Of a stretch of DNA of 64,000 nucleotides, positions 1-64,000 are shown one piece after another. Location of the stretch: NCBI RefSeq assembly GCF_016907235.1, contig NZ_JAFBBO010000001.1:2170001-2234000 (forward strand), written 5' to 3'. Positions within the stretch are counted from its first letter, which is position 1. Each line of letters begins with the position of its first letter. The notes below the pieces were generated by a model, which saw nothing but the letters and a program-made list of their open reading frames with translations, was not told the origin of the DNA and made no database searches. The position numbers were made by a program, and so were the translations under genes. Source of the stretch: Oerskovia jenensis (GTDB taxonomy: Bacteria; Actinomycetota; Actinomycetes; Actinomycetales; Cellulomonadaceae).

Positions 1-392
1 TGCTCGCCTCGGAGATCCTCGCGACCACGGGGAGGACCCCGTCGCAGCACCACGCCCGGCTCGTCGAGCAGTACGGCGAGTCCTGGTACGCCCGCGTCGA
101 CGCCCCGGCCTCGCTCGAGGAGAAGTCCGCGCTGGCGAAGCTCAGCCCCGAGCAGGTCACGTCGACGACGCTCGCGGGCGAGGAGATCACCGCGAAGCTG
201 ACCACGGCGCCAGGCAACGGTGCGGCGATCGGCGGCCTCAAGGTCACCACGGAGAACGCGTGGTTCGCGGCGCGCCCCTCGGGCACGGAGAACGTGTACA
301 AGATCTACGCCGAGTCGTTCGTCTCGGCCGAGCACCTGACGCAGGTGCAGGACGAGGCCAAGCAGGTCGTCTCGGACGCCCTGGGCGGCTGA
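1..392 (+). CDS. pgm: Phosphoglucomutase (alpha-D-glucose-phosphate specific), C-terminal part
   Basis: The gene enters from the left edge; only the last 129 or so codons are present (frame starting at base 3, stop TGA 390-392). It would interconvert glucose-1-phosphate and glucose-6-phosphate in the cytoplasm. The visible part is the C-terminal domain of the phosphohexomutase family, including the phosphate-binding loop RPSGTENVYKIYAES about 30 residues from the end, preceded by the GGLKV..NAWFAARPSGTE context typical of bacterial Pgm. Catalytic serine and metal-binding loop lie outside the window. A 12-bp GC hairpin 16 bases after the stop ends transcription. Family call is firm; gene length is unknown. 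Confidence 0.9.
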   Translation, partial: LASEILATTGRTPSQHHARLVEQYGESWYARVDAPASLEEKSALAKLSPEQVTSTTLAGEEITAKLTTAPGNGAAIGGLKVTTENAWFAARPSGTENVYKIYAESFVSAEHLTQVQDEAKQVVSDALGG

Positions 393-407
393 CGCGCGGG
401 GCGAGGT

Positions 408-437
408 GCCCGACGGCGGCGCGCACCGCCGTCGGGC
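408..437 (+). terminator. GC hairpin terminator of the CCCGACGGCG family
   Basis: Perfect 12-bp inverted repeat (408-419 with 426-437, 6-base loop) just after the pgm stop. It has no strong T-run. Its arm GCCCGACGGCGG is the commonest palindromic repeat in the window. Confidence 0.7.
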
Positions 438-602
438 CTCCTGCCTTCCCGCAGCCCCCTTGCTCCGTATCACGTGGCGGCGGCCCCGACGCCCGCCGTC
501 GGCTATCTCACATGGGCACTTCGCACCATCAGAAACACGGTCTGCCGCCGATCTCTACTCCTAGTATCGAAGTCGTTCCCTCGTCGATCCTCTGGAGTCC
601 CC

Positions 603-1310
603 ATGCGCACGTCACGAGCAGCTCTCGCGCTGCCCCTCGCCCTCGCCGCCGTCCTCGGCCTGTCCGCCTGCGCGGGTGACGACGCCCCCGAGGAGACCAC
701 CTCGGCCTCGACGAGCGTCGAGAAGCCGGCCACGGAGGAGACCCCCGCGGAGGAGGAGACCGAGGCAGGGTCCGCCGCCACGGGCGACAAGCCCGCCTGG
801 GGCGCGTCGAACGAGGTCGTCGGCACCAAGCTCGGCACGGCCGAGGGCGACGGCTTCACGGTGGACGTCTACCAGGTGAGCACCGCGACCGCGACGAAGA
901 CCGGCCAGTTCGCGGACGAGTCGGGCAAGCCGATCCTCAACCCGGGCGACCCGCTCGTGTTCGTCAACTACGTCCTGACCAACACGGGGGACGCCGACCT
1001 GCCCCTGAGCTACACGATCGTGGGCGTCGACGCCCGCTACGCCGACTGGCCCTACATGCAGGGCATGGACAGCATCGTCGACTCGGCCCTCTTCGAGGCG
1101 GCCGGTGTCGTCGACTCCCCGATCGCGCCGGGCTCGGGCGAGGCGCCGTTCGTCCTCGCTCCGGGGCAGTCCGTGGCCTACGGCGAGAACTTCAAGCACC
1201 AGCCCGGCTCGCCCATCGAGTTCGAGGTCACGCTGACCCCGGCCGACGCCGCGGGCGACCTGGTCCACGACCTGCGCCAGGAGGTCACGCTCTCCGCGAC
1301 CATCGCCTGA
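603..1310 (+). CDS. Secreted lipoprotein of unknown function
   Basis: 235 aa. I chose ATG 603 because it starts a classic lipoprotein signal: MRTSR, a hydrophobic Ala/Leu stretch and lipobox LSAC at residues about 19-22. A longer in-frame reading exists upstream but lacks signal features. After the lipid-anchored Cys comes an acidic, Thr/Glu-rich linker (residues about 25-60). A beta-rich domain follows (about 70-235) with phrases such as NPGDPLVFVNYVLTNTGD, resembling actinobacterial extracytoplasmic domains of unknown function that carry a 'novel protein domain' immunoglobulin-like fold. It would sit on the outer face of the membrane. No operon partner; it ends at a strong hairpin shared with the convergent GNAT gene. 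Function not assigned. Confidence 0.8.
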   Translation: MRTSRAALALPLALAAVLGLSACAGDDAPEETTSASTSVEKPATEETPAEEETEAGSAATGDKPAWGASNEVVGTKLGTAEGDGFTVDVYQVSTATATKTGQFADESGKPILNPGDPLVFVNYVLTNTGDADLPLSYTIVGVDARYADWPYMQGMDSIVDSALFEAAGVVDSPIAPGSGEAPFVLAPGQSVAYGENFKHQPGSPIEFEVTLTPADAAGDLVHDLRQEVTLSATIA

Positions 1311-1322
1311 CCCGGGCGCACC

Positions 1323-1369
1323 CCGAGCGGGGCGGGCTCTCGTCACCGACGAGGGCCCGCCCCGCTCGG
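1323..1369. terminator. Bidirectional hairpin terminator
   Basis: Perfect 15-bp GC stem (1323-1337 with 1355-1369) between the convergent lipoprotein and acetyltransferase genes; it can end transcription from both sides. Confidence 0.75.
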
Positions 1370-1390
1370 TCGTTCACGGGACGGCAGGCG

Positions 1391-1690
1391 TCAGCGCGCG
1401 ACCAGGTCCTGGTACTCCTCGTGGAGCTGCACGAACGCCCGGATGAACGGGCACAGCGGGACGACCTTCTGCCCCGAGGCCCGGACCTGGTCGAGCGCCC
1501 CGCGCGCGAGGGTCGATCCGACGCCGTGGCCCGCGTACGCGTCGTCGACCTCGGTGTGCGTGAACACGACCTGCCCGGGTTGTCGCACGTACGCGGAGAA
1601 GCCCGCCACCTCCCCCTCGGGGGTGCGTGCCTCGAACCGCTCCTCGGCCGGGTTGTCGACGACCGCGATCTCCTGCGTCTGCTCGCTCAC
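1391..1690 (-). CDS. Small GNAT-type N-acetyltransferase (COG2388 type)
   Basis: 99 aa, a normal length for the short stand-alone GNAT proteins of the COG2388/YjdJ type. Acetyl-CoA binding is suggested by GHGVGSTLARGAL around residues 55-67. The family end motif VVPLCPFIRAFVQLHEEY, with its conserved Cys, lies at about residues 76-93. The N-terminal half contains the expected beta strands (RFEARTPEGEVAGFSAYV). Substrate is unknown for most members. The gene is divergent from the following MFS gene, whose GTG start is 144 bases away. Confidence 0.85.
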   Translation of the reverse strand: MSEQTQEIAVVDNPAEERFEARTPEGEVAGFSAYVRQPGQVVFTHTEVDDAYAGHGVGSTLARGALDQVRASGQKVVPLCPFIRAFVQLHEEYQDLVAR

Positions 1691-1833
1691 CCGTTCATCA
1701 TGCGGGCCGCGATCGGTTCGCGCGCGCCCGGTGGAGCGGTGACACTCGGTACGTGCCGGTGTGGGACCGGCACGGGCCGGGCGCGCGCTGGACAGGCGCC
1801 GTCGACCGGGGCAACGGATGGGAGAATGGCACG

Positions 1834-3114
1834 GTGGTACAAGACCCCTCTCGCGCAGCGGCAGACGACTCCCGCAACCCCTACCGCGTCGTCCTCAGCA
1901 AGCCGGGGGCGCTGAACTTCTCGGCCGCCGCCGTCGTCGCGAGGCTCCCGATGTCCATGGTCGGCATCGGCATCGTCCTGATGATCCAGGGCATCTACGG
2001 CTCGTACGCGCTGGCAGGTCGCGTGTCCGCGGCCTACGTCATCGCGCAGGCCATCGCCTCGCCGCAGATCGCGCGCTACGTCGACCGCGTCGGCCAGGCC
2101 AAGGTCATGCGCCCGCTGCTCGTCGTGAGCACGCTCGGGCTCGTCGGGCTCATCCTGTCCGCCGTCAACCAGGCCCCCGAGATCTGGCTCTACGTGAGCG
2201 CCGTCGTCGCGGGCGCGAGCATCGGCTCGTACGGCTCGATGGTCCGCGCGCGCTGGAGCCACGCCGTCAAGGATCCGCGACAGCTCCACACCGCCTACTC
2301 CCTGGAGTCCGCGCTCGACGAGCTCGTGTTCGTCGTGGGCCCCGTCCTCGCGACGCTGCTCGCGACCGAGGTCACCGACTCCGCGGGCATCATCGTCCCT
2401 GCGGTCGCGGCCGTCGTGGGCGGCGTCTGGTTCCTGTCGCAGCGCCGCACCGAACCCCCCGTGATCCCGGTCGTCCCGGGCGTCAAGCACGGGTCGGCGA
2501 TGCGATCGCCCGGCATGATCGTGCTCGCCGTGGTCTTCGTCGCGATGGGCTTCATCTTCGGCGCGACCGACGTCTCGACCATCGCGTTCGCCGAGGAGCA
2601 GGGGTCCAAGTCGGCGTCGGGCCTCATCCTTGCGGTCTTCGCGATGGGTTCGCTCATCTCGGGCCTGGCCTACGGCGCACGCCACTGGGTCTCGCCGCTG
2701 TGGAAGCGGTTCGCGATCGGCATGGTCGCGCTCGCCCTGGGCGTCTCGCTGTTCTTCGTGGTGACGTCGCTGCCCATGCTGGCCGTCGTCATGTTCGTCA
2801 CGGGCTTCACGATCGCCCCGACCCTCATCAACGGCAACGCCCTGGTCCAGAAGCTCGTGACCCCGCACCAGCTCACCGAGGGCCTCGCGTGGGTCGGTAC
2901 GTCGCTCGGGGTCGGTGTGTCGTTCGGGGCGTCGATCGCAGGCTCGCGCATCGACGCCGCGGGCGCGCACGCGGGGTTCCAGGTCGTCATGATCGCGGCG
3001 GGGCTCGCGGTCGTCGCGGTGCTCGCGTCGCTGCGGGTCCTGCGCCGGGACGCACCGCTGCCCAGCGGCACGGACCCCGTCGTCGACGACACCGTCGCCC
3101 CCGACGAGGCGTAG
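1834..3114 (+). CDS. MFS transporter
   Basis: 426 aa, twelve predicted membrane segments, typical size for a major-facilitator permease of the inner membrane. I prefer GTG 1834 (VVQDPSRAAADD) because GGAGA at 1820-1824 is a suitable ribosome site and the longer upstream reading overlaps the GNAT gene and is Arg/Pro-rich. The first helix begins at FSAAAVVARLPMSMVGIG; the loop after TM2 has the MFS-like pattern IARYVDRVGQAKVMRP; a charged cytoplasmic tail ends DDTVAPDEA. The family includes uncharacterised drug/metabolite exporters of actinobacteria. Substrate cannot be told from sequence. It appears monocistronic. Confidence 0.85.
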   Translation: MVQDPSRAAADDSRNPYRVVLSKPGALNFSAAAVVARLPMSMVGIGIVLMIQGIYGSYALAGRVSAAYVIAQAIASPQIARYVDRVGQAKVMRPLLVVSTLGLVGLILSAVNQAPEIWLYVSAVVAGASIGSYGSMVRARWSHAVKDPRQLHTAYSLESALDELVFVVGPVLATLLATEVTDSAGIIVPAVAAVVGGVWFLSQRRTEPPVIPVVPGVKHGSAMRSPGMIVLAVVFVAMGFIFGATDVSTIAFAEEQGSKSASGLILAVFAMGSLISGLAYGARHWVSPLWKRFAIGMVALALGVSLFFVVTSLPMLAVVMFVTGFTIAPTLINGNALVQKLVTPHQLTEGLAWVGTSLGVGVSFGASIAGSRIDAAGAHAGFQVVMIAAGLAVVAVLASLRVLRRDAPLPSGTDPVVDDTVAPDEA

Positions 3115-3400
3115 CCTCCCACCCGCCGCCCTGGGACGGGGTCGCCCTCGCCCGGGTGCCCGTCCCGACGGCGCCGCTCACCTCCGGCCGCCCCTCGCCC
3201 GGGCGGGCACTCCCACGCCCGACGACGCCACGCACCCGGGGCGAGTCCCGCACCCGGGGGCTCCCGGCACCGGGCGGGCGCCGACCGTGACGCGGACCTG
3301 ACACCCGGACGTGACGAGGGGAACGTTGCCAGCGGCTGCACTCGGCGCGCTTCCGGCGCACGATGGAAAGATCCCCATCCCCTCGTGCGGAGGTACTCCC

Positions 3401-5188
3401 ATGGCACTCGGACTCGGTCGCCCCCAGGACAAGCGCAGCAGGACGGTCGCCGACCTGCTCGTCGCGCAGCTCATCGAGGCGGGGGTCGAACGCATCTACG
3501 GGATCGTGGGCGACAGCCTCAACCCCGTGGTCGACGCGGTCCGGCGCAGCCAGAAGGGGAAGGGCAAGGGCATCGAGTGGGTGCACGTGCGCCACGAGGA
3601 GACGGCCGCGTTCGCCGCCGCGGCCGAGGCCGAGATCACCGGGAAGCTCGCGGTGTGCGCGGGCTCGTGCGGGCCCGGCAACCTGCACCTCATCAACGGC
3701 CTCTACGACGCCAACCGCTCCAAGGTGCCGGTCCTCGCGATCGCGAGCCACATCCCGAGCGCGCAGATCGGGACGAGCTTCTTCCAGGAGACCCACCCCG
3801 ACCGCCTGTTCACCGAGTGCTCGGTGTACTCCGAGATGATCTCGTCGGCCACCCAGGCACCCCGCGTCATCAACTCCGCGATCCACCACGCCTACGGTGC
3901 CCCGGGCGTCTCGGTCCTGACCATCCCGGGAGACGTCGCGGACCTCGACGCCGCGGCCGAGGTCATCGACGTCGCGGTCCACCCGGCCAGGCCGCGGATC
4001 ATCCCCGACCCCGACGCGCTGCGGACCCTGGCCGACGCGATCAACGCGGCGAAGAAGGTCACGATCTTCGCCGGGGTGGGCACCCGCGGCGCGCACGACG
4101 ACGTGATCGCGCTCGCCGACAAGATCGCCGCGCCGATCGGCCACTCGCTGCGCGGCAAGGAGTGGATCCAGTACGACAACCCGTTCGACGTCGGGATGAG
4201 CGGGCTCCTGGGGTACGGCGCGGCGCACGACGCGATGCAGGAGGCCGACCTCCTGGTCCTGCTCGGCACCGACTTCCCGTACGACCAGTTCCTGCCGGAC
4301 TCCGTGCGCACCGCGCAGGTCGACACCGACCCCACGCACCTGGGCCGTCGGACGCGGCTCGACGTGGCCGTGGTCGGCGACGTGGGCGAGACCGTACGGC
4401 TCCTGCTGCCGCTCGTGAACACGGCCAAGAACCGCTCGTTCCTCGACGGCATGGTCGCCAAGCACGAGAAGTCCATGACGGGCGTGGTCGGGGCGTACAC
4501 CAAGGACGTCGAGAAGCACTCGCCCATCCACCCCGAGTACGTCGCCGACCTCCTGGACCAGGAGGCCGCCGACGACGCGGTCTTCACCGTGGACACGGGC
4601 ATGTGCAACGTGTGGGCCGCCCGGTACATCAGCCCCAACGGCAAGCGCCGCGTGATCGGCTCGTTCCTGCACGGGTCCATGGCCAACGCGGTGCCGCACG
4701 CGATCGGCGTCGCGGCCGCCCAGCCGGACCGCCAGGTCGTCGCCATGGCGGGCGACGGCGGGCTCTCGATGCTGCTCGGCGAGCTCATCACGATCAAGGC
4801 CTACGAGCTGCCCGTGAAGATCGTGCTGTTCGACAACGCGAGCCTGGGCATGGTGCGCCTCGAGATGCTCGTCGACGGGCTGCCCATGTTCGGCACCGAG
4901 TCGCCGCACATCGACTACGCCGCCGTGGCCAACGCGATCGGGATCCCCTCGGTGCGGGTCGAGCGGGCCAAGGACGTGCGGGGCGCGCTGCGCGGGGCTC
5001 TCTCCCGCCCCGGCCCCGCACTGGTCGACGTCGTGACCGACCCGCGGGCCCTGTCCCTGCCCCCGACCATCACGGCCGGGCAGGTGCGCGGCTTCGCGGT
5101 CGCGATGAGCAAGGAGATCCTGGGCGGCGGCATGGGCGAGGTCGTGTCGATGGCGCGGTCGAACCTGAGGAACGTGCCGCGTCCGTAG
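3401..5188 (+). CDS. poxB: Pyruvate dehydrogenase (quinone), PoxB type
   Basis: 595 aa, thiamine-diphosphate enzyme converting pyruvate to acetate and CO2 while passing electrons through FAD to membrane quinone (menaquinone expected here). ATG 3401 follows GCGGAGG at a good distance. Domains in order: N-terminal PYR domain with catalytic-glutamate motif RHEETAAFAA near residue 66 and the strongly PoxB-like CAGSCGPGNLHLINGL; central FAD/Rossmann domain (about 190-340); PP domain with ThDP/Mg motif AGDGGLSMLLGE and N at FDNASLGMV. The C-terminal tail (EILGGGMGEVVSMARSNLR) resembles the membrane-activation peptide of E. coli PoxB. Monocistronic, followed by a hairpin repeat. Confidence 0.92.
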   Translation: MALGLGRPQDKRSRTVADLLVAQLIEAGVERIYGIVGDSLNPVVDAVRRSQKGKGKGIEWVHVRHEETAAFAAAAEAEITGKLAVCAGSCGPGNLHLINGLYDANRSKVPVLAIASHIPSAQIGTSFFQETHPDRLFTECSVYSEMISSATQAPRVINSAIHHAYGAPGVSVLTIPGDVADLDAAAEVIDVAVHPARPRIIPDPDALRTLADAINAAKKVTIFAGVGTRGAHDDVIALADKIAAPIGHSLRGKEWIQYDNPFDVGMSGLLGYGAAHDAMQEADLLVLLGTDFPYDQFLPDSVRTAQVDTDPTHLGRRTRLDVAVVGDVGETVRLLLPLVNTAKNRSFLDGMVAKHEKSMTGVVGAYTKDVEKHSPIHPEYVADLLDQEAADDAVFTVDTGMCNVWAARYISPNGKRRVIGSFLHGSMANAVPHAIGVAAAQPDRQVVAMAGDGGLSMLLGELITIKAYELPVKIVLFDNASLGMVRLEMLVDGLPMFGTESPHIDYAAVANAIGIPSVRVERAKDVRGALRGALSRPGPALVDVVTDPRALSLPPTITAGQVRGFAVAMSKEILGGGMGEVVSMARSNLRNVPRP

Positions 5189-5201
5189 GCGCCCGGCTCG
5201 T

Positions 5202-5258
5202 CGAGTGTGCAGCTCGGGCTGTTCGGACACGTTCCCAGCAGCCCGAGCTGCACGCTCG
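5202..5258. repeat. Dispersed palindrome, family B (GTGCAG-Y-TCGGG), intergenic
   Basis: 20-bp arms (5202-5221 and 5239-5258, one mismatch) between convergent poxB and a tetR gene. The arm CGAGTGTGCAGCTCGGGCTG matches, with a few changes, the arms at 17491-17549 and 60808-60864. It can act as a bidirectional terminator, but the conserved sequence marks it as a repeat family. Confidence 0.75.
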
Positions 5259-5340
5259 GCGTCCCACGCCCGGCGTCCCACGCCCGGCGCGTGGAGATCG
5301 GCCGGGGCCCGAGCCCTGCTCCGAGCCTGGGGACAGGCCC

Positions 5341-5934
5341 TCAGCGGGGGAGGTAGCGCACGAGCAGGTCGAGGTAGCCGTCGCGGTCGAAGTCCTCGAC
5401 GAGCGCCGCCTGGAGCATGCACCCCTGGCACGCGCTGACGAACAGCGGAGCCTGTTCGGCCGCGAGCGCGGCCGCCTCGGCCTCGCCGTGGCCGTTCGTG
5501 GTCCGGTGCCACACCGTGAGGTAGTCCTCGAAGGTCCGCAGGATGCGGTCGATGACACCCGCGGCGAGCTCGCGCAGCGCGGGGTCGGTCATGGCTTCTC
5601 CCCAGAGCTGGACGAGGATCCTGGGATCACGGAGCTCGCGCTGCACGCCGGTCATGAGGACCCGGACGACCTCGGCCGGGACCGGGAGCGGTTCGCTCGC
5701 GGCGAGCTTCTCGACGTCCAGGACCCGCGCGCCGACGATCCGGCTCGCCGTCTGGTGGACAAGCTCGGTCTTGCTCGCGAAGTAGCCGTAGATCGCGCCG
5801 GCCGACACCCCTGACTCGGCGATGATGTCCGCCATCGATGCGGCCTGGAACCCCTTGCGACGGAACACCCGCAGGGCGGCCTCGACGATCTCGTCGCGGC
5901 GCGCGGCTCGGTACTCCTCGGTCACTCTGGGCAC
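5341..5934 (-). CDS. TetR-family repressor
   Basis: 197 aa. The N-terminal helix-turn-helix (residues about 10-56) reads DEIVEAALRVFRRKGFQAASMADII then SGVSAGAIYGYFASKTEL, the standard TetR pattern; the rest is an all-helical ligand domain typical of the family. It is divergent from the membrane protein at 6027, with two copies of CGAACRTTCG in the 92-base gap, so it probably represses that gene and itself. The effector is unknown; an exported toxic or lipophilic compound is plausible because the target looks like an efflux-type permease. Confidence 0.9.
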   Translation of the reverse strand: MPRVTEEYRAARRDEIVEAALRVFRRKGFQAASMADIIAESGVSAGAIYGYFASKTELVHQTASRIVGARVLDVEKLAASEPLPVPAEVVRVLMTGVQRELRDPRILVQLWGEAMTDPALRELAAGVIDRILRTFEDYLTVWHRTTNGHGEAEAAALAAEQAPLFVSACQGCMLQAALVEDFDRDGYLDLLVRYLPR

Positions 5935-5949
5935 GGCCCCACCATAAAC

Positions 5950-6010
5950 CGAACGTTCGCTCTTGACAGGCGCGGGGAACGACCGCGAGTCTATAAAGAA
6001 CGAACATTCG
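5950..6010. promoter_or_regulatory. Two putative TetR operators
   Basis: Palindrome CGAACGTTCG at 5950-5959 and CGAACATTCG at 6001-6010 (embedded in AACGAACATTCGTTTT) lie 41 bases apart between the divergent tetR and permease genes. The right copy sits directly before the AAGGAG ribosome site (6015-6020) of the permease, as expected for a repressor site. Confidence 0.65.
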
Positions 6011-6026
6011 TTTTAAGGAGCCCGTC

Positions 6027-7094
6027 ATGACCACCAGTCCCACGCGCCCGGGCACCACCCCCTGGCACCGCACGCTCGCGCTCGCGCTCGGCCTCGTGAC
6101 CCTCGTGAGCGCACTGGTCCTGGCCTTCCTCTGGCCCTCGGTCACGGCCGACCCCCGGAACCTCCCCGTGGCCGTCGCAGGACCGCCCGAGCAGGTCGCC
6201 CAGGTCGAGGCCGGTCTCGACGCGAACGCCGCCGGCGTCCTCGACGTCACCGCCGTCACCGACCGCACCGAGGCCGTCGCGCTCGTCGAGGCGCGCGACG
6301 CGTACGGCGCGATCGTCCTGGGACCCACCCCGGAGGTCCTCACGGCCTCGGCCGCGAGCCCGGTCGTCGCCCAGCTCCTCGGGGAGCAGGCGAGCGCGCT
6401 CCAGGCCCAGGTCGACGCCGCAGCCGCCGCGCACGGAGCACCGGCCGGCGCGGCACCGACCGTCGTGGTGACCGACCTCGTGCCCCTCTCCCCTGACGAC
6501 GCCCGCGGCACGACCCTCGCCGCGGCCACGTTCCCGCTCGTGCTCGGCGGGCTCGTCGGCGGCGTCGCGATCGCCCTCACGGTGCGCGGCACGCGACGCC
6601 GCCTCGCGGGGCTCGGGGCCTACACGGTCGGCGGCGGGCTGGTGATCGCGGCGATCCTCCACGGTCTGGGGGGCCTGCACGGTCCGTTCCTCGCCGACTC
6701 CGCAGCGGTCGCACTCACGCTCCTCGGGATCTCGGGCACGATCGTCGGTGCCGCCGCACTGCTCGGGCGCCCCGGGATCGCGGTCGGGCCCGTGGTCTTC
6801 CTGCTCTTCGCGAACCCGATCTCGGCGGCCGCGATGCCCGTCGAGATGCTGCTGTCCCCGTGGGGGACCGTGGGGCAGTGGTTCCCACCCGGCGCGTCGG
6901 CGACCCTGCTGCGCTCGCTGTCGTACTTCCCGGGCGCCGACACGTCGTTCCCCTGGCTCGTCCTCGCCGGCTGGGCGGTGCTCGGCGTCGGGCTGGTGCT
7001 CGCCGGGTCGGCACGGGGCCGCACCTCTCGCGCCCCGGAGGCGAGTGCCGGCGCCGAGGCGCCCGCGGTCGACGCCCTGGCGACCGTGCGCTGA
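6027..7094 (+). CDS. ABC-2/YhgE-like membrane transport protein
   Basis: 355 aa. One N-terminal membrane helix (about 16-36), an extracytoplasmic Ala/Val-rich domain (about 40-165), then five to six hydrophobic helices (about 170-330) and a polar tail. This is the layout of ABC-2 permeases and of the YhgE/DUF3533 group, here without an encoded ATPase beside it. AAGGAG at 6015-6020 supports ATG 6027. Its promoter region carries two TetR palindromes, so it is probably induced by a small molecule sensed by the neighbouring TetR. Likely an inner-membrane exporter; the substrate is unknown and the family match is by architecture rather than a diagnostic motif. Confidence 0.7.
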   Translation: MTTSPTRPGTTPWHRTLALALGLVTLVSALVLAFLWPSVTADPRNLPVAVAGPPEQVAQVEAGLDANAAGVLDVTAVTDRTEAVALVEARDAYGAIVLGPTPEVLTASAASPVVAQLLGEQASALQAQVDAAAAAHGAPAGAAPTVVVTDLVPLSPDDARGTTLAAATFPLVLGGLVGGVAIALTVRGTRRRLAGLGAYTVGGGLVIAAILHGLGGLHGPFLADSAAVALTLLGISGTIVGAAALLGRPGIAVGPVVFLLFANPISAAAMPVEMLLSPWGTVGQWFPPGASATLLRSLSYFPGADTSFPWLVLAGWAVLGVGLVLAGSARGRTSRAPEASAGAEAPAVDALATVR

Positions 7095-7173
7095 GGATCG
7101 TCGGGGTGGGGGCCCTCGCGCCCCCACCCCGACCCCCTTCCGCCGTGACCGTCGAATCGATACGATCTCGTCC

Positions 7174-8280
7174 GTGCTCACCAAGATGACGGTCACCGAC
7201 GACCAGCTCGCCCGCCTCGTGTCCCCGCTCGGCGAGATCGCCGCCGCCGCTCCCCTGGACGGCGGGCTGTTCGCCTCGACGTTCCGGGTCGACCTCACGG
7301 ACGGCCGGCGCGTCGTCGTGAAGATCACGAGCGCCGACACGTCCCGCCTGCTGCGCTACGAGCACGGGATCCTCGGTACCGAGGAGACGGTGTACCGCCT
7401 CGTGGCCGACCGTCCTGACCTCCTGATGCCGCGCGTCGTCCACAGCGACTTCAGCCGGTCCGTGCTCGACGGCGACGCCCTGGTCGTCACGTTCCTCGAC
7501 GGCGCCGTGTGGAACACGCTGCCCCCGCTCGACGACGACGCGACGGCTCGGGTCCACCACGACCTCGGCGCGTTCATGGCCCGCCTGCACACCGTCACGG
7601 GCGACACGTTCGGCTACCCCGCCCCGGCGTCCGGGATGAGCGCCGCGACGTGGCCCCAGGCGTTCGGCCTCATGGTCGAGGCGCTGCTCGCCGACGCCGG
7701 GACCTGGGGCGTCGACCTCCCCGTCGAGGCCCTGCGGGCCGTGGTCGCACGCCACCACGACGCGCTCGCCGAGGTCACGGTGCCGCGCCTGGTCCACGCC
7801 GACCTGTGGCCCGGCAACCTGTTCCTGTCCGACGCGACGTCCGGGTCGCTCGACGCGCCCTCGCCTCCACGCCTGAGCGGCGTGATCGACACCGAGCGCT
7901 GCCTGTGGGCCGACCCCCTGTACGAGCTCGCGGGCGCCGACCAGCTCGGCCTCGGCCCTGTTCCGCCGGCCCTCGCCGCGGGCTACCGGGCGGCAGGCGG
8001 TCACCTCCCGGTCGACGAACCGTGGTTCGCGGCGCCCACCCCGGGTGAATTCCGGCCCGACGGCGTCGCACCGGACGGGAGCGACGCCGTCGGGCGGGTG
8101 CGTCCCGGGGCGAGCACGCTCGGGGCCGGTGACGTGCGCCTGCTCCTGTACCGCGCGTACATCAGCGCGGTGCTCGTGACCGAGGTCGTGCCGCGCGACT
8201 ACCAGGGCGAATGGGTCCAGGGCTACCGCGACACCGCCGCGGCGAACCTCGACGTGCTGCTGGACCAGCTCTCGCGCTGA
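7174..8280 (+). CDS. Aminoglycoside-phosphotransferase-fold kinase (APH family)
   Basis: About 368 aa. GTG 7174 or ATG 7186 are the candidate starts; neither has a clear ribosome site, so the message may be nearly leaderless. Kinase-like features: N-lobe VVVKITSAD with the ATP-binding Lys near residue 50, catalytic loop HADLWPGNLFL, and metal-binding IDTERCLWADP in place of the usual IDxE..GDP. The family phosphorylates small molecules (antibiotics, choline, fructosamine and others), so resistance should not be assumed. An in-frame 41-base palindrome (8055-8095) inserts RPDGVAPDGSDAVGR between two helices of the C-lobe. A family A hairpin ends the gene. Confidence 0.82.
   Translation: MLTKMTVTDDQLARLVSPLGEIAAAAPLDGGLFASTFRVDLTDGRRVVVKITSADTSRLLRYEHGILGTEETVYRLVADRPDLLMPRVVHSDFSRSVLDGDALVVTFLDGAVWNTLPPLDDDATARVHHDLGAFMARLHTVTGDTFGYPAPASGMSAATWPQAFGLMVEALLADAGTWGVDLPVEALRAVVARHHDALAEVTVPRLVHADLWPGNLFLSDATSGSLDAPSPPRLSGVIDTERCLWADPLYELAGADQLGLGPVPPALAAGYRAAGGHLPVDEPWFAAPTPGEFRPDGVAPDGSDAVGRVRPGASTLGAGDVRLLLYRAYISAVLVTEVVPRDYQGEWVQGYRDTAAANLDVLLDQLSR
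8055..8095. repeat. CCCGACGGCG palindrome inside the APH-like gene, read in frame
   Basis: Perfect 15-bp arms (8055-8069 with 8081-8095) around an 11-base loop. It is translated as part of a Gly/Asp/Pro-rich loop, with no frame break before or after. Confidence 0.8.
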
Positions 8281-8293
8281 CCCCCCGGCTCCT

Positions 8294-8335
8294 TGTCAGA
8301 ACCAGCGTGACCCCGAGGCCACGCTGGTTCTGACA
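8294..8335. repeat. Dispersed palindrome, family A (TGTCAGAACCAGCG), intergenic
   Basis: Perfect 16-bp arms (8294-8309 and 8320-8335, 10-base loop), 13 bases after the APH stop, so a likely terminator. The same arm recurs at 25705, 31104 and 31218. Confidence 0.8.
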
Positions 8336-8479
8336 CGAACGGGTCGCATGGGGAGGAGTGCCCATACCGTCCCAGGGCAGGGTTGAGTCACGCTAGAGTT
8401 CGGGCAAGTTCACGATCACGTCAAGTGTTCGGGCGACCCGTGCTCGGCGGCGCGACGTGACGACCCCTGGGGGTATGCG

Positions 8480-8950
8480 GTGATCACGTTCGTCGTCGTC
8501 GGCATCGTCGGGCTCGTGCTCGTGCTGGTCTCGATGATCCTCGGGGAGTTCATCGAGCTCGGCGACGGCGCCGTCTCGGGGACCTCGCTGGGCGTCGGCG
8601 CGATCGTCTTCGGCGCGACCGGCGCGATCGTCGTGTCGAACGACCTGCCCGTCGTCCTCGCGTACGTGGGGTCCGCCGTCCTCGCGGTCCTCGCCGTCCT
8701 CCTCGTGCACCTGCTCACCACGAAGCTCCGCGAGTCCGACGACGCCGCCCCCGTCTCGCTCGTCGGCGTCCAGGGGACCGCCACGAGCGACATCTCGTCC
8801 GCGACGGGAGAGGTCTCCCTCGACGCCGCCCGCGAGCTCGAGCGGCGCCTCGCCTGGGCCGACGAGCCGATCCCCTCGGGCGCCCGCGTGGTCGTGCTCG
8901 AGCAGTCCGGCACCCGCGTCCGCGTCCGGCGGCACTTCCCCAACGACTGA
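8480..8950 (+). CDS. NfeD-like membrane protein, flotillin partner
   Basis: 156 aa, GTG start. Three N-terminal hydrophobic helices (about 2-22, 30-52 and 55-78) are followed by a soluble C-terminal domain that reads like the NfeD OB fold: LVGVQGTATSDI, then ARVVVLEQSGTRVRV near the end. NfeD proteins pair with SPFH/flotillin proteins in bacterial membrane microdomains, and the flotillin gene follows 137 bases downstream. The assignment rests on architecture plus this neighbour. The gap between them has low-complexity Ala/Pro/Arg sequence and no clear terminator, so co-transcription is likely. Confidence 0.75.
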   Translation: MITFVVVGIVGLVLVLVSMILGEFIELGDGAVSGTSLGVGAIVFGATGAIVVSNDLPVVLAYVGSAVLAVLAVLLVHLLTTKLRESDDAAPVSLVGVQGTATSDISSATGEVSLDAARELERRLAWADEPIPSGARVVVLEQSGTRVRVRRHFPND

Positions 8951-9087
8951 TCTCTCTCCGCGTGACCCGCCGGTGACCCCGGCCGCCCCACGAGCACCTC
9001 CCGCACCACCAGCAGGACCGGCACGACCGCACGACCCGCTCGCACGACCCGCCACCGAAAGGAGTCGCGCCGCAGGCGCGTACCGAC

Positions 9088-10575
9088 ATGCTCGAAGATC
9101 CCAACCTCGTCGGCATCATCGCCACGATCGCCCTGGTCATCGCGTTCTTCGCGATCATCACCTTCATCGCCAAGCGCATCCGCCGCGTGCCCCCGAACGA
9201 GGCCCTGATCATCGTGGGGCGCGGCGCGGGCCGCAAGGAGGCCGCGGGCACGGGCCAGCGCGTCGTCACGGGCGGCCGCACCTTCGTGTGGCCCATCCTC
9301 CAGCAGGGCTTCTCCATCTCCCTCGAGCAGCGCCAGATCGGCATCACGGTCGAGGGCGTGGACAAGAACCGCATCAAGATCGCGATCAAGGCGTCGATCA
9401 ACTTCAAGGTCCGCGGCGACGAGGAGGGTGTGCGCCGCGCGGCCCAGCGCTTCCTGTCCCAGCAGGGCACGCTGACCGAGATCATCAAGGAGTCCCTCGA
9501 GGGCTCGCTGCGCTCGATCGTGGGCGACATGACGATCGAGCAGATCATCTCCGACCGCAAGGGCCTCTCGGACCGCGTCGTCGAGTCCACCAAGACGGAC
9601 CTCTCGGAGCAGGGCCTGCAGGTCGACCTCCTCAACATCTCGGACATCTCGACGCCCGGCTCCGACTACCTCGCGAACCTCGGTCGCGCCGAGGCCGCTC
9701 GCGCCCGCCAGGTCGCCGAGGTCTCCGAGGCCGAGGCGCAGCGCGCGTCGGAGTTCGCCGCGATCGACGCCGCAGAGCAGATCGCCGAGCGTCAGAAGGC
9801 CCTCGACCTCAAGCGCGCGATCATCAAGGCCGAGACCGACAAGGCCAACGCCGAGGCCGAGGCAGCAGGCCAGCTCGCCCGTGCCGAGCAGGAGCGCCTG
9901 GTCGCGGTCGAGGAGCGCGAGGCCCTCGCCGAGCAGGCCCGCGTGACGCAGGAGCGCCTCGACATCGAGATCCGCAAGCCCGCCGAGGCCGCGGCGTACG
10001 CCGAGGTCCAGCGCGCCAACGCCCAGCGTGACTCGTCGAACGCGGCGACCGAGGCCGACGCGTACAAGCGCACCACGATCGCCGAGGCCAACAAGACCGC
10101 AGCGATCCAGGACGCCGAGGCGTCCGCCGAGGCCGTCCGCCGCGCCGGTGAGGCCGAGCGTGACCGCCAGGTCGCCCTGGCCGTCGGTATCAAGGCCGAG
10201 GGTGAGGCACGGGCGTTCGCGGTCGAGGCCGAGGGTCGCGCCGAGGCCGTCGCCACGGACGCCAAGGCCGAGGCGCTCAAGAAGTACGGCGAGGCAGCCC
10301 TGGTCCAGGAGCTCATCGAGCGGCTCCCGGAGATCGTCCGCGCCGCGGCCGAGCCCATCGGCAAGATCCAGGGCATGACCGTCATCTCGACCGACGGCGC
10401 GAGCGCGATCACCAAGAACGTCGCCTCGGTGCTGGGCGAGGGCCAGCAGGTCATCAAGCAGCTCACGGGCGTCGACATCAACCAGCTCATCGCCGGGCTC
10501 GCCGGCGGGCACCTGAGCGGCCAGTCGGCCTCGAACGGGTCGTCGGCCGCGTCGTCGGCCGCGTCGTCCAACTGA
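9088..10575 (+). CDS. floT: Flotillin-like SPFH/band-7 protein
   Basis: 495 aa. One N-terminal membrane helix (about 8-28) is followed by the SPFH domain (about 35-200), including EALIIVGRG, SISLEQRQIGITVEGVDKN and VDLLNISDISTPG. A long Ala/Glu-rich coiled coil (about 200-400) carries the repeated AEA/EAE pattern of flotillins, and the tail is Ser-rich. Flotillins scaffold membrane microdomains and affect fluidity and protein assembly. The NfeD-like gene upstream is the expected partner. The symbol is by family resemblance to FloT/YuaG. A strong hairpin terminates the gene. Confidence 0.88.
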   Translation: MLEDPNLVGIIATIALVIAFFAIITFIAKRIRRVPPNEALIIVGRGAGRKEAAGTGQRVVTGGRTFVWPILQQGFSISLEQRQIGITVEGVDKNRIKIAIKASINFKVRGDEEGVRRAAQRFLSQQGTLTEIIKESLEGSLRSIVGDMTIEQIISDRKGLSDRVVESTKTDLSEQGLQVDLLNISDISTPGSDYLANLGRAEAARARQVAEVSEAEAQRASEFAAIDAAEQIAERQKALDLKRAIIKAETDKANAEAEAAGQLARAEQERLVAVEEREALAEQARVTQERLDIEIRKPAEAAAYAEVQRANAQRDSSNAATEADAYKRTTIAEANKTAAIQDAEASAEAVRRAGEAERDRQVALAVGIKAEGEARAFAVEAEGRAEAVATDAKAEALKKYGEAALVQELIERLPEIVRAAAEPIGKIQGMTVISTDGASAITKNVASVLGEGQQVIKQLTGVDINQLIAGLAGGHLSGQSASNGSSAASSAASSN

Positions 10576-10593
10576 CCCGTCCCTGACGGCGGT

Positions 10594-10632
10594 CGGCGCC
10601 GGGGTGGACCCGCTCGGTCCACCCCGGCGCCG
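10594..10632 (+). terminator. Strong hairpin terminator after the flotillin gene
   Basis: Perfect 17-bp stem (10594-10610 with 10616-10632) and a 5-base loop, 18 bases after the stop; no T-run. Confidence 0.75.
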
Positions 10633-10674
10633 CACGCCGTCCCGCCTCACACCTCACACCTCGGAGCGCCCCGC

Positions 10675-11229
10675 ATGCTGACCGCCCAGCAGGTCCTGAA
10701 CACGACGTTCTCCGCGACGAAGTTCCGCGAGGGCTACGACGTCGAGCAGGTCGACGACTACCTCGACCGCGTCACGGCGACGCTCACGGCGTACGAGGCG
10801 GGCGACCGCCCGGGCACGGGGCTGCTGACCTCGGCCGAGGCCCGAAGCGTCCGGTTCTCGGCCACCAAGTGGCGCGAGGGCTACGACGTCACCGAGGTCG
10901 ACGACCTCATCGACGGCATCGTCGGCACGCTCGCTTCCTACGAGGCCGGTCCTGCGCAGGCGCCGAGCACCCCGCCACCGACCGGGGCGGCGAACGTCGC
11001 CGTCGGGCAGCAGGACTCTCCCGGCGCACCGGAGCCGACCGCCGGCACCGGCGCCGGCGGCAAGCCACTCGGCATCCACGACCTGACCACCCAGCTCCAG
11101 TACGCGCGTATCCGCGCGAACGGCAGCGACCGGCTCGTCGTGCTGCTCCCCGACGGCACGACGGCCTCCGTGACCGCGCTCGACGCGGGCCCGCACGGGA
11201 TCACGCTCCGCACCGCACCCCAGGCATAG
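10675..11229 (+). CDS. DivIVA-like protein with two tandem lipid/pole-binding motifs
   Basis: 184 aa. Two copies of the DivIVA N-terminal signature lie in tandem: TFSATKFREGYDVEQVDDYLDRV (split here as residues about 11-33) and RFSATKWREGYDVTEVDDLIDGI (about 59-81). DivIVA normally has one such motif followed by a long coiled coil. Here there is no coiled coil but a Pro/Gly-rich linker (about 90-130) and a small beta-rich end (LVVLLPDGTTASVTALDAG). It may be recruited to curved membrane or to the pole and could link with the microdomain genes upstream, but that is inference. The gene stands between a strong terminator and a convergent methyltransferase. Confidence 0.72.
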   Translation: MLTAQQVLNTTFSATKFREGYDVEQVDDYLDRVTATLTAYEAGDRPGTGLLTSAEARSVRFSATKWREGYDVTEVDDLIDGIVGTLASYEAGPAQAPSTPPPTGAANVAVGQQDSPGAPEPTAGTGAGGKPLGIHDLTTQLQYARIRANGSDRLVVLLPDGTTASVTALDAGPHGITLRTAPQA

Positions 11230-11245
11230 CGCAGGGCGGGGCGGC

Positions 11246-11902
11246 CTACGGGCGCCGCACCCGCAGCACCGTGTCGCGGATCGCGACAGGCCGCCCCTCG
11301 GAGTCCGCCATCTCGCGCGCGGGCGCCTCGTTGGTCTCGACGACCCACCCGTCGAGGTCGAGCTCGGCCAGCAGGTCGTCGCCCGTGTAGAAGAAGTGCT
11401 CGTCGAACTCGCGGCGCACGGTCTCGTGGTCCTCGGGGTGGTGCCCGACGAGGAGCAGACGCCCGCCCGGTGCCACGGCCTGCGCGAGACGCGGGAAGAC
11501 CTGCCGGCGAAGGTCTGCGGGCAGGTGCATGAAGTGGGCCGTGACGAGGTCGAAGCGCTCGTCCCCCGGCTCCCACTCGACGAGGTCCGCCTGGCGCCAC
11601 TCGATCTTCTCGGCCACGCCGGTGACGACCGCGTGGGCCGCGGCCTTCCCGAGCGCGACCGGGGAGATGTCGAGCCCCACGACGTCCCACCCCTGGCGTG
11701 CGAGCCACACCGAGTCGGCCCCCTCGCCCGCACCCACGTCGAGCGCGCGACCCGGCGTCAGGTCCGCGGCCTGCGCGACGAGCTGTGGGTTCGGGTTGCC
11801 GCTCCACACCGCCTCGGTCGAGCCGTAGCGCTCGTCCCAGAACGCCTGGTCGAAGTGGTGCTGCTGGTGGCCGTGCTCGTGGTTCTGGTGGTCGTGCGCC
11901 AC
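11246..11902 (-). CDS. Class I SAM-dependent methyltransferase with His-rich N-terminus
   Basis: 218 aa from GTG 11902, chosen because GAGGAG lies just upstream and the longer reading is random-looking. The SAM-binding motif I LDVGAGEGADSVWLA is at about residues 48-62, followed by VVGLDISPVAL and VTAHFMHLP, as in TehB/thiopurine-type small-molecule methyltransferases. The N-terminus has at least seven His in its first 20 residues (HDHQNHEHGHQQHH), which may bind metal or simply be a tail. Substrate unknown. It is convergent with the DivIVA-like gene, 16 bases apart. Confidence 0.85.
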   Translation of the reverse strand: MAHDHQNHEHGHQQHHFDQAFWDERYGSTEAVWSGNPNPQLVAQAADLTPGRALDVGAGEGADSVWLARQGWDVVGLDISPVALGKAAAHAVVTGVAEKIEWRQADLVEWEPGDERFDLVTAHFMHLPADLRRQVFPRLAQAVAPGGRLLLVGHHPEDHETVRREFDEHFFYTGDDLLAELDLDGWVVETNEAPAREMADSEGRPVAIRDTVLRVRRP

Positions 11903-12033
11903 GCGGGCTCCTCGGGTCGGGACCGGCCGTGGGTCGGTCGTCTTCCCCGACCTTGACGCCTCGGCGGGCCCGGGTGCAAGCGGCCTTGCCGTTCCGGCAA
12001 ACGCGGATCCGGCCCGGGCGACGCTCGCACGGG

Positions 12034-12825
12034 TCACCCGATCCAGCCGAGCCACACCACGGCGTCACGCGCGAGCAGGAACCCGACGATCCCCACGACC
12101 CACGCCGTGGTCGACGCCGCGTTCTTCGTCATCCACGCGTTGAGCCGGTCGAGGAGCGGCCCCACCTGGCGGGCCGCGAGGACGCGCCCTGCCAGGAGCA
12201 CCAGCGCGGGCAGCACCATGACGACGCAGTACCCGGCCAGCACGACCGCGGTCGCAGGCCATCCGAGGTCCGAGCGCGTCATCATCCCGATCGCCGCGAG
12301 GTACGGCAGCATCGACGCGAGCTCGATCGCCGCGGCCGCGAGCGCCAGCCCCATGAGGGCCGTGACCGAGCCGGTGCGCGGCGCGGTCACGACGCCCGGG
12401 TGCGCTCCGCCGTCGGGCAGGGGCGTGAGGCCCGACGGCGCCGCTCCGGTCTCGCTCGACGCACCCATCGCGCGGGCCCGCCACCGCAGGACGCGGCCCC
12501 CACCGTCCGACGAACCCTTGGACCGCCGGTCGAGGCGGAAGCTGTACGCGACGAGCGCGGCCCCCACGAGGAGCTCGACGATCCGGGCGGGCCGCGTCTC
12601 GAACAGCCGGCCGAACCCTTCGGCGAAGGCCCCAGCCCCCAGCGCGATCACGATCCCGACCACGAGGTAGAACCCGACGATCGTGCCCAGGTAGACGAGC
12701 AGCCGCGCGACCCGTACCCGGCCCGGGGTCATGAGCAGCCAGACCGGGATGAGCAGCGTCCCGAAGCTCGTCGAGTCGACGAGGGCCAGGACCACGAGCG
12801 CGCCGAGGAGCGGGAGAAGTTCCAT
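12034..12825 (-). CDS. GAP-family (Sap-like) integral membrane protein
   Basis: 263 aa, about six membrane helices. The first helix reads LLPLLGALVVLALVDSTSFGTLLIPVWLLM, close to the start of actinobacterial GAP/Sap proteins, which were implicated in transport of surface glycopeptidolipids and sulfolipids in mycobacteria and resemble LysE-type exporters. The cytoplasmic loop between helices 3 and 4 (about residues 100-150) contains an in-frame CCCGACGGCG palindrome. ATG 12825 has AAGGGTGG upstream. Divergent from the histidine kinase at 12952. Substrate is unknown. Confidence 0.78.
   Translation of the reverse strand: MELLPLLGALVVLALVDSTSFGTLLIPVWLLMTPGRVRVARLLVYLGTIVGFYLVVGIVIALGAGAFAEGFGRLFETRPARIVELLVGAALVAYSFRLDRRSKGSSDGGGRVLRWRARAMGASSETGAAPSGLTPLPDGGAHPGVVTAPRTGSVTALMGLALAAAAIELASMLPYLAAIGMMTRSDLGWPATAVVLAGYCVVMVLPALVLLAGRVLAARQVGPLLDRLNAWMTKNAASTTAWVVGIVGFLLARDAVVWLGWIG
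12408..12440. repeat. CCCGACGGCG palindrome inside the GAP-family gene
   Basis: 11-bp perfect arms (12408-12418 and 12430-12440). Read on the minus strand it encodes the loop segment GLTPLPDGGAHPG between membrane helices. Confidence 0.72.
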
Positions 12826-12951
12826 GCCGCCACCCTTGCGCGGGAGAAGAGGGGCGTCGTCGGGCGGACGAGTGATCCTCGGGACGGCGGACGCCGCGCC
12901 GTACATCGTTCGAGCGATCCGCACGCGGGGCCCCTGTGCTGAGATGGGAAC

Positions 12952-14442
12952 GTGCCCGACCCCCTGCCTGCGCCCGCCGACACCGCCGCGGCCGACGCCC
13001 CGGTGGCCGACGCCTCGCGCGTGCGGCGGTTCCTGCGCCGGGTCGACGCCGGGTTCCGCGACGACGGGCCCGGCGGGGACCCGTACGACGCGGCCGGGAC
13101 GTTCGTGCTCGGGGTCGCGCTGCTCGCGGTCGGGGTCGTCGCGGTGTGGTCCTTCCCGCCGTTCGTCGAGCCGGCCAACCGGTGGTGGCACGTCCTGCCC
13201 CTCGCGGTCGGCTGCCTCCTGCTCCTCGTCAAGCGCCGACACACCGCCCTCGCGCTGGTCGGCGGGCTGCTCGTCCTCCTCGCGGACATCGCGATCGGGG
13301 GCAGCCTGAGCGTCCTCCTCGTCCTGTGGGAGCTGCTCTTCGCGAGCGGGCTCTACGGGAGCAGGCGGCTGCGACGTGTCGTCAACATCGTCGTGACGGT
13401 GCTCGTCGCCGCGGCCGCCGTCGCCACGGCCGAGTACTTCCGGGACGTGCAGGGGTTCGTCCTGGGAGGGATCCAGGCGGCCGCGATCATCGCGACCCCC
13501 CTGTGGTGGGCCGCGAACGTGCGGCAGAAGACCGACCTCGCGGACCTCGCGGCGCAACGAGCCGACCTCGAGGCACAGCGCGCCGACCTCGAGGCGCAAC
13601 GGGCCACCGACCTGGAGCGGATCGCCGAGCTCGGCCAGCACGAGGCCGTGCGGGCCGAGCGCGCGGCGATGGCGCGCGACCTGCACGACGTCATCGCGTC
13701 GCACCTGTCGGCCATCGCGATCCACTCGGGGGCCGCGCTCGCGTCGCCGCCCGACGCGGCCAAGGACCGGGCGGCCCTCGAGCTCGTGCGGTCGAGCAGC
13801 ATCACGTCGCTCGAGGAGATGCGCGCCATGATCCTGCTGCTGCGCTCGGACCTTCCCCGCGACCCGGCCCCCTCGGCCGGGCCGTCGGAACGTGACCGGG
13901 ACGGGGACCGGCTCCGTCCCGACCACCGGTCCACGGTGCTCGCGGGCGAGGCCGTCGCAGCCCCCGCGCGCCTCGCCGGGCTCGACGACGTGATCTCGTC
14001 CGCGCGCGCCCAGGGCCTCACGGTCGAGGTCGACGACCCCGACGACGCCCGGGCGGCGCGCCTCCCGTCGGCTCTCGACCAGGCCGCGCACCGGATCGTG
14101 CAGGAGGCGCTGACGAACGCGTCCAAGCACGCCCCGGGGGGCCGGGTGCGGGTCGTGCTCGGGCTGGGCGACCTCCCCGAGCAGGTCCTCACGGTCGAGG
14201 TCACGAGCACGCTGACCGCCTCCCCCGGGCCGCTGCCCCCGAGCCTGAGCGCCCGCACCGGTCTCCTCACGATGCGCGAACGCGCCGAGGCGCTCGGTGG
14301 CACGTTCCGGGCGGGCTCGACCGAGGCGGGCGACGCGTGGACCGTCCGGGCCGACCTGCCGCTGGGGCGGTCCTGCGCGGAGGCGTCCGGACGCACCCCG
14401 CCCGCCCTCGACCCCGCCGACACCCCTGGAGCCCCCGCATGA
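12952..14442 (+). CDS. Sensor histidine kinase, NarL/DesK type
   Basis: 496 aa, GTG start. Four to five membrane helices (about 45-190), then a coiled linker with repeated AQRADLE units (about 198-222). The HisKA_3 box RDLHDVIASHL follows with phospho-acceptor His245, then a HATPase domain with N-box EALTNASKHAPGG and G-box TGLLTMRERAEALGG. It phosphorylates the response regulator that overlaps its stop by ATGA. The signal is unknown; there is no large external domain, so it may sense the membrane itself, as DesK does. The tandem AQRADLE repeat could vary in number between strains. Confidence 0.9.
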   Translation: MPDPLPAPADTAAADAPVADASRVRRFLRRVDAGFRDDGPGGDPYDAAGTFVLGVALLAVGVVAVWSFPPFVEPANRWWHVLPLAVGCLLLLVKRRHTALALVGGLLVLLADIAIGGSLSVLLVLWELLFASGLYGSRRLRRVVNIVVTVLVAAAAVATAEYFRDVQGFVLGGIQAAAIIATPLWWAANVRQKTDLADLAAQRADLEAQRADLEAQRATDLERIAELGQHEAVRAERAAMARDLHDVIASHLSAIAIHSGAALASPPDAAKDRAALELVRSSSITSLEEMRAMILLLRSDLPRDPAPSAGPSERDRDGDRLRPDHRSTVLAGEAVAAPARLAGLDDVISSARAQGLTVEVDDPDDARAARLPSALDQAAHRIVQEALTNASKHAPGGRVRVVLGLGDLPEQVLTVEVTSTLTASPGPLPPSLSARTGLLTMRERAEALGGTFRAGSTEAGDAWTVRADLPLGRSCAEASGRTPPALDPADTPGAPA

Positions 14443-15125
14443 TCCGTGTCCTGCTCGCCGACGACCACGCCGCGATCCGGGCCGGGCTCCGGTTCCTGCT
14501 GGACGCGGCCCCGGACATCGAGGTCGTGGGCGAGGCCGCCGACGGCGCGGCGGCGATCACGAACGCCCGCGCCCTGCGCCCCGCGGTCGTCCTCATGGAC
14601 CTGCGCATGCCCGGCGTCGACGGCATCGAGGCCACCCGCACGATCGTCACCGAGCGACTGGCCGAGGTCCTCGTCCTGACGACGTTCGACCTCGACGAGT
14701 ACGTCGACGAGGCCCTGCGCGCGGGGGCCGCGGGGTTCCTGCTCAAGACCGCGGAGCCCGCGGCGCTCATCGACGCGGTCCGCCGCGTCGCGGCCGGCGA
14801 CGGCGTCCTCGCCCCCGAGGTCACGCGCCGCCTCCTCGCGGCGTTCGCGTCCGCCCCCCGGCCCGACGGCGCCGCTCACCTCCCGGGGCGCGCTGCGCCG
14901 TCGGGCCAGGGGATGCCGGGCGACCCGCGACTGTCCGACCTGACCCCGCGCGAGACGGACGTCCTCGCGGCCCTGGGTCGCGGGCTGTCCAACCAGGGCA
15001 TCGCCGACGAGCTCGTCATCAGCGAGGCCACGGCCAAGACGCACGTGTCGCGCGTGCTCGCCAAGCTCCAGGTCACGACCCGCATGCAGGCGGCCATCGT
15101 GGCGCGGGACACGGGACTCGCGTAA
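14439..15125 (+). CDS. LuxR/NarL-type response regulator
   Basis: 228 aa, ATG 14439 overlapping the kinase stop (ATGA) with GGAG upstream. Receiver domain residues 1-120 with acidic pair near D8/D9, phosphorylation site Asp54 (VVLMDLRMPG) and conserved Lys near 104 (GFLLKTAEP). The C-terminal LuxR helix-turn-helix (about 165-228) reads LTPRETDVLAALGRGLSNQGIADEL then SEATAKTHVSRVLAKL. The inter-domain linker is lengthened by an in-frame CCCGACGGCG palindrome (14860-14907). It forms a two-component system with the preceding kinase; target genes are not evident here. Confidence 0.92.
   Translation: MIRVLLADDHAAIRAGLRFLLDAAPDIEVVGEAADGAAAITNARALRPAVVLMDLRMPGVDGIEATRTIVTERLAEVLVLTTFDLDEYVDEALRAGAAGFLLKTAEPAALIDAVRRVAAGDGVLAPEVTRRLLAAFASAPRPDGAAHLPGRAAPSGQGMPGDPRLSDLTPRETDVLAALGRGLSNQGIADELVISEATAKTHVSRVLAKLQVTTRMQAAIVARDTGLA
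14860..14907. repeat. CCCGACGGCG palindrome inside the response-regulator linker
   Basis: 13-bp perfect arms (14860-14872 and 14895-14907). It encodes RPDGAAHLPGRAAPSG exactly between receiver and DNA-binding domains, the place most tolerant of insertion. Confidence 0.8.
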
Positions 15126-15144
15126 CGCGCGCCCTCTGCCCGCG

Positions 15145-15204
15145 CCGAGAAGTGAGTAATTGCCCCTGAATCGCGGGATTCAGGGGCAATTACTCACTTC
15201 TCGG
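15145..15204. terminator. 28-bp perfect palindrome, bidirectional terminator-like
   Basis: Arms 15145-15172 and 15177-15204 are perfectly complementary with a 4-base loop. The sequence (AGAAGTGAGTAATTGCCCC) is much less GC-rich than its surroundings. It separates the convergent response regulator and sugar porter. Confidence 0.8.
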
Positions 15205-15222
15205 CAGGGGTGGGACGGCGCG

Positions 15223-16710
15223 TCAGGCCGACTCGACGATGTGGCCGCGCTTGATGACGAAGTCGTCGCGCATGTCCTCGAGCTCCTTGCCGCGCGTCTC
15301 CGGGATCTTGTAGAAGACGAAGAACAGCGACAGCAGCGCGAAGAACGCGTAGAACGCGTACGCGAAGCTCAGGCCGATGTCGGCCAGCACGGGGAACGTC
15401 GTCGAGATCGCGAAGTTCGCGACCCACTGCGCGGCGGCAGCGACCGCGAGCGCGCTCGCCCGGATGCGGTTGGGGAACATCTCCCCCAGCAGCACCCAGA
15501 CGACCGGCCCCCACGACGCCCCGAAGAACACCACGAACGCGTTGGCCGCGATGAGCGCGACCGTGGCCCAGGCACCGTCGAGCGAGGCCGTGGACGTGCC
15601 GTCGGAGGCCGTGGTCATCGTGGCCTGCGTGAACGCGATGGCCATCATGCCGAGCGAGACGAACATGCCCGCAGACCCCGCGAGGAGCAGGATGCGGCGG
15701 CCGATCCGGTCGATCAGGAGGATCGCCACGATCGTCACGACGATGTTCGTGACCGACGTGATGACAGAGGTCAGGAGCGCGTCGTCCTCCGAGAACCCGA
15801 CCGACCGCCACAGCGTCGTCGAGTAGTAGAAGATCACGTTGATGCCGACGAACTGCTGGAAGACCGAGAGCAGGATGCCGACCCAGACGATCGGCTTGAG
15901 ACCCAGGCGCTTGCCCCTCAGGTCCTTGATCGACGCCTTCGTGTCCGACTTGAGAGAGTTCTCGATGTCCGCGATCTTGTGGTCGACGTCCTGGACCCCC
16001 GTGAACTCACGCAGGACCTCGGCCGCCTTCTTCGTCTCGCCCTTCGCCACCAGGTAGCGCGGCGACTCCGGGATGCGGAGCGCGAACAGGCCGTACGCGA
16101 CCGCCGGGACCGCGGCCGCCATGAACATCCAGCGCCGCGCCTCCTGGCCCAGCCACAGCACGTTCGACGCGCCGCCCGCGGCCCCCGCCAGCGCAGCGTC
16201 CGTGAGGAGCGAGGCGAAGATACCGGTCACGATCGCGAGCTGCTGCAGAGAGCCGAGCCGGCCGCGGATGCGCGCCGGGGAGACCTCGGCGATGTACGCG
16301 GGCGCGATGACCGACGCCGCACCGATACCCAGACCCCCGACCACGCGCCAGATGATCAGGTCGACCACCGAGAACGCGAGACCCGAACCGAACGCCGACA
16401 CGAAGAACAGTGCCGACGCGATGAGCATGACCTTGATGCGGCCGATCTTGTTCGCGACCGGCCCCGCGAACCAGGCACCCACCGCACAGCCGATGAGCGC
16501 CGACGACACCGCGAAACCGGTGATCGCCGCGTTCAGCTCGAACGTCTCGGACAGCGAGTCGACGGCCCCGTTGATCACGGCCGTGTCGAACCCGAACAGG
16601 AAGCCACCCAGTGCGGCGGCCAGGCTGATCCCGACGACCTTCTTGTTCAGCCGCTTGGCCCTGGCCTGGGCCTGTGCGTCCCCAGCCGCTCCCGCGTCGT
16701 TGCTGGTCAT
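15223..16710 (-). CDS. Sugar porter (MFS, glucose/xylose-H+ symporter type)
   Basis: 495 aa with twelve membrane helices. Sugar-porter signatures are clear: GGFLFGFDTAVINGAV in TM1, a GRR-type motif at DRIGRR, PESPRYLVAKG after TM6 and PETRGKELEDM near the C-terminus. It imports a monosaccharide (glucose, xylose, galactose or inositol cannot be separated by eye) by proton symport across the cytoplasmic membrane. A GGAGGGGG ribosome site precedes ATG 16710. It stands alone between a palindromic terminator and an unknown gene. Confidence 0.92.
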   Translation of the reverse strand: MTSNDAGAAGDAQAQARAKRLNKKVVGISLAAALGGFLFGFDTAVINGAVDSLSETFELNAAITGFAVSSALIGCAVGAWFAGPVANKIGRIKVMLIASALFFVSAFGSGLAFSVVDLIIWRVVGGLGIGAASVIAPAYIAEVSPARIRGRLGSLQQLAIVTGIFASLLTDAALAGAAGGASNVLWLGQEARRWMFMAAAVPAVAYGLFALRIPESPRYLVAKGETKKAAEVLREFTGVQDVDHKIADIENSLKSDTKASIKDLRGKRLGLKPIVWVGILLSVFQQFVGINVIFYYSTTLWRSVGFSEDDALLTSVITSVTNIVVTIVAILLIDRIGRRILLLAGSAGMFVSLGMMAIAFTQATMTTASDGTSTASLDGAWATVALIAANAFVVFFGASWGPVVWVLLGEMFPNRIRASALAVAAAAQWVANFAISTTFPVLADIGLSFAYAFYAFFALLSLFFVFYKIPETRGKELEDMRDDFVIKRGHIVESA

Positions 16711-16823
16711 GACGACCCCCTCCGTGTCAGGTTGTCCTTTGACGATAGTGAGGAGAGGGCGTGGTCGCGCGGTGAGCGACCGTGGTGAGGGTCACGCGGC
16801 AGGTCACGGTTGCTCGTGGCCGC

Positions 16824-17588
16824 TCACGGCACCGCGTCGAGGACCATCCAGGTGACGTGCGGCGTCGGGCCGACGGCGCCGCCCGGGTCCCAGACGGCGT
16901 CGCACCCGTCCGGGCCGCCCGAGACAGCGCCCCAGTCGAGACCTGTCGCTCCCGTGACGTACGCGATCGCGACCGCGGCGTCGTCGCCCGCGACCGCCGG
17001 CCACGAGAGCCCGGTCACGACGACCCACGTGCCCGGGACCTTCCAGTACTCGACGGGTTCGTCGGCGTCGACGCCCTCCAGGCCGAGCGCTGCGACGAGC
17101 TCGCGCGTCCGGGCTGCGGCCTCGTCCGCGTCGCGCGCCTCGACGTGGGACCGCAGCGTCACGTGACGGTGGCGCAGGCGGTCGCCCGGCCAGGTGCGTC
17201 CAGCCGTCTCGGGCGCGTGCTCCTCGACAGCGAGCCGCCTCCCGTCGTCGGCCCGGAACCAGCCCGTCGGCACGATCCGGTCCGCAGGGACGCCGACGAG
17301 GTCTCCCTCGCCGTCGAGCTCGACCGCGAACGACCAGGGGCGACCCCGCCACGGGCGGACGACCCCACGCACCACGCCGACGCCCGCCTCCGCACCCGAG
17401 GGCGCGAGCACCCGGACCTCGTGCCCCCACCAGACGGCGGGCGGCTCCTCGTCGGTCTCCACCAGGGGACGGTACCGCGGCGTCCCGTCGCCGAGAGTGC
17501 AGTTCGGGCTGTCGTCCGGCGCGTAGGACGACCCGAACTGCACACTCGGCGAGCGGCCTCGGGAACCGGCGCGACGTCGTCGGGCCAT
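16824..17588 (-). CDS. Uncharacterised protein with a palindrome-encoded N-terminal segment
   Basis: 254 aa from ATG 17588. No family recognised. Residues 1-12 are basic (MARRRRAGSRGR). Residues about 13-33 (SVQFGSSYAPDDSPNCTL) are encoded by a family B palindrome. A soluble alpha/beta domain follows, with two apparent halves: WWGHEVRVLAPSG..VGVVRGVV, then a C-terminal part containing YWKVPGTWVVVTGLSWP and HVTWMVLDAVP. A shorter start after the palindrome (GTG in PLVETDEE) is possible, in which case the repeat would be merely upstream. Not evidently part of an operon. Confidence 0.6.
   Translation of the reverse strand: MARRRRAGSRGRSPSVQFGSSYAPDDSPNCTLGDGTPRYRPLVETDEEPPAVWWGHEVRVLAPSGAEAGVGVVRGVVRPWRGRPWSFAVELDGEGDLVGVPADRIVPTGWFRADDGRRLAVEEHAPETAGRTWPGDRLRHRHVTLRSHVEARDADEAAARTRELVAALGLEGVDADEPVEYWKVPGTWVVVTGLSWPAVAGDDAAVAIAYVTGATGLDWGAVSGGPDGCDAVWDPGGAVGPTPHVTWMVLDAVP
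17491..17549. repeat. Dispersed palindrome, family B, near the 5' end of a gene
   Basis: 18-bp arms (17491-17508 and 17532-17549, one mismatch), extended by a partly paired GTCGTCC/GGACGAC inner stem. The sequence matches the intergenic copies at 5202 and 60808. Confidence 0.75.
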
Positions 17589-17618
17589 CTCGACCGGAGG
17601 ACTCGCCGTCCCGCACCG

Positions 17619-18512
17619 CTACCCGGCCACGGACCGCGCCGCCTCCCGACGCGCGTCGGCCGCCGCCCGCAGGACTTCGGCCGTGCGGTCGTCGGCCGGG
17701 AGGAACGTCTCGATCGTGAGCTCGGACAGCGTGACGTCGACGGGCGTCCCGAAGGTCGTGACCATCCCCAGGAAGGCGAGCTCGTCGGCGCCGTGGCGCA
17801 GCCGGAACGGGATCGCGAGACCGCTCCGCTCGGGGTCGGCCGGCCCTGCGCCCGCTGCGGGCACGGCCGGGACCGGGTACGCGTCGACCTCGCGGTGGAG
17901 CTCCGCGAGGTCGACGTCGGCGCTCCACTCGACCTGGCGACGCAACCGGCCCAGCAGCTCCCCGCGCCAGCGGGCGAGGTCGACGACGTGCGGCGCCATG
18001 CCCCGCGGGTGCAGACCGACGCGGAGCACGTTCACGGGCTCGGTCAGGAGGTCCTCGTCGACCCCGTCGAGCAGCACCTCGACCGACGCGTTGGCCTCGA
18101 TCAGCGTCCACGTCCGGTCCACGACGAACGCCGGGAACGGGTCGTGCGCGTCCAGGACGGCCCGCAGCGACAGCCGCAGGGACTCCAGCGCCGCACCGTC
18201 GACCGGGGTCTCGGGGTGGGCGGGCGCGTACCCGGCGGCCAGCATCAGGCGGTTCCGCTCGCGCAGCGGGACGTCCAGGACCTCTCCCAGCCGGGCCACG
18301 AGCCCCGGGCTCGGCCGGGACCTCCCGGTCTCCACGTAGCTCAGGTGCCGGGTCGAGACGTCGGCCTCGATCGAGAGCGCGAGCTGGCTCACGCGCCGGC
18401 GCTCGCGCCACCCGCGGAGCAGCGCGCCCACGGAGGTCTGCGCCGGCGGGGTGGCGGGCGTGCGGATCGCCGTCCGGGGCGCAGGGCCCGCAACGGCCGG
18501 GACCCCGGTCAC
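17619..18512 (-). CDS. XRE-family regulator with MmyB-like ligand domain
   Basis: 297 aa from GTG 18512, whose GTGA overlaps the stop of the upstream membrane-protein gene. The helix-turn-helix (about residues 18-75) contains RRVSQLALSIEADVSTRHLSYVETGRSRPS. The MmyB-like domain follows: FPAFVVDRTWTLIEANASVEVLL, then VNVLRVGLHPRGMAPHVVDLARW. This domain binds fatty-acid-like ligands in a characterised homologue; the ligand here is unknown. Coupling with the membrane protein suggests co-regulation, possibly through the palindrome at 19012-19028. Confidence 0.9.
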   Translation of the reverse strand: MTGVPAVAGPAPRTAIRTPATPPAQTSVGALLRGWRERRRVSQLALSIEADVSTRHLSYVETGRSRPSPGLVARLGEVLDVPLRERNRLMLAAGYAPAHPETPVDGAALESLRLSLRAVLDAHDPFPAFVVDRTWTLIEANASVEVLLDGVDEDLLTEPVNVLRVGLHPRGMAPHVVDLARWRGELLGRLRRQVEWSADVDLAELHREVDAYPVPAVPAAGAGPADPERSGLAIPFRLRHGADELAFLGMVTTFGTPVDVTLSELTIETFLPADDRTAEVLRAAADARREAARSVAG

Positions 18513-18949
18513 CGAGGGCCGCCCAGGCGGCGCAGGGCGACCGCTTCGGTGATCGTGATCCACAGGACGGCGACGGCCTGGGCGGCCACGAAGAGGACTC
18601 CCCAGAGCGTGGGCGACCAGACCAGCAGGACGGCGACGCTCGCGGCCATCCACGCGCAGTTGGCGACGACGACGGCCCGCGCGGCGCCCCGATGGAGGGG
18701 AACGGCGTGCGCGGTGAACCACAGGAAGGTCGCGAGGACCACGAGCACGACGCCCGCCCCGACCAGGAGCGGGACGGGCAGGCCGAGGGGGCCGGCGAGC
18801 GGGACCGCCGCGACCAGCAGCAGCGGTGCGCTCACGAGCCCGGCGACCGCGTCGGTACGGATCGCCCGCCGGAGGTCGGCCTCGGGGGCCTCGGGCCCGG
18901 GGTGGGACGCGGCGGTGCGGGCGGGAGCGGGACGGGGAGCGGGATGCAT
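18509..18949 (-). CDS. Four-helix membrane protein coupled to the XRE regulator
   Basis: 146 aa. A Pro/Ala-rich cytoplasmic start is followed by four hydrophobic helices (about 35-58, 62-84, 90-108 and 115-135). No family recognised; the compact four-helix form resembles several unnamed actinobacterial membrane proteins and SPW-like proteins. GGAGG lies 5 bases before ATG 18949, an excellent ribosome site. It is first gene of a two-gene unit with the MmyB-type regulator. A 17-bp operator-like palindrome lies 63 bases upstream. Confidence 0.7.
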   Translation of the reverse strand: MHPAPRPAPARTAASHPGPEAPEADLRRAIRTDAVAGLVSAPLLLVAAVPLAGPLGLPVPLLVGAGVVLVVLATFLWFTAHAVPLHRGAARAVVVANCAWMAASVAVLLVWSPTLWGVLFVAAQAVAVLWITITEAVALRRLGGPR

Positions 18950-19011
18950 CGTTACCTCCGGTGGGCGGGCGTTGTGGGTCCCACTCTCGGGCGGACGCGT
19001 GCACCCTGTCG

Positions 19012-19028
19012 ATGACCTCGGAGGTCAT
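19012..19028. promoter_or_regulatory. Operator-like palindrome upstream of the membrane protein/XRE pair
   Basis: ATGACCTC-G-GAGGTCAT, perfect 8-bp arms around one base. Its position 63 bases upstream of the ATG suits a regulator site. No direct link to a particular protein can be shown. Confidence 0.4.
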
Positions 19029-19134
19029 GCTGACGCCCCAGAAACCGGCGCCCCCCAAGGGAGACCCCTCCATGCCCCCTGCCGGATGGCTGGCGCGTAG
19101 TCTGGATGCGACGAGCGCCGGCCATCCATCGGAG

Positions 19135-20196
19135 TTACTCGCTCCTTCGCAGAAGATCAAATTCCCTGCCGTTTCGCGGGACCGTAAGGCTTGCCACCAG
19201 CACCACCAGGGCGAGACACGCCAAATAGCTCGCACCTCCACGGAGAAGGGCTTGCTGAAGAGCGACAAGAGATCCATCTGCCACATGATGAATAGTGAGC
19301 AGCGTGGAGGCGAGGCTCGGTAGAATCGTCAAAGCAGCCTCGGCCGCACCGATCACCACAAGGCCGACCCGAGGCGCACCGCAGGTTGAATAAAGAGCTA
19401 ACTCGCGCGAACGCATGCGAAGCATGAGCGCCGTGACGAGCGAAAAGAACACGGCTGGAGCAAGCCACAGCAAGCGGTCCGGCCGTCCTGCTTGAACGGA
19501 CTCAAGATCAGGTACCGCGACGTCGGTCAGAGGCGCCACGATCACGGGACCCGTAAACTCAGTCGACAGGATCACTGAAGCCAACGCTCGATCGATGTCC
19601 CTAGAGAACTCCACGAGACACTGGCCTTGCACGGCAGAGCCGACTTCAACAAACACAATGGCCCTCGAGGCCGACTCGGCACGGGGGCTTGCCGAACCTA
19701 AGCTCACGCTCGAGCTTCTCCCCGCGATGTTCACCCGGTGGTCGGGGCCAAGACCTAACTCATCCGCTGCGCCCGCGCCGACATAGAGCGACGAATCATA
19801 CACTGGCCTGAAACCTAGAATTTCCAACGCGCCACTAGTTGCCAAGAATGAAGCGAAGACTCCTGCAGGCTGCTCGTCGACGACGACAGAATCTGATGCC
19901 GCGATGCCTCCCGATTGCTTGACTATCTCACCGATAGAACGCAGAGCGCCACACTCCTGCCCCGAGACGCCACCACTTTCTCCGACTCCGGCGTCGGCTG
20001 CGCTCACAAGATAGGCGCGACCGCCCGCGTCAACCGCCTCGCGATGCTCGCGCAGCATGCTCTCGTAGAACTGGGCTTCCCGTGCACCCAAGAAACCAAA
20101 CGACAAGACGGCTATTATCGCCAGCACAAAGAATCGCCAAGGAGTGGCAAGGATGTTCGCGAACGCCTCTTGAATGCACAGGAATATCAACCTCAT
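19135..20196 (-). CDS. FtsX/MacB-like ABC transporter permease
   Basis: 353 aa from ATG 20196, which overlaps the ATPase stop (ATGA). Layout is that of MacB-type permeases: one N-terminal helix (about 20-40), a long extracytoplasmic domain (about 45-245) and three C-terminal helices (about 250-272, 285-310, 320-340), with short cytoplasmic segments such as RSRELALYSTCGAPR, which fits the FtsX 'coupling' loop. Last gene of the island operon. With the ATPase and the peptidoglycan-binding adaptor it would form a MacAB-type pump acting on extracytoplasmic substrates or conferring resistance. The sequence is less GC-rich than flanking DNA, suggesting acquisition. Confidence 0.75.
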   Translation of the reverse strand: MRLIFLCIQEAFANILATPWRFFVLAIIAVLSFGFLGAREAQFYESMLREHREAVDAGGRAYLVSAADAGVGESGGVSGQECGALRSIGEIVKQSGGIAASDSVVVDEQPAGVFASFLATSGALEILGFRPVYDSSLYVGAGAADELGLGPDHRVNIAGRSSSVSLGSASPRAESASRAIVFVEVGSAVQGQCLVEFSRDIDRALASVILSTEFTGPVIVAPLTDVAVPDLESVQAGRPDRLLWLAPAVFFSLVTALMLRMRSRELALYSTCGAPRVGLVVIGAAEAALTILPSLASTLLTIHHVADGSLVALQQALLRGGASYLACLALVVLVASLTVPRNGREFDLLRRSE

Positions 20197-20849
20197 CGGT
20201 CTGCGCCAAGAACTACATGGAGCCGGCACGCGCCAGCCACGACTAGATCGTGCGTGGCGAGCAAGAGCGTCACAGATGGCGCAACGGAGGATAGGGCGGC
20301 AATCACGGATGCCGTGTTCTCACCATCCAGCGATGCGGTCGGCTCATCGGCGAGAATGAGTTTTGCACCTCGGACCAGAGCGCGAACGAGGGCGACGCGC
20401 TGCACCTCTCCCCCGGAAAGAACCGAAACATTCTTCTGCACCGCAGACGACAGCCCCATCTCGGCCAGGAGATGGAGCGCCAGATCCACCGCACTCACGC
20501 TGTTGGTAGGCGCAAAACGGGAAGCTAGCAGGACATTGTCAAGAACGGATCTACCAGGCAGGATCGTCGGCGTCTGGGGAATCCACGCGATGCCGACCTC
20601 CGAGCGTAGGCGCGTACGCATACGCGCCGACAGTCGTGAGTACGTCTCGCCGTAGAACGAGAGCTCTCCAGACGACCAGTTCGTCTGTAGACCGACTATT
20701 GCCATCAGCGTTGACTTGCCGCTTCCCGATGGGCCCGAAATGGCGACGGACGACCCTGCCGGGACCTCGAACGAAGTGGGGTGCAAGACTGTCAGGTTCC
20801 CCAACTTCTTCTCGACCCGATCAAGCTTGACCGCCGCATGCGGGCTCAA
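20193..20849 (-). CDS. ABC transporter ATPase (MacB/LolD type)
   Basis: 218 aa. Walker A GPSGSGKST near residues 39-47, Q-loop WIPQTPTI, signature LSGGEVQRVALVRAL, Walker B LILADEPTASLD and H-loop ATHD are all intact. Such short ATPases drive MacB/LolCDE/FtsX-like permeases. It overlaps the adaptor gene by four bases and the permease by four bases, so translation is coupled. Codon choice is more A/T-rich than in genes outside the island. Confidence 0.9.
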   Translation of the reverse strand: MSPHAAVKLDRVEKKLGNLTVLHPTSFEVPAGSSVAISGPSGSGKSTLMAIVGLQTNWSSGELSFYGETYSRLSARMRTRLRSEVGIAWIPQTPTILPGRSVLDNVLLASRFAPTNSVSAVDLALHLLAEMGLSSAVQKNVSVLSGGEVQRVALVRALVRGAKLILADEPTASLDGENTASVIAALSSVAPSVTLLLATHDLVVAGACRLHVVLGADR

Positions 20850-21952
20850 GAGTCTCCCAAGCAGATCGTGTCCAGCTTCGACGAAACGGGATTCGCAACA
20901 TACTCGACGGTGGACTGCTGCGACAGTTCAAAGAGGCCAACCCCTGAAGCGGTGTCGCTCGAGAGGACATCCACACGTTGGGCCGCGTGCCCCTGCTTGT
21001 CCTTCACGACAAGACACTCGCCCGCTGTCGTGCTGACAATCGCGTGCGACGAGACCTTCACTAGAGACTCCGGGTAGACGATCGACAACTGTACGGGCAC
21101 CTCGACCGTGAGTTGCGCCGGCTCAGACCCTTGGAAAACGCTGGAAAGAAAAGGCAGCGTGACTGGATTGATAGCGATCTCGCCCGTTGGACCCACCTCG
21201 GCTCGGGCGTCGCCCAGTGCAGCGGTCAGCACCGAGCCCTCTGGGCTACTCGCTAGTGAGACAATGTGTGCGCTGCTTATCGTCGACTGGAGGGTCGCTA
21301 TCGATTCGCCTGCGCCCGGCGCTGGCTCCCCCACTGCAACGTCGATGCTTCCGAGTACGCCAGACGGGTGCGGTATCCAGATGGTCCAACTAGGAGAGAA
21401 TGTCGACACCTCCTCTGGTTTGAGTGGAGGTACGCCGATGTACTCCCGGAACTTTTTCAGGGCGGATGCCGTGCGGGAGTCGAACTTTTCAGGTTGCTTC
21501 GGCAGCGACCGCATGTAGCCCAAGTCGAGAAGCAGGCGATTCAGGGCTCGCACGTCCTCGCCTGTATCGCCTTCTACTAGTTCCCGGAAGAACGGACCGG
21601 AATGTGCCGCGATTCGCTTGACACCTTGCACCTCCAAGACGACTGTTCCGGTCTCGAACGTTGATCCGGCGACTGCCACTACATCTGTCACCACTCCGTC
21701 CCAAGCAGGAGCAAGCAGCACCTCGGAGGGAGTCCTAGACACGGCCAGCTGGGTGGCGACGCTGCGCGTCTCGCCGCTGGCAGACGCTACTACGTAGATC
21801 GGCGCCTCGGCGGCCGCGAGCTCGACATCCAGGTTCTTCGCTGTCTGATACAGATAGACGGTGGCTGCGGCGACGATCGCTAGAAACGTCACCATCAGGA
21901 CACCGGCGGTACGCACTCCTGCTGGTGGGGGGATCGAGTTCCTCAACGACAA
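20846..21952 (-). CDS. Membrane-anchored transport adaptor with peptidoglycan-binding domain
   Basis: 368 aa from TTG 21952 (GAGGCGG upstream). One N-terminal helix (about 15-37), then a lipoyl/HlyD-like half (PAWDGVVTDVVAVAGSTFETGTVVLEV, about 80-108). A PGB_1 peptidoglycan-binding domain follows (about 118-170: ELVEGDTGEDVRALNRLLLDLGY and RTASALKKFREYIG), then more adaptor beta-barrel sequence. This architecture is known from Gram-positive adaptors that accompany MacB-type ABC transporters, linking the pump to the wall. Gap to the lipoprotein gene upstream is three bases; overlap with the ATPase downstream is four. Confidence 0.82.
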   Translation of the reverse strand: MSLRNSIPPPAGVRTAGVLMVTFLAIVAAATVYLYQTAKNLDVELAAAEAPIYVVASASGETRSVATQLAVSRTPSEVLLAPAWDGVVTDVVAVAGSTFETGTVVLEVQGVKRIAAHSGPFFRELVEGDTGEDVRALNRLLLDLGYMRSLPKQPEKFDSRTASALKKFREYIGVPPLKPEEVSTFSPSWTIWIPHPSGVLGSIDVAVGEPAPGAGESIATLQSTISSAHIVSLASSPEGSVLTAALGDARAEVGPTGEIAINPVTLPFLSSVFQGSEPAQLTVEVPVQLSIVYPESLVKVSSHAIVSTTAGECLVVKDKQGHAAQRVDVLSSDTASGVGLFELSQQSTVEYVANPVSSKLDTICLGDS

Positions 21953-21955
21953 GGT

Positions 21956-22603
21956 TCAGCCCGCCTCAAGCTGCTCTAGGGCATCGCTGAGTCCCGGGAC
22001 GGCGGTCACGGTCGCAGTCTGAAGTTCGAGTGAGCACTGTTCGACGAGCTCGAGCCGCAAGGGCGGATCTGGTTCAGTACGGTCTGCCTTGACGGCTTCC
22101 TGGAGGACTTTTGTCGCCTGTTCATACGAATCCTCTGGGGCGATCTCCTCATAGCCTGCGTCGTGTGCGCACGAGACAAACCCGCTTTTGGCTGCCTCGA
22201 GCTCGGAAGCGCTGGGCTGCTTCTGAAGAAGCCAGACAGCATCAATAGCGTCGACCTCCGCCCGGCAGTCCTCTGCGAGTTTCGACTTCGAATCAGCTTC
22301 CTCATCTGAGCCCGCTTCAAATTCGACTACCACGCCGCTGATGCCGGACGCAAGACCAGTCGATTCGGTAGCAAAGCCCTGCGACTCCAAGCACTCGATG
22401 TATGATCGCGTGCCATGCTCCAGTTCGTCCTGGCTCACCACTTTGTCAGACAGAGCATCTTGCTCGATGGAACTGAGGCTGGATAGCAGCTCAATCGCGC
22501 GAGCATCGATCTCGGGCGCTCCTTGAGCAGACGAGCAGGCGGTCCCGATCAGCAGAATGGCGATTGCCCCGAGACCGATGGCGGCGTTCCGTTGGTGCAA
22601 CAT
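21956..22603 (-). CDS. Lipoprotein of the island operon
   Basis: 215 aa from ATG 22603 (GGAAGG upstream). Signal peptide with lipobox IGTAC at about residues 18-22. The exported part is acidic and mostly helical, with five further Cys (IECL, EDCRAE, VSCAHDAG and EQCSLE contexts). The spacing hints at two related helical halves, each with a Tyr/Cys motif (RSYIECLESQGF and SGFVSCAHDAGY). No known family. Position directly before the adaptor suggests that it is a substrate-capturing or immunity lipoprotein for the pump; this is inference. Confidence 0.7.
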   Translation of the reverse strand: MLHQRNAAIGLGAIAILLIGTACSSAQGAPEIDARAIELLSSLSSIEQDALSDKVVSQDELEHGTRSYIECLESQGFATESTGLASGISGVVVEFEAGSDEEADSKSKLAEDCRAEVDAIDAVWLLQKQPSASELEAAKSGFVSCAHDAGYEEIAPEDSYEQATKVLQEAVKADRTEPDPPLRLELVEQCSLELQTATVTAVPGLSDALEQLEAG

Positions 22604-22635
22604 TGTGGCCTTCCAGAATTTGTGGGGCGATTCGA

Positions 22636-22956
22636 CTACTGGTTTCTTGCCAGCTTTAGCCGGGTCACCAGGTCTTCGAGCTTTACCAGCTCCTGATCGA
22701 TCATCTTTCCGCCCTGCTTGGTGAGCTGGTACCAATTCTTACGGCCAAGAGTGTTTCGCCGATTTACGTACCCGGCTTCTTCGAGTGCGCGAAGGTGGCG
22801 CCCCAGGTTCCCGTCCGTGAGTCCGAGCTCAGCCTTCATGTACTGGAACGTCGCATACTCAGCTTCGGTAAGAAGTGCGAGTATCGATAGGCGAGTTCGT
22901 TGGTATGCGAGCTCGTCGAGGCTCTTCACGACCTGATGTGCGCCATCACTTGTCAT
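22636..22956 (-). CDS. Winged-helix transcriptional regulator (HTH_34/ArsR-like)
   Basis: 106 aa. One compact winged-helix domain: RLSILALLTEAEYATFQYMKAELGL, recognition region TDGNLGRHLRALEEAGYV, wing NRRNTLGRKNWYQLT, then a short dimerisation helix. This is the small regulator type that often accompanies a membrane protein in ABC/peptide systems. Its start overlaps the end of the membrane-protein gene by 11 bases, so it lies in the operon and probably acts on the palindrome at 23495-23511, which overlaps the promoter. Confidence 0.85.
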   Translation of the reverse strand: MTSDGAHQVVKSLDELAYQRTRLSILALLTEAEYATFQYMKAELGLTDGNLGRHLRALEEAGYVNRRNTLGRKNWYQLTKQGGKMIDQELVKLEDLVTRLKLARNQ

Positions 22957-23482
22957 TGGATCGTTCTCGCTTCAGTTCCTTGGCACCCAGGTACCAGAAG
23001 AGCGCAATAGATCCTAGATCGAGGGCCAGCATGACGAGACGGCTGTCATCAATCGCTGAGATGTAGGAAAGGACTGTCGTCACTGCTCCGTATCCGAGCA
23101 AGATCAAAGAGCTGGCGAACAGTCGCCTATTGCTCGAAACGATCGCGAGAAGCACAAGCAGCAATGCGAACGCTAGTTCTGGCCGAATGAAGTACATCAG
23201 GATGCGCCCGCCGAGGAACAGGACAATTGCGACCAGCGCGAGCACCAGAAGCGTCTGACGGAGGCCCCGGATCGCTCCGACTCTCCATCCTCTCGCACCC
23301 AGAAGGCTGGCGATAACAAGCGGAGTTAGCGCGAGAAGGGGGACCCAAGTGGTGAGCTTTGGGGGGTCGACCGCAGCCCCGACGAGCATCCCGATGGTGA
23401 TTGCAGCCGCTGCCGTAAGGAGCGGGATCGAGGTAGCCCGAGTCTGGCTCTGTATCGCGTTTAACGCCATCTTTGAAAACAT
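22946..23482 (-). CDS. Six-helix membrane protein, first gene of the island operon
   Basis: 178 aa from ATG 23482, or 174 aa from ATG 23470; neither has a strong ribosome site. About five or six hydrophobic helices, e.g. SIPLLTAAAAITIGMLVGAA and LLVLALVAIVLFLGG, and a basic end KELKRERSNDK. No family recognised. Because it is co-encoded with the winged-helix regulator, it might sense the membrane or the secreted protein, or provide immunity. The promoter at 23507-23535 reads directly into it. Confidence 0.65.
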   Translation of the reverse strand: MFSKMALNAIQSQTRATSIPLLTAAAAITIGMLVGAAVDPPKLTTWVPLLALTPLVIASLLGARGWRVGAIRGLRQTLLVLALVAIVLFLGGRILMYFIRPELAFALLLVLLAIVSSNRRLFASSLILLGYGAVTTVLSYISAIDDSRLVMLALDLGSIALFWYLGAKELKRERSNDK

Positions 23483-23494
23483 CCATAGGGTTGA

Positions 23495-23535
23495 ACTCTC
23501 TCGGAGAGAGTATCGTCTCTTGCTGGGCTGTGCAA
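23495..23535 (-). promoter_or_regulatory. Promoter with overlapping operator palindrome
   Basis: On the minus strand TTGCAC (23530-23535) and TACTCT (23507-23512) are separated by exactly 17 bases, a good sigma-70-type promoter. The palindrome ACTCTCTC-G-GAGAGAGT (23495-23511, perfect 8-bp arms) overlaps the -10 box. A protein bound there would block polymerase. Best candidate is the winged-helix protein of the operon. Confidence 0.6.
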
Positions 23536-23583
23536 GTGGGGTTGTCGACCGCGCGGTAAGCACGCGTGGCTGGTCGGGCAGAG

Positions 23584-23625
23584 CCTCGCTCCCGACCTGA
23601 TGCACATGGCAGGTCGGGAGCGAGG
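23584..23625 (-). terminator. Terminator between the secreted-protein gene and the operon
   Basis: Perfect 16-bp stem (23584-23599 with 23610-23625), 10-base loop, 14 bases after the secreted-protein stop. It separates that transcript from the promoter at 23535. Confidence 0.75.
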
Positions 23626-23639
23626 TTTGGAGCATTGCG

Positions 23640-24071
23640 TTACGCCGAGATCCGAACGCACGCGTAGTTGGAGAAGGTGTTGCTGCTGGCGTCGTTCTTC
23701 GAACGCCCGCAGAAGTCGCTGCCGTTCGCCATGTTGCCCGGGGCCTTCCAGATGACGTCCACCTGCAGCGGGTTCAGGACGCATCCGCTCGGGTTGCTGA
23801 GTCGGTAGGCGTAGCTGACGGTGTTAATCTTCTTGTACTTGAACTCATGCGAACGGGAACAGATGTTCGCATTCCATCCCACCCCCGGAAGGTAAGAGCT
23901 CTCTGCCTGCGCGACATTGAGACCACTGCCGACCACGGAGATGCAGTTCTGTGCACCCCACCCGCCCGGCGCTGCGGTGCAGCCTTCGGCGGCGCTCGAA
24001 GGGGCCGCCGTGGCGAACATGGTTGCTGCTGCGACGAAAAGGACCGCCAGGGCCCTGCTTGTGCGCTTCAA
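23640..24071 (-). CDS. Sec-secreted six-cysteine protein (possible bacteriocin or effector)
   Basis: 143 aa from TTG 24071, with AGGAGG four bases upstream. Signal peptide KRTSRALAVLFVAAATMFATAAPSS.. with a likely cut after APSSAA near residue 28. The mature part of about 115 aa has six Cys (in GCTAAP, NCISV, ICSRS, GCVLN, FCGRS, ACVRIS), enough for three disulfides. It is rich in Gly, Asn, Ser and aromatic residues, like small extracellular antimicrobial or inhibitor proteins. No family recognised. It has its own ribosome site and terminator but lies immediately upstream of, and parallel to, the regulator/ABC operon, so it is probably the product handled by that pump or its cue. Confidence 0.7.
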   Translation of the reverse strand: MKRTSRALAVLFVAAATMFATAAPSSAAEGCTAAPGGWGAQNCISVVGSGLNVAQAESSYLPGVGWNANICSRSHEFKYKKINTVSYAYRLSNPSGCVLNPLQVDVIWKAPGNMANGSDFCGRSKNDASSNTFSNYACVRISA

Positions 24072-25003
24072 GATTCCTCCTGCTGATAGCGACGTTGCGT
24101 CAGGTGACGTGTCTGGAATCTAACAGATTCTTTGGGAGCTTGGGGCTCTGCCGCGAGGTCCCGCATCACTTTCTTTTGGAGAGCATTTCGTTGCAGATTT
24201 GTTTGCGGATTTGCTTGAAGAGTTTTGGGCATGACAAATGATGGGCGGTGGTTTGCACGTTGTGCAGCGTGACGGTTGACCTACGGGAGACATCGGTGTC
24301 GGAGAACGACTCTGGCGATGATCTCGTCTCTGCAGGACTGTCCTCCTGGCGCGGGTCGGCGGAAGGGGCCGCCGCGCGATCTGTTGCGCCTAGCGCCGCA
24401 GAGGAGGGACAGGCAGGGAGTGCTCCATCTGAGCTCGGCGTAAGGCTAGGCCGATGGAAGGCGTCAGGGCGTGGGGTGCGTGTCGTACGGCCAACTGCGA
24501 CTCCGTCGTCGGGAAGGTAGATGGTACTGATGTACAACATCATCTAACCAGAGTTTGTGTCGGCTCGCGAGGGGTTGCGCAGTGGGGAGGGCGACTGCGG
24601 TCGCGAGGCCGCAGGAGCGGCAACATGGCGCTCCCAGGTGCGAGTTCGGCCGTGTGACGATCCAGGCCGATGGCCATCGCGTGGACATCCAAGCGATGGG
24701 CGAGATCCCTCCTGCACAGACGTGTCAGGCGCGCAACGTGCACGCCGCGCCCGCACCGATCGCGCAGGCGCGGAAGCGCGCGGTCGGCGAGGATGCGAGA
24801 CGCCCCTGACGATCTGTGCTCGACCCGGCGGCCTCGCCCCCTACCACGAGATCATCGAGGTCCTCGATGCTCCACGGATCGGCCTGGTAGAGGGCACCCG
24901 CTTCGGCGACATGTTCTCCAGAGCCGACGACCGAGCCCCTGAGGATGTTCACCCCACCGGCTTCGACATCTCCCGACCGCGTTCCCGCCCGGCCCGGTCC
25001 GCC
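24072..25003. other. 932-base gene-poor stretch at the right edge of the island
   Basis: Nothing convincing is coded here. The left 170 bases are the AT-richer leader of the secreted-protein gene. From about 24500 the base use returns to the GC-rich local average. Short open frames on both strands lack ribosome sites and recognisable motifs. The stretch may hold gene remnants left when the island arrived, but I cannot identify any. Confidence 0.5.
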
Positions 25004-26368
25004 CTACGGCTCGGGGTGCAGCGCGTCGTACTTGAGGAAGCGCGGCTGCGCCCGCAGGATGAGCCACACCACGACGATGCAGGCCAGGCCGCCCGCGACC
25101 GCGGCCCACGCCTCGCCGAACCAGCTCGCCTGCGCACCGAGCACGACCTCGCCCAGCCGCGGGCCGCCCGCGACGACCACGATGAAGACGCCCTGGAGGC
25201 GGCCGCGCATGTCGTCGGGGGTCGCGGTCTGCAGGATCGTCTGGCGGAAGACCGCGCTCACGGCGTCGGAGGCCCCCGCGAGGGCGAGCGCGACGCACGC
25301 CGCGACGAGCCCGCCCACGAGCATCTGGGGCGGGTTCGTCGAGCCGACCAGGAGCAGCACGGCACCGAACGCCGCGATCGACAGCCCCCACGCCGTGATG
25401 GCCCACGCGATCACCAGCCCCTGCCAGCGCACGCGCGACAGCGCCCCGGAGAACACCCCGGCGAGCACCGCGCCGACCGCGAACGCCGCGCTCAGGATGC
25501 CCGTCGTGGTCTCGCCGCCGCCGATGAACAGGACGCCGACGGCGGGCAGCAGCACGCGCGGGAAGGCGAGGATCATCGCGGCGAGGTCGACCAGGAAGGT
25601 CGTGCGGACGTTGGGCCGGGTCGCGAGGTAGCGCAGCCCGTCGATCACGGAGCTGATGCCGACGACCTTGCGGCGGGGTGCGTCGTCGATCGTGACCACC
25701 GAGCTGTCAGAACCAGCGTGACCTGGAGTGCTCGCTGGTTCTGACACGTCACCGGTAAGGACGGGTGGGATCGACGGCAGCCGCCACACGGCCCACAGCG
25801 CGGCCGCGAACAGCACCACGTCGATCGAGTACGCGATCCCGTACCCCCACAGCGCCACGAGGAACGCACCGAGCAGGGGTCCGACGGTCAGCGCGATGCT
25901 CCACGAGATGGTCTGGAGCGCGTTCGCGGCGGGCAGCAGCCGGGGCTCGACCAGTCGCGGGATGATCGCCGAGCGTGCGGGGTTGTTGATCGCGAACGCC
26001 GCGGACTGGAGCGCGACGAGCCCGTACAGGACCCCCACCGAGCCGACGTCGAGCCACGCCTGGAGCGCGAGCAACCCCGTGACGATCCACAGCGCCCACG
26101 ACGCGAGGAGCGCGACCTTGCGGCGGTCGTAGGCGTCGACGAGCGCGCCGCCGTACAGGCCGAGCGCCACGAGGGGCACGAGCGCGAAGATCCCGAGCAC
26201 GCCGACCGCGAGCGTCGAGCCCGTGAGCGCGTACACCTGGAGGCCCACGGCCACGACCGTGAGCTGGGAGCCGAGGTTGGAGATCCCGAGCCCCCACCAC
26301 AGCCGGCGGAACGGCGGGGAGACGCGGAGCGGGGTCGTGTCGGCAAGGATGCCGTCGAGGCGGGGCAC
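25004..26368 (-). CDS. MFS exporter (EntS/MFS_3-like)
   Basis: 454 aa, twelve helices. The start FRRLWWGLGISNLGSQLTVVAVGLQVYALTG and the loop GGALVDAYDRRKVALLAS are typical of the EntS-like group of exporters (siderophore, macrolide or drug efflux). The cytoplasmic loop between helices 6 and 7 (about residues 205-235) contains a family A palindrome read in frame (encoding SEPASTPGHAGSDSS), normally a variable loop. The first ATG has no strong ribosome site visible. Substrate unknown. Divergence or coupling with neighbours is not evident; the right neighbour gntR is on the same strand. Confidence 0.85.
   Translation of the reverse strand: MPRLDGILADTTPLRVSPPFRRLWWGLGISNLGSQLTVVAVGLQVYALTGSTLAVGVLGIFALVPLVALGLYGGALVDAYDRRKVALLASWALWIVTGLLALQAWLDVGSVGVLYGLVALQSAAFAINNPARSAIIPRLVEPRLLPAANALQTISWSIALTVGPLLGAFLVALWGYGIAYSIDVVLFAAALWAVWRLPSIPPVLTGDVSEPASTPGHAGSDSSVVTIDDAPRRKVVGISSVIDGLRYLATRPNVRTTFLVDLAAMILAFPRVLLPAVGVLFIGGGETTTGILSAAFAVGAVLAGVFSGALSRVRWQGLVIAWAITAWGLSIAAFGAVLLLVGSTNPPQMLVGGLVAACVALALAGASDAVSAVFRQTILQTATPDDMRGRLQGVFIVVVAGGPRLGEVVLGAQASWFGEAWAAVAGGLACIVVVWLILRAQPRFLKYDALHPEP
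25705..25746. repeat. Dispersed palindrome, family A, inside an MFS gene
   Basis: 14-bp arms (25705-25718 and 25733-25746) with the same TGTCAGAACCAGCG core as the intergenic copies at 8294, 31104 and 31218. It falls in the central cytoplasmic loop. Confidence 0.82.
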
Positions 26369-26489
26369 GACCGACGAGGCTACCTCGCACCGGCCGGAAA
26401 ACCGTCTCCCGGGGCGACCGTCTCACGACGCGACGCCCGCTCACCCGTGGCGCGCGCCGCCGTCGGGCCTCCTGCGGGCGGGCCGGGCC

Positions 26490-27176
26490 TCACGCCCTGA
26501 GCGCGGCCCGGACCTCTCCGACGAGGGCGGCCATGGCGCGCTCGGCCTCGACGGGGTCGCCCGCCGCGACGGCGCGGGCGACGGCCTCGTGCTCGTCGAG
26601 GGCCTCGGCGACCGGGGCCTGGGGCATGAGGCCCAGGTGCGTGCGGCCCGCGAGGACCTCGCTGACGACCTCGTGCAGCGCGGCGAACATCTCGTTGCCG
26701 CACGACGTCAGGAGCAGGGCGTGCAGGCGGACGTCGAGCACGAGGAACTCCTCGAGCCGCCCGGCCTCGCCGAGCTCTCGCATGCGTGCGGCGAGCTCGA
26801 CGAGCTCGGTGCGGGCCTCGGGGGTCGCGTGGCGCGCGGCCCCGGCGGCGGCGAGGGGTTCGACGGCGCAGCGCAGCTCCGTGAGCGACCTGAGCTGGGC
26901 GTCACGGCCGGGTCCGGCGAGGCGCCAACGGATGATGCGTGGGTCGTAGACGTTCCAGTCCTGCTCGGGGAGGACGACGAGGCCGATGCGCCGGCCCGAG
27001 CGCACGAGGCCGAGGGCTTCGAGCTGACGCATGGTCTCGCGGGTCACGGTGCGCGAGACGCCGAACTCGGTCCCGATCCCGTCGAGGGTCAGCGTGCTTC
27101 CCGCAGGGAGGTGACCTGCGGTGATGCGCTGGCCGAGGACGTCGGTCACCGAGCTGTGGAGCACCGTCGCGGACAT
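26490..27176 (-). CDS. GntR/FadR-family repressor of the gluconate genes
   Basis: 228 aa. N-terminal winged helix (about 8-70) with LGQRITAGHLPAGSTL, FGVSRTVTRETMRQLEALGLV and a basic wing. The C-terminal FCD effector domain (about 85-215) has metal/ligand-type motifs such as ELRCAVEPLAAAGAA and VLDVRLHALLLTSCGN and DEHEAVARAVAAGD. It is divergent from gluconokinase and gluconate permease with two GGT-N3-ACC sites between, so it is almost certainly the local gluconate-responsive repressor. Confidence 0.9.
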   Translation of the reverse strand: MSATVLHSSVTDVLGQRITAGHLPAGSTLTLDGIGTEFGVSRTVTRETMRQLEALGLVRSGRRIGLVVLPEQDWNVYDPRIIRWRLAGPGRDAQLRSLTELRCAVEPLAAAGAARHATPEARTELVELAARMRELGEAGRLEEFLVLDVRLHALLLTSCGNEMFAALHEVVSEVLAGRTHLGLMPQAPVAEALDEHEAVARAVAAGDPVEAERAMAALVGEVRAALRA

Positions 27177-27202
27177 GGGTCGAGCCTACGGCTTCCATCA
27201 TT

Positions 27203-27235
27203 GGTCACACCATTGTTTGCCAAAGGTGATACCAA
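27203..27235. promoter_or_regulatory. Two FadR-type operators in the gnt intergenic region
   Basis: TGGTCACACCA at 27203-27213 and AGGTGATACCA at 27225-27235 both fit the GGT-N3-ACC core of FadR-subfamily GntR operators. They lie between divergent regulator and gntK, 22 bases (two helical turns) apart. Confidence 0.7.
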
Positions 27236-27306
27236 TCATGCATGCTCGAACAGCGGCCGCAGAGGTCCGCGCACGACGCAGCAGTCGACAGGCCAAGGAA
27301 CCCCTC

Positions 27307-27927
27307 ATGGACACAGACGTCACACCCACCCCGCGCCCGGGGGACCTCGATCCGCAGGTCCACCTCGTCATCATGGGCGTCGCGGGCTCGGGCAAGACCA
27401 CGGTCGCGACCCTGCTCGCCGAGCGCACGCACCGCCCCTACGCCGAGGCCGACGAGTTCCACCCGCAGGCCAACATCGCCAAGATGAGCGCGGGCACCCC
27501 GCTCACGGACGAGGACCGCTGGCCCTGGCTCCGCGCCATGCGCGACTGGCTCGACCAGCAGGCCGCCGAGGGCGACTCCGCGGTCGTGACCTGCTCGGCG
27601 CTCAAGCGCACCTACCGCGACCTGCTCCGCACGGCCCACGGCCGCGTGCGGTTCGTGCACCTCACCGGGAGCCCCGAGCTCCTCGAGGAGCGCATGACCC
27701 ACCGCAGCGGGCACTTCATGCCCGCGTCCCTGCTGCCGTCCCAGCTCGCGACGCTCGAACCCCTCGCGGACGACGAGGACGGGATCACGCTCGACGTCGG
27801 CACCCCGCCCGAGGAACTCGTCGAGCAGATCCTCGCGAGCAGCGCCCAGCCCCACCCCACGATCCCCCGCTCGCCCCGCCACCTGGCGGGCGACCCCCGC
27901 ACCGACACCGACACCGAGGAGCGATGA
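27307..27927 (+). CDS. gntK: Gluconokinase
   Basis: 206 aa from ATG 27307 (AAGGAA at 27294-27299); phosphorylates gluconate to 6-phosphogluconate for the pentose phosphate pathway. P-loop GVAGSGKTTV at about residues 24-33, then the GntK-specific EADEFHPQANIAKMSAGTPL and LTDEDRWPWL, SALKRTYRDLLR and HFMPASLLPSQLATLEPL. All family landmarks are intact; a C-terminal Pro/Arg/Asp tail of about 25 residues is extra. The stop overlaps the start of gntP (ATGATG), so kinase and permease are translationally coupled. Confidence 0.95.
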   Translation: MDTDVTPTPRPGDLDPQVHLVIMGVAGSGKTTVATLLAERTHRPYAEADEFHPQANIAKMSAGTPLTDEDRWPWLRAMRDWLDQQAAEGDSAVVTCSALKRTYRDLLRTAHGRVRFVHLTGSPELLEERMTHRSGHFMPASLLPSQLATLEPLADDEDGITLDVGTPPEELVEQILASSAQPHPTIPRSPRHLAGDPRTDTDTEER

Positions 27928-29336
27928 TGCTCACCCTCGCCTCGCACCCGCTCACCGCGGGCGCCCTGCGCGCAGCCACCGAGACCCCCACGACCGACGC
28001 CGGGACGACCCAGCTGATCCTCGCGGCCGTCGTCGGGATCGCGACCATCATCGTCCTGATCGTGTGGCTCAAGCTCCACCCGTTCCTGTCCCTCATGATC
28101 GGCTCGGCGGTCCTCGCGATCGTCGCGGGCATCGACTTCGTGAGCGCGTTCGTGAGCTTCTCGGCGGGGCTCGGCTCGACCGTCGCGGGGGTCGGCGTCC
28201 TCATCGCGCTCGGCGCGATCATCGGCAAGATGCTCATCGACTCGGGCGGCGCCGACCAGATCGTCGACACGATCCTGGCGCGCACCCCCGTGCAGCGACT
28301 GCCGTGGGCCATGGCCCTCGTCGCGTTCGTCATCGGCATCCCGCTGTTCTTCGAGGTCGGCGTGGTCCTGCTCATCCCCGTGGTCATGATGGTGGCCCGC
28401 CGCTCGAAGATCTCCCCGATCCTCGTCGGCATCCCGGCCCTCGCAGGCCTGTCCGCCCTGCACGGTCTCGTCCCCCCGCACCCCGGCCCCCTGCTCGCGA
28501 TCGACGCGCTCGGCGCCAACCTGGGCCTGACGCTCGGTCTCGGCCTGCTCGTCGCCGTGCCGACCGTGATCGTCGCCGGACCGTTGCTCGCCAAGCCGCT
28601 CGCGGTGTGGGTCAAGCTGCCCCCGCCCACGACCGTCCTGGGCGTGAGCGAGCGCGACGAGAGCGCACCCCGTCCGAGCTTCGCGGTCGCCGTCACCGTG
28701 GTCCTGCTGCCCGTGATCCTCATGCTGGCCCGGACCGTCGTCGAGATGACGGGGACGATCGAGTCGCCCGTCGGCAAGGGCCTCGAGTTCATCGGGACAC
28801 CGCTCGTCGCGCTGCTCATCACGGCGCTCGTGTCGCTCGTCGCGTTCGGCAGCGCGATGGGCCGCACGCGCGACGAGATCAGCACGCTCGTCGACAAGTC
28901 CTTCGCCCCGATCGCGGGCATCCTGCTCATCGTCGGCGCGGGCGGCGGCTTCAAGCAGACGCTCGTCGACTCGGGCGTGGGCGAGGTCATCGCGAGCGGC
29001 ATCTCCGACGCGAACCTCTCGCCGCTCCTCGCGGGCTGGCTCGTCGCGGCGCTCATCCGGGTCGCGACGGGGTCCGCCACGGTCGCGACCATCACGGCCG
29101 CCGGGATCATGGCCCCGCTCGCGGTCGGCCTCTCCCCGACGCACGCCGCGCTCCTGGTCCTCGCGATCGGCGCGGGATCGGTCTTCCTGTCCCACGTGAA
29201 CGACGCCGGGTTCTGGCTCATCAAGGAGTACTTCGGCATGACCGTGGGGCAGACCTTCAAGACGTGGTCCGTCATGGAGTGCGTGCTCTCGGTCGTGGCG
29301 CTGGTCGTGATCCTGCTGCTGGGCCTGGTCGTCTAG
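27924..29336 (+). CDS. gntP: Gluconate permease, GntP family
   Basis: 470 aa from ATG 27924 (or ATG 27927, one codon later), with GAGGAG just upstream. About twelve membrane helices. GntP-family signatures include WLKLHPFLSLMIGS, ADQIVDTILARTP, VPPHPGPLLAIDALG and HVNDAGFWLIKEYFGMT. It imports gluconate by proton symport. Overlapped with gntK and ends at a hairpin shared with the convergent ferritin/VIT gene. Regulation by the divergent FCD regulator is expected. Confidence 0.94.
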   Translation: MMLTLASHPLTAGALRAATETPTTDAGTTQLILAAVVGIATIIVLIVWLKLHPFLSLMIGSAVLAIVAGIDFVSAFVSFSAGLGSTVAGVGVLIALGAIIGKMLIDSGGADQIVDTILARTPVQRLPWAMALVAFVIGIPLFFEVGVVLLIPVVMMVARRSKISPILVGIPALAGLSALHGLVPPHPGPLLAIDALGANLGLTLGLGLLVAVPTVIVAGPLLAKPLAVWVKLPPPTTVLGVSERDESAPRPSFAVAVTVVLLPVILMLARTVVEMTGTIESPVGKGLEFIGTPLVALLITALVSLVAFGSAMGRTRDEISTLVDKSFAPIAGILLIVGAGGGFKQTLVDSGVGEVIASGISDANLSPLLAGWLVAALIRVATGSATVATITAAGIMAPLAVGLSPTHAALLVLAIGAGSVFLSHVNDAGFWLIKEYFGMTVGQTFKTWSVMECVLSVVALVVILLLGLVV

Positions 29337-29356
29337 CGCAGCTCACGCGAGCCTCG

Positions 29357-29391
29357 GGCCCGACGGCGGAGCGCGCCTCCGCCGTCGGGCC
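29357..29391. terminator. CCCGACGGCG-family bidirectional terminator
   Basis: Perfect 14-bp stem (29357-29370 with 29378-29391), followed by CTT on the plus strand, between convergent gntP and the VIT1 gene. Confidence 0.75.
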
Positions 29392-29408
29392 TTCGTCCTG
29401 CGACCCGG

Positions 29409-30527
29409 CTACGCGACCGTCGCCCCGAAGACGAGGCCCAGCGCGTACGTCGCCGCTGCGGCCCCGAACCCGATCGCGAGCTGCCGCAGCGCCCGCTTGA
29501 CGGGCGACGCGCCCGACAGCAGCCCGACCGTGGCGCCCGTCCCGAGCAGCGCGATCCCCACGAGCGCGCTCCCGACGAGGATCGCGACCCCGCCCTGGAG
29601 GCCGAACAGGTACGGCAGCACGGGGATGAGCGCGCCCGACGCGAAGAACAGGAACGAGGACACCGCGGCGCCCATCGCGGAGCCGTGCGTCTCGAACTCG
29701 TCGTCCTCGGCCGGGGGCGCGATCACGGTCGCCGCGGTGTACGTCGCCAGGACCTCGCCCGCGTGCTTCTCGGCCTCGTCGGGCGCCAGTCCCCGGGCCC
29801 GGTAGACGAGCGCGAGCTCGTTCGCGTCGACGTCGAGGTGCGGCAGCGCGGCCGAGGCCAGGGGGCTGGGCGTCGACGCGTCGAGCAGTTCGCGCTGCGA
29901 GCGGACGGACACGTACTCGCCCGCTCCCATCGACAGGGCGCCCGCGAGCAGCCCCGCGAGGCCCGACAGCAGCACGGTCGCGTTCGACGCGCCCGACGCC
30001 CCGATCCCGAGGATCAGCGCGAGGTTCGACACGAGGCCGTCGTTCGCACCGAACACCGCGGCGCGGAACGTCCCCGACATGCGCATGCGCCCCCGCGTCG
30101 CGAGACCTCGCACGACCTCCTCGTGGATGCGCTCGTCGGCGGCCATCGTCGCGGTCGCGTCGGCGTCGGTCTCGTACGTCGACCGCGCCTCGGCCCGTTG
30201 CGCGAGCGCGAGCACGAACACCCCGCCGAAGCGCCGGGCGAACAGTCCGAGCGACCGTGTGCGCCAGTCGCCGCGCAGCGGCTTGCCGACGTCGTCGCCG
30301 AGCAGCGCGAGCCAGTGGTTCTCGTGCCGCTTCTCGGCGTCGGCGAGCGCCAGGAGGATCTGCTTCTCCTCGCCCGTGCGGCGCGAGGCCAGGTCACGGT
30401 AGGTCGCGGCCTCGGCACGCTCGTCGGCCAGGTAGCGGCGCCAGCGGCGGATGTCCTGGGGGGTCCGACGGCGGTCCGCACCTGCGTCTGCGGGCACGCC
30501 GGAGGTCGGGGTGGCGGGGGGAGTCAT
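29409..30527 (-). CDS. Ferritin-like/VIT1 fusion protein, MbfA type
   Basis: 372 aa from ATG 30527 (no clear ribosome site). The N-terminal ferritin/rubrerythrin-like domain (about 25-145) has metal-ligand contexts AEAATYRDLA, ADAEKRHENHW and ADERIHEEVV. The C-terminal VIT1/CCC1 domain (about 150-372) includes FGANDGLVSNLALILGIGASG, SMGAGEYVSVRSQREL and five membrane helices. In alpha-proteobacteria, MbfA proteins of this design export iron and protect against peroxide. Here it would move Fe or Mn across the cytoplasmic membrane. No iron box is visible directly upstream. Confidence 0.88.
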   Translation of the reverse strand: MTPPATPTSGVPADAGADRRRTPQDIRRWRRYLADERAEAATYRDLASRRTGEEKQILLALADAEKRHENHWLALLGDDVGKPLRGDWRTRSLGLFARRFGGVFVLALAQRAEARSTYETDADATATMAADERIHEEVVRGLATRGRMRMSGTFRAAVFGANDGLVSNLALILGIGASGASNATVLLSGLAGLLAGALSMGAGEYVSVRSQRELLDASTPSPLASAALPHLDVDANELALVYRARGLAPDEAEKHAGEVLATYTAATVIAPPAEDDEFETHGSAMGAAVSSFLFFASGALIPVLPYLFGLQGGVAILVGSALVGIALLGTGATVGLLSGASPVKRALRQLAIGFGAAAATYALGLVFGATVA

Positions 30528-30650
30528 GCGTTCATCATGGCAAGAAAAGGCCCTCCGTGGGTTTCGGGATCCCCAACTTTTCCGCACGGTTCTGCGGTTC
30601 TCGGGAGTTGCGACAGCCCGCGCGGGGGTGCGGCGTGGTTGGATCGGAAC

Positions 30651-31028
30651 ATGTCCGAGAACACCGAACGCACCCGTCCTGAGGTCGACGCCCCCGAGGG
30701 CCCGGCCCCCACCGAGCTCGAGGTCACCGACCTGATCGTCGGCGACGGCGCCGAGGCGCAGCCCGGCTCGACCGTCAACGTCCACTACCTGGGCGTCGAG
30801 TACGACTCCGGCGAGGAGTTCGACTCGTCCTGGAGCCGCGGCCAGTCCATCAACTTCCCGCTGCGCAGCCTCATCGCCGGCTGGCAGCAGGGCATCCCGG
30901 GGATGAAGGTCGGCGGGCGCCGCAAGCTCGTCTGCCCCCCGGAGCTCGCCTACGGTCCGGCCGGTGGCGGCCACCGCCTGTCCGGCAAGACGCTCGTCTT
31001 CGTGATCGACCTGCTCGGCGTCAGCTGA
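30651..31028 (+). CDS. FKBP-type peptidyl-prolyl isomerase
   Basis: 125 aa, a single cytoplasmic FKBP domain. Motifs: VNVHYLGVEYDSGEEFDSSW, PLRSLIAGWQQGIPGMKVGG, RRKLVCPPELAYG and LVFVIDLLGV, which include the aromatic pocket residues of active FKBPs. It speeds proline isomerisation in protein folding. No signal peptide, so cytoplasmic. Monocistronic, followed by two family A palindromes. Confidence 0.94.
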   Translation: MSENTERTRPEVDAPEGPAPTELEVTDLIVGDGAEAQPGSTVNVHYLGVEYDSGEEFDSSWSRGQSINFPLRSLIAGWQQGIPGMKVGGRRKLVCPPELAYGPAGGGHRLSGKTLVFVIDLLGVS

Positions 31029-31103
31029 CCCCTGGTCACGTGGCGCCCCCGCTCCCCCGGTCACCGGTGGGGGCGGGGGCGCTGTGCGTGTACCGGCCCG
31101 AGC

Positions 31104-31145
31104 TGTCAGAACCAGCGTGAGCTCTGGGTCACGCTCGTTCTGACA
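31104..31145. repeat. Dispersed palindrome, family A, first of a tandem pair
   Basis: 17-bp arms (31104-31120 and 31129-31145) with one mismatch. Together with the next copy it fills most of the 309-base gap between the FKBP and RNase H genes. Confidence 0.78.
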
Positions 31146-31217
31146 CCGCCCGCGAGGGCCCGACGACGGAGCCCGCCTCGCGCGCCCGGGTGCGCGACGG
31201 CCTCGGGCACGGCTCGT

Positions 31218-31259
31218 TGTCAGAACCAGCGTGAGGTCTGGGTCACGCTCGCTCTGACA
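31218..31259. repeat. Dispersed palindrome, family A, second of a tandem pair
   Basis: 17-bp arms (31218-31234 and 31243-31259), two mismatches. Left arm is identical to the first copy; decay is confined to the right arm. Confidence 0.78.
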
Positions 31260-31337
31260 TCACCCGCGGGTGTGCGAGCCGCGGTCCCGACGCCCCGGAA
31301 AGTCGGGGACAATGGGCGCGACGGACTTCCGACTCCG

Positions 31338-31949
31338 ATGAGCGAGGACGCACAAGTGATCACTGTCAGCACCGACGGCTCGTGCCTGGTCAACCCGGGT
31401 GGAGCGATCGGTTGGGCGTGGATCAACCACGACGGAACCTTCGACTCCGGTGGCGCAGCCTCCGGGACGAACCAGATCGCGGAGCTCCAGGCTCTGCTCG
31501 AAGCGGTACGCGCCCACCCCAGCGCCGAACCGCTCCTCATCGAGTCCGACTCCCAGTACGCCATCAAGTGCGCGTCGGAGTGGCTCGAGGGCTGGAAGCG
31601 CAAGGGCTGGCGGACAGCCGGCGGCAGCCCCGTGAAGAATCTCGAGCTCGTGCAGGGCATCGAGGCCGCGATCCAGGCGCGCCCCGGGCCCGTACGGTTC
31701 CGGTGGGTGCGCGGGCACGTCGGCAACCACTTCAACGAGCGGGCCGACCAGCTCGCCGGGCTCGCGGCGCAGGACTGGGCCGCAGGACGCGGCGAGGAGC
31801 GGGCCACGCTCGCGGGGACCGACGACCTCGTGGCTGCACCGGCGGCCAAGCGGCCGGTCGCTGCGGGCCGTCCGGCCGCCAAGGTCGGGGCGAGCGCCGC
31901 GTCCAAGGCCGCCGCGGACGCCTGGACCGAGTCGACGCTCTTCGACTGA
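31338..31949 (+). CDS. rnhA: Ribonuclease HI
   Basis: 203 aa from ATG 31338. GTG 31356 has the better ribosome site (GCGAGGAC) and would remove six residues. RNase H removes RNA from RNA-DNA hybrids. Catalytic residues are all seen: Asp in STDGSCLVNPG, Glu in NQIAELQAL, Asp in IESDSQYAI and Asp in NERADQLAG. A C-terminal Ala/Lys-rich tail of about 50 residues (AAPAAKRPVAAGRPAAK) is extra and may bind nucleic acid. It ends at a family C palindrome. Confidence 0.92.
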   Translation: MSEDAQVITVSTDGSCLVNPGGAIGWAWINHDGTFDSGGAASGTNQIAELQALLEAVRAHPSAEPLLIESDSQYAIKCASEWLEGWKRKGWRTAGGSPVKNLELVQGIEAAIQARPGPVRFRWVRGHVGNHFNERADQLAGLAAQDWAAGRGEERATLAGTDDLVAAPAAKRPVAAGRPAAKVGASAASKAAADAWTESTLFD

Positions 31950-31965
31950 CCCTCGCGAGCTGCCG

Positions 31966-32016
31966 AGAACGGGTTCGAGGTCGCCACCGCGTCGGTGGCG
32001 ACCTCGAACCCGTTCT
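31966..32016. repeat. Dispersed palindrome, family C (GAACGGGTT), after rnhA
   Basis: Perfect 23-bp arms (31966-31988 and 31994-32016) and a 5-base loop, 17 bases after the rnhA stop; terminator-like. Related copies at 32531, 33633 and 37986. Confidence 0.8.
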
Positions 32017-32061
32017 GGACGAACACCGCCGCACCGGGCGGCGGCTCGGCAGGATGTCCCC

Positions 32062-32483
32062 ATGAGCACTCCCCCACCCGAGGCCCTGGTCCGTGAGTTC
32101 TTCGCCGTCGTCCGCTCGGGCACGGCCCCGCACCGGGCGGGCGACTTCATGGCCCCCTCGTGCGCGCGCACCAGGTCCAGGCCGAGGACCCCACCACGGT
32201 CGAACGCACGCCCGAGCAGTACGCCGAGCACGTCGAGGAGATGATCGCGGCCTACGGCCCGTTCCGGCTCACGATCGACGAGGTCCTCGTCGCGGGCGAC
32301 AAGGTCTACGTGCGCTGGACCCAGGAGGGGAACCACCTGGGAGAGATCGACGGCCACGCCCCGACGGGGCGACCCGTGGTCCAGGTCGCGAGCTGCGTGT
32401 ACCGGGTCGAGGACGGACGGATCGTCGAGTACTGGATGCAGATCGACCGGGCGGGCCTGGCCGCGCAGCTGACCGCCGGCTGA
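32062..32483 (+). pseudogene. SnoaL-like (ester cyclase/NTF2 fold) gene broken by a one-base frameshift
   Basis: Frame one (from ATG 32062) encodes STPPPEALVREFFAVVRS..GDFMAP, the first helices of a SnoaL-like protein. At a run of five C (32153-32157) the reading jumps to another frame, which continues VRAHQVQAEDPTTVERTPEQY and ends RAGLAAQLTAG at 32483. One extra C would restore an intact protein of about 140 aa. The second frame could start at GTG 32160 but has no ribosome site. Members of this fold act as small-molecule cyclases, isomerases or binding proteins. A sequencing error in the C-run is a real alternative. Confidence 0.7.
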
Positions 32484-32530
32484 GCCGACCGGGCCGCCCG
32501 GTGCGCCCGGTGCGCCCGTGCCGCCCGGTG

Positions 32531-32591
32531 CGCCGAGAACGAGGTTGCGGTCGTTCCGGGGATCACGGCGACCTCGATCCCGTTCTCGGCG
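32531..32591. repeat. Dispersed palindrome, family C, degenerate copy
   Basis: Left CGCCGAGAACGAGGTTGCGG and right CGACCTCGATCCCGTTCTCG pair with a few mismatches, between the SnoaL-like remnant and the glycosylase gene. Confidence 0.65.
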
Positions 32592-32644
32592 AACCTGCTT
32601 GGCGGCCAGGCCGAGGGCCCAGGTGGCGGTGCGACACTGGGGCG

Positions 32645-33613
32645 ATGACCGCGTCCCCGCTCCCCGCACCGGCGCTCGTCCGGTCGGGACCGGCCGACCC
32701 GCTCCCCCTCGCCCTGCGCTCCGAGCGCCCGCTCGACCTGCGCGCGACGCTCGCGAAGCTCGCCCGCGGCCCCTACGACCCCACGTTCCGCGTGGTGCCG
32801 GGCGGCCCGCACGCCGGGACCTGGCGCACGAGCCTCTTCCCCACCGGCCCCGTGACCTACCGGCTGGTGCAGGCGGGGGTGCGTGACGTCGTCGGGCAGG
32901 CGTGGGGGCCCGGGGCGGACGAGCTCGCCGCGTCCCTCCCGTCGCTCCTCGGCGAGCCCGACGACGCAGCCTCCTTCGCCCCTCCCGCCCGCCTCGCGGA
33001 CGCGCACCGCAGGCACCCCGGGCTGCGCGTCCCCCGCACCGGGCGGGTGCTCGAGGCCCTGGTGCCCGCAGTCCTGGAGCAGAAGGTGCAGACCGTGACG
33101 GCGCACCACGCGTGGCGCTGGCTGCTCGCGCGGTACGGGACGCCCGCGCCGGGGCCCGCGCCCGAGGGCATGCGCGTGGTCCCCGACGCCCGGACCTGGG
33201 CCACGATCCCCACGTGGGACTGGCACCGGGCGGGCGTCGACCCGCGGAGGGCGCGGACCGTCGTCGAGTGCGCGCGCGTCGCACGCCGGCTCGAGGAGTG
33301 CGCCGCGATGGACCCGGCCGCGGCGCAGGCGCGGTTGCAGCTCGTGCCCGGGGTCGGGGTGTGGACGGCCGCGGAGGTCGCGCAACGGGCGCTCGGCGAC
33401 GCGGACGCGCTGTCGGTCGGGGACTTCCACCTGGCCAAGGCCGTCGGGTGGGCGCTGACCGGCGAACGGACCGACGACGCCGGGATGCTGGCGCTGCTCG
33501 CGCCCTACGCCCCGCACCGGTACCGGGTCGTGCGTCTGCTCGAGCTGTCGGGCCTGGGGCACGCGCCGCGGCGAGGCCCGAGGCTCTCGATCCAGGACCA
33601 CCGAGGGAACTGA
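32645..33613 (+). CDS. HhH-GPD DNA glycosylase (AlkA-like)
   Basis: 322 aa. An AlkA-like enzyme that would remove alkylated bases in base-excision repair. The N-terminal part (1-125) is a variable domain, followed by the helical domain with EALVPAVLEQKVQTVTAHHAWRW split here. The helix-hairpin-helix LQLVPGVGVWTAAEV is at about residues 238-252, followed by the catalytic aspartate in DALSVGDFHLAKAVG. ATG 32645 lies in GGCGATG with no clear ribosome site. Its substrate range cannot be told from the sequence. It sits alone between two palindromes. Confidence 0.85.
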   Translation: MTASPLPAPALVRSGPADPLPLALRSERPLDLRATLAKLARGPYDPTFRVVPGGPHAGTWRTSLFPTGPVTYRLVQAGVRDVVGQAWGPGADELAASLPSLLGEPDDAASFAPPARLADAHRRHPGLRVPRTGRVLEALVPAVLEQKVQTVTAHHAWRWLLARYGTPAPGPAPEGMRVVPDARTWATIPTWDWHRAGVDPRRARTVVECARVARRLEECAAMDPAAAQARLQLVPGVGVWTAAEVAQRALGDADALSVGDFHLAKAVGWALTGERTDDAGMLALLAPYAPHRYRVVRLLELSGLGHAPRRGPRLSIQDHRGN

Positions 33614-33632
33614 GCACGAGGTTCCGCGCGGT

Positions 33633-33687
33633 CGAGCACGGGGTCGAGGTCGCCAGAGTCGTCAGAACGGCCTCAACCCCGTGCTCG
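33633..33687. repeat. Dispersed palindrome, family C, after the glycosylase
   Basis: 20-bp arms (33633-33652 and 33668-33687) with two mismatches; an additional half copy (GAGCACGAGGTTCC) lies just left at about 33612. Confidence 0.7.
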
Positions 33688-33800
33688 GCACCGCAAGGCC
33701 ACCGGCCAGTCTCCGACACGACTCGGCCGGGAGATGACAGCGCGTTGTGAACCATCCCACTGGGTCGCACGGGCTCCCTCCGTCGAGGGCTCCCAGGTCA

Positions 33801-33820
33801 TGAGGTTAGCCTTACCTCTA
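33801..33820 (+). promoter_or_regulatory. Iron box (IdeR/DtxR type)
   Basis: TGAGGTTAGCCTTACCTCTA matches the IdeR/DtxR consensus (TTAGGTTAGSCTAACCTAA) at most positions. It is 39 bases upstream of the siderophore binding-protein start, so the iron-uptake operon should be repressed when iron is plentiful. Confidence 0.85.
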
Positions 33821-33858
33821 GCACCACCACCCCCGTGCAGCACCGACCGAGGAGCATC

Positions 33859-34917
33859 ATGTCTCGCACCGTCTCTCGACGGCTCCGGCCCGCAGCGCTG
33901 GTCGCCGCGACCGTCGCCACCGCGTTCGCCCTGGGAGCCTGCTCCGGCGGGTCCACCGACGACGCCTCGTCGCCCGCGGGCGGCAGCGCCGCAGCCGAGG
34001 GCGCCTTCCCCGTGACGATCGAGAGCGCGCTCGGCGAGGCCGTCATCGAGGAGAAGCCCGAGCGCGTCGTGACGTGGGGCTGGTCGACGCAGGACGCCGT
34101 CCTCGCGCTCGACGTCGTGCCCGTCGCGATGCCCGCCTACAAGTACGGCGGCAACGCCGACGGCGTGCTCCCCTGGGTCGCCGAGAAGCTCGACGAGATG
34201 GGCGCCGAGACGCCGACGCTGCTCTCGGGCGGCGACACGAGCGAGGTGCCGTTCGAGGAGGTCGTGGCCGCCAAGCCCGACGTCATCCTGGCCCCCTACT
34301 CGGGCGTCACGCAGGAGGAGTTCGACAAGCTCTCCAAGATCGCTCCCGTCGTCGCGTACCCGGACCAGCCGTGGGCGCTGTCCTGGCAGGACCAGCTCGA
34401 CATCGTCGGCAAGGCCCTGGGCCTGTCGGAGGAGGCCGACGCGCTGCTCGAGGAGACCGACGCGGGCATCGCCGCGCAGTCGGACGCCCACCCGGTCATC
34501 AAGGACAAGACCTTCCTGTACGCCGCGGCCAACACGGCCGACCAGCTCAACGTCTACCGCGCCGAGGACCCGCGCGTGCAGGTCGTCGAGGACCTGGGCA
34601 TGACGCTCTCCCCGAGCGTGAAGGAGCTCGACGCAGACCCGTCGTCCGGGACGTTCTGGTACCCGCTGAGCTACGAGAACGTCTCCAAGATCGAGACCGA
34701 CGTCCTCATCATGTACTTCGCGACGCAGGCCGACGTCGACACGTTCGTGGCCGACCCGGTCATCGCCGCGATGCCCACCGTGGCCGAGGGCCGCTTCGCC
34801 CCGATCGTGGGCGAGTCCTTCGTCATGGCGTCGAGCGCGCCCACGGTCCTGTCCATCCCGTGGATGCTGGACCAGTACGTGCCGCAGCTCGCGGCCGCCG
34901 CCGAGAAGGTGTCGTAG
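33859..34917 (+). CDS. Iron-siderophore ABC transporter binding lipoprotein
   Basis: 352 aa. ATG 33859 has GAGGAG upstream. Lipoprotein signal with lipobox LGAC at about residues 26-29, then a Ser/Gly linker and a FepB/FecB-like binding domain: VTIESALGEAVIEEKPERVVTWGWSTQD at the start, PDVILAPYSGVTQEE mid-domain and a typical last lobe. It captures a ferri-siderophore at the outer face of the membrane. First gene of a four-gene operon under the iron box; the downstream permease starts 13 bases after its stop. Confidence 0.93.
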   Translation: MSRTVSRRLRPAALVAATVATAFALGACSGGSTDDASSPAGGSAAAEGAFPVTIESALGEAVIEEKPERVVTWGWSTQDAVLALDVVPVAMPAYKYGGNADGVLPWVAEKLDEMGAETPTLLSGGDTSEVPFEEVVAAKPDVILAPYSGVTQEEFDKLSKIAPVVAYPDQPWALSWQDQLDIVGKALGLSEEADALLEETDAGIAAQSDAHPVIKDKTFLYAAANTADQLNVYRAEDPRVQVVEDLGMTLSPSVKELDADPSSGTFWYPLSYENVSKIETDVLIMYFATQADVDTFVADPVIAAMPTVAEGRFAPIVGESFVMASSAPTVLSIPWMLDQYVPQLAAAAEKVS

Positions 34918-34930
34918 TCTCACACCACTC

Positions 34931-35989
34931 ATGAGCACGACCCACAGCACGGATGCCGGCACGGGCCGGGCGACCTCTCGTCGCCCGGCCCGTGCTCGGC
35001 GTCTCGTCGTGGGGCTCGCGGTCCTGGTCGTCGCGCTGGCCGCGGTGTGCGCGCTGAGCCTCGCGGTCGGGGCCAACGCCCTGCCGCTGAGCGTCGTCAT
35101 GGACGCCCTCACGAGCTACGACCCGACCAACCCCGACCACCTCGTGGTGATCGAGAAGCGCGTGCCCCGCACGCTCGTGGGCCTGGTCGCGGGCGCCGCG
35201 CTCGGCGCCGCGGGCACCCTCATGCAGGGCCTGACGCGCAACCCGCTCGCCGACCCGGGCCTGCTCGGCATCAGCGCGGGCGCGTCGCTCTTCGTGGTCG
35301 GCGCGATCTCGTTCTTCGGCGTCTCGCAGGTCGGCGGCTACGTGTGGTTCGCGTTCGCGGGCGCCGCGGTCGCGGCCGCCGTCGTCTACGGCGTCGCGAG
35401 CGTGGGGCGCGAGGGCGCGACCCCGGTCAAGCTCGCCCTCGCCGGTGCGGCCGTCACGGCCGCGCTGACGTCGGTCGTGACGGCCGTCCTCCTGGTCGAC
35501 CGTGCCGCGCTCGACCTCATGCGCTTCTGGCAGGTCGGCTCGCTCGCGGCGCGCGGCTCGACCGTGGTGTGGCAGGTGCTGCCGTTCGTCGTCGTGGGCC
35601 TGGTCCTGGCCCTCGCGCTCGGCCGCTCGCTCAACGGCCTGGCCCTGGGCGACGACGTCGCGCGCGGTCTCGGGCAGGACGTGACCCGCACGCGCGTGGT
35701 CGCGGGCGTCGCGATCGTGCTGCTGTGCGGGGCCGCGACCGCGGCCGTCGGACCTGTGGCCTTCGTGGGGCTCGTCGTCCCGCACGTGGCGCGCTACGTC
35801 GTCGGGCTGGACTACCGGTGGGTGCTGCCGTACGCGGCCGTCGCAGCGCCCGTGCTGCTCATCGGGTGCGACGTGATCGGGCGCGTCGTGGCCCGTCCGG
35901 GCGAGCTCCAGGTGGGCGTGGTCACGGCCGTCGTGGGGGCTCCCCTGTTCATCGCGCTCGTGCGGCGTGGGAAGACGGTGTCGCTGTGA
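34931..35989 (+). CDS. Iron-siderophore ABC permease, FecCD family (subunit 1)
   Basis: 352 aa, about ten membrane helices. FecCD markers: [37 protein letters not shown] (split), [10 protein letters not shown], and the cytoplasmic EAA-like [44 protein letters not shown] region. It forms a heterodimer with the next gene, which starts inside its stop (GTGA). Co-transcribed with binding protein and ATPase and controlled by the iron box. Confidence 0.95.
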
Positions 35990-37065
35990 GCGCCCCGACC
36001 ACCGTCCCGCACGGCCTGCCCGACGGCGCCTCTCCCCCGGGCGTCGACGTCGCCCGGGCCTCGCGTCACCGCGGGCGGGTGCGCGAGGCGCGACTGGTCA
36101 CGGGCCTGTCGGTCGCGCTCGTGGTGCTCGCCGCGGTCGGGATGACGCTGGGCGACGCGTCCGTGCCGTTGTCCGGGATCCTCGACACGGTCCTGGGACG
36201 AGCCGACGTCCTCACGCAGTTCGTGATCGTCGAGCTGCGCCTGCCGCGCCTCCTCACGGCCCTGGTCGTCGGGGCCGCGCTGGGCCTGTCGGGCGCGCTC
36301 TTCCAGTCGATCGTGCGCAACCCGCTCGCGAGTCCCGACATCATCGGGATCACGCAGAGCGCGAGCGCCGCCGGCGTCCTGGGCGTCGTGGTGCTGGGGA
36401 TCAGCGGGCTCGCGCTCACGGGCCTGGTGCTCGCCGGGTCGCTCGCCGCGGCCGTCGCGATCTACCTGCTCGCGTGGCGCGGCGGCGTGGCCGGGTACCG
36501 GCTCGTCCTGATCGGGATCGGCGTCGCGGCCCTGTGCATGAGCGTGGTCTCGTGGGTCCTCACGACGAGCGACGTCCGCGACGCGCAGGCCGCGCTCGTG
36601 TGGATCACGGGCTCGCTCGCGCGCTCCGACTGGTCGACGCTCAACCCGCTGCTCGTCTGCTTCGCGGTGCTCGTGCCGCTCACGGCCTTCCTGGCGCCGC
36701 GGCTGCGCTCGCTCGAGCTGGGCGACGACGCCGCGGCCGCGCTCGGCATCCGCGTCGAGCGCTCCCGGCTCCTGCTGATCCTCGTGGCCGTGGGCCTCGC
36801 GGGCTCGGCCGTCGCGGTCGTGGGTCCCGTCGCGTTCGTCGCGCTCGTCGCGGCCCCCATCGCTCGCCGCACCCTGGGCGACGGGCGGCTCGCGCTCGTG
36901 CCCGCCGCGCTCGTGGGTGCCCTGCTCGTGCTCGGCTCCGACCTCGTCGCACAGTTCGCGATCCCCGACGTGACGCTGCCCGTGGGCGTCGTCACGGGCA
37001 TCGTCGGCGCCCCCTACCTGCTGTGGCTGCTCGTGCGCACCAACCGTTCCGGACGCGGAGGCTGA
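35986..37065 (+). CDS. Iron-siderophore ABC permease, FecCD family (subunit 2)
   Basis: 359 aa from GTG 35986, overlapping the previous stop (GTGA). FecCD motifs again: [42 protein letters not shown] and [19 protein letters not shown]. Its cytoplasmic N-terminus (about 35 residues) contains a half copy of the CCCGACGGCG repeat (PDGASPPG). About ten helices. Partner of subunit 1 in the membrane channel. Confidence 0.95.
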
Positions 37066-37067
37066 GA

Positions 37068-37970
37068 ATGACCGACCACCCCGAGACCGCCGGGGGCGCG
37101 CCCGAGGCGCGCGACGCCGTCGGGCCTCCTGCCGACGCACGGACCGCCGCTGGACCTGCTGCCGCGCGCACCGCCGGGACGCACACGCTCGCCGCCGAGC
37201 ACGTCTCGCTCGCGTACGACGAGCGCCGCGTCGTCGAGGACCTGAGCCTCACGGTCGCGGCCGGGAGGATCACGTCGATCGTCGGCTCCAACGGGTGCGG
37301 CAAGTCGACGCTGCTGCGCGGCCTCGCGCGCCTGCTCAAGCCCGTGGGCGGGGCCGTCCTGCTCGACGGCGAGGACATCCGCACGCTGCCCACCAAGCAG
37401 GTCGCGACCACGCTCGGCCTGCTGCCGCAGAGCCCCGTGGCCCCCGACGGCATCACGGTCGCCGACCTCGTGGGCCGCGGCCGCTACCCCCACCAGGGCT
37501 GGTTCCGGCGCTGGACCGCGGACGACGACGAGGCCGTGGCCGACGCGCTCGCCTCGACCGGGACGCTCGACCTCGCCGAGCGGTCCGTGGACGAGCTGTC
37601 GGGCGGGCAGCGGCAGCGCGTGTGGATCGCGATGGCGCTCGCGCAGCGCACCGACCTGCTGCTGCTCGACGAGCCGACGACGTTCCTCGACATCGCGCAC
37701 CAGATCGACGTGCTCGACCTGCTCGTGGACCTCAACGAGTCGCGCGGGACCACGGTCGTCATGGTGCTGCACGACCTCGACATGGCGTGCCGCTACTCCG
37801 ACCGCCTCGTCGCGATGCGCGACGGCCGGGTCCACGCCGAGGGCGCACCGGGCGACGTCGTGGACGCGCAGATGGTGCGCGAGGTGTTCGGCCTGGACTC
37901 GCTCGTCGTGCCCGACCCGATCACGGGGACCCCGACGCTGGTGCCGATGGGCCGTCACCACCGAGGCTGA
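37068..37970 (+). CDS. Iron-siderophore ABC transporter ATPase
   Basis: 300 aa. Walker [11 protein letters not shown]-loop LLPQSPVAP, signature [18 protein letters not shown], Walker [13 protein letters not shown] and H-loop MVLHDLD all present: FepC/FecE-like. The first 40 residues are an Ala/Pro/Glu-rich extension ([18 protein letters not shown]) that contains an imperfect CCCGACGGCG palindrome and is absent from most relatives. Two bases separate it from subunit 2. It powers ferri-siderophore uptake. Confidence 0.95.
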
Positions 37971-37985
37971 GTCGCGCGCGCTGCC

Positions 37986-38039
37986 CAGAACGGGGTTGGG
38001 GCCGTTCCGAGGGGCAGAGCGGCCTCAACCCCGTGCTCG
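37986..38039. repeat. Dispersed palindrome, family C, end of the iron operon
   Basis: Left CAGAACGGGGTTGGGGCCG (37986-38004) and right CGGCCTCAACCCCGTGCTCG (38020-38039) pair with a few mismatches; terminator-like between convergent transcripts. Confidence 0.72.
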
Positions 38040-38067
38040 AGCGCACGGGAGGGTCAGCACGGGAGGG

Positions 38068-38229
38068 TCACTCGGGGAGAGCGCACACCCCGTCGACGCA
38101 CACTGCGGCGTCGTCGTTGCCCATCATCGTGAACGGGGCAGCGGCCTCGGCGGCCGAGACCGTCATGAGGGTCGTGCGACGCGGGTTCGCGATCGAGTGG
38201 AAAGGGTTGTCCTGCATGGTGTCAGTCAT
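38068..38229 (-). CDS. 53-aa peptide with C-terminal Cys-x4-Cys motif (RiPP precursor-like)
   Basis: 53 aa. AGGAG lies seven bases before ATG 38229, an excellent ribosome site, and start and stop are unambiguous. Residues 1-40 look like a leader (MTDTMQDNPFHSIANPRRTT then LMTVSAAEAAAP). The end FTMMGNDDAAVCVDGVCALPE carries two Cys five positions apart. No signal peptide, no membrane helix. The shape (leader-like N-part, short Cys-bearing C-part) recalls ribosomal peptide precursors, but no maturase gene is visible nearby. A DsbA-type protein is encoded 217 bases upstream on the same strand. Function unknown. Confidence 0.6.
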   Translation of the reverse strand: MTDTMQDNPFHSIANPRRTTLMTVSAAEAAAPFTMMGNDDAAVCVDGVCALPE

Positions 38230-38446
38230 GGGATCTCCTGAGGTCACGTGCTGCGATGCTCGTGGGTGGTGGGATGGCCGGCCGTCTCGACGGGCGGACG
38301 CCTGCGGGGCCACCGGGACCAGCGACGCTGCGGGTTTCCGACAGTCTGGCTGATACTCGGTCGCATTCGCTACCGCTCCTGCTGTGATCTCGGTCGCATT
38401 CCACCCGGTAGGTGGAGGCAGCGCGGGAGCGGGACGAGCCGGGGTG

Positions 38447-39118
38447 TCAGGCCACGGACTCCGCGGCGTCCGCGACGACCTGGTCGAGGACCTGCGTGAA
38501 GACGGCCGGGTCCTGCGCGCCCGACACCCCGTACTTGCCGTTGAACACGAAGAACGGGACGCCGCTGATGCCGTAGGCGCGGGCCTGCGCGATGTCCTGC
38601 TCGACGGCGTCCTCGAAGTCACCGTTCTCGAGGGCCGTGCGGACCTCGTCGGCGTCGAGGCCGACCTCGGCCGCGAGCGCCGCGAGCTCCTCGATGCGGC
38701 CGACGTGACGACCCTGCTCGAAGTACGCCTTGAGGAGGCGCTCCTTCATCTCGACCTGCTTGCCGCGGGACTTCGCGAGGTGCAGCAGCTCGTGCGCCTT
38801 GAGGGTCTTGGTGTGCTGGAGGGCGTCGAAGTCGTACGCGAGCCCCTCGGCTGCGGCGACCGTCGTCATCTGTCCGAGCATCTGCTCGACCTGACCCGCG
38901 GGCATGCCCTTGTGCTTGGCCAGGAAGTCGACCTCGGTCCCCTCGAAGTCGACCGGGGTGTCCGGCGCGAGCTCGAACGAGTGGTACTCGATCTCCACCT
39001 CGGGGGCGTCGTCGCGGCCCGCGAACCCGGCCAGCGCCGTCTCGAAGCGGCGCTTGCCGACGTAGCACCAGGGGCACGCCACGTCGGACCAGATGTCGAC
39101 CTTCACCTTTTCGCTCAT
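38447..39118 (-). CDS. DsbA-family oxidoreductase (FrnE-like)
   Basis: 223 aa, ATG 39118. Thioredoxin fold with helical insert; active-site motif CPWC in SDVACPWCYVGKRRFE at about residues 13-23 and cis-Pro loop GISGVPFFVFN near residue 180. FrnE-type enzymes are cytoplasmic disulfide isomerases or oxidoreductases, linked to stress tolerance in Deinococcus. No signal peptide. All key residues intact. Followed on the same strand by the 53-aa peptide gene. Confidence 0.93.
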   Translation of the reverse strand: MSEKVKVDIWSDVACPWCYVGKRRFETALAGFAGRDDAPEVEIEYHSFELAPDTPVDFEGTEVDFLAKHKGMPAGQVEQMLGQMTTVAAAEGLAYDFDALQHTKTLKAHELLHLAKSRGKQVEMKERLLKAYFEQGRHVGRIEELAALAAEVGLDADEVRTALENGDFEDAVEQDIAQARAYGISGVPFFVFNGKYGVSGAQDPAVFTQVLDQVVADAAESVA

Positions 39119-39263
39119 GACCGTTCTCAACCGCCGCGACGGGCCGTGGATTCCCCGCAGCGGTGTGATCCTGGCGACGGCTCTCCGGTTGCGGGCCGAC
39201 CAGCCCTGTGACGAGGATTGCGGCGTGCCCACTACGGGGCATTCGGATGAATCAGGGGAAAAC

Positions 39264-39533
39264 ATGCGAAACAAGGTCATCGGAGCCCTCGTCTCTGCAG
39301 CACTCGGCGTCACCGCTCTGGTCGGAGCTGCGGCTCCGGCGAGCGCGGCGCCCCACAGCGGCCAGGCCGCACCTCTCAGCGGGCAGGTCGCACTCCTCAG
39401 CTCACAGGTCGTCGGTGGCTTCACGACGCTGGCGAGCTGCAACGCCGGACGCGCCGAGTGGCGCAACCGCGGGTACATCGTCGGCTCCTGCACGTACGCG
39501 GGCGGCGAGTACCGCTTCACCGCCCGGCGCTGA
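39264..39533 (+). CDS. Small secreted two-Cys peptide
   Basis: 89 aa from ATG 39264 (AGGGGA just upstream). Signal peptide MRNKVIGALVSAALGVTALVGAAAPASA, likely cut near residue 28. The mature part of about 60 aa is Ser/Gly/Gln-rich at first (SGQAAPLSGQVALLSSQ), then has a compact end with two Cys: LASCNAGRAEWRNRGYIVGSCTYAGGEYRF. The AEWRNRGY pattern and one disulfide are typical of small secreted proteins of actinobacteria without known role. Monocistronic, divergent from the DsbA-like gene. Confidence 0.78.
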   Translation: MRNKVIGALVSAALGVTALVGAAAPASAAPHSGQAAPLSGQVALLSSQVVGGFTTLASCNAGRAEWRNRGYIVGSCTYAGGEYRFTARR

Positions 39534-39636
39534 CCGACGACCTCGGCGACGTCGCCGAGAGGACTGCTACGGTCCCGTCCGCAGAGCACGACGGCGCGCC
39601 GCCCCGTGGGGGGTGGCGCGCCGTCGTCGGGTCGAC

Positions 39637-40245
39637 TCAGCCCGCGTGCCGCGCCCGGTACAGGTCCTGCAGCACCATGATCTCGGCGCCGTGGTGGATG
39701 AGCTCGCGGTTCATGTGGAGCACGAGGTGCCCGAACGGCGCCTGGGCGTCGATCTCGGTCGCCTGGCTGAGCCCGACCGTGAACACCTCGTCGTCGGGCA
39801 GCCCGTCCACGCCGTCACGCCACAGGTCGACCCAGCGCGTGAGCCCTTCGATCGCGGGGTCCACCTCGCCCGAGAACGCGACGGCGTCGCGCCGGGCGAT
39901 GCGGTCGCCGAACGTCCACTCCCACCGCTCGAAGAACGCCTCGGTCAGGTGCGCGACGAGCCACGCGATGGTCCGTGGCTGCGGCGAGTCCGAGCCCTCG
40001 GGCCACTCCATGACCCACTCACCGACCCCGAGCGTGCGGGGCGAGCGCTCCTCCCCACGCCGCACGACGCGCAGCGCGTCGGGTCCGGGCTCCCACTCGA
40101 ACTCGTCCTGGTCGAGCGTCACGAGACGTCCCAGCACCTCGAGCCAGGAGAACCCGAGCTGCCCGCGCACCATCGCGAGCGGGGTCGGGACGGTCAGCAC
40201 GGACCAGTCGAAGACGGGGCTGCCGTAGGTCGCGTCGTCGCTCAT
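39637..40245 (-). CDS. DinB-like/maleylpyruvate-isomerase-fold protein
   Basis: 202 aa. Four-helix-bundle protein of the DinB/MDMPI group. Metal-site histidines are suggested by RTIAWLVAHLTEAFFERW and by the end PFGHLVLHMNRELIHHGAEIMVLQDL. Such proteins bind a divalent metal and often handle mycothiol- or bacillithiol-linked reactions; in actinobacteria mycothiol-dependent chemistry is likely, but a specific substrate is not known. It lies upstream of nothing obvious on this strand; the SDR gene is 158 bases away on the same strand. Confidence 0.82.
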   Translation of the reverse strand: MSDDATYGSPVFDWSVLTVPTPLAMVRGQLGFSWLEVLGRLVTLDQDEFEWEPGPDALRVVRRGEERSPRTLGVGEWVMEWPEGSDSPQPRTIAWLVAHLTEAFFERWEWTFGDRIARRDAVAFSGEVDPAIEGLTRWVDLWRDGVDGLPDDEVFTVGLSQATEIDAQAPFGHLVLHMNRELIHHGAEIMVLQDLYRARHAG

Positions 40246-40403
40246 GGGTGGCTCCTGGGGGTCGCTCCTGCCCGACGGCGTCGCTCGCCCGGGCGTCCTG
40301 CTCACCTTCGCGATCATCCCCCGGGGTGTGCGCGGTCGCCTCCCGGGCAGCGACGGCGGAGGTGCCGGGCCGGGGCGGGCACCGCGCGCGGGCGGGCCGA
40401 CCG

Positions 40404-41192
40404 TCAGCGGCGCGGGATACCGGTGATCAGGCCGCCGTCGACCACGAGCTCGGCGCCCGTCGTGTACGACGAGGCGTCGCTCGCGAGGAACACGATGGTC
40501 TGCGCGATCTCCGTCGCACGGCCCGGGCGCCCCAGGGGGATGTCGAGGCGCTCGGGGTCGATGCGCGAGGTCATGCGGGTGCGCACGTAGCCGGGGTGCA
40601 CCGAGTTGACCCGGATGCCGAACTCGCCGAGCTCGACCGCGAGCGACTGCGAGAGTCCCCGCACGCCGAACTTCGCGGCCGTGTAGGCGTGCACCGCGGG
40701 GCTGCCCCGCAGGCCGTCGACCGACGAGATGTTGACGATCGAGCCACGGCCCTGCGCCTTCATGACGGGGACGACCGTGCGGCAGCCGAGGAACACGCCC
40801 GTGAGGTTCACGGCCAGGACCGCGTCCCACCTGGCGGTGGTGAACTTCTCGATCGGTGCCGTGCTGGCGATGCCCGCGTTGTTGACCAGCACGTCGACGG
40901 TGCCGAGGTCCGCGACGACGCCCTCGACCACCCGAACCCATGCGGTCTCGTCGCTCACGTCGAGGTGGACGAACCGGGCCCGGTCGCCGAGCTCGGCCGC
41001 GAGCGCCGCCCCCTGCTTGTCCGCGATGTCGGCGACCACGACGTCGGCTCCTGCGGCGTGCAGCGCGCGGACGGCCCCTTCGCCGATCCCGCGGGCGCCG
41101 CCCGTGACGAGCGCGACCCGCCCGTGGAGCGCCCCGGCACCGGTGCCCGTACCGGCCCGCTCAGCTTCCGCACCGCTCTCCGTCCGCGCCAT
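40404..41192 (-). CDS. Short-chain dehydrogenase/reductase
   Basis: 262 aa. Rossmann motif TGGARGIG at residues 30-37, NNAG at about 106-109, catalytic Ser in NISSVDG and YTAAK further on, giving the classical Ser-Tyr-Lys set. Best resembles 3-alpha/20-beta-hydroxysteroid and 3-oxoacyl-type dehydrogenases; Asp after the second strand (VVADIADK) suggests NAD(H) preference. The substrate is unknown. The N-terminus has 22 extra Gly/Ala/Thr residues before the fold. Confidence 0.92.
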   Translation of the reverse strand: MARTESGAEAERAGTGTGAGALHGRVALVTGGARGIGEGAVRALHAAGADVVVADIADKQGAALAAELGDRARFVHLDVSDETAWVRVVEGVVADLGTVDVLVNNAGIASTAPIEKFTTARWDAVLAVNLTGVFLGCRTVVPVMKAQGRGSIVNISSVDGLRGSPAVHAYTAAKFGVRGLSQSLAVELGEFGIRVNSVHPGYVRTRMTSRIDPERLDIPLGRPGRATEIAQTIVFLASDASSYTTGAELVVDGGLITGIPRR

Positions 41193-41358
41193 GGCTCCCC
41201 CTCGGTCGTGCCGAGCGGTCGCGTCGGCTCGTCGTCACAGTAGGGGAACCGCACGTCGCGCGACAGGGGACGGCCCGCACGGCTGCCACCGTCCCGGTGC
41301 GGGCGAGAGCGCGGCGGGCGCTGCGCCGTCGGGCCGCGGGGGCCGCCGGGCGGGCAGG

Positions 41359-41619
41359 CTAGGTCAGCGACAGGAAGAGCTTCTCGAGCTTCTGCACGTC
41401 CGCCGGGCCGTTCTCCTCGTCCGTGAGGCACTGCTTGAGGCCCGAGGCGATGATCGCGAACCCGGCGCGGTCGAGCGCCTTGGACACCGCGGAGAGCTGC
41501 GTCACGACGTCGGCGCAGTCGCCGCCCTCGTCGACCATCCGCACGACTGCGGCAAGCTGCCCCTGGGCGCGCTTGAGCCGGTTCGAGACCTTCTTCATCT
41601 CGTCCTTGTCGAGCTCCAT
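41359..41619 (-). CDS. cstR: CsoR/RcnR-family repressor of CstR type (persulfide sensor)
   Basis: 86 aa from ATG 41619 (GAGGA upstream). The family fold is clear: NRLKRAQGQLAAVVRMVDEGGDCADVV and SAVSKALDRAGFAII. Metal or sulfur positions are Cys35 and Cys64; the position of the copper-binding His of CsoR (four before the second Cys) is Gly60. CsoR needs Cys-His-Cys, whereas CstR uses only the two Cys to sense persulfides. A CoA-disulfide reductase-rhodanese nearby and a CsoR-type palindrome at 42475 support a CstR role. Last gene of a four-gene operon. Confidence 0.82.
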   Translation of the reverse strand: MELDKDEMKKVSNRLKRAQGQLAAVVRMVDEGGDCADVVTQLSAVSKALDRAGFAIIASGLKQCLTDEENGPADVQKLEKLFLSLT

Positions 41620-41630
41620 GACTCTTCCTC

Positions 41631-42116
41631 TCATCGCGCGCACGCGTCGCGCGTGCTGCTCGTGCGCTGCGCCAGCCCGAACAGGACAACAGCCAGTGCG
41701 GGCAGCGCCATCCCGACCTGGTGCGGCGCCTGACCGACCAGGAACACGGCGGCGAGCACCGTGCCGCCCGAGACGACGGCGCACGGCGAGCACCCGAGGG
41801 TATCCCGCCAGGACTCGCCCCGGGCCGGGACGTAGCTCGCGAGCGTGAGGCCGCCGACGACGGCCACGGCCGCGAGCAGCCCCACCCACAGGGGCGGGAT
41901 GCCGTGGGCCCAGCCCCCGCCCGCCGCCACGAGCAGCGCCAGCAGCCCGGGAGCGAGCAGCGCGCCGACGACGAGCCGTCGCCTGCCCCATGCCGGTCGC
42001 CGCAACTGGACGGGCAGCGGAGCGGCCTCGTGCTCGGGCACGGTCAGCGGGACCGCCAACGGTTCCAGCACCGTCGACGCCACGTCTGGCGCGGCGTGCC
42101 GGGGCGCCGGGCTCAT
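41631..42116 (-). CDS. Four-helix membrane protein of the sulfur-stress operon
   Basis: 161 aa from ATG 42116, which overlaps the stop of the tiny Cys-ribbon gene upstream (ATGA). A polar N-terminal segment of about 45 residues, then four helices (about 50-70, 76-98, 110-127, 132-148). The loop after helix 2 contains GCSPCAVVSGG: a CxxC pair placed at the membrane surface. No family recognised. It may move or detect a sulfur species or carry electrons through the CxxC; inference from position only. Confidence 0.7.
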   Translation of the reverse strand: MSPAPRHAAPDVASTVLEPLAVPLTVPEHEAAPLPVQLRRPAWGRRRLVVGALLAPGLLALLVAAGGGWAHGIPPLWVGLLAAVAVVGGLTLASYVPARGESWRDTLGCSPCAVVSGGTVLAAVFLVGQAPHQVGMALPALAVVLFGLAQRTSSTRDACAR

Positions 42117-42229
42117 GGGCAGGTGCAGCGTTCGGAGGGCTCGAACTCGGCGAGGACCTCGTCGGCGTGCAGGCCGCAGCCGGTCCAGGTGATCTTGCGG
42201 CAGGTTCCGCAGCGGGCGGGGCTGCACAT
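42113..42229 (-). CDS. 38-aa Cys-rich ribbon protein
   Basis: Very short gene, but GAGGAG seven bases before ATG 42229 and ATGA overlap with the next gene make it convincing. Cys at 2, 7, 10, 18, 35 and 37; core CGTCRKITWTGCGLHADEVL is shared with the next small protein (CKKCGKTTWAGCGQHVDQVL). The CxxC..TW.GCG.H pattern suggests a treble-clef or ribbon that binds Zn, Fe or a sulfur group. Function unknown. Confidence 0.75.
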   Translation of the reverse strand: MCSPARCGTCRKITWTGCGLHADEVLAEFEPSERCTCP

Positions 42230-42270
42230 GGTGGTTCTCCTCGTGGTCGTGGTGGCGGGGTGGGGGCGGG

Positions 42271-42444
42271 TCAGCGCTTGAAGAGGCGCGAGAGGAAGGA
42301 CCCTTGGGCGGGTGCCTTGGCCTCGGCGGCGTGGCCCTCGCAGCGGTCGGCGCGGGGTACGCCCCGCAGGACCTGGTCGACGTGCTGGCCGCAGCCGGCC
42401 CACGTCGTCTTGCCGCACTTCTTGCAGGTCACAGCTCTGCACAT
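42271..42444 (-). CDS. 57-aa Cys-rich ribbon protein, paralogue of the 38-aa protein
   Basis: 57 aa, AGGAGG six bases before ATG 42444. Cys at 2, 7, 10, 18 and 35 with CKKCGKTTWAGCGQHVDQVL matching the downstream 38-aa protein; basic tail QGSFLSRLFKR. First gene of the operon that ends with cstR, 30 bases from the palindromic operator. Conservation of CxxC, W, GCG and H between the copies shows selection on a binding site. The family (small CstR-linked ribbon) is unnamed to my knowledge. Confidence 0.78.
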   Translation of the reverse strand: MCRAVTCKKCGKTTWAGCGQHVDQVLRGVPRADRCEGHAAEAKAPAQGSFLSRLFKR

Positions 42445-42474
42445 GGTGATCCTCCTGATCGGGTTGAGGATCAA

Positions 42475-42492
42475 TATACCCCCAGGGGTATA
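42475..42492. promoter_or_regulatory. CsoR/CstR-type operator between divergent operons
   Basis: TATACCCC-CA-GGGGTATA, a perfect 8-bp inverted repeat with G/C tract and flanking ATA, as in known CsoR/CstR sites. It lies between the ribbon-protein operon (starts 42444) and the CoA-disulfide reductase gene (starts 42520), so one protein can control both. Confidence 0.85.
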
Positions 42493-42519
42493 GTGCTTCT
42501 CGACCCCCAGGAGGAAAGC

Positions 42520-44367
42520 ATGAAGATCGTCATCGTCGGAGGCGTCGCGGCAGGCATGTCCGCGGCGACCCGTCTTCGCCGTCTGTCGGAGGACGCCCGG
42601 ATCGTCGTCCTCGAGGCGGGCGACCACGTCTCGTTCGCCAACTGCGGCCTGCCCTACTACGCCGGAGGAGTCATCGAGGACCGCGACGCGCTCCTCCTCC
42701 AGACCCCCGAGTCGCTCGCCGCCCGCTTCCGGATCGACGTCCGTGTCCGCCACCGCGTCACGGGCGTCGACGCCGCCGCGCACACGGTCACGGTCCGCGA
42801 CCTCGCCACGGGCGAGGAGACCGTCGAGACCTACGACCGGCTCGTGCTGAGCCCCGGGGCCCGTCCGATCGTCCCGCCCGCCCTCGGCATGGAGCGCGCC
42901 CTCGTGCTGCGCGACGTGGCCGACGTCGACCGGATCGTCGCCGCGATCGACGGCACGGGGTCGGACGGCACGGGGTCGGACGGCGCGCTCGCCCCGACGA
43001 CGCCCGGCTCCGTCGGGTCACCTGGCCGGACACCCGCCCGCTCGGCCGTCGTGATCGGCGGCGGGTTCGTCGGGGTCGAGGTCGCGGAGAACCTCGTCCA
43101 CCGCGGCCTCGACGTCACGCTCGTCGAGCTCGCCGACCAGGTCCTCGCCCCGCTCGACCCCGAGATGGCGATCCGCGTCCAGCAGGAGCTCGAGGCCCAC
43201 GGCGTCCGCGTGCGCACCTCGACGCAGGTCGCCGCGCTCGGCCCCGACACCGCCGAGCTGTCCTCGACCGACGGCTCGCCCCGCGGCACGGTCCCCGCGG
43301 ACCTCGTGGTCGCCGCGATCGGCGTCCGTCCCGACGTCGAGCTCGCGGTCCTCGCCGGGGCGCAGGTCGGGCCCCGCGGCGGCATCCTCGTCGACCAGGA
43401 CCTGCGCACCTCGGTGCCCGACGTCTACGCCGTGGGCGACGCCGCGACCAAGCGCGACGCCCTCGCCGCGACGGACCCGGGCGGCTCGACCTCGGGCGAC
43501 GAGCCGACCATCCTCATCCCTCTCGCCAACCTCGCCAACCGGCACGGGCGCCACGTCGCCGACGTGATCCTCGGGCGCCGCAGCGGCCTGCGCCCCTCGA
43601 TGGGGACGGCCGTCGTCGGGGTGTTCGGGCTCACGGCAGCGAGCGTCGGACGCTCCGAGAAGCGCCTGCAGGCCGAGGGGCGCCCCTACCGCGCGATCCA
43701 CACCCACCCCGTCCAGCACGCGGGCTACTACCCCGGTGCGACCCAGATGGCCCTCAAGCTGCTCGTCGACCCCGAGACCGACCTGATCCTCGGCGCGCAA
43801 GGAGTCGGCCGCGACGGCGTCGACAAGCGCATCGACGTCATCGCCACCGCCGTCGCGGGCGGGCTCACGGCCTCCGACCTCGCCGACCTCGAGCTCGCCT
43901 ACGCGCCCGCGTACGGCTCGGCCAAGGACCCCGTCAACATGCTGGGCTACGTGGCCGACAACCTCCGCACGGGCGAGACCCGCGCGGTCCAGTGGCACGA
44001 GCTCGACGCGCTCGTCGCCCGGGGTGCGACCGTCGTCGACGTCCGCACGGCGGGAGAGCACGCGCGCGGCACGGTCGAGGTAGCGGCCGTCGCGGACGCG
44101 GCTGACGGCTCTGACGGGCCTGGCTCGCTGCCCGCGCTCAACGTCCCGCTCGACGAGCTGCGCGACCGGGCCGCAGCCGAGATCCCGGCCGGGGCACCCG
44201 TCGTCGTGCACTGCCAGGTGGGGCAGCGCGGGCACACCGCCGCGCGGCTGCTCACCCAGCTCGGGTACGACGTGCGCAACCTCGACGGCGGATACCTCAC
44301 GTGGCGCGACGGGACGCTCGCCCGGCGCGCAGCCCGCACCGAGGAGCTCGCCGCGTCCGGAGCCTGA
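42520..44367 (+). CDS. CoA-disulfide/persulfide reductase fused to rhodanese
   Basis: 615 aa from ATG 42520 (AGGAGG at 42509-42514). FAD/NADH pyridine-nucleotide-disulfide fold: GGVAAGMSAATRLRR at residues 7-21, active Cys42 in SFANCGLPYY, second Rossmann VVIGGGFVGVEVAENL, FAD motif VYAVGDAAT. A C-terminal rhodanese domain (about 490-600) has active Cys565 in VVHCQVGQRGHTAARLL. Such CoADR-Rhd/Npsr enzymes reduce CoA persulfide or polysulfide. A Gly/Ser/Pro-rich insert with tandem 15-base repeats lies between the FAD half and second Rossmann motif (about residues 145-172). Controlled by the palindrome at 42475. Confidence 0.93.
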   Translation: MKIVIVGGVAAGMSAATRLRRLSEDARIVVLEAGDHVSFANCGLPYYAGGVIEDRDALLLQTPESLAARFRIDVRVRHRVTGVDAAAHTVTVRDLATGEETVETYDRLVLSPGARPIVPPALGMERALVLRDVADVDRIVAAIDGTGSDGTGSDGALAPTTPGSVGSPGRTPARSAVVIGGGFVGVEVAENLVHRGLDVTLVELADQVLAPLDPEMAIRVQQELEAHGVRVRTSTQVAALGPDTAELSSTDGSPRGTVPADLVVAAIGVRPDVELAVLAGAQVGPRGGILVDQDLRTSVPDVYAVGDAATKRDALAATDPGGSTSGDEPTILIPLANLANRHGRHVADVILGRRSGLRPSMGTAVVGVFGLTAASVGRSEKRLQAEGRPYRAIHTHPVQHAGYYPGATQMALKLLVDPETDLILGAQGVGRDGVDKRIDVIATAVAGGLTASDLADLELAYAPAYGSAKDPVNMLGYVADNLRTGETRAVQWHELDALVARGATVVDVRTAGEHARGTVEVAAVADAADGSDGPGSLPALNVPLDELRDRAAAEIPAGAPVVVHCQVGQRGHTAARLLTQLGYDVRNLDGGYLTWRDGTLARRAARTEELAASGA

Positions 44368-44371
44368 CCGG

Positions 44372-44403
44372 GAGGAGGGTGCGGGCACCCCCGCACCCTC
44401 CTC
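44372..44403 (+). terminator. Hairpin terminator after the persulfide reductase gene
   Basis: Perfect 14-bp stem (44372-44385 with 44390-44403), four-base loop. Confidence 0.75.
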
Positions 44404-44455
44404 GCCCGGTCGAAAATGCCTCGGCCGGGCACGGCGCCCGATGGGACCATCGGGC

Positions 44456-44998
44456 ATGACCGACGCCCTCGCTCCCCACCCGCCCACCGAGCTCCCGCCC
44501 GTCGACACCCTCGCCGGCGACGCGTTCTGGGCCGACTACGCCGCCGCGCACCCGGACGCGGTCGCCCTGTGCGGTGAGTACACGGTCGAGCGGTTCGGCG
44601 ACTCCCCGACGCTCTCCGACGCCCTGCTGCGCGAGGTCACGCACGGCGCCAAGCGCGCGACGGCGGAGCTCGCCTCCGAGTTCGCCGCCCGCGGCGACGC
44701 CCTCCCGCGCGTCGGGTCGCACTGGGTCGCGTGCGACGGCGCAGGGCGCCCTCGCGTGATCCTGCGCAGCATCGAGCTGCGGCTCGGGACCTTCGGCTCC
44801 GTGGACGCGGCCTTCGCGTGGGACGAGGGCGAGGACGACCGGTCGCTCGAGAGCTGGCGACGCGAGCACAGGAAGTACTGGATCCGCACGTGCGCGGCCC
44901 GGGGTGCGCAGTGGTCCGAGGACGAGGAGATCGTGCTCGAACGCTTCCAGGTGGTCTGGCCGCCCGAGCTCGCCGATCGTTCGGCCCACGACGCCTGA
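44456..44998 (+). CDS. ASCH-domain protein
   Basis: 180 aa. ASCH fold recognised from FGDSPTLSDALLREVTHGAKRATAEL (split), GSHWVACDGAGRPRVILRSIELRLG and EDDRSLESWRREHRKYW then FQVVWP at the end, as in the YqfB/ASCH group whose members bind RNA or hydrolyse modified cytidines. Cytoplasmic. ATG 44456 has no strong ribosome site; GGACC-like sequence only. Followed by a tiny membrane protein gene. Confidence 0.87.
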   Translation: MTDALAPHPPTELPPVDTLAGDAFWADYAAAHPDAVALCGEYTVERFGDSPTLSDALLREVTHGAKRATAELASEFAARGDALPRVGSHWVACDGAGRPRVILRSIELRLGTFGSVDAAFAWDEGEDDRSLESWRREHRKYWIRTCAARGAQWSEDEEIVLERFQVVWPPELADRSAHDA

Positions 44999-45098
44999 CG
45001 GTCCGCGCCGGCAGGCCGCGAACCCTGCCTACGATGGTCCGGTTCCCTTCACCGCGCGCGGACGTCCGTGCGCGGGACCTCGACCCGGCAGGAGCCCC

Positions 45099-45209
45099 AT
45101 GCCCGTCCGTCCCCGCACCGTCCTGCTGATCTCGGTGGGGGTCGCCGTCGTGCTGCTCGGGTCCCTCGTGGTCTTCCTGTCGATCGTGGGGCTCGACGGC
45201 GTCGCCTGA
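45099..45209 (+). CDS. 36-aa single-helix membrane protein
   Basis: 36 aa. CAGGAG lies four to five bases before ATG 45099. Basic start MPVRPRT, then a hydrophobic helix of about 24 residues (LLISVGVAVVLLGSLVVFLS), short outer end. A typical small membrane protein; function unknown. It ends just before the convergent ROK gene. Confidence 0.65.
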   Translation: MPVRPRTVLLISVGVAVVLLGSLVVFLSIVGLDGVA

Positions 45210-45253
45210 CCCGTCGGGCGCAGACACCGCGGCGCTCCCTGGCGTGGCCCGGA

Positions 45254-46552
45254 TCAGGGCGCGGTGACGCTCCCCGCCCCGAAGACGCGGCGCCTGGCCT
45301 CGTCGAGAGCTGCCGCGAGCGCCCCCTCGACGACGCCGTCGCCCTGCGCGGTGGACAGGAGCACCGGTGCCGGCGCCCCGTGCCCCGTGCGCAGCGCCGC
45401 GGCGACGCGGTCCCGCAGGGCCTCACCACCGGCGGCGGCCACCCCACCTCCGAGCACCACGGCGTCCGGGTCGAGGACTCCGACCGCCATGCGCAGCACG
45501 ACCGCGAGGCGGCGGGCGAGGTCGTCGAGGAAGTCCCCGGCACGGCCCGTCGGGTCGAGGGCCGCCGACACGAGCGCGCTCGACGCGGCCTCACGGACCT
45601 CGGAGAGGCGCGCGACGTCGTCCGCCCGGCGCGCCGAGGCGGGCGCGATGCGCAGCGTGTCGAGGGGCGCGGAGTCGAACGGAGCCAGGCCGTGGGCCTG
45701 CGCGAGACGCGCGACGCCGTCGAGCTGGACGAGGTCGGCGACGGTGCTCCGGCCTCGAGGTGCGCGTCCACGGCGAGCCGGGTCGAGGACGGGGACGCGG
45801 TCGATCTCGCCCGCCCCGCCGTGACGGCCGCGGCGGATGCGGCGGTCGAGCAACGTCGCGGCACCGACGCCCTGGTCGACCCACAGGACGAACAGGTCCC
45901 GGACGTCGGCCAGGTCCTCGCGCGCGAGCTCGGCGAGCGCCACGAGATTGACGTCGTTCTCGACCGTGACCCGCACGTCGAGCGTCTCGGTGAGCTGCGC
46001 CTCGACGTCGTGGTCGTTCCAGACCGCGAGGTGCGGGGCGTAGGCGAGACGGCCGGTCGCGGGGTCGACCGACCCCGGGAAGCCGACGACGACCTGGAGC
46101 AGGTCGGTGCGGGCGATCCCGGCCCGCTCACAGGTCTCGTCGACGACGGCCCGGACGAGGTCGAGGTGCGCGCCCGGGGAGTGCTCGTCGGCGGTCCACG
46201 TGACCGCGCGCTCCGACCTGCCGAGCACCTGGTCGCCGAGATCGGCGACCAGGACGGAGACCTTGCCGACCGTGACGTCGACCCCGGCCGCGTACCCCGC
46301 GGCGCCCCGCAACGTCCAGACGACGGCTCGCGGTCCGGGCCGACCGTCGCGGTGCCCCGAGCGCTCGACGAGGCCCGCGGCCTCGAGCCGCGCGACGAGG
46401 GTCGCGGTCGCGGGCTTGGACAGCCCCAGCCGCTCCTGGAGACCTGCGGACGTCATGGGCCCGTGCCGGAACAGCGCCTCGAGCGCGGCTCCGTCGTTGA
46501 GGGCGCGCAGGGCCGTCGCGTTGCCGACCCTCTTGGGGCTGTCCGTGCTCAC
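45254..46552 (-). CDS. ROK-family transcriptional repressor
   Basis: 432 aa. Winged helix (about 12-75: MTSAGLQERLGLSKPATATLVARLEAAGLV) plus ROK sugar-kinase-like domain: GVDVTVGKVSVLVADLG, VVGFPGSVDPATG, NDVNLVALAE. The normally Cys-rich zinc motif region (HxxxxGCxxCxGxxGC) reads RRGRHGGAGEIDRVP and then lacks the Cys set, so the zinc site appears lost. A regulator responding to sugars (glucose, xylose, GlcNAc). Divergent from the GNAT gene at 46767, which may be its target. Confidence 0.9.
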   Translation of the reverse strand: MSTDSPKRVGNATALRALNDGAALEALFRHGPMTSAGLQERLGLSKPATATLVARLEAAGLVERSGHRDGRPGPRAVVWTLRGAAGYAAGVDVTVGKVSVLVADLGDQVLGRSERAVTWTADEHSPGAHLDLVRAVVDETCERAGIARTDLLQVVVGFPGSVDPATGRLAYAPHLAVWNDHDVEAQLTETLDVRVTVENDVNLVALAELAREDLADVRDLFVLWVDQGVGAATLLDRRIRRGRHGGAGEIDRVPVLDPARRGRAPRGRSTVADLVQLDGVARLAQAHGLAPFDSAPLDTLRIAPASARRADDVARLSEVREAASSALVSAALDPTGRAGDFLDDLARRLAVVLRMAVGVLDPDAVVLGGGVAAAGGEALRDRVAAALRTGHGAPAPVLLSTAQGDGVVEGALAAALDEARRRVFGAGSVTAP

Positions 46553-46766
46553 GGCGTCGTTCTCCTCCTCCGGCCCCGGCGTGCGCGGTGCTCGGGCTCA
46601 AGAGTGCCCGAAACCCGAGGCTGCGCAGTAGCCGTCGAGGCCGACGACACGGTGATCGTCTGTAAACTTGACTGCCAGCACATCCTCCGTCGACCGCACG
46701 TGGCCGCGCCCAGACGACGCGACCGGGAGCGCCCGGCGACCCCCGCCCCCGAGGAACAGCACCACC

Positions 46767-47435
46767 GTGAGAATCCGGCCCTCCGCGCCCCAGGACCTGG
46801 ACGCGCTGTACGACATCTGCCTGCGCACGGGCGACAACGGCCGCGACGCGACCGGCCTCTACGCCGACCCGCGCCTGCTCGGCGAGGTCTACGCCGCGCC
46901 CTACGCCATCCACGACCCGTCGCTCGTGACCGTCCTCGTCACCGACGACGACCGCGTCGTCGGCTACGTGATCGGCTGCCGCGACACGGTGGCCTTCGAG
47001 GAGTGGCGCGAGCGCGAGTGGTGGCCACCCCTGCGCGATCGGTACCCGCTGCCGGACCCTGCCGACCGGTCCCCCGACGCGCGCCTGGTCCGTCAGATCC
47101 ACGACCGCTCCGCAGGACCGTCGCGTCCCTGGCTCGTTGAGCCCGCGACACACCCCGCGCACCTGCACATCGACCTGCTGCCCGAGGCGCAGGGCACCGG
47201 CTGGGGACGACGCATGATCGAGCACCTCCAGGGCCGGCTCGTGGACCTCGGCGTCCCTGGCCTGCACCTCGGCGTGGGCGGCGAGAACCACGGCGCGATC
47301 GCGTTCTACACGCGGCTGGGCTTCGAGCCCCTCTCCGCTCCCGACGACGGCGGGCTCACCCTGGGGACGAGGCTCGGTACCCAGGCCGTGGCCCGGCCGG
47401 AGGACGTCCCGTCCGGTGCTGTGCGCGCCGGGTAG
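46767..47435 (+). CDS. GNAT acetyltransferase resembling the O-GlcNAcase acetyltransferase-like domain
   Basis: 222 aa from GTG 46767 (GAGGA upstream). RIRPSAPQDLDALYDICLRTGDNG starts the fold; the long insert DATGLYADPRLLGEVYAAPY recalls the C-terminal acetyltransferase-like domain of O-GlcNAcase and its bacterial relatives. Acetyl-CoA motif QGTGWGRRMIEHL is intact, and the last strand is GVGGENHGAIAFYTRLGFEPL. Substrate unknown; the divergent ROK gene suggests an amino-sugar or other sugar link, which is inference. Confidence 0.82.
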   Translation: MRIRPSAPQDLDALYDICLRTGDNGRDATGLYADPRLLGEVYAAPYAIHDPSLVTVLVTDDDRVVGYVIGCRDTVAFEEWREREWWPPLRDRYPLPDPADRSPDARLVRQIHDRSAGPSRPWLVEPATHPAHLHIDLLPEAQGTGWGRRMIEHLQGRLVDLGVPGLHLGVGGENHGAIAFYTRLGFEPLSAPDDGGLTLGTRLGTQAVARPEDVPSGAVRAG

Positions 47436-47444
47436 TCGACGCGG

Positions 47445-47639
47445 TCAGACCACCTCGTGCGCACCGGTCCACGACGCCACCGTGCGGTCGTCGGAGGTCT
47501 GCAACGAGAACGAGGTGAGCGGCAGGTTCCCGCTCCGCTTGCGTGACCGGACGACGTCGAGCGCCGCCTCGTCGGTCTCGGCCTCGAACGGCTCGCCTCG
47601 CAGCGCAGCGGTCGACGTCAGGATCGAGTAGGTGGTCAT
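47445..47639 (-). CDS. 64-aa hypothetical protein
   Basis: 64 aa from ATG 47639, beta-rich in character (TTYSILTSTAALRGEPFEAE, LTSFSLQTSDDRTVASW) with a central helix DEAALDVVRSRKRSG. No family recognised, no signal peptide. It reads as a real small protein because amino-acid use is balanced and it fills the gap between two genes, but there is no strong ribosome site. Confidence 0.5.
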   Translation of the reverse strand: MTTYSILTSTAALRGEPFEAETDEAALDVVRSRKRSGNLPLTSFSLQTSDDRTVASWTGAHEVV

Positions 47640-47855
47640 GACGGACGAGCCTAGGGCCACGAAGGGTTCCAGGACGACCCCCGACTCGGTCACAGTGCAC
47701 GCCCGCCCCTCCTCCGACGCCCGGCGGCGACGCCTCCCGCGACGCTCCCGGGTCGCCCCGGACGTGCCGCACCCGGGCGCGCCGGACGCCCTGCGGGTGC
47801 TCCGCCGTCGGGCCTGGGGGATGCTCGGAACAGCACCCCGACCCCGGAGGACCCC

Positions 47856-48485
47856 ATGCCCGACCCCCAGCTCGTGCTCCTGCGGCACGGTGAGACCGAG
47901 TGGAGCCGCTCCGGCCAGCACACCGGCACGAGCGACATCCCCCTGACCCCGCTCGGCGAGGACCAGGCCCGGGCGGCCGGGGCGTTCCTCGCGGGACGGT
48001 CGTTCGCGCTCATCCTGCGCAGCCCGCTGCTGCGCGCCCGGCGGACCGCCGAGCTCGCCGGGTTCGGCGACGCGGTCGCCGACCCGAACCTCGCCGAGTG
48101 GGACTACGGCCCCGTCGAGGGGCGCACGGCCGACGACGTGAGCCGGGAGATCGGGCGCGACTGGCTGATCTTCCGCGACGGCGTGCACGTCGTGCCCCGC
48201 ACCGCCGGGCCCCCGGGCGAGCCGGGGACCCGCCACGGCGAGACGCTCGACGACGTCGCCGACCGGGCACGGACCGTCGTACGGCGCGTCGACCCCGTGC
48301 TGCGCGACGGCGGCGACGTCCTGCTCGTCGCGCACGGCCACCTGCTGCGCGTGCTCGCCGCGGTGTGGCTCGAGCTGGGGCCCGCGACCGCCGCCCGGTT
48401 CGAGCTCGGGACCGCGAGCGTCAGCCTGCTCGGCCACGGGCACGGGCTGCGCACGGTCGAGGGGTGGAACCTGCCGACGGCCTGA
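47856..48485 (+). CDS. Histidine phosphatase (phosphoglycerate-mutase-like)
   Basis: 209 aa. Catalytic LLRHGETEWSRSGQHTG at residues 8-24 with phospho-His10 or 11, second-arm LRSPLLRARRTAEL, acid residue in LAEWDYGPVEGR and the distal His in LLVAHGHLLRVLA. These features define the dPGM/GpmB-like branch, which contains broad sugar- or metabolite-phosphatases as well as mutases. ATG 47856 follows GGAGG (about 9 bases upstream). Upstream 216 bases hold a half copy of the CCGCCGTCGGG repeat and no gene. Confidence 0.92.
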   Translation: MPDPQLVLLRHGETEWSRSGQHTGTSDIPLTPLGEDQARAAGAFLAGRSFALILRSPLLRARRTAELAGFGDAVADPNLAEWDYGPVEGRTADDVSREIGRDWLIFRDGVHVVPRTAGPPGEPGTRHGETLDDVADRARTVVRRVDPVLRDGGDVLLVAHGHLLRVLAAVWLELGPATAARFELGTASVSLLGHGHGLRTVEGWNLPTA

Positions 48486-48533
48486 CCGGGACACCGTGCC
48501 GCACCGCCCGCCCGAGATGGCACGATGCTCCCC

Positions 48534-49058
48534 ATGAGCGTCAACAAGAACCTCGCCGAGGGCGAGACCGTCGTCCTGGAGCTGCGGACCCACCCCAAGG
48601 CCCTGTTCCTCCCGATCCTGGTCCTGGTCCTGATCGTGGCCGCCGCGACGGCGATCCTCTGGTTCTCCCCCGAGCACCCCGTGATCCTGTGGGGCACGCT
48701 GGGCGTGGCGGCGGTCGCGGCGTTCGTGTGGGTCGTCGTGCCGCACCTGCGCTGGCTGACGACCAAGTACACGGTGACGACCAAGCGCCTGTCGACGCGC
48801 ACGGGCATCCTCACGCGCACGGGACGCGACATCCCGCTCTACCGCATCAACGACGTCACGTACGAGAAGGACCTGGTCGACCGCCTGTTCGGCTGCGGGA
48901 CGCTCATCATCTCGGACGCGACGGCCAAGCCCGGCATGACCCTGCCCGACGTCCCGCACGTCGAGGAGGTCCAGGTCCGGCTGCACGAGCTGCTGTTCGC
49001 GGCCGACGACGGCTCGGACGACGGCGAGTGGCCCCCGGCCGAGCCGCGGCGCGCCTGA
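48534..49058 (+). CDS. bPH2-domain (DUF304) membrane protein
   Basis: 174 aa. Two N-terminal helices (about 25-45 and 50-70), then the bacterial PH domain: TTKYTVTTKRLSTRTGILTRTG, DIPLYRINDVTYEKDLVDRLFGCG and LIISDAT. Such proteins sit on the inner face of the membrane and have been linked to membrane or secretion stress; exact role unknown. ATG 48534. Ends at a perfect 23-bp palindrome. Confidence 0.9.
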   Translation: MSVNKNLAEGETVVLELRTHPKALFLPILVLVLIVAAATAILWFSPEHPVILWGTLGVAAVAAFVWVVVPHLRWLTTKYTVTTKRLSTRTGILTRTGRDIPLYRINDVTYEKDLVDRLFGCGTLIISDATAKPGMTLPDVPHVEEVQVRLHELLFAADDGSDDGEWPPAEPRRA

Positions 49059-49062
49059 TGCG

Positions 49063-49125
49063 CGCTGAGTGCGGAGTACTTGTCGTCGAACGGGCGATCC
49101 GGCGACAAGTACTCCGCACTCAGCG
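49063..49125. terminator. 23-bp perfect palindrome between convergent genes
   Basis: CGCTGAGTGCGGAGTACTTG.. arms at 49063-49085 and 49103-49125 are perfectly complementary. Bidirectional terminator-like; only one copy in the window. Confidence 0.78.
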
Positions 49126-49130
49126 ACGGA

Positions 49131-49826
49131 TCAGCGGACCGCCCGCTCGGCGCGCTCCCGCACCTCGGCCGACAGCCGGACCTCACCCTCGGCCTCGGCC
49201 GCGAGCAGGCGCTGCGAGACCTCGACCGTCGTGCCCGCGACGCGCGCCCCGAACCAGTCCGCGACGCTCACGCCGTGCGAGGGCCGGTACGCGACCTCGA
49301 CCGCGTCCCCGGCCCGCACCTCGCCCGGGGTCACGACCCGCAGGTACGCGCCCGTGCGGTTCGCGTCGGTGAACCGCTTGACCCAGCGGTCCTCGCCGAG
49401 CCGCCGCGCGAACGTCGAGCACGGCGTGCGCGGGTGCGTGACCTCCAGGACCGCGGACCCCACCTGCCAGCGCTCGCCGATCAGAGCCCCGCTCGCCGCG
49501 ACGCCGCGCGTGCGGAAGTTCTCCCCGAACAGCCCGGGCGTGACCTCGTAGCCGAGCTCGGCCGCCCAGTGGTCGGCGTCCTCCTGCGAGTACGCGTACA
49601 CGGCCTGCTCCTCGCCGCCGTGGTGCGCGCGGTCGGCCTGCACGTCGGCGTACAACCCCAGCGGGCGGACCTTGACGGGTCCCTCGACGGGCCGCTTGTC
49701 GATCGCGGTCACGCCGACGGCGCCCGCGTCGGGCAGCAGGACGTGCACGCGGCACACCGCGAGGAGCTCACCGGTCGCGCCGAGCGGCGCACCGGGACGG
49801 GCAGGGGCCGGGGTCGAGAAGGTCAT
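49131..49826 (-). CDS. MOSC-domain protein (YiiM-like)
   Basis: 231 aa from ATG 49826 (GGGAG upstream). MOSC features include AIDKRPVEGPVKVRPLGLYADVQAD, VYAYSQEDADHWAAELG, PGLFGENFRTRG, and the Cys of TPCSTFARRLGEDRW. MOSC proteins handle a sulfur atom for molybdenum or reduce N-hydroxylated compounds (YiiM). The conserved Cys is kept. Cytoplasmic. Stand-alone gene; divergent from the amino-acid permease. Confidence 0.9.
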   Translation of the reverse strand: MTFSTPAPARPGAPLGATGELLAVCRVHVLLPDAGAVGVTAIDKRPVEGPVKVRPLGLYADVQADRAHHGGEEQAVYAYSQEDADHWAAELGYEVTPGLFGENFRTRGVAASGALIGERWQVGSAVLEVTHPRTPCSTFARRLGEDRWVKRFTDANRTGAYLRVVTPGEVRAGDAVEVAYRPSHGVSVADWFGARVAGTTVEVSQRLLAAEAEGEVRLSAEVRERAERAVR

Positions 49827-50056
49827 CGGAGGATTCTCCCAGGTCGTGCCGCCGCTCCGGCCCGACGGCGGCGCACCGGCACGTCCGTCCCGTCGGCCTG
49901 CGCGGGGGGAGGGTCGCCCCGGCTCGGCCGTCCTCGGTCGGCATGGGCGTCGCCCTCCCCGGGACGGCCCCCGGGGTGACCACGACGTGCGGAGGCGGGC
50001 TGCGCCGTCGGGCACTCCACCGCGCGTGATGGCGACCCGCCGGATAGACTGGAGCG

Positions 50057-51610
50057 ATGGCCACAGGTGTTCTACGACTCAAGTCCGTCGAGGAGTCCCT
50101 CGCAGCCTTCGAGGACCCCGAACGGTCGCTCAAGCGGGACCTCAACGCCTGGGACCTCGCGGTCATGGGGGTCGCGGTCGCGGTCGGGGCGGGCATCTTC
50201 TCGGTCGGCGCGACGGCCGCCGCGAACTTCGCCGGGCCGTCGGTCATCATCTCGTTCGTCATCGCCTCGATCGTGTGCGCGCTCGCGGTCATGTGCTACG
50301 CCGAGTTCGCCTCGGCGCTGCCCATCGCGGGCTCGGCCTACACGTTCTCCTACGCGACCATGGGCGAGCTCGTCGCGTGGATCATCGGCTGGGACCTCAT
50401 CCTGGAGATGCTGCTCGCGGCGTCGGTGATCGCGAAGTTCTGGGGCATCTACCTCGCGGACGCGTTCTCGCTGTTCGGGGTGGACCTGCCGCTGACCATC
50501 CCGATCGGTCCCGTGGACCTCGAGTGGGGGCCCGTGTTCATCGTCGCGGTCTTCACGACGCTCCTCGCGATCGGGACCAAGCTCAGCAGCCGCATCAACA
50601 GCGTGTTCACGATCATCAAGGTCGCGATCACGCTGTTCGTGATCGTCGTCGGCTTCTTCTACGTCAAGGCCGAGAACTACACGCCGTTCATCCCGCCGTC
50701 GCAGCCAGCGCCCGAGAAGTCGGCGCTCGAGCAGCCCCTGTTCGGCTTCCTCACGGGCCTCGAGCCCACGACGTACGGCGTCATGGGCCTGCTCGCGGGA
50801 GCGGCGCTCGTGTTCTTCGCGTTCATCGGGTTCGACGTGGTCGCGACCACCGCCGAGGAGGCCAAGGACCCGCAGAAGACCATCCCCAAGGGCATCCTGA
50901 GCGGCCTCGCGGTCGTCACGGTCCTCTACATCCTGGTGACGCTCGTCGTCACGGGCATGGTCTCCTACACCGACCTCGCGGCCTCCGACGACCCGTCGCT
51001 CACCACGGCCTTCATCCTGGTGGGCGCGGACTGGGCCGGGCGCGTCATCTCGGTCGGCATCCTCATCGGGCTGACGACCGTCATCATGGTGCTCCTCCTG
51101 GGCCTCACGCGCGTCATGTTCTCGATGAGCCGCGACGGACTGCTGCCGCGCGGCGTCTCCAAGACCTCGCACCGCTTCCACACCCCGGTCCGCCTCCAGG
51201 TGGGCGCGGGCATCGTGGTCGCGCTCATCGCGGGGCTCGCGCAGGTCGAGCTGCTCGAGGAGATGATCAACATCGGGACGCTGTCGGCGTTCGTGCTCGT
51301 GAGCTTCGGCATCCCGATCCTGCGCCGCTCGCGCCCCGACATCGAGCGCGGGTTCCGCGTCCCCTGGTCGCCCGTGCTGCCCATCTTCTCGGGCGTCGCG
51401 TGCCTGTGGCTCATGACGAACCTGACGACGCTCACCTGGCTGCGGTTCCTCGTGTGGGTCGTGATCGGGCTCGTGATCTACGCGTCGTTCGGGTACCGGC
51501 ACAGCCTGCTCTCGAAGCGCAACGTGGCGGCGCGCGAGGCGGAGGCGGCCGCAGCGGCCGGCCCACCGGGTTCGCCGGGTTCCCCGGACGCCCCGGCCCC
51601 ACCGGCCTGA
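50057..51610 (+). CDS. APC-family amino acid permease
   Basis: 517 aa, twelve to fourteen helices. Substrate-site glycine motif GVAVAVGAGIFSVGA in TM1, PSVIISFVIASIVCALAVMCYAE, and a TM6-like FFAFIGFDVVATTAEEAKDPQKT: the cationic amino-acid transporter (CAT/YfnA) branch. The C-terminal tail is Pro/Gly/Ala-rich (GPPGSPGSPDAPAPPA). Imports amino acids across the cytoplasmic membrane. Promoter region carries a widely spaced pair of CCCGACGGCG half sites (49860 and 50001). Confidence 0.92.
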   Translation: MATGVLRLKSVEESLAAFEDPERSLKRDLNAWDLAVMGVAVAVGAGIFSVGATAAANFAGPSVIISFVIASIVCALAVMCYAEFASALPIAGSAYTFSYATMGELVAWIIGWDLILEMLLAASVIAKFWGIYLADAFSLFGVDLPLTIPIGPVDLEWGPVFIVAVFTTLLAIGTKLSSRINSVFTIIKVAITLFVIVVGFFYVKAENYTPFIPPSQPAPEKSALEQPLFGFLTGLEPTTYGVMGLLAGAALVFFAFIGFDVVATTAEEAKDPQKTIPKGILSGLAVVTVLYILVTLVVTGMVSYTDLAASDDPSLTTAFILVGADWAGRVISVGILIGLTTVIMVLLLGLTRVMFSMSRDGLLPRGVSKTSHRFHTPVRLQVGAGIVVALIAGLAQVELLEEMINIGTLSAFVLVSFGIPILRRSRPDIERGFRVPWSPVLPIFSGVACLWLMTNLTTLTWLRFLVWVVIGLVIYASFGYRHSLLSKRNVAAREAEAAAAAGPPGSPGSPDAPAPPA

Positions 51611-51630
51611 CCTCGCCGCCGGGCGCAGCC

Positions 51631-51702
51631 GCCGAGGTAGAGGGTTCCCGTCGAGGTAGAGGGCCCGAACCCTCTACCTCGACGGTCGGCCTCTACCTCG
51701 GC
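51631..51702. repeat. Nested double palindrome between convergent genes
   Basis: Outer arms 51631-51642 (GCCGAGGTAGAG) pair with 51691-51702. Inner arms 51652-51663 (CGAGGTAGAGGG) pair with 51670-51681. The same 10-base unit appears four times, so the DNA could form one long or two short hairpins. Confidence 0.78.
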
Positions 51703-51723
51703 GACCTCGGTCTCACGGGCGGG

Positions 51724-53457
51724 TCAGCAGGTGAGCGCCGCGTAGTCGAGCGTGTACGACTCCTGCGACCCCGTGTCGTCCCACGCCCTGACGGTCACGC
51801 TGCCCGCGGCGAGCGCACCGGACCGGGTGTTGAACTTCTGCTGCGCGATCTTGCCCGGGTTGACGTGGTTGAACGTCTTCTCCCCGAACGGCGTCGTGAT
51901 GCGCACGTCGAGCGGGCGGTCCTCGCCGTTGGTCGTGACGACCGAGAGCTGGACGACGTCGCCCGTGCACCGCGCCGTCGCGGCGAGGTCGGTCAGCTCC
52001 GGATCGACGGGCGAGACCACGCCGTTGATCGCCGACGTGTCCGCCGCGAGCGACGCCGTGGCGTGTGCGATCGCCTTGGACGTGATGTCGAGCGCGACGG
52101 GGTCGATGTTGGCGATGTCGTCGTTCACCGAGTGGTAGTTGGGGTCCTGCCAGATCCCCGCGGTGCCGCCGAACAGCGCGACCTCGGCCTCGGTCTTGAC
52201 GTCGTCGGCGCCCGTGAACAGACCCGACGCCGGGACGCCGTTCGCGATGAACGCCTGGTAGTCCGAGCGGCCCGAGAACTCCGAGTCGACCCACGCCTGC
52301 CCGATCGAGTCGAAGTAGTCCGTGAAGACGTCCTCGGTCTCGGGCGAGCCCGGCGGCACCTCGACCGGAGCCGGGTACGTCGACTCGTCGGCGTCGTAGA
52401 CCCCGATCACGTAGTTGGGTGAGCCCACCATGTCGAAGTTCAGGTACGTCGCGATCTGGTCGAGCGCGGCCGGGTCGTTCGCGACGAGGTCGTCGACGTA
52501 GTGCGTCGACCCCAGCAGCCCCACCTCCTCGGCCCCCCACCAGGCGAAGCGCACCTGGTTGTCGAGCGGGCCGCCGTGCTCGGCGAGCTGGACCGCGGTC
52601 TCGAGGATCGCGGCCGAGCCCGACCCGTTGTCGTTGATGCCCGGCCCCTCGGGCACCCCGTCGAGGTGCGCACCGATCATGACGACGTTGTCCGACCGGC
52701 CCGTGCTCGTCTCCGCGATGACGTTGAACGTCTCGTGCTGGACGATCGAGGTCTGGAGCACGTAGGTCGCGCTCGTCTGCCCGCCCGCGACCCCCGCGAT
52801 GATGGCCTGCCCGTCGGCCTGCGTGATGCCGACCGTGGGCACCCACGCGTCGCTGGGCCCACCGAGCGTCGGGCTGATGGGGCCCGCCGTGTTGTTGTAG
52901 ATGATGACGGCCGCAGCCCCCGCGGCGGCAGCGTGCTCGACCTTGAGCGAGAAGTTGCAGGACCCTCGGCTGACCAGGGCGACACCGCCCGTGGCCGCGA
53001 CCCCGGCCCACGCGTCGGCCGTGCAGCCCTGCTTGAGGGCGTCGGCCGGCTGGACGACCGGTCCCGTGACACCTTCCGGCGGGGTGTCGGGCGCGAACTC
53101 CGCGGGGAAGACGCTCTGCGTGACCGCGACCCCGCCGGCCGTGAGCGACAGCTCGTCGGTGTTCTGGTCCTCGAAGGTGAAGTACTGGCGCACGGGCGTG
53201 TACCCGGCGTCGGTCAGGACCTGCTCGACGTACGCGGCGCTGGCCTCGTACCCCGGGGTCTCCAGCGCGCGGTTGCCGCCGTTGGCGTCCGCGATGGCCT
53301 GGAACTGCTCGAGGTGCTCCATGACGGCCGCGCCCGAGACGTGGTCCTCGAGCGGGGCAGGTGGTGCCGGCGGCGCGGCGGCGGCCGGCGGGACGAACAC
53401 CGCGGCGAGCCCCAGGCTCAGCGCGGCGACGGACGGGACGATCGGACGTGTTCTCAC
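51724..53457 (-). CDS. Secreted M28-family aminopeptidase with PA domain
   Basis: 577 aa from GTG 53457 (GGAGGAG just upstream). Signal peptide with VAALSLGLAAVFVPPAAAA. PA domain about 125-215 (GVALVSRGSCNFSLKVEHAAAAGAAAVIIYNN split). Peptidase domain with zinc ligands in MIGAHLDGVPEG, NDNGSGSAAILE, WWGAEEVGLLGS, NFDMVGSPN and YHSVNDDIANI. All ligands of an S. griseus-type leucine aminopeptidase are present. A C-terminal beta domain of about 90 aa with two Cys follows. It would release N-terminal residues from extracellular peptides. Confidence 0.94.
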   Translation of the reverse strand: MRTRPIVPSVAALSLGLAAVFVPPAAAAPPAPPAPLEDHVSGAAVMEHLEQFQAIADANGGNRALETPGYEASAAYVEQVLTDAGYTPVRQYFTFEDQNTDELSLTAGGVAVTQSVFPAEFAPDTPPEGVTGPVVQPADALKQGCTADAWAGVAATGGVALVSRGSCNFSLKVEHAAAAGAAAVIIYNNTAGPISPTLGGPSDAWVPTVGITQADGQAIIAGVAGGQTSATYVLQTSIVQHETFNVIAETSTGRSDNVVMIGAHLDGVPEGPGINDNGSGSAAILETAVQLAEHGGPLDNQVRFAWWGAEEVGLLGSTHYVDDLVANDPAALDQIATYLNFDMVGSPNYVIGVYDADESTYPAPVEVPPGSPETEDVFTDYFDSIGQAWVDSEFSGRSDYQAFIANGVPASGLFTGADDVKTEAEVALFGGTAGIWQDPNYHSVNDDIANIDPVALDITSKAIAHATASLAADTSAINGVVSPVDPELTDLAATARCTGDVVQLSVVTTNGEDRPLDVRITTPFGEKTFNHVNPGKIAQQKFNTRSGALAAGSVTVRAWDDTGSQESYTLDYAALTC

Positions 53458-53607
53458 ACTCGTTCTCCTCCACTGGTCTCCCAGCAGCAGACCGCACACT
53501 CGACGCGACGCTGCGGGGAGTTCGGTTGTCGCGAGCGTACGGGCAAGGTGCGAGACGCGACACAGGAACGGGAACCCGTCGAGGGCGACGGCGACACCCG
53601 CCCAGGA

Positions 53608-54117
53608 CTACGGGACCGTCCCGACCCCGTCCAGCGGGGTGATGAGCGCCCACCCCTCGCCGGACCCGGGGAGCTGGAACGACTCGGCGTCCTTGAGGTA
53701 CAGGCGCACCTCGCCGTCGACGTCGAGCGGGTCGCCCTCGGGGTACCCCTCGCCCGAGCACGTCGGGGGCGTCGAGACGACCTCCAGACGTTCGCCCGGC
53801 TCCGCATCTCCCTTCGCGACCGACCCGACGTCGACCGACCACACGTTCGCCTCGGCACCGAACATCGAGCGGGTCCCGGCCTGCTCGACGACGGTCGCGT
53901 CGACCACGAGCTCAGCCTGCTCGGTCCGGGCCGCGTCGTCCGGGAAGGACGCCCAGCTCACGCACGTCTCGCTCCCGGTCCCGGCCACGCAGGCAGCGAG
54001 CAGCAGGGTCAGCACCCCCGCCGCGGCCACCACGACCGGTGGTGCGACGACAGACCGCGGCGAGCGACGCCGTCGGGCCTGCCGTACCCCGGGACCTGCC
54101 TGAGCCTCATGCTCCAT
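53608..54117 (-). CDS. Secreted lipoprotein, unknown function
   Basis: 169 aa from ATG 54117. Basic start (RQARRRRSPRS), hydrophobic helix and lipobox LLAAC near residue 42-46. The exported part (about 125 aa) contains CVSWASFPDD, VVDATVVEQAGTRSMFG, PPTCSGEGYPEGDPL and VRLYLKDAESFQL: an OB-fold-like beta protein seen in other actinobacterial hypothetical lipoproteins. No clear ribosome site. Function unknown. Confidence 0.68.
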   Translation of the reverse strand: MEHEAQAGPGVRQARRRRSPRSVVAPPVVVAAAGVLTLLLAACVAGTGSETCVSWASFPDDAARTEQAELVVDATVVEQAGTRSMFGAEANVWSVDVGSVAKGDAEPGERLEVVSTPPTCSGEGYPEGDPLDVDGEVRLYLKDAESFQLPGSGEGWALITPLDGVGTVP

Positions 54118-54214
54118 GACCGGCAGTGTCCCCGATCCCCGGGGATCGCGCGAGGCCCCGTCTCGCGGGGTGTCGCGCCGCCCGCCCGCACCCCACCCCT
54201 GGCAGGGTGTGCGC

Positions 54215-54952
54215 ATGGATCCGGACTACTCCCTGGCGGTGCGTGCCGCGTGCGAGTTCATCGGCACGGCGATTCTCATCATCATCGGCAACGGCACGGT
54301 CGCGAACGTGCACCTCAAGGGGTCCAAGGGGTACGGCGGCGGCTGGAGCCTCATCGCGATGGGCTACGGGTTCGGCGTCATGATCCCGGCCCTGATGTTC
54401 GGCGGGATCAGCGGCAACCACATCAACCCGGCGTTCACGATCGGGCTCGCGACGTGGGGCCTGTTCCCGTGGGCCGACGTCGCGCCGTACGTCGTCGCGC
54501 AGATGCTGGGCGCCATCGCGGGGCAGCTCGCGATCGTCGCGACCCACAAGCCGTACTACGACCGCACCACGAACACCGACGACGTCCTCGCGACCTTCTC
54601 GACCGTCAACGCCGCGCACAGCCGCGTGAACGGGTTCGCGAACGAGCTGCTGGGCTCGGTCATCCTGTTCTCGTGCGCCCTGGCGATCGTCAACTCGCCC
54701 CTGACCACGACCGAGCCCGGGCTCGCGCACATGGCCCTCGGCTTCCTCGTGTGGGCGCTCGTCGCGGGGCTCGGCGGACCGACCGGCCCGGCGCTCAACC
54801 CGGCCCGTGACCTCGGACCGCGCATCGTGCACGCACTCCTGCCCCTCAAGCACAAGGGCCCCTCCGACTGGGGCTACGCGTGGGTGCCCGTCGTCGCGCC
54901 GCTGCTCGCGGGGCTCATCGGGGTGGGCTGCTGGAAGCTGCTGCTGGGCTGA
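54215..54952 (+). CDS. Aquaglyceroporin (MIP/GlpF family)
   Basis: 245 aa, six membrane helices plus two half helices. First NPA motif GNHINPAFTIG and second GPALNPARDLGPRI; Asp after the second NPAR marks glycerol-conducting members. Passes glycerol or other small neutral solutes. ATG 54215 follows GCAGGG. Not next to glycerol kinase here, so a physiological role in glycerol use is inferred from family only. Confidence 0.9.
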   Translation: MDPDYSLAVRAACEFIGTAILIIIGNGTVANVHLKGSKGYGGGWSLIAMGYGFGVMIPALMFGGISGNHINPAFTIGLATWGLFPWADVAPYVVAQMLGAIAGQLAIVATHKPYYDRTTNTDDVLATFSTVNAAHSRVNGFANELLGSVILFSCALAIVNSPLTTTEPGLAHMALGFLVWALVAGLGGPTGPALNPARDLGPRIVHALLPLKHKGPSDWGYAWVPVVAPLLAGLIGVGCWKLLLG

Positions 54953-55043
54953 GCCGTGCAGCGGCCCGACGGCGGAACGAGCGTCCCGCTGTCGCGTGAC
55001 CCTCGGCGGGCGCGTACGTCGCCCGCGGCCGGCGGGGCCGCGC

Positions 55044-55721
55044 TCAGAGGCCCGCGACCAGCTCCAGCACCGCGGCCAGCACCTCGCCGAACCCGCGCTC
55101 GGGCTGGAACACGAGCCATTCGAGGCCCGCGACGAGCGTGGCCCCGAACACCGACGCCGCGAGGAGCGACACGTCGTCCCCGGGCCGTTCCTCGCGCAGC
55201 GCGGCCGCGTAGAACTCGATGACGCGCGCACGGATGTGCCCGACCGTCTCCTGCCACTCGCGCCCGACCCGGAAGACCTCGGCCGCGAGGAGCTTGGCGA
55301 AGTCGGGGTGGGCGCGGATCTGCTCGAGGAGCGACGCGATGAGCGCGGCGAGCGCCTCCTTGCCCTGCAGGCCCCCGCGGGCCTCGGAGAGCGTGAGGGT
55401 GAGGCGTTCGAGCCCGCCCGTGAGCGCGGCCTCGAACACGTCCGACTTGGACCCGAAGTTGTAGTAGACGCTGCCCTTGGCCACGCCCGCGGCGGCCGCG
55501 ATGTCCTCGACGGACGTGGCCGTGAAGCCCTGGTCGGCGATGAGGCTCACGGCCGCGTCGATGATCTGCTGCCGGGTCCCGGCACGGCGGGCCGCGAAGG
55601 CCTGCTCGCGCCGGGTCCCGGCCGGTTCGCCCGGGGTCGCGGGCTCACCGGTGACACCCGGCTCAAGGGGCCCGACGGCGCCCGGTCCGTCCGCCGTCGG
55701 GTCCACCTTGGTCGTCGTCAT
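55044..55721 (-). CDS. TetR-family repressor of the YhgE export module
   Basis: 225 aa. The first 45 residues are a Gly/Pro/Thr-rich extension that contains an in-frame CCCGACGGCG palindrome (TADGPGAVGP). The helix-turn-helix follows: QQIIDAAVSLIADQGFTATSVEDIAAAAGVAKGSVYYNFGSKSDVF (split at 20). The rest is a helical ligand domain. Third gene of a unit with a YhgE/Pip protein and an ABC-like ATPase, whose promoter has the TetR palindrome ACTGACCGGTCAGT, so it is the likely self-regulator. Ligand unknown. Confidence 0.9.
   Translation of the reverse strand: MTTTKVDPTADGPGAVGPLEPGVTGEPATPGEPAGTRREQAFAARRAGTRQQIIDAAVSLIADQGFTATSVEDIAAAAGVAKGSVYYNFGSKSDVFEAALTGGLERLTLTLSEARGGLQGKEALAALIASLLEQIRAHPDFAKLLAAEVFRVGREWQETVGHIRARVIEFYAAALREERPGDDVSLLAASVFGATLVAGLEWLVFQPERGFGEVLAAVLELVAGL
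55671..55701. repeat. CCCGACGGCG palindrome inside the TetR gene extension
   Basis: 10-bp perfect arms (55671-55680 and 55692-55701), translated within the N-terminal tail before the DNA-binding domain. Confidence 0.72.
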
Positions 55722-55795
55722 CGTTCGTCCAGCCTCTTCGTCGTGGTGCGTGGTGCGTGGTCGTGCGGTCGCCGTGGGCTCCTGCGGGGCCGGCG

Positions 55796-58114
55796 TCAGA
55801 TCTCGAGCGCGGGGTGCAGGCGGTCGAGGGTCCAGGTGCGCATGCGACCCGCCCGCCAGGCGCTGATCGCCAGCGACGCTAGCAGCAGCACGCCGAGGTA
55901 GACCACCGCGAACCAGAGCCGTCCGTCGACACCTCCCGTGATGGTCTGGCGCAGCCCGTCGACCGCGTAGCTCATGGGCAGCAGCGGGTGGATGGCCTGG
56001 AAGAACGCGGGCGTGGTCTGCACGGGGTAGGTGCCGCCCGAGGACGCGAGCTGGAGCATGAGCAGCGCCAGGATCGCGACCTTGCCCGCGGCCGGGCCGA
56101 GCAGCGCCATGAGGGCCTGCTGGAGCGCGAGGAACGTCGCGGCGACGAGCGTCGTGAACGCGAGCGTCCCGAGCGCGTGGGTCATGTCGAGGCCCACGCC
56201 CCAGTGGATGACCGCGAGCATCACGGCGACCTGCGCGAACCCGATGCACAGCGCGGGCAGGAACCCGGCGAGCGTGGTCCGCAGGCCCGAGGCGGGCGTC
56301 GCGAGGGCCCGCGAGGGCAGCGGGCGCATGAGCAGCCAGGTGATGAGCGCGCCCACGAACAGGGCGAGCGGGATGAAGAACGGCGCGAACCCCTCGCCGA
56401 AGCCCTCGGCCTCGGCGAGGTCGTGGTCGGCGACGGTCACGGGGGCCGCGATGACGTCGGCGCGCTGCTCGCGCAGGGCGGTGCCGTCGTCGGGGATGGC
56501 CTCGGACCCTTCGGCGAGCTTGTCGGTCAGGGTCTGCGCACCGTCGGTGAGCTGCGCCCCGCCGTCGGCGACCTGGGTGGCGCCGTCGGCCAGCGTGCTG
56601 GTGCCGTCGGCGAGCGCCCCGGCGCCGGCCGCGGCGGACTGCGCACCCGTCGCGAGCTGCTGGGCGCCCGAGTAGAGGGACGAGGTGCCGGCGGCGAGCG
56701 TGCCCGCTCCCGACGCGAGCGAGGCGTTCCCGGCCGCGAGGTCGGAGGCACCGCCGCGCAGGGTCGTGAGGCCGTCGCTCAGGTTCGCGGCCCCGGCGGC
56801 CACGCCGTCGACGCCGTCGCGGACGGTCTGCGTGCCCGAGCCCGGGTGGAGCTGCGCGTCGATCTGCGCGGCCCCGGCAGAGGCCGTCTTGAGGCCGGTC
56901 GAGAGGGCGGGCAGCCCGGCCGCGACCTGCTTCGAGCCGTCGGCGAGGGCCTGGAGCCCGGCCGCGCTCTGGGCGAGCTCGGCGTCCGAGGGGAGCTGGC
57001 CGAGGGCCTGCTGGTTCGCGGCCGCGAGCGCCTGCGCCCGGGGGTCGGCCGAGGCGCCGAGCGTCGCGGCGTTCTGCTGGAGCAGCGCGCGGAGCGTGGG
57101 GACACTGCCGGTGAGCGAGGTGACCTGTCCTTGGACCTGCGCGACGCCGTCGGACACCTGCTGGGCGCCCGCGGCGGCCTTGTCGGCCCCTGCCACGAGG
57201 CCGTCTGGGGCCGTGAAGCCCGCGACGAGCTTCTGCGAGCCGTCGGCGAGCTGGACCAGGCCCGACTGCGTCGTGGCCGCACCGGCCGCGAGGGCCGAGG
57301 CGCCGTCGGCCGCGGACGAGGCGCCCGCGGCGAGCTTCGAGGCGCCCGCGCTCGCGGAGGACGCGCCGTCCGACAGCGCACCCGCACCGGTCGCGAGCTG
57401 CCCGGCACCGGTCACGGCGGATCCCGCACCGTCGGCGAGCCGGTCGATCCCCGACGCGAGCGTGCCCGCGCCGTCGGCGGCGGACGTCGCGCCGTCGGCG
57501 ACCTGCGTCGCGCCGTCGGTGAGCTGACCGCTCGCGGCGGTGAGCGTGAGCGCGCCGTCGGAGGCCTGCGCGAACCCGTCGCGTGCGCTGCCGAGGCCCA
57601 CGAGGACCTTGTCGACGGCCTGCGCACCGATCTCCTCGCGCACCGCCCCCTGGACCTGCGTCATGGCGCTGCGGCCCAGGGTCGTCGCGAGGAACGAGTT
57701 CGCGTCGTTGTACGTGACCATGAGCTGCGCGGACTGCGGGTCGTCGCCCGCGGCGCTCGCGATGCCCTCGGAGAAGCCCTCGGGGATGATCAGCGCGAAG
57801 TAGTAGGTGCCGTCCCTGACGCCCTTCTCGGCCTCGGCCGCGTCGACGCGCGCCCACTCGAGGTCGCCCGAGTCGACGAGCGTGGACGTGACCTCCTCCC
57901 CTGCGTCCAGGCGTTCACCGTCGACCTCGGTGCCGGTGTCGGCGTTGACGATCGCCACGGGCAGCTTGTCGAGGTTGCCGGTCGGGTCCCAGAAGGCCCA
58001 GAGGTACATGGCCCCGTAGAGCAGGGGCACGAAGATCATCGCGCCCACGGCGAGCTTGGGCAGGAGGCCGCGGCGGAAGCGCCGCAGCTCCGTACCGGTG
58101 GAGGTCCAGGACAT
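55796..58114 (-). CDS. YhgE/Pip-family large membrane protein
   Basis: 772 aa from ATG 58114. One N-terminal helix (about 18-40), the YhgE domain with LPVAIVNADTG and IPEGFSEGI, and then about 330 residues of short repeats rich in DGA, ASG and LADG (pseudo-heptads, about 190-500). Five to six C-terminal helices follow, including LFVGALITWLLMRP and MLQLASSGGTYPV. Related proteins are phage-infection protein Pip and components of type VII or antigen export. With its ATPase and TetR neighbours it probably exports a lipophilic or cell-wall compound. Repeat number may vary between strains. Confidence 0.9.
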   Translation of the reverse strand: MSWTSTGTELRRFRRGLLPKLAVGAMIFVPLLYGAMYLWAFWDPTGNLDKLPVAIVNADTGTEVDGERLDAGEEVTSTLVDSGDLEWARVDAAEAEKGVRDGTYYFALIIPEGFSEGIASAAGDDPQSAQLMVTYNDANSFLATTLGRSAMTQVQGAVREEIGAQAVDKVLVGLGSARDGFAQASDGALTLTAASGQLTDGATQVADGATSAADGAGTLASGIDRLADGAGSAVTGAGQLATGAGALSDGASSASAGASKLAAGASSAADGASALAAGAATTQSGLVQLADGSQKLVAGFTAPDGLVAGADKAAAGAQQVSDGVAQVQGQVTSLTGSVPTLRALLQQNAATLGASADPRAQALAAANQQALGQLPSDAELAQSAAGLQALADGSKQVAAGLPALSTGLKTASAGAAQIDAQLHPGSGTQTVRDGVDGVAAGAANLSDGLTTLRGGASDLAAGNASLASGAGTLAAGTSSLYSGAQQLATGAQSAAAGAGALADGTSTLADGATQVADGGAQLTDGAQTLTDKLAEGSEAIPDDGTALREQRADVIAAPVTVADHDLAEAEGFGEGFAPFFIPLALFVGALITWLLMRPLPSRALATPASGLRTTLAGFLPALCIGFAQVAVMLAVIHWGVGLDMTHALGTLAFTTLVAATFLALQQALMALLGPAAGKVAILALLMLQLASSGGTYPVQTTPAFFQAIHPLLPMSYAVDGLRQTITGGVDGRLWFAVVYLGVLLLASLAISAWRAGRMRTWTLDRLHPALEI

Positions 58115-58199
58115 CACGAGAGGTGTTTTCCGTTCTGTTCGTGCGAAGGATGAGGCCCGACGGCGGAGCGTGGGCGGGGAGGTGCGAGTCGCCGGAGGG

Positions 58200-59141
58200 T
58201 CAGGCCGCGACGAGCTGCGGGCCGGTCGCGAGGCGCACGACGTGCGGGGCACGGCCCCAGCGCATCGCGTCGACCTCGCCCGCGGAGGCGACCGAGCCGA
58301 TCACGGTCACGCCCGTGGCCGCGAGGGCTTCGAGGCGTCCCCAGACGATCTGGCGGCGGGCCGAGTCGTGGACCTGGTCGAGGTCGTCGACGACGAGCAG
58401 CTCGGGGTCCTGGGCCAGGGCGATCGCGATGCGCAGGAGCATGGCGTCGACCTCGTCGAGGTCCCAGACCATGGCGTCGAGCGCGGGTAGCTCGCGGCGC
58501 CCGAACACGGGGCGGGCCACGCGCTCGTAGACCTCCTGGGTGACCTTGGGGGTCCGGCGGTACCAGGGCGCGAGCCACGTGAGGCGTTCGCGCACCGAGT
58601 CCCCGACCGTGACCGCGTCGTCGAGCTCGTCGATCCCGTGGAAGCCGGCGATCGCGGCGCGGCGCTGGACCGCGGTGCGGCGCGCGCGGCGGCCCGTGAG
58701 GTTCTCGCCGAGCACGACGAGCCAGCCGTCGGGGGTGTGGTCGGGGGCCATGCGGCCCGCGAGGGTCAGGAGCAGGCTCGACCGACCGGCACCCTGCGGA
58801 CCTTGGAGGACGACGACCTCGCCGGCCGGGATCTCGAGGTCGACGGGGCCGTAGACCAGGCCGCGCGGGCCGTGGAGCTGGAGGTCGTAGGCGCTGACGG
58901 CGTGCTGGGGCGTGCCGTCGCCGAGGTGCGGGGTGTCGGGCTCGACGATCTCGCCGCCGAGCGGGCCGCGCAGGGTCAGGTCGTCGGCGATGTCCGCGGC
59001 GGCGAGCTCGCCCTGCGGGAGGTGCGCGACGGCGTCGGGCCTGGTGACGTTCGCCGCGGATCCGGGGACGGGCGCGGTGTTCGGGGCCTGCACGAGGTAC
59101 GTGGCCTCGTCGCTGCCGTGCCGTGCGACGGGCTGGTTCAT
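58200..59141 (-). CDS. ABC-type ATPase with degenerate signature, YhgE partner
   Basis: 313 aa from ATG 59141 (GGAGGA upstream). A 90-residue N-terminal extension precedes the ABC fold: Walker A GPQGAGRSS (Arg for Lys in the GxxGxGKS/T motif), a D-rich linker, and Walker B ELLVVDDLDQV, with no visible LSGGQ (DEVDAMLLRIAIALAQ in its place). Loss of the P-loop Lys and signature suggests weak or no ATP hydrolysis; it may bind nucleotide only as a regulatory or structural subunit of the YhgE protein. First gene after the TetR operator. Confidence 0.82.
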   Translation of the reverse strand: MNQPVARHGSDEATYLVQAPNTAPVPGSAANVTRPDAVAHLPQGELAAADIADDLTLRGPLGGEIVEPDTPHLGDGTPQHAVSAYDLQLHGPRGLVYGPVDLEIPAGEVVVLQGPQGAGRSSLLLTLAGRMAPDHTPDGWLVVLGENLTGRRARRTAVQRRAAIAGFHGIDELDDAVTVGDSVRERLTWLAPWYRRTPKVTQEVYERVARPVFGRRELPALDAMVWDLDEVDAMLLRIAIALAQDPELLVVDDLDQVHDSARRQIVWGRLEALAATGVTVIGSVASAGEVDAMRWGRAPHVVRLATGPQLVAA

Positions 59142-59182
59142 GGGGGTTCCTCCGAGAGTTCCGGGTCCGGTCACTCTTTTAG

Positions 59183-59196
59183 ACTGACCGGTCAGT
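59183..59196. promoter_or_regulatory. TetR operator, ACTGACCGGTCAGT
   Basis: Perfect 14-bp palindrome, 42 bases upstream of the ATPase start. The motif TGACCGGTCA is a frequent TetR operator form in YhgE neighbourhoods. It is within the promoter region of the three-gene operon whose last gene is a TetR regulator. Confidence 0.8.
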
Positions 59197-59276
59197 TCGA
59201 AGTTACGCGCCGGGAACCCTCGTTGTCCACACGACGTCAGATACCCGGCCCCGTGATCCCCGTCACGCGACCGCCA

Positions 59277-59355
59277 CGAGACGGGTGCTCCCGCCCCAGA
59301 CGGGTGCTCGCGTCAGGGGCGGGAGCACCCGTCTCGGGCCGGAGCACCCGTCTCG
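59277..59355. repeat. Compound palindrome, four copies of the AGACGGGTGCTC unit
   Basis: Perfect 21-bp arms (59277-59297 and 59316-59336). A further direct half copy lies at 59298-59309 and an inverted half copy at 59342-59355, giving two inverted pairs in 79 bases upstream of ndh. Confidence 0.8.
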
Positions 59356-59442
59356 CACCCGTCCCGCGCGCGACATACGCTCGTGCCCCGGACCACCCGG
59401 CACATCGTCGTGTCGCACACGAGACGTATCGAGAGGCACACA

Positions 59443-60789
59443 GTGAACGACGGCACCGCCGCGCACCCCGCACCCACCGGGGCGCCGCTCCCCCACGTCG
59501 TCGTCGTGGGCGGCGGGTTCGCCGGGCTCGCGACCGTCAAGGCGCTCGCGGGCGCGCCCGTGCGCGTCACGCTGATCGACCGTCGCGTCTACAACACCTT
59601 CCAGCCGCTGCTCTACCAGGTGGCCACGGGCGGCCTGAACCCGGGCGACGTCACGTACTTCCTGCGCGCGCTGCGGCTGGGGCAGCGCAACGTGCGCGTG
59701 GTCCACGAGCACCTCGTGGGCCTCGACCCGCACGCCAAGACGCTCCGGCTCCTCAACGACGAGGAGATCCGCTACGACTACCTCGTCCTCGCCAACGGCG
59801 TCACGACCAACTTCTTCGGCACGCCCGGCGCCAAGGAGCACGCGTTCGCGATGTACTCGCGCTCGCAGGCCCTGAAGATCCGCGACACCCTGTTCGTCCG
59901 CCTCGAGAAGTCCGCGGCCTCACCGGGGACCGACGACGGCCTGCGCGTCGTCGTCGTGGGCGGCGGCTCGACGGGCGTCGAGGTCGCGGGCGCCCTCGCC
60001 GAGCTCCGCACGCAGGGCCTGGCGCCCGCGTACCCGGAGATCCACGGCGACGCGTTCAGCGTCAAGATCGTCCAGCGCGGCACCGAGCTCATCAAGCCCT
60101 TCCCCGCCAAGCTCCGCACGTACGCGGCGCGCGAGCTCCAGCGTCGCGGGGTCGACCTGCACCTGGGCGCGGGCGTCGCCAAGGTCCTGCCCGACGGCGT
60201 CGAGCTCACCGACGGCGACTTCATCCGCTCGGACCTCACGATCTGGGCAGCGGGCGTCGCCCCGCACGAGGAGGTCTCGCGCTGGAACCTGCCCCTGGGC
60301 GACGGCGGGCGCATCCGCGTGGGCGACGACCTGCAGGTCGAGGGGTTCCCGGACCACTTCGCGGCGGGAGACGTCGCGGTATCGCCCGCGGGCCTGCCGC
60401 AGCTCGCCCAGCCCGCGATCCAGTCGGGCAAGGTCGTGGGACGCAACATCCGCGCGCTCGTCCAAGGACGCCCGACGACGTCGCTCAGGTACCTCGACAA
60501 GGGCACCATGGCCGTCATCGGACGCCGCGCGGCCGTCGCGGACATCGCCGGGAAGCTCCGGCTCACGCGGGGGACCGCATGGCTCGCGTGGCTCTTCGTG
60601 CACATCATGAGCCTCATCGGACCCCGCAACCGCCTGACGACACTGGCGGGGCTCGTGACCCGCTACGGCTTCCCGTTCCACCGCCGCCCGGTGCCGATCG
60701 TGGGCGACGTCCCGACGGTCCGGCCCCCCAAGGGCTGGGTGCCCGCGGACGGCCCCGCGCCGCTGCCCGAGGTCACGCCGAACGACTGA
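59443..60789 (+). CDS. ndh: Type II NADH dehydrogenase
   Basis: 448 aa from GTG 59443 (GAGAGG upstream). Two Rossmann motifs: VVVVGGGFAGLATVKAL (about residues 18-34) and VVVVGGGSTGVEVAGALAE (about 165-183). NDH-2 signatures also seen: VYNTFQPLLYQVATGGL with the quinone-site-type pattern, LTIWAAGV and HFAAGDVA, QLAQPAIQSGKVVGRNI. A C-terminal amphipathic end (FVHIMSLIGPRNRL) anchors it to the membrane. It passes electrons from NADH to menaquinone without proton pumping. Preceded by a compound palindrome, followed by a family B copy. Confidence 0.94.
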   Translation: MNDGTAAHPAPTGAPLPHVVVVGGGFAGLATVKALAGAPVRVTLIDRRVYNTFQPLLYQVATGGLNPGDVTYFLRALRLGQRNVRVVHEHLVGLDPHAKTLRLLNDEEIRYDYLVLANGVTTNFFGTPGAKEHAFAMYSRSQALKIRDTLFVRLEKSAASPGTDDGLRVVVVGGGSTGVEVAGALAELRTQGLAPAYPEIHGDAFSVKIVQRGTELIKPFPAKLRTYAARELQRRGVDLHLGAGVAKVLPDGVELTDGDFIRSDLTIWAAGVAPHEEVSRWNLPLGDGGRIRVGDDLQVEGFPDHFAAGDVAVSPAGLPQLAQPAIQSGKVVGRNIRALVQGRPTTSLRYLDKGTMAVIGRRAAVADIAGKLRLTRGTAWLAWLFVHIMSLIGPRNRLTTLAGLVTRYGFPFHRRPVPIVGDVPTVRPPKGWVPADGPAPLPEVTPND

Positions 60790-60807
60790 GCCACTGTCAC
60801 CTGACGC

Positions 60808-60864
60808 CGAGCGTGCAGTTCGGGTCGCCTCCGAACGCCCGGGACGACCCGAACTGCACACTCG
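60808..60864. repeat. Dispersed palindrome, family B, after ndh
   Basis: 20-bp arms (60808-60827 and 60845-60864, one mismatch), 19 bases after ndh; terminator-like. Confidence 0.78.
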
Positions 60865-60876
60865 ACGGACGGTCCG

Positions 60877-61941
60877 GTGCGCCGGACCCTGCGCGTCGGT
60901 AGGGTCACGGGACGGCCCGCACATCTCGGCAAGGAGCACGTCATCACGCACGCACCCGACCCCGAGCCCCAGGCCCCGGGCCCGCCCCCGAAGCCCACCC
61001 GGTCCCCCACGAGCCACGCCCTGCGCGTGCTCGTGTGGTTCGTGCTCATCGGCGGCCTCACGTACGTCGTCATCCCGGAGATCAGCGAGATCCCGCGCAT
61101 GGGCGAGGCCCTGCGCGACGCCCAGCCGGCGTGGGCGCTCCTGGCCGTGTTCTTCGCCGCGACGGGGTTCTTCGCCGCCGCGGCGTCGCTCGCCGCGTGC
61201 TCCCCGAGGCACCTGCCGTTCCTGCGGACCACCCGCGTCCAGCTCGCGAACGCGTTCGCGGGCACCGCGACCCCGGCGAGCGTCGGGTCGCTCGCGCTCA
61301 ACGTCCGCTACCTGTCGAAGTCCGGGATGAGCACGGCGCTCGCGACGGGCACGGTCGCGCTCCAGAGCATCGTGCAGGTCCTGGTCCATCTCGTGCTCCT
61401 GACGGTGCTCGCGCTCGTCGCGGGGCGCAGCATCGACCACCACGTGCCGGGTTGGGCCAGGTGGGCGCTGCTCGCCGCGGCGGTCGCGGTCGTCGTCACC
61501 GGGGTCGTGGTGCTCGCGGTGCCACGGTTCCGGCACGCCGTCCGCACGTACGCGCGCGACGACGTGCTGCCCGCCTTCCGCCAGCTCGGCGGTCTCGCGA
61601 AGGACCCGCGCCGGCTCTCCTTCGCGGTCCTGGGCGCGATGGGCACCACGGTGTCCTCGGCCGCGACCCTGTGGGCCTGCCTCCTGGCGCTCGGCGGCGG
61701 CAGCGACCCGATCGCCGCGGCCTTCTCGACCATGGTCGGACAGACGCTCGCGTCCGCAGCCCCGACGCCGGGCGGCGTGGGCGTGGTCGAGGCCGCGCTC
61801 ACGGGCGGGCTCGTGAGCTTCGGGATCGCGTCCGCGATCGCCCTGCCGGCGGTCCTGCTCTACCGCCTGATCTCGTGCTGGATCCCGGTCCTGCTGGGCT
61901 GGATCACCCTGCGCCGGCTGCAGCGCGAGGACGTGGTCTGA
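60877..61941 (+). CDS. Flippase-like (UPF0104/lysylphosphatidylglycerol-synthase TM) protein
   Basis: 354 aa if the first in-frame GTG 60877 is used. The best ribosome site, AAGGAG at 60931-60936, points to codon ATC 60943 instead, giving about 332 aa; the true start is uncertain. Eight or so helices. Family motifs: RTTRVQLANAFAGTATPASVGSLALNVRYL near residue 130, and SAAPTPGGVGVVEAALTGGL near 295, the G-rich region typical of the AglD/MprF-TM-like flippase group. Probable role in moving a lipid-linked substrate across the membrane. Confidence 0.85.
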   Translation: MRRTLRVGRVTGRPAHLGKEHVITHAPDPEPQAPGPPPKPTRSPTSHALRVLVWFVLIGGLTYVVIPEISEIPRMGEALRDAQPAWALLAVFFAATGFFAAAASLAACSPRHLPFLRTTRVQLANAFAGTATPASVGSLALNVRYLSKSGMSTALATGTVALQSIVQVLVHLVLLTVLALVAGRSIDHHVPGWARWALLAAAVAVVVTGVVVLAVPRFRHAVRTYARDDVLPAFRQLGGLAKDPRRLSFAVLGAMGTTVSSAATLWACLLALGGGSDPIAAAFSTMVGQTLASAAPTPGGVGVVEAALTGGLVSFGIASAIALPAVLLYRLISCWIPVLLGWITLRRLQREDVV

Positions 61942-61946
61942 CCCCT

Positions 61947-61990
61947 GCCCGACGGCGCTGCCCCCCGGGAGGCGCGTTCCGCCGTCGGGC
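61947..61990. terminator. CCCGACGGCG-family terminator between convergent genes
   Basis: 11-bp arms (61947-61957 and 61980-61990) between the flippase-like and MMPL genes. Confidence 0.65.
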
Positions 61991-62011
61991 GTGGGCCTTC
62001 CGGGCGACGCG

Positions 62012-64000
62012 CTACTCGCGGACCGGTGCGCCCGTCGGGACCACCGGGTTCGCCTCGACCGGCACGTCCTCCTTGCGGCCCAGGGCGCTCGGCCACCACA
62101 TGTGCCGTCCCACGTCGAGGTTGAGGGCCGTGACGAGCACCGACCGGACGACGAGCGTGTCGAGCAGGACGCCGAACGCGACCGCGAACCCGATCTCCGC
62201 GAACGCGACCACGGGCAGCGTGCCCAGCACCGCGAACGTCCCCGCGAGCACGAGCCCGGCCGACGTGATGACCGCCCCCGTCGCGGCCAGCCCGATCAGC
62301 GCGCCGCGCCGCGTCCCGACGCGCAGCGACTCCTCGCGCACCCGGGTCATGAGGAAGATGTTGTAGTCGATCCCGAGCGCGACGAGGAACACGAACACGA
62401 ACAGGGGCAGCGACGTGTCGGCGCCCTCGAACCCGAACACGTACCTGAACACGAGCGCGCTCACGCCGAGGGCCGCCGTGAACGACAGCACGACCGTCGC
62501 GACGAGGATGAGCGGGGCCGTGATCGCGCGCAGGAGCAGTGCCAGGATGACGAGCACGGTCAGCAGGATGATCGGGATGATGAGCATGTTGTCCGCGGCC
62601 GAGGCGCGCTGGACGTCGAGCGTGACGGCGCTCGCCCCGCCCACCTGGGCGTCGGCGTCCGGGACGGCGTGGACCGCGTCCCGGACCCGGTCGACCGTGT
62701 CGTAGGCCGCCTGAGAGTCCGGCTCGGACGTGAGCGTGCCCTCCATGTAGGCGTACCCGCCCGCGGACACGGGCTCGGTCACGGTCGAGGCGTCGATCCC
62801 CTCGGTGCCCGCGAACGCGTCGTGCACCGCGGCGACCGCGGCGGGCGACGAGTCGTCCGCGACGACCACCACGGGCGACCCCGACCCCGCCGGGAAGTGC
62901 TCGGAGAGGACCTGCTCGCCCACGATCGAGGGCTGCTCGCCACGGAACGACTCGGCGCTCGAGAGCCCGTTCGCGTCGAGCTGCGTGATGCCCAGTCCCA
63001 GCACGGCCAGGACGATCGAGGTCACGACCCACACGCGCCGTGGCCGCTTCGCGATCCGGCCGCCCAACTGCGCCCACACGCCGTGCTCGGTGGGCTCGTC
63101 GTCGCCCAGGTGCGGCACGCGCGGCCAGAAGACCCACCGGCCCGTCGCGACGAGCAGCGCGGGCAGCAACGTCAGCATGACGAGCAGCGCGACCACGATC
63201 CCGACCGCCGCGACCGGCCCCAGCCCGGCCGTCGAGCTCATCTGCGCGAACAGCAGGCACAGCATGCCGATCGCGACCGTCGCGCCGCTCGCGACGATCG
63301 CCGGGCCCGCGCGGTGCAGCGCGAGCGACATGGCCTCGTGCCGGTCCTCGTGGCGGCGGAGCTCTTCCCGGTAGCGCGCGACGAGCAGCAGGGCGTAGTC
63401 CGTCCCCGCGCCGAAGACCAGGACCGTGAGGATGCCCGCGCTCTGCGCGTTCACGGTCAGGCCGGTGGTGTCCGCCAGGACGTAGACCACGGCCTGCGAC
63501 ACGGTCAGCGCGACGCCTGCCGAGACCACGGGCAGGAGCCACAGCGTGGGGCTGCGGTAGGTCAGCAGCAGGATCACGATCACGACGCCCGCCGCTGCGT
63601 AGAGAAGCGTCGAGTCGATGCCCTCGAACGCCTTGGACGAGTCCGCGGCCGCGCCCGCCGGGCCCGTCACGTAGACGTCCATGCCGTTCGCGCCGTCCTC
63701 GGCCGTGGCGCGCAGGTCCGAGACCGCGTCGGCCGCGAGGTTCCACCCCTCGCTGCCCAGGTCGAGCGGCACGATCACCTGGGCGGCCTGCCCGTCCTCG
63801 GACGGGATCGGCCCGACGACGTCCCCGTCCAGGGTGTCGAGCTCACCGAAGGTCGCGACGTCCTGGGAGACCTTGGCGAGGTCCTCGGGGGTCAGGCCCG
63901 ACTCGCGGACGTAGACCAGGACCGCGGGGATCGTGTTGGGCGACGTGAAGCTGCTCGCGACGTCGAGCACCTGCGTCGACTCGGCGTCGGCCGGGAGCCA
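62012..64000 (-). CDS. MMPL/RND-family transporter, C-terminal part (start beyond the window)
   Basis: At least 662 aa to the right edge; the N-terminus is missing. Two RND halves: first periplasmic part (to about 63640 in genome direction), helices with FGAGTDYALLLVARYREELRRHED, then a second extracytoplasmic domain (VADDSSPAAVAAVHDAFAG) and helices with FLVALGIDYNIFLMTRVREESLR. Conserved GxDY residues of the MMPL proton path are in both halves. MMPL proteins in actinobacteria export lipids or siderophores. The tail is Pro/Val-rich. The substrate is unknown here. Confidence 0.92.
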   Translation of the reverse strand, partial: WLPADAESTQVLDVASSFTSPNTIPAVLVYVRESGLTPEDLAKVSQDVATFGELDTLDGDVVGPIPSEDGQAAQVIVPLDLGSEGWNLAADAVSDLRATAEDGANGMDVYVTGPAGAAADSSKAFEGIDSTLLYAAAGVVIVILLLTYRSPTLWLLPVVSAGVALTVSQAVVYVLADTTGLTVNAQSAGILTVLVFGAGTDYALLLVARYREELRRHEDRHEAMSLALHRAGPAIVASGATVAIGMLCLLFAQMSSTAGLGPVAAVGIVVALLVMLTLLPALLVATGRWVFWPRVPHLGDDEPTEHGVWAQLGGRIAKRPRRVWVVTSIVLAVLGLGITQLDANGLSSAESFRGEQPSIVGEQVLSEHFPAGSGSPVVVVADDSSPAAVAAVHDAFAGTEGIDASTVTEPVSAGGYAYMEGTLTSEPDSQAAYDTVDRVRDAVHAVPDADAQVGGASAVTLDVQRASAADNMLIIPIILLTVLVILALLLRAITAPLILVATVVLSFTAALGVSALVFRYVFGFEGADTSLPLFVFVFLVALGIDYNIFLMTRVREESLRVGTRRGALIGLAATGAVITSAGLVLAGTFAVLGTLPVVAFAEIGFAVAFGVLLDTLVVRSVLVTALNLDVGRHMWWPSALGRKEDVPVEANPVVPTGAPVRE

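Follow-up and report, generated by a model that had tools for sequence, protein, structure and literature searches.

A 42-bp palindromic element read in frame in unrelated genes of a free-living actinobacterium, and a candidate AbiEi-nuclease-like partner gene

Rickettsia palindromic elements (RPE) have a favoured reading frame. In those parts of PMC3733652 that were available, CGTC-tagged REPs are described as apparently lacking a dedicated transposase, and intragenic copies of them are known (RPE-4 and RPE-6 of R. conorii); the word actinobacteria is absent from the same portion of text. AbiEi, the antitoxin of AbiE, binds to inverted repeats of its own promoter (PMC7319586), and the portions of the open-licence literature available to us yielded nothing that connects palindromic repeats with AbiEi, DUF559 or Vsr-like genes. 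The present analysis touches on the question of which agent copies palindromic repeats that lack RAYT.

The window, by which we mean the whole 64-kb stretch of DNA analysed, had been described in a sequence-only reading as containing six palindromes of the families that also form intergenic hairpins, each translated in frame within a gene. All six hairpins lie at, or a few bases from, the positions claimed for them (Table 1), and the in-frame reading holds for five, all in conserved genes (kinase, SfLAP, response regulator, MFS and TetR; the gene previously called 'GAP' is SfLAP, PF11139). At 17491-17549 the frame is not kept, because the G004 element has a 1-base deletion; the gene call there, made like the others with a simple codon-usage caller built for the present analysis, begins within the element. 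A single family for all six is rejected, as three unrelated families had been lumped: A (8055, 12408, 14860 and 55671), B (25705) and C (17491). The 12408 copy has a different layout because its arms are inside out (CGCCGTCGGGC..GCCCGACGGCG). A genome-wide search, proposed in the same reading, returned CCCGACGGCG-N5..30-CGCCGTCGGG (family A) 42 times in the 4.45-Mb genome, against 0 in the reversed control, and TGTCAGAACCAGCG (family B) 67 times, again with 0 in the control; both counts are above chance.

Table 1. Palindromic features of the window.
Positions	Strand	Family	Feature and context	Product or peptide
408..437		A	hairpin, intergenic, 16 bp past stop codon	
8055..8095	+	A	hairpin, in frame, APH-like kinase gene (7174-8280 +)	APH, PF01636
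8294..8335		B	intergenic, 13 bp past kinase stop codon	
12408..12440	-	A	inside-out arms, in frame, SfLAP gene (12034-12825 -)	SfLAP, PF11139
14860..14907	+	A	hairpin, linker of response regulator (14439-15125 +)	
17491..17549		C	palindrome, 57-bp core 17492-17548, 5' end of gene; in-gene reading unsupported	
25705..25746	-	B	42 bp, in frame, central loop of MFS gene (25004-26368 -)	VSEPASTPGHAGSDS
29357..29391		A	hairpin, intergenic, between convergent genes	
31104..31145		B	intergenic, first of two	
31218..31259		B	intergenic, second of two	
31967..32015		E	palindrome, 49 bp, intergenic; family also flanks AbiEi-nuclease paralogue in G005	
32537..32585		E-like	palindrome, 49 bp, diverged; outside the family E count	
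33636..33684		E	palindrome, 49 bp, intergenic	
37988..38036		E	palindrome, 49 bp, intergenic	
55671..55701	-	A	hairpin, N-terminal tail of TetR gene (55044-55721 -)	
61948..61989		A	hairpin, intergenic, between convergent genes	

Aligning the host genes with their orthologues exposed empty sites in relatives for family B, whereas the window's in-gene A copies occur in all congeners read, some of them intact and others degenerate. The kinase hairpin is present or degenerate in 6/6 congeners, its segment being missing in G017, G016 and G026; the SfLAP arms occur in the 5 congeners read and are missing in G013 and G017; the response regulator hairpin occurs in the five congeners read, with a weaker inverted pair in G013 too; and the TetR hairpin occurs in the 4 congeners read. 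Family A (CCCGACGGCG) is variable in length and mostly intergenic, with 36 of its 42 copies outside genes, while eight of the nine family C copies seen are intergenic and one lies at a gene end. One explanation that would cover all families is that they are transcription terminators or mRNA hairpins formed where they now stand, the copies within genes being there by chance. The intergenic bias of family A fits this, as do the many copies soon after stop codons and stems that vary yet pair. Family B argues against it, since 25 of its 74 copies in this genome (G000) are in genes, its length is fixed and its centre is largely non-pairing, and we regard the explanation as highly improbable.

Family B (TGTCAGAACCAGCG) is exactly 42 bp long and consists of two 14-bp arms and a 14-nt centre. 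In addition to the in-gene copies, 46 intergenic ones were found in the stretches of G000 that were read (hits were taken from 10 bits, with reversed controls at 15, 20 and 25 bits; one hit, in G011 at 13.2 bits, falls under 15). Host genes, recognised by Pfam, include PutA, NuoG, HemD and MFS. Across five genomes, 54/54 in-gene copies are read in one frame although a second frame is open, and removal of orthologues leaves ~36 distinct sites by our own tally. The peptides are (V/L)SEPASTPGHARSD-like. The analogy with RPE had been drawn for all six hairpins; it is well supported for B, on the grounds of unrelated host genes, a single frame, placement mainly in linkers and tails, and empty sites in relatives, but it is weak for A and not supported for C.

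Every exact TGTCAGAACCAGCG half-site in G000 (67/67) lies within a 42-bp element, which is why no longer IS with exactly B ends is seen; unpaired exact half-sites are lacking, but a parent IS with diverged ends may exist. DNA uptake sequences were rejected because exact arms occur only as strict 42-bp pairs. On the chromosome, B is clustered (49 copies, Rayleigh R 0.60, mean 2.56 Mb), with 42/49 copies in the contig's middle half. The first gene of the contig is glnA-like, and inspection of its two end stretches by eye revealed no dnaA.

The candidate partner of family B lies outside the window, at G000:C1:1852956-1853813 on the minus strand, and encodes a protein of ~288 aa in which an AbiEi-like N-terminal region is joined to a DUF559/Vsr-like C-terminal region. 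In each of the seven close homologues, which come from four genera and are 54-100% identical, the gene is flanked on either side by TGTCAG-N30-CTGACA, <=1 mismatch being allowed in the 12 fixed bases; reversed loci totalling 2.68 Mb gave 0 matches to this pattern. Under a stricter hairpin criterion, the one applied in the gene control below, flanking on either side holds for only 2/7 (G000 and G003), the remaining five being identified by the 42-bp pattern alone, and the palindromes flanking the G011a and G016 genes were missed by a loose hairpin scan and found by that pattern. In the three loci read, the partner gene is the only gene between the flanking elements, and its neighbours by eye are PiT transporter and NUDIX genes (three genomes). 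As a control, we considered 666 genes of 150-450 aa, of which 3 have same-family hairpins on both sides, the partner gene being one of the 3. Among six distant paralogues, four are enclosed by distinct palindromes of their own, one has them on a single side and one on neither; family E, present in the window, flanks one of these paralogues in G005.

With E values up to 1 admitted, PADLOC AbiEi models hit 10 of the 12 members (best 2.3e-18); for member 1 the hit spans residues 2-163 at 1.1e-15. Pfam AbiEi_1 gives one match above cut-off, in a G022 paralogue. The DUF559 profile matches 4/12 members weakly, the best E of 0.061 falling short of the cut-off, and residues D218 and E232 are invariant among members. 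On these sub-threshold Pfam matches, the C-terminal region is expected to be a PD-(D/E)XK nuclease, a putative assignment. Against PDB sequences, one partner protein gave 0 matches and the profile two meaningless ones (E 0.64, 0.97). No relatives were found in plasmids (two proteins queried) or in viral contigs (three proteins queried).

Could B be a REP/REPIN or MITE moved by an ordinary transposase, with the flanked nuclease gene as a passenger? Its doublets, ~62 bp apart, point in this direction, as does the location of 31 of the 46 intergenic G000 copies <=30 bp from a 3' gene end. The search for Y1 transposases (PF01797), which was positive in 5/14 controls, gave 0 matches in this organism's own genome, exact half-sites occur only within 42-bp elements, and the partner gene is flanked by elements on either side in every close homologue, making this account improbable. 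RAYT as the mover is rejected on the same PF01797 result, which concerns the Y1 class in this genome alone.

Occupancy of B sites varies between relatives. Seventeen of the 25 in-gene G000 copies are absent or unrecognisable in the sister species G005, and 22 of 50 G000 sites are common to the two. Within the window, the 25705 copy is degenerate in G005 and G002 and diverged in G001 and G004, with a shorter linker in several outgroup genera, and the 31104/31218 pair is represented by a single copy at the same place in G003 and G005. The PutA and NuoG inserts are present in G000, G003 and G004 and absent in four congeners. Among outgroups, the PutA insert is absent in 12 aligned (20 of 24 matching genomes were aligned, and the misaligned G009 row is uncounted) and the NuoG insert in 6 (13 of 16 aligned), some having unrelated linkers. 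Set against the tree, this pattern is explained equally well by losses and by gains. The empty sites seldom match the 42 bp exactly, and several absences resemble deletions leaving one arm. No target duplication was found, and no movement of B was seen.

The arms are under constraint in comparison with G003, which keeps the partner gene: 637/644 arm positions (99%) are identical to those of G000, versus 4501/5039 (89%) in the flanks. At seven shared sites chosen without regard to an intact G003 copy, arms match at 194/196 positions; an eighth is absent. In comparison with G005, where the partner gene was not found, the arms have decayed, with 535/616 positions (87%) identical versus 4406/4813 (91.5%) in the flanks. 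Site 1860407 is identical in G000, G003 and G005. The partner gene is present in G000, G003 and G001 and was not found in G002, G005 or G006, a distribution that would require at least three losses; G001 has the gene without the PutA and NuoG copies. Some near-perfect B copies persist in gene-less G002, G005 and G006 (best E 1.1e-13, 2.6e-13 and 2.9e-13). G013 and G008 are without a close homologue, yet TGTCAG-N30-CTGACA has 5 distinct loose matches in the 36 kb of G013 that were read and 2 in the 43 kb of G008. Gene and element co-occur (6/1/3/19 of 29 genomes, p = 0.0011) in a test that ignores phylogeny.

Arm conservation of this kind is also in keeping with B elements being binding sites of the AbiEi-nuclease that serve the host in a regulon, in chromosome organisation or in defence, selected site by site without self-copying, and the strict 42-bp length and chromosomal clustering point the same way. 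Such selection sits less well with the differing site occupancy among close congeners, with copies in linkers of many unrelated genes and with sequence variants that are lineage-specific, and we view it as conceivable but rather unlikely.

We think it reasonably probable that B is a population of 42-bp elements dependent on the AbiEi-nuclease partner gene elsewhere in the chromosome. The AbiEi-like N-terminal region is the expected binder of inverted repeats, and the partner protein would bind the two 14-bp arms, whose spacing is fixed, either as duplex or when extruded. If it then cuts the element, repair by the host could produce copies at new places and protect the element from decay. Intergenic copies lie mostly near 3' gene ends, and in-gene copies would survive where their translation gives a hydrophilic linker of 14 codons, such as (V/L)SEPASTPGHARSD or a similar peptide, within a loop, linker or tail. 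The scarcity of exact empty sites, the near-perfect copies in gene-less genomes and the absence of the PutA and NuoG copies from G001 speak against this model. Loss of the partner gene may lead to decay or deletion of the elements; a specific candidate is now named, and its absence accompanies element decay in G005, the relative examined closely.

With somewhat less assurance, we favour extending this scheme to a whole class in Micrococcales, in which each palindrome family would have its own AbiEi-DUF559/Vsr-like gene between copies, driving or guarding the population as a transposase-free counterpart of REPIN/RAYT. Family B, its length a multiple of three, would enter genes as a coding linker, and family E (49 bp) would stay intergenic. 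The data suggest a new self-spreading or self-maintaining DNA partnership of a palindrome and a predicted DNA-cutting protein. They also provide a case of coding palindromes outside Rickettsia, and since the actinobacterial host is free-living and culturable, the way in which inserted hairpins alter proteins can now be put to the test beyond that genus.

Like RPE, family B consists of short palindromes in unrelated protein genes, in frame and with a favoured frame; it differs in its 42-bp length, in its free-living actinobacterial host, in flanking a dedicated gene and in having 46/74 copies intergenic. With REP/REPIN and RAYT (PMC3116915, PMC8049555) it shares dispersed palindromes, doublets, a flanked dedicated gene and long-lived populations, but its partner is AbiEi/Vsr-like instead of a tyrosine transposase, many copies are in genes and the length is fixed. 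CGTC REPs (PMC3733652) have stems of 8-9 bp and loops of 4-5 nt, compared with 14-bp arms and a 14-nt centre in B, which differs from them in this respect. GACG/CGTC stands beside B copies at 15/148 flanks in G000, versus a 1.4% background, and at 14/30 in G011; GGGT does so at 14/148 flanks in G000. Finally, the partner's N-terminal AbiEi region recalls the known AbiEi, which binds inverted repeats (PMC7319586). The partner differs from AbiE in standing alone between elements (three loci), in being joined to a nuclease-like region and in having sites genome-wide.

All six in-gene hairpins claimed by a sequence-only reading of the window are present in the sequence. They belong to three families: family A at 8055, 12408, 14860 and 55671 (arms CCCGACGGCG), family B at 25705 (arms TGTCAGAACCAGCG) and family C at 17491 (a 57-bp palindrome, GTGCAGTTCGGG). 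The proposed genome-wide search returned 42 perfect copies of family A and 67 exact half-sites of family B, versus 0 for each in the reversed control. Based on our own gene calls, checked against relatives, five of the six are indeed read through in frame. The sixth, at 17491, sits where a gene call begins; because its counterpart in the congener G004 lacks one internal base, the reading frame is not maintained.

For a stretch of 7.4-8.2 kb in the window, five congeners show nothing that aligns between the two flanks (17587-25001 against G004; 16809-24998 against G001, G002, G003 and G005). Its core (19000-24500) has 57-62% G+C, compared to 72% for the window, none of seven ORFs tested there has a Pfam match above cut-off, and we regard the stretch as a probable acquired island. 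Further palindromes in the window are a perfect one at 15144-15205 (29-bp arms, GAGAAGTGAGTAATTGCCCC...), with variants in several congeners whose arms are changed yet still pair; one of 63 bp at 49063-49125, which G005 has unchanged, G004 has exchanged for a different palindrome and G001 and G003 lack; and a compound one at 59277-59355 with doubled GAGACGGGTGCTC arms, strongly different in congeners.

Family A varies in length, and its stems pair through differing sequences. The 42 copies in the source genome (G000) are mostly intergenic (36, versus 6 in genes), many of these no more than 60 bp past a stop codon. Orthologue comparison found the window's in-gene copies, either intact or in degenerate form, in all congeners read at the site; outgroups have the kinase and SfLAP genes without the segment, and the response regulator of one further relative (G013) has a weaker inverted pair in the same place as the hairpin. 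Our reading of family A is that of terminator-like hairpins, of which some are old and lie in genes. Copies cluster on the chromosome (centre 2.26 Mb, Rayleigh R 0.35, n = 42). Extra DNA of 0.9-2.9 kb is present in some congeners at the family A hairpins 29357-29391 and 61948-61989; in several of them, one or both of its ends bear a whole or half family A hairpin, which hints that exchange takes place between hairpins.

Family B is our main find. Of the 49 copies that G000 has around exact half-sites, 22 lie in genes, 25 between genes and 2 across a gene end. Every one is exactly 42 bp long, with 14-bp arms and a weakly conserved 14-nt centre; positions 10/33 form a C-C mismatch in 25 of them. 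Scanning the G000 stretches read with a weight matrix gave 74 copies, of which 25 are in genes, 46 are intergenic and 3 are at gene ends, with 0 matches at 15 bits in 1.42 Mb of reversed control. By comparison with the G005 sequence, at least one 'intergenic' copy, at 2863820, probably lies in a gene, at its 5' end. All 54 in-gene copies seen (25 in G000, 12 in G003, 7 in G005, 2 in G009 and 8 in G011; about 36 distinct sites) use one frame, (V/L)S...SD-like, and a second frame is also stop-free. In the used frame, TGA at positions 15-17 reads as a stop codon; 9 of 11 gene-end copies follow this frame, the protein ending at the element's own stop. Hosts recognised by Pfam, some named from our reading of the domains, include PutA, NuoG-like, HemD, biotin carboxylase, HrpA-like helicase, P-type ATPase, CoA transferase, Hen1 and ABC proteins. 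By our tally, 18 of the 25 in-gene G000 elements are in linkers or tails, beyond the best matched domain stretch, and 7 are inside such a stretch. Family B also clusters on the chromosome (centre 2.56 Mb, Rayleigh R 0.60, n = 49).

Location of the window, the partner gene and two family B hosts
Feature	Location	Remark
Window	2170001-2234000	within a single G000 contig of 4,453,691 bp
PutA	G000:C1:3633519-3637091	family B peptide between its two domains
NuoG-like protein	G000:C1:2861702-2863804	family B peptide between its two domains
Partner gene	G000:C1:1852956-1853813 (-)	outside the window

Orthologue alignment did reveal empty sites for family B. PutA and NuoG carry a 14-residue insert in G000 and G003 and a diverged form in G004, and are without it in G001, G002, G005 and G006. 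Correctly aligned outgroups (12 for PutA, 6 for NuoG) also lack the segment, with unrelated linkers in some. On the tree, this distribution requires more than one gain or loss. Comparing G000 with G005, 22 of 50 sites with readable flanks are common and 28 (17 in genes, 11 intergenic) are absent or unrecognisable. By eye, site 2796806 is near an exact 42-bp insertion and others are not; at some G005 sites one arm is left, and hence deletions occur. The sequence-only reading had proposed a mobile or actively copied, non-autonomous element that recalls those of Rickettsia. Family B sites do turn over among relatives, through gains, losses or both; the proposal fits family A, read as terminator-like, poorly.

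In G000, G003 and G009 (another genus), one gene of ~288 codons lies between family B copies, with neighbours that we read as PiT transporter and NUDIX protein genes. Among 29 relatives searched, close homologues (54-100% identity) turned up in four genera (G000, G001, G003, G004, G009, G011, G016), with none found in G002, G005 or G006. TGTCAG-N30-CTGACA elements flank this partner gene on both sides in 7 of 7 cases, two per side in five; in reversed loci, 2.68 Mb in total, the pattern has no match. Family B arms vary by lineage (TGTCAGAACCAGCG, TGTCAGTACCAGCG, TGTCAGAACTGAGC, TGTCAGGCG...), roughly in step with partner protein identity. Among 666 control genes of 150-450 aa, a set that took in the G003 partner gene, three had strong hairpins of one family on both sides, no more than 300 bp away; one of the three is the partner gene. 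Judged by a like criterion, just two of the seven close homologues, those of G000 and G003, pass on both sides; the other five fail because the arms near them are less perfect.

The founding partner protein has no Pfam or NCBIfam match. Of 12 members, 10 are matched by PADLOC AbiEi models (member 1 over N-terminal residues 2-163), one by AbiEi_1 above its cut-off and four weakly by DUF559. D218, E232 and their neighbours are invariant across members, which we take to fit a PD-(D/E)XK nuclease of Vsr type. For AbiEi proteins, binding to inverted repeats within the promoters of their own genes has been described (PMC7319586).

The partner gene is present in both G000 and G003, which have 23 of 29 family B sites in common, with identities of 637/644 in arms, 280/322 in centres and 4501/5039 in flanks, the G003 stretches being mostly chosen for good copies. 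Of eight G003 sites reached without such choice, seven are common with G000 (arms 194/196). Against G005, which is without the gene, the values are 535/616, 262/308 and 4406/4813. Some near-perfect copies are retained in G002, G005 and G006, all without the gene. Matches to the R1 model, both strands counted, number at least 150 each in G000 and G003, 74 in G002, 70 in G005, 43 in G004, 40 in G011, 39 in G009, 22 in G006 and 18 in G001, with none in the other 20 genomes searched. Looser matches occur in G013 (5 places) and G008 (2 places), neither with a close homologue, and so count against strict dependence of the elements on the gene.

Six more distant members (G011b, two in G022, one in G008, two in G005) are flanked by palindromes of other sequence, on both sides in four, on one side in one and, at the same threshold, on neither in one. 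Family E flanks one of the G005 paralogues, L177; copies of this family, 49 bp long, are also found in the window. Family E was intergenic in 23 of 23 copies (stretches read, six Oerskovia genomes), as expected, since 49 bp is not a multiple of three. In those stretches, family C (57 bp) is intergenic in 8 of 9 copies and at a gene end in one; a length that is a multiple of three is thus not sufficient for in-gene copies.

In our view, family B is most likely explained by a partner protein that would bind its arms and nick or cut there, with repair then spreading and refreshing the element. The chief competing reading treats the elements as useful binding sites that selection maintains. Binding is predicted by both readings, new insertions only by copying. 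Our literature search found no report of such a palindrome-gene pairing. Copying by the partner protein would make family B work like REPIN/RAYT populations, where the RAYT presumably spreads and refreshes REPINs likewise, through other chemistry; no RAYT transposase turned up in G000. Family B likewise lacks the structure of CGTC-tagged repeats, and it works like the Rickettsia palindromic elements.

Follow-up and report, generated by a model that had tools for sequence, protein, structure and literature searches.

The minus-strand gene island at about 19-24 kb of the window (the whole 64,000-nucleotide stretch of Oerskovia jenensis DNA analysed here) places a gene for a small, secreted, cysteine-rich protein ahead of genes for a membrane protein, a regulator, a lipoprotein and an ABC-type pump, which raises the question of whether these genes form one system and what such a system would do. 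The features considered are the following:

17587..24999, no strand: variable, apparently acquired stretch, from blastn of the window against the orthologous regions of six congeners (G001-G006) and the GC profile
23640..24071, minus strand: SIX, 143 aa, Sec-secreted effector candidate with six Cys past the signal peptide
23584..23625, minus strand: hairpin with a perfect 16-bp stem and a 10-nt loop, just after SIX
22946..23482, minus strand: TM, small membrane protein with about six membrane-spanning segments, candidate immunity or sensor protein
22636..22956, minus strand: WHTH, HTH_34 winged-helix regulator (PF13601, E 5e-16), overlapping TM
21956..22603, minus strand: LIPO, lipoprotein with a lipobox Cys and four conserved Cys, predicted helical
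20846..21952, minus strand: HLYD, membrane-anchored HlyD/MacA-like adaptor with a putative peptidoglycan (PG)-binding domain and one N-terminal membrane-spanning segment
20193..20849, minus strand: ABC, MacB/LolD-type ATPase (PF00005, E 1e-26)
19135..20196, minus strand: FTSX, MacB/FtsX-type permease with one membrane-spanning segment, an external domain of ~207 aa and three further membrane-spanning segments

A low-GC island absent from related genomes

The seven genes extend across 24071-19135 in the order SIX, TM, WHTH, LIPO, HLYD, ABC and FTSX. All open reading frames were found where the original prediction had placed them, and the AT-richer DNA that it described was evident from the GC profile, with a GC content of 0.57-0.61 over 19.0-24.5 kb compared to 0.70-0.77 in both flanks. 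The cassette DNA, at ~60% GC in a 73% GC chromosome, makes up the right part of the variable stretch 17587..24999. The comparison with related genomes that had been suggested for 19.1-24.1 kb revealed a longer difference, as blastn against G001-G006 showed that all six congeners lack 17.6-25.0 kb, each at the same site; in each of them, DNA matching the window at 16.8 or 17.6 kb meets the match at 25.0 kb within ~20-180 bp. This shared absence indicates that the island is more than a chance feature. Directly to its right lies an MFS gene (25004-26368), which is a core gene of the genus and 93-96% identical in the six congeners. Either the window genome gained ~7.4 kb or all six relatives lost it, and the low GC content of the cassette favours gain. 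Examination of the insertion ends in the window revealed no terminal repeats, target duplications or integrase. Overall, horizontal gain of a bacteriocin-type cassette is the most likely account of the island.

The variable stretch also holds, to the left of the island at 17619-18949, genes of normal GC content for an HTH regulator and a small membrane protein, and a piece of the small gene survives in G005. At its left edge, an inverted repeat (17488-17552, with 31-nt arms that are 84% complementary) sits in a part common to G004 and G002. At the other end, the ~0.9 kb that separate SIX from the conserved MFS gene (24072-25000) hold no convincing gene; a 75-aa open reading frame there (24725-24952) may be a remnant.

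SIX, a secreted six-cysteine protein outside known families

SIX starts at a TTG codon a few bases downstream of an AGGAGGA ribosome site. As predicted originally, it carries a Sec-type signal peptide followed by six Cys, a combination which suggests that the exported protein may be disulfide-bonded. The first reading of the sequence had not recognised the protein, and profile searches with the 143-aa sequence likewise matched no library family: no useful match was obtained in Pfam, NCBIfam, PHROGs, PADLOC or PDB sequences, and SIX remained without a Pfam match at E up to 1, which includes PF09683 and I36 (PF03995). The predicted fold was an all-beta, eight-stranded beta-sandwich of moderate confidence (pLDDT 71, pTM 0.64), for which the best fold-search result was CBM56 (Z 8.6, rmsd 2.6, 91 aligned residues). 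No function was read from this fold, as only the common Ig/FN3-like arrangement was matched and the model had a pLDDT of 71.

One-protein and profile searches of 222 family genomes identified clear SIX relatives in three of them: G002, which belongs to the same genus and has two copies, G039 and G062. The G039 locus is that of Cellulomonas hominis, the one locus returned by a scan of genome contigs. In addition, tblastn revealed unannotated SIX-type genes on the plasmids pCpho (Corynebacterium phocae) and pCstat1 (C. stationis), whose products retain four of the six Cys. Most SIX relatives have a pro-segment between the signal peptide and the mature part, which the window protein lacks. Several further candidates were set aside. 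Weak profile matches in distant genomes were partial or covered the signal peptide only, and the protein at L010 looks I36-type instead. The effectors at L055 and L112 were only suggestive and were left uncounted, with 7 of 200 column shuffles scoring as high against SIX and, for L055, at least 5 of 2000 residue shuffles doing so. Rhodococcus RapA/RapB were also considered as a possible relative.

Genes adjoining SIX

The one neighbouring gene that accompanies the clear SIX proteins throughout encodes a membrane protein. In the window TM, which most likely starts at 23482, gave no library match and is overlapped by WHTH. The order in G002 is SIX1-LIPO-SIX2-TM-WHTH, with no pump nearby and with a WHTH homolog (42% identical) that again overlaps TM. 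In G039 and G062 the small TM gene is divergent from SIX, no WHTH lies beside it and no pump is nearby. Homology between the TM proteins was supported only within the pairs window/G002 and G039/G062; between the two pairs it was not significant. On pCpho (L004) and pCstat1 (L075), 5001-5381, the gene after the SIX-type one encodes a very small membrane protein. The same pair of a tyrosine recombinase and a small HTH protein was observed twice, close to SIX in Cellulomonas hominis (L008, 3944-5451) and close to a decayed pump cassette in G001 (L051, 3096-4480), hinting at a shared mobile element behind both.

SIX and TM are separated by ~157 bp containing the perfect 16-bp hairpin, a probable terminator or attenuator dividing the effector from the putative immunity genes. 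Downstream folding was compared between 21 effector genes that do not directly adjoin the next gene and 101 control gene ends; it was stronger behind the effector genes (mean -31.9 compared to -25.2 kcal/mol, p 5e-4), a modest effect which suggests that effectors are expressed above the immunity genes.

The lipoprotein and the pump

LIPO most likely starts at 22603 and has the lipobox IGTAC. In an alignment of 22 such lipoproteins, the Cys of the lipobox and four more Cys were almost invariant, and the family had no Pfam match. Its predicted model was helical (mean pLDDT 80); a fold search against the PDB returned nothing at Z 5 or above, and the PDB sequences gave a weak match to an insect carrier protein (E 0.59).

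The pump genes display the split MacAB-like layout of Gram-positive bacteria, with an adaptor, a MacB/LolD-type ATPase and a four-segment permease with a large external domain encoded next to each other. HLYD overlaps ABC, and ABC overlaps FTSX, by 4 bp each, and a gap of 3 bp separates LIPO from HLYD. HLYD matched PF01471 (PG_binding_1) weakly, at 19.8 bits with a cutoff of 23, and 27 of 36 homologous adaptors matched this profile. ABC possesses Walker A (GPSGSGKST), signature (LSGGE) and Walker B (LILADEP) motifs. Its best NCBIfam model was TIGR03608 (lactococcin-972 ABC), at 144.6 bits and below the cutoff of 254.85; the ATPases beside PF09683 peptides in Cellulomonadaceae reached only 111-113 bits with the same model. 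FTSX, with a most likely start at 20196, gave no Pfam match, nor a MacB_PCD or FtsX profile match at E 0.1, but homologs at the same position do match MacB_PCD or FtsX. Together with the four membrane-spanning segments and the external domain of ~207 residues, these homologs bear out the earlier assignment of an FtsX-like permease.

One pump module behind many secreted proteins

Homologs of HLYD were present in 50 of the 222 family genomes. Examination of 58 distinct pump loci revealed a recurring order of small secreted protein, LIPO, HLYD, ABC and FTSX, with the ATPase directly downstream of the adaptor in nearly all loci; no pump adaptor was found on plasmids. In 41 of the 52 loci whose upstream neighbour lies on the same strand, the gene at position -1 encodes a Cys-rich lipoprotein, whereas the background gave 1 of 127 (p 5e-29); at position -2 or -3, 34 of the 52 have a small secreted gene, compared to 15 of 127 in the background (p 2e-12). 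The background anchors were drawn from the same loci and the window, and the counts are approximate, as signal peptides were called by a simple hydropathy rule.

The secreted proteins fell into 17 sequence clusters besides SIX, or ~15 after dropping two that resemble pieces of lipoproteins. One cluster of five corresponds to lactococcin 972: the three members tested, from L052, L054 and L065, all matched PF09683 (E 4e-13 to 4e-9) and lie directly before LIPO-HLYD-ABC-FTSX, in cassettes that carry no TM/WHTH. Two genomes of another family (G676 and G686) have the classical layout of a PF09683 peptide, a ~695-aa membrane protein and an ABC ATPase, and the lactococcin 972 family is thus served by two different modules. 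Conversely, the lipoprotein-pump module serves many effector families. The original prediction had proposed a self-contained antimicrobial or signalling peptide system with export or immunity. Its antimicrobial-and-immunity part was strengthened by the occurrence of the module after lactococcin-972 and other small secreted proteins in sister genera. The self-contained unit had to be given up: pump genes are absent from the surroundings of the SIX relatives in G002, G039 and G062, and elsewhere the pump accompanies other effectors, which is part of what the original prediction had named as refuting it. Each being found without the other, the secreted protein and the pump are modular rather than one fixed unit.

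Placing the effector labels on the LIPO tree required 6 changes, which is the minimum and was not reached in any of 200 shuffles, and HLYD likewise tracks the effector family, which indicates that cassettes tend to be inherited as units; near-copies contribute to this clustering. The LIPO proteins of the window and G002, both encoded beside SIX, are reciprocal best hits and both form long branches.

Other arrangements were also encountered. I36-inhibitor-type secreted proteins, another of the clusters, occur at L058, L083, L090, L099, L102, L109, L110 and L052:16025-18743, in a parallel version of the cassette. There the secreted protein (its gene divergent at L058) precedes a lipoprotein of greater length and an adaptor, and complete loci also encode a fused MacB of ~620-660 aa. 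The window genome has a second cassette outside the window (L093, G000:C1:2941500-2951000), comprising a 115-aa secreted four-Cys protein, a lipoprotein, an adaptor, an ATPase and a permease. At L049 (1096-6469) two effector genes, one of them shortened, and three lipoproteins precede one pump, and L048 (543-4753) has two lipoproteins and no visible effector, resembling orphan immunity genes.

Possible role of the cassette

The reading that we favour, with a probability of roughly two in three, is that of an acquired effector-plus-immunity cassette of the bacteriocin type, in which SIX is the toxin while LIPO, the MacAB-like pump and TM/WHTH protect the producer. In the mechanism that we infer, which includes the toxicity of SIX, the direction of pumping, the binding of the effector by LIPO and the role of TM/WHTH, SIX would leave through Sec, be oxidised into a beta protein held by disulfide bonds and, once released, attack the envelope of related Gram-positive bacteria, and the terminator-like hairpin would allow it to be produced at a higher level than the downstream genes. 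LIPO, anchored on the outer face, may catch returning effector and hand it over to HLYD-ABC-FTSX, where ATP spent by ABC on the inside would drive an external conformational stroke that pushes the effector outward, and the PG-binding adaptor would keep the outlet in the wall. TM, as a membrane immunity protein or sensor, and WHTH, as its regulator, would probably provide a second layer.

The bacteriocin-type cassette is favoured by the repeated association of the pump module with the Cys-rich lipoprotein and with many effector families, lactococcin 972 among them, by the way LIPO and HLYD track the effector family, by the reciprocal best match of the window and G002 LIPO, by the absence of the stretch from the six congeners, by the presence of SIX relatives on plasmids next to small membrane-protein genes and by the example of the pneumococcal MacAB-like pump (PMC5768738). 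Several observations speak against it: SIX has no similarity to any proven toxin, no pump lies near SIX in three of the four genomes that encode clear members, the comparable ABC system of enterocin DD14 works in export and is not the primary immunity (PMC7332713), some effectors in the slot are I36 peptidase-inhibitor-like and need not be toxins, and small secreted genes are easily found by chance, as the 15 of 127 in the background illustrate. Given those three genomes the pump cannot be a general requirement, and given the Sec signal of SIX it is not needed for crossing the membrane.

The pump and LIPO might instead form the last export step, so that Sec-moved SIX is caught and driven through the wall and TM is the immunity protein. 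This is rather unlikely, even though the module follows slot effectors that already have signal peptides, export of enterocin DD14 is the main role of the comparable ABC system ddHIJ (PMC7332713), and TM adjoins SIX in all four genomes with clear members; the SIX relatives in G002, G039 and G062 would still need release with no pump nearby. That SIX could be a signal is suggested by the overlap of WHTH with TM in the window and G002, and by the SdpC/SdpI/SdpR system, in which one protein is both toxin and ligand (PMC1626106). SIX would then be sensed by TM, TM would control WHTH and the pump would clear SIX, in cell-cell communication rather than as a weapon. We consider this very improbable, since the same module accompanies lactococcin-972 bacteriocins without TM/WHTH, the relatives in G039 and G062 lack WHTH beside TM, and the distribution is sporadic with plasmid carriage. 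Least credible of all appears a SIX that works outside the cell as a protease inhibitor or another kind of binding protein, with the module as a general handler of such proteins: I36-type proteins do occupy the same position beside the fused MacB version and the SIX model is a common Ig-like beta-sandwich, but SIX does not match I36 and the lactococcin-972 members in the slot are bacteriocins.

Beyond the bacteriocin-type cassette itself, a broader proposal, offered tentatively and with the odds against it, is that of a general effector-handling machine of the actinobacterial wall, in which four-Cys lipoproteins would capture unrelated Sec-exported effectors and a PG-anchored MacB-like pump would drive them across. 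If so, new effectors could be plugged in before one conserved module, resembling polymorphic toxin systems, but for small secreted bacteriocins.

Significance and comparison with known systems

New here are the SIX effector family and a lipoprotein family outside Pfam, in what is most likely a bacteriocin-type cassette. The main interest lies in the exchangeable effector slot before one conserved module. A lipobox/four-Cys lipoprotein followed by a PG-binding adaptor, an ATPase and an FtsX-type permease can serve as a handle for finding effectors that profile libraries miss, yielding ~15 unrelated sequence clusters besides SIX in one bacterial family, most of them without a name. It also raises the testable question of how a single lipoprotein-pump module can deal with secreted proteins of so many unrelated kinds, among them the lactococcin-972 peptides that are elsewhere paired with a different membrane protein.

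Lactococcin 972 loci (PF09683 peptide, ~700-aa membrane protein, TIGR03608 ABC) resemble the window in having a Sec-secreted small peptide directly before ABC genes. Their peptides fill the SIX slot in five Cellulomonadaceae cassettes, and of the NCBIfam models TIGR03608 scores best with the window ATPase, though below cutoff. SIX, however, represents a different, disulfide-rich family, and the window has a lipoprotein, a putatively PG-binding adaptor and a short FtsX-type permease instead of the ~695-aa membrane protein. SdpC/SdpI/SdpR of Bacillus subtilis similarly have a secreted toxin, a polytopic membrane protein and a small winged-helix regulator as neighbours (PMC1626106). The likeness is in logic only and not in membership, as WHTH scored 14 bits with the SdpR model NF033789 (cutoff 100) and TM matched no library.

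The role shown for the similar three-part ABC system of enterocin DD14 is export and not primary immunity (PMC7332713). In such ddHIJ-type systems, one adaptor-ATPase-FtsX set is reused with unrelated leaderless and cyclic bacteriocins (PMC7332713), much like the module described here, but these bacteriocins lack Sec signals and the described set has neither a lipoprotein nor a PG-binding domain. The MacAB-like pump of Streptococcus pneumoniae protects against LL-37, its deletion reducing the LL-37 MIC fourfold, and in the published model it takes up substrate at the outer face of the membrane and delivers it to the peptidoglycan layer (PMC5768738). That pump, Spr0693-0694-0695, likewise consists of an adaptor, an ATPase and a separate MacB-type permease (PMC5768738), to which the window pump adds a putative PG-binding domain in the adaptor, a four-Cys lipoprotein and an effector gene. 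The pneumococcal pump is the closest tested precedent for the mechanism proposed here.
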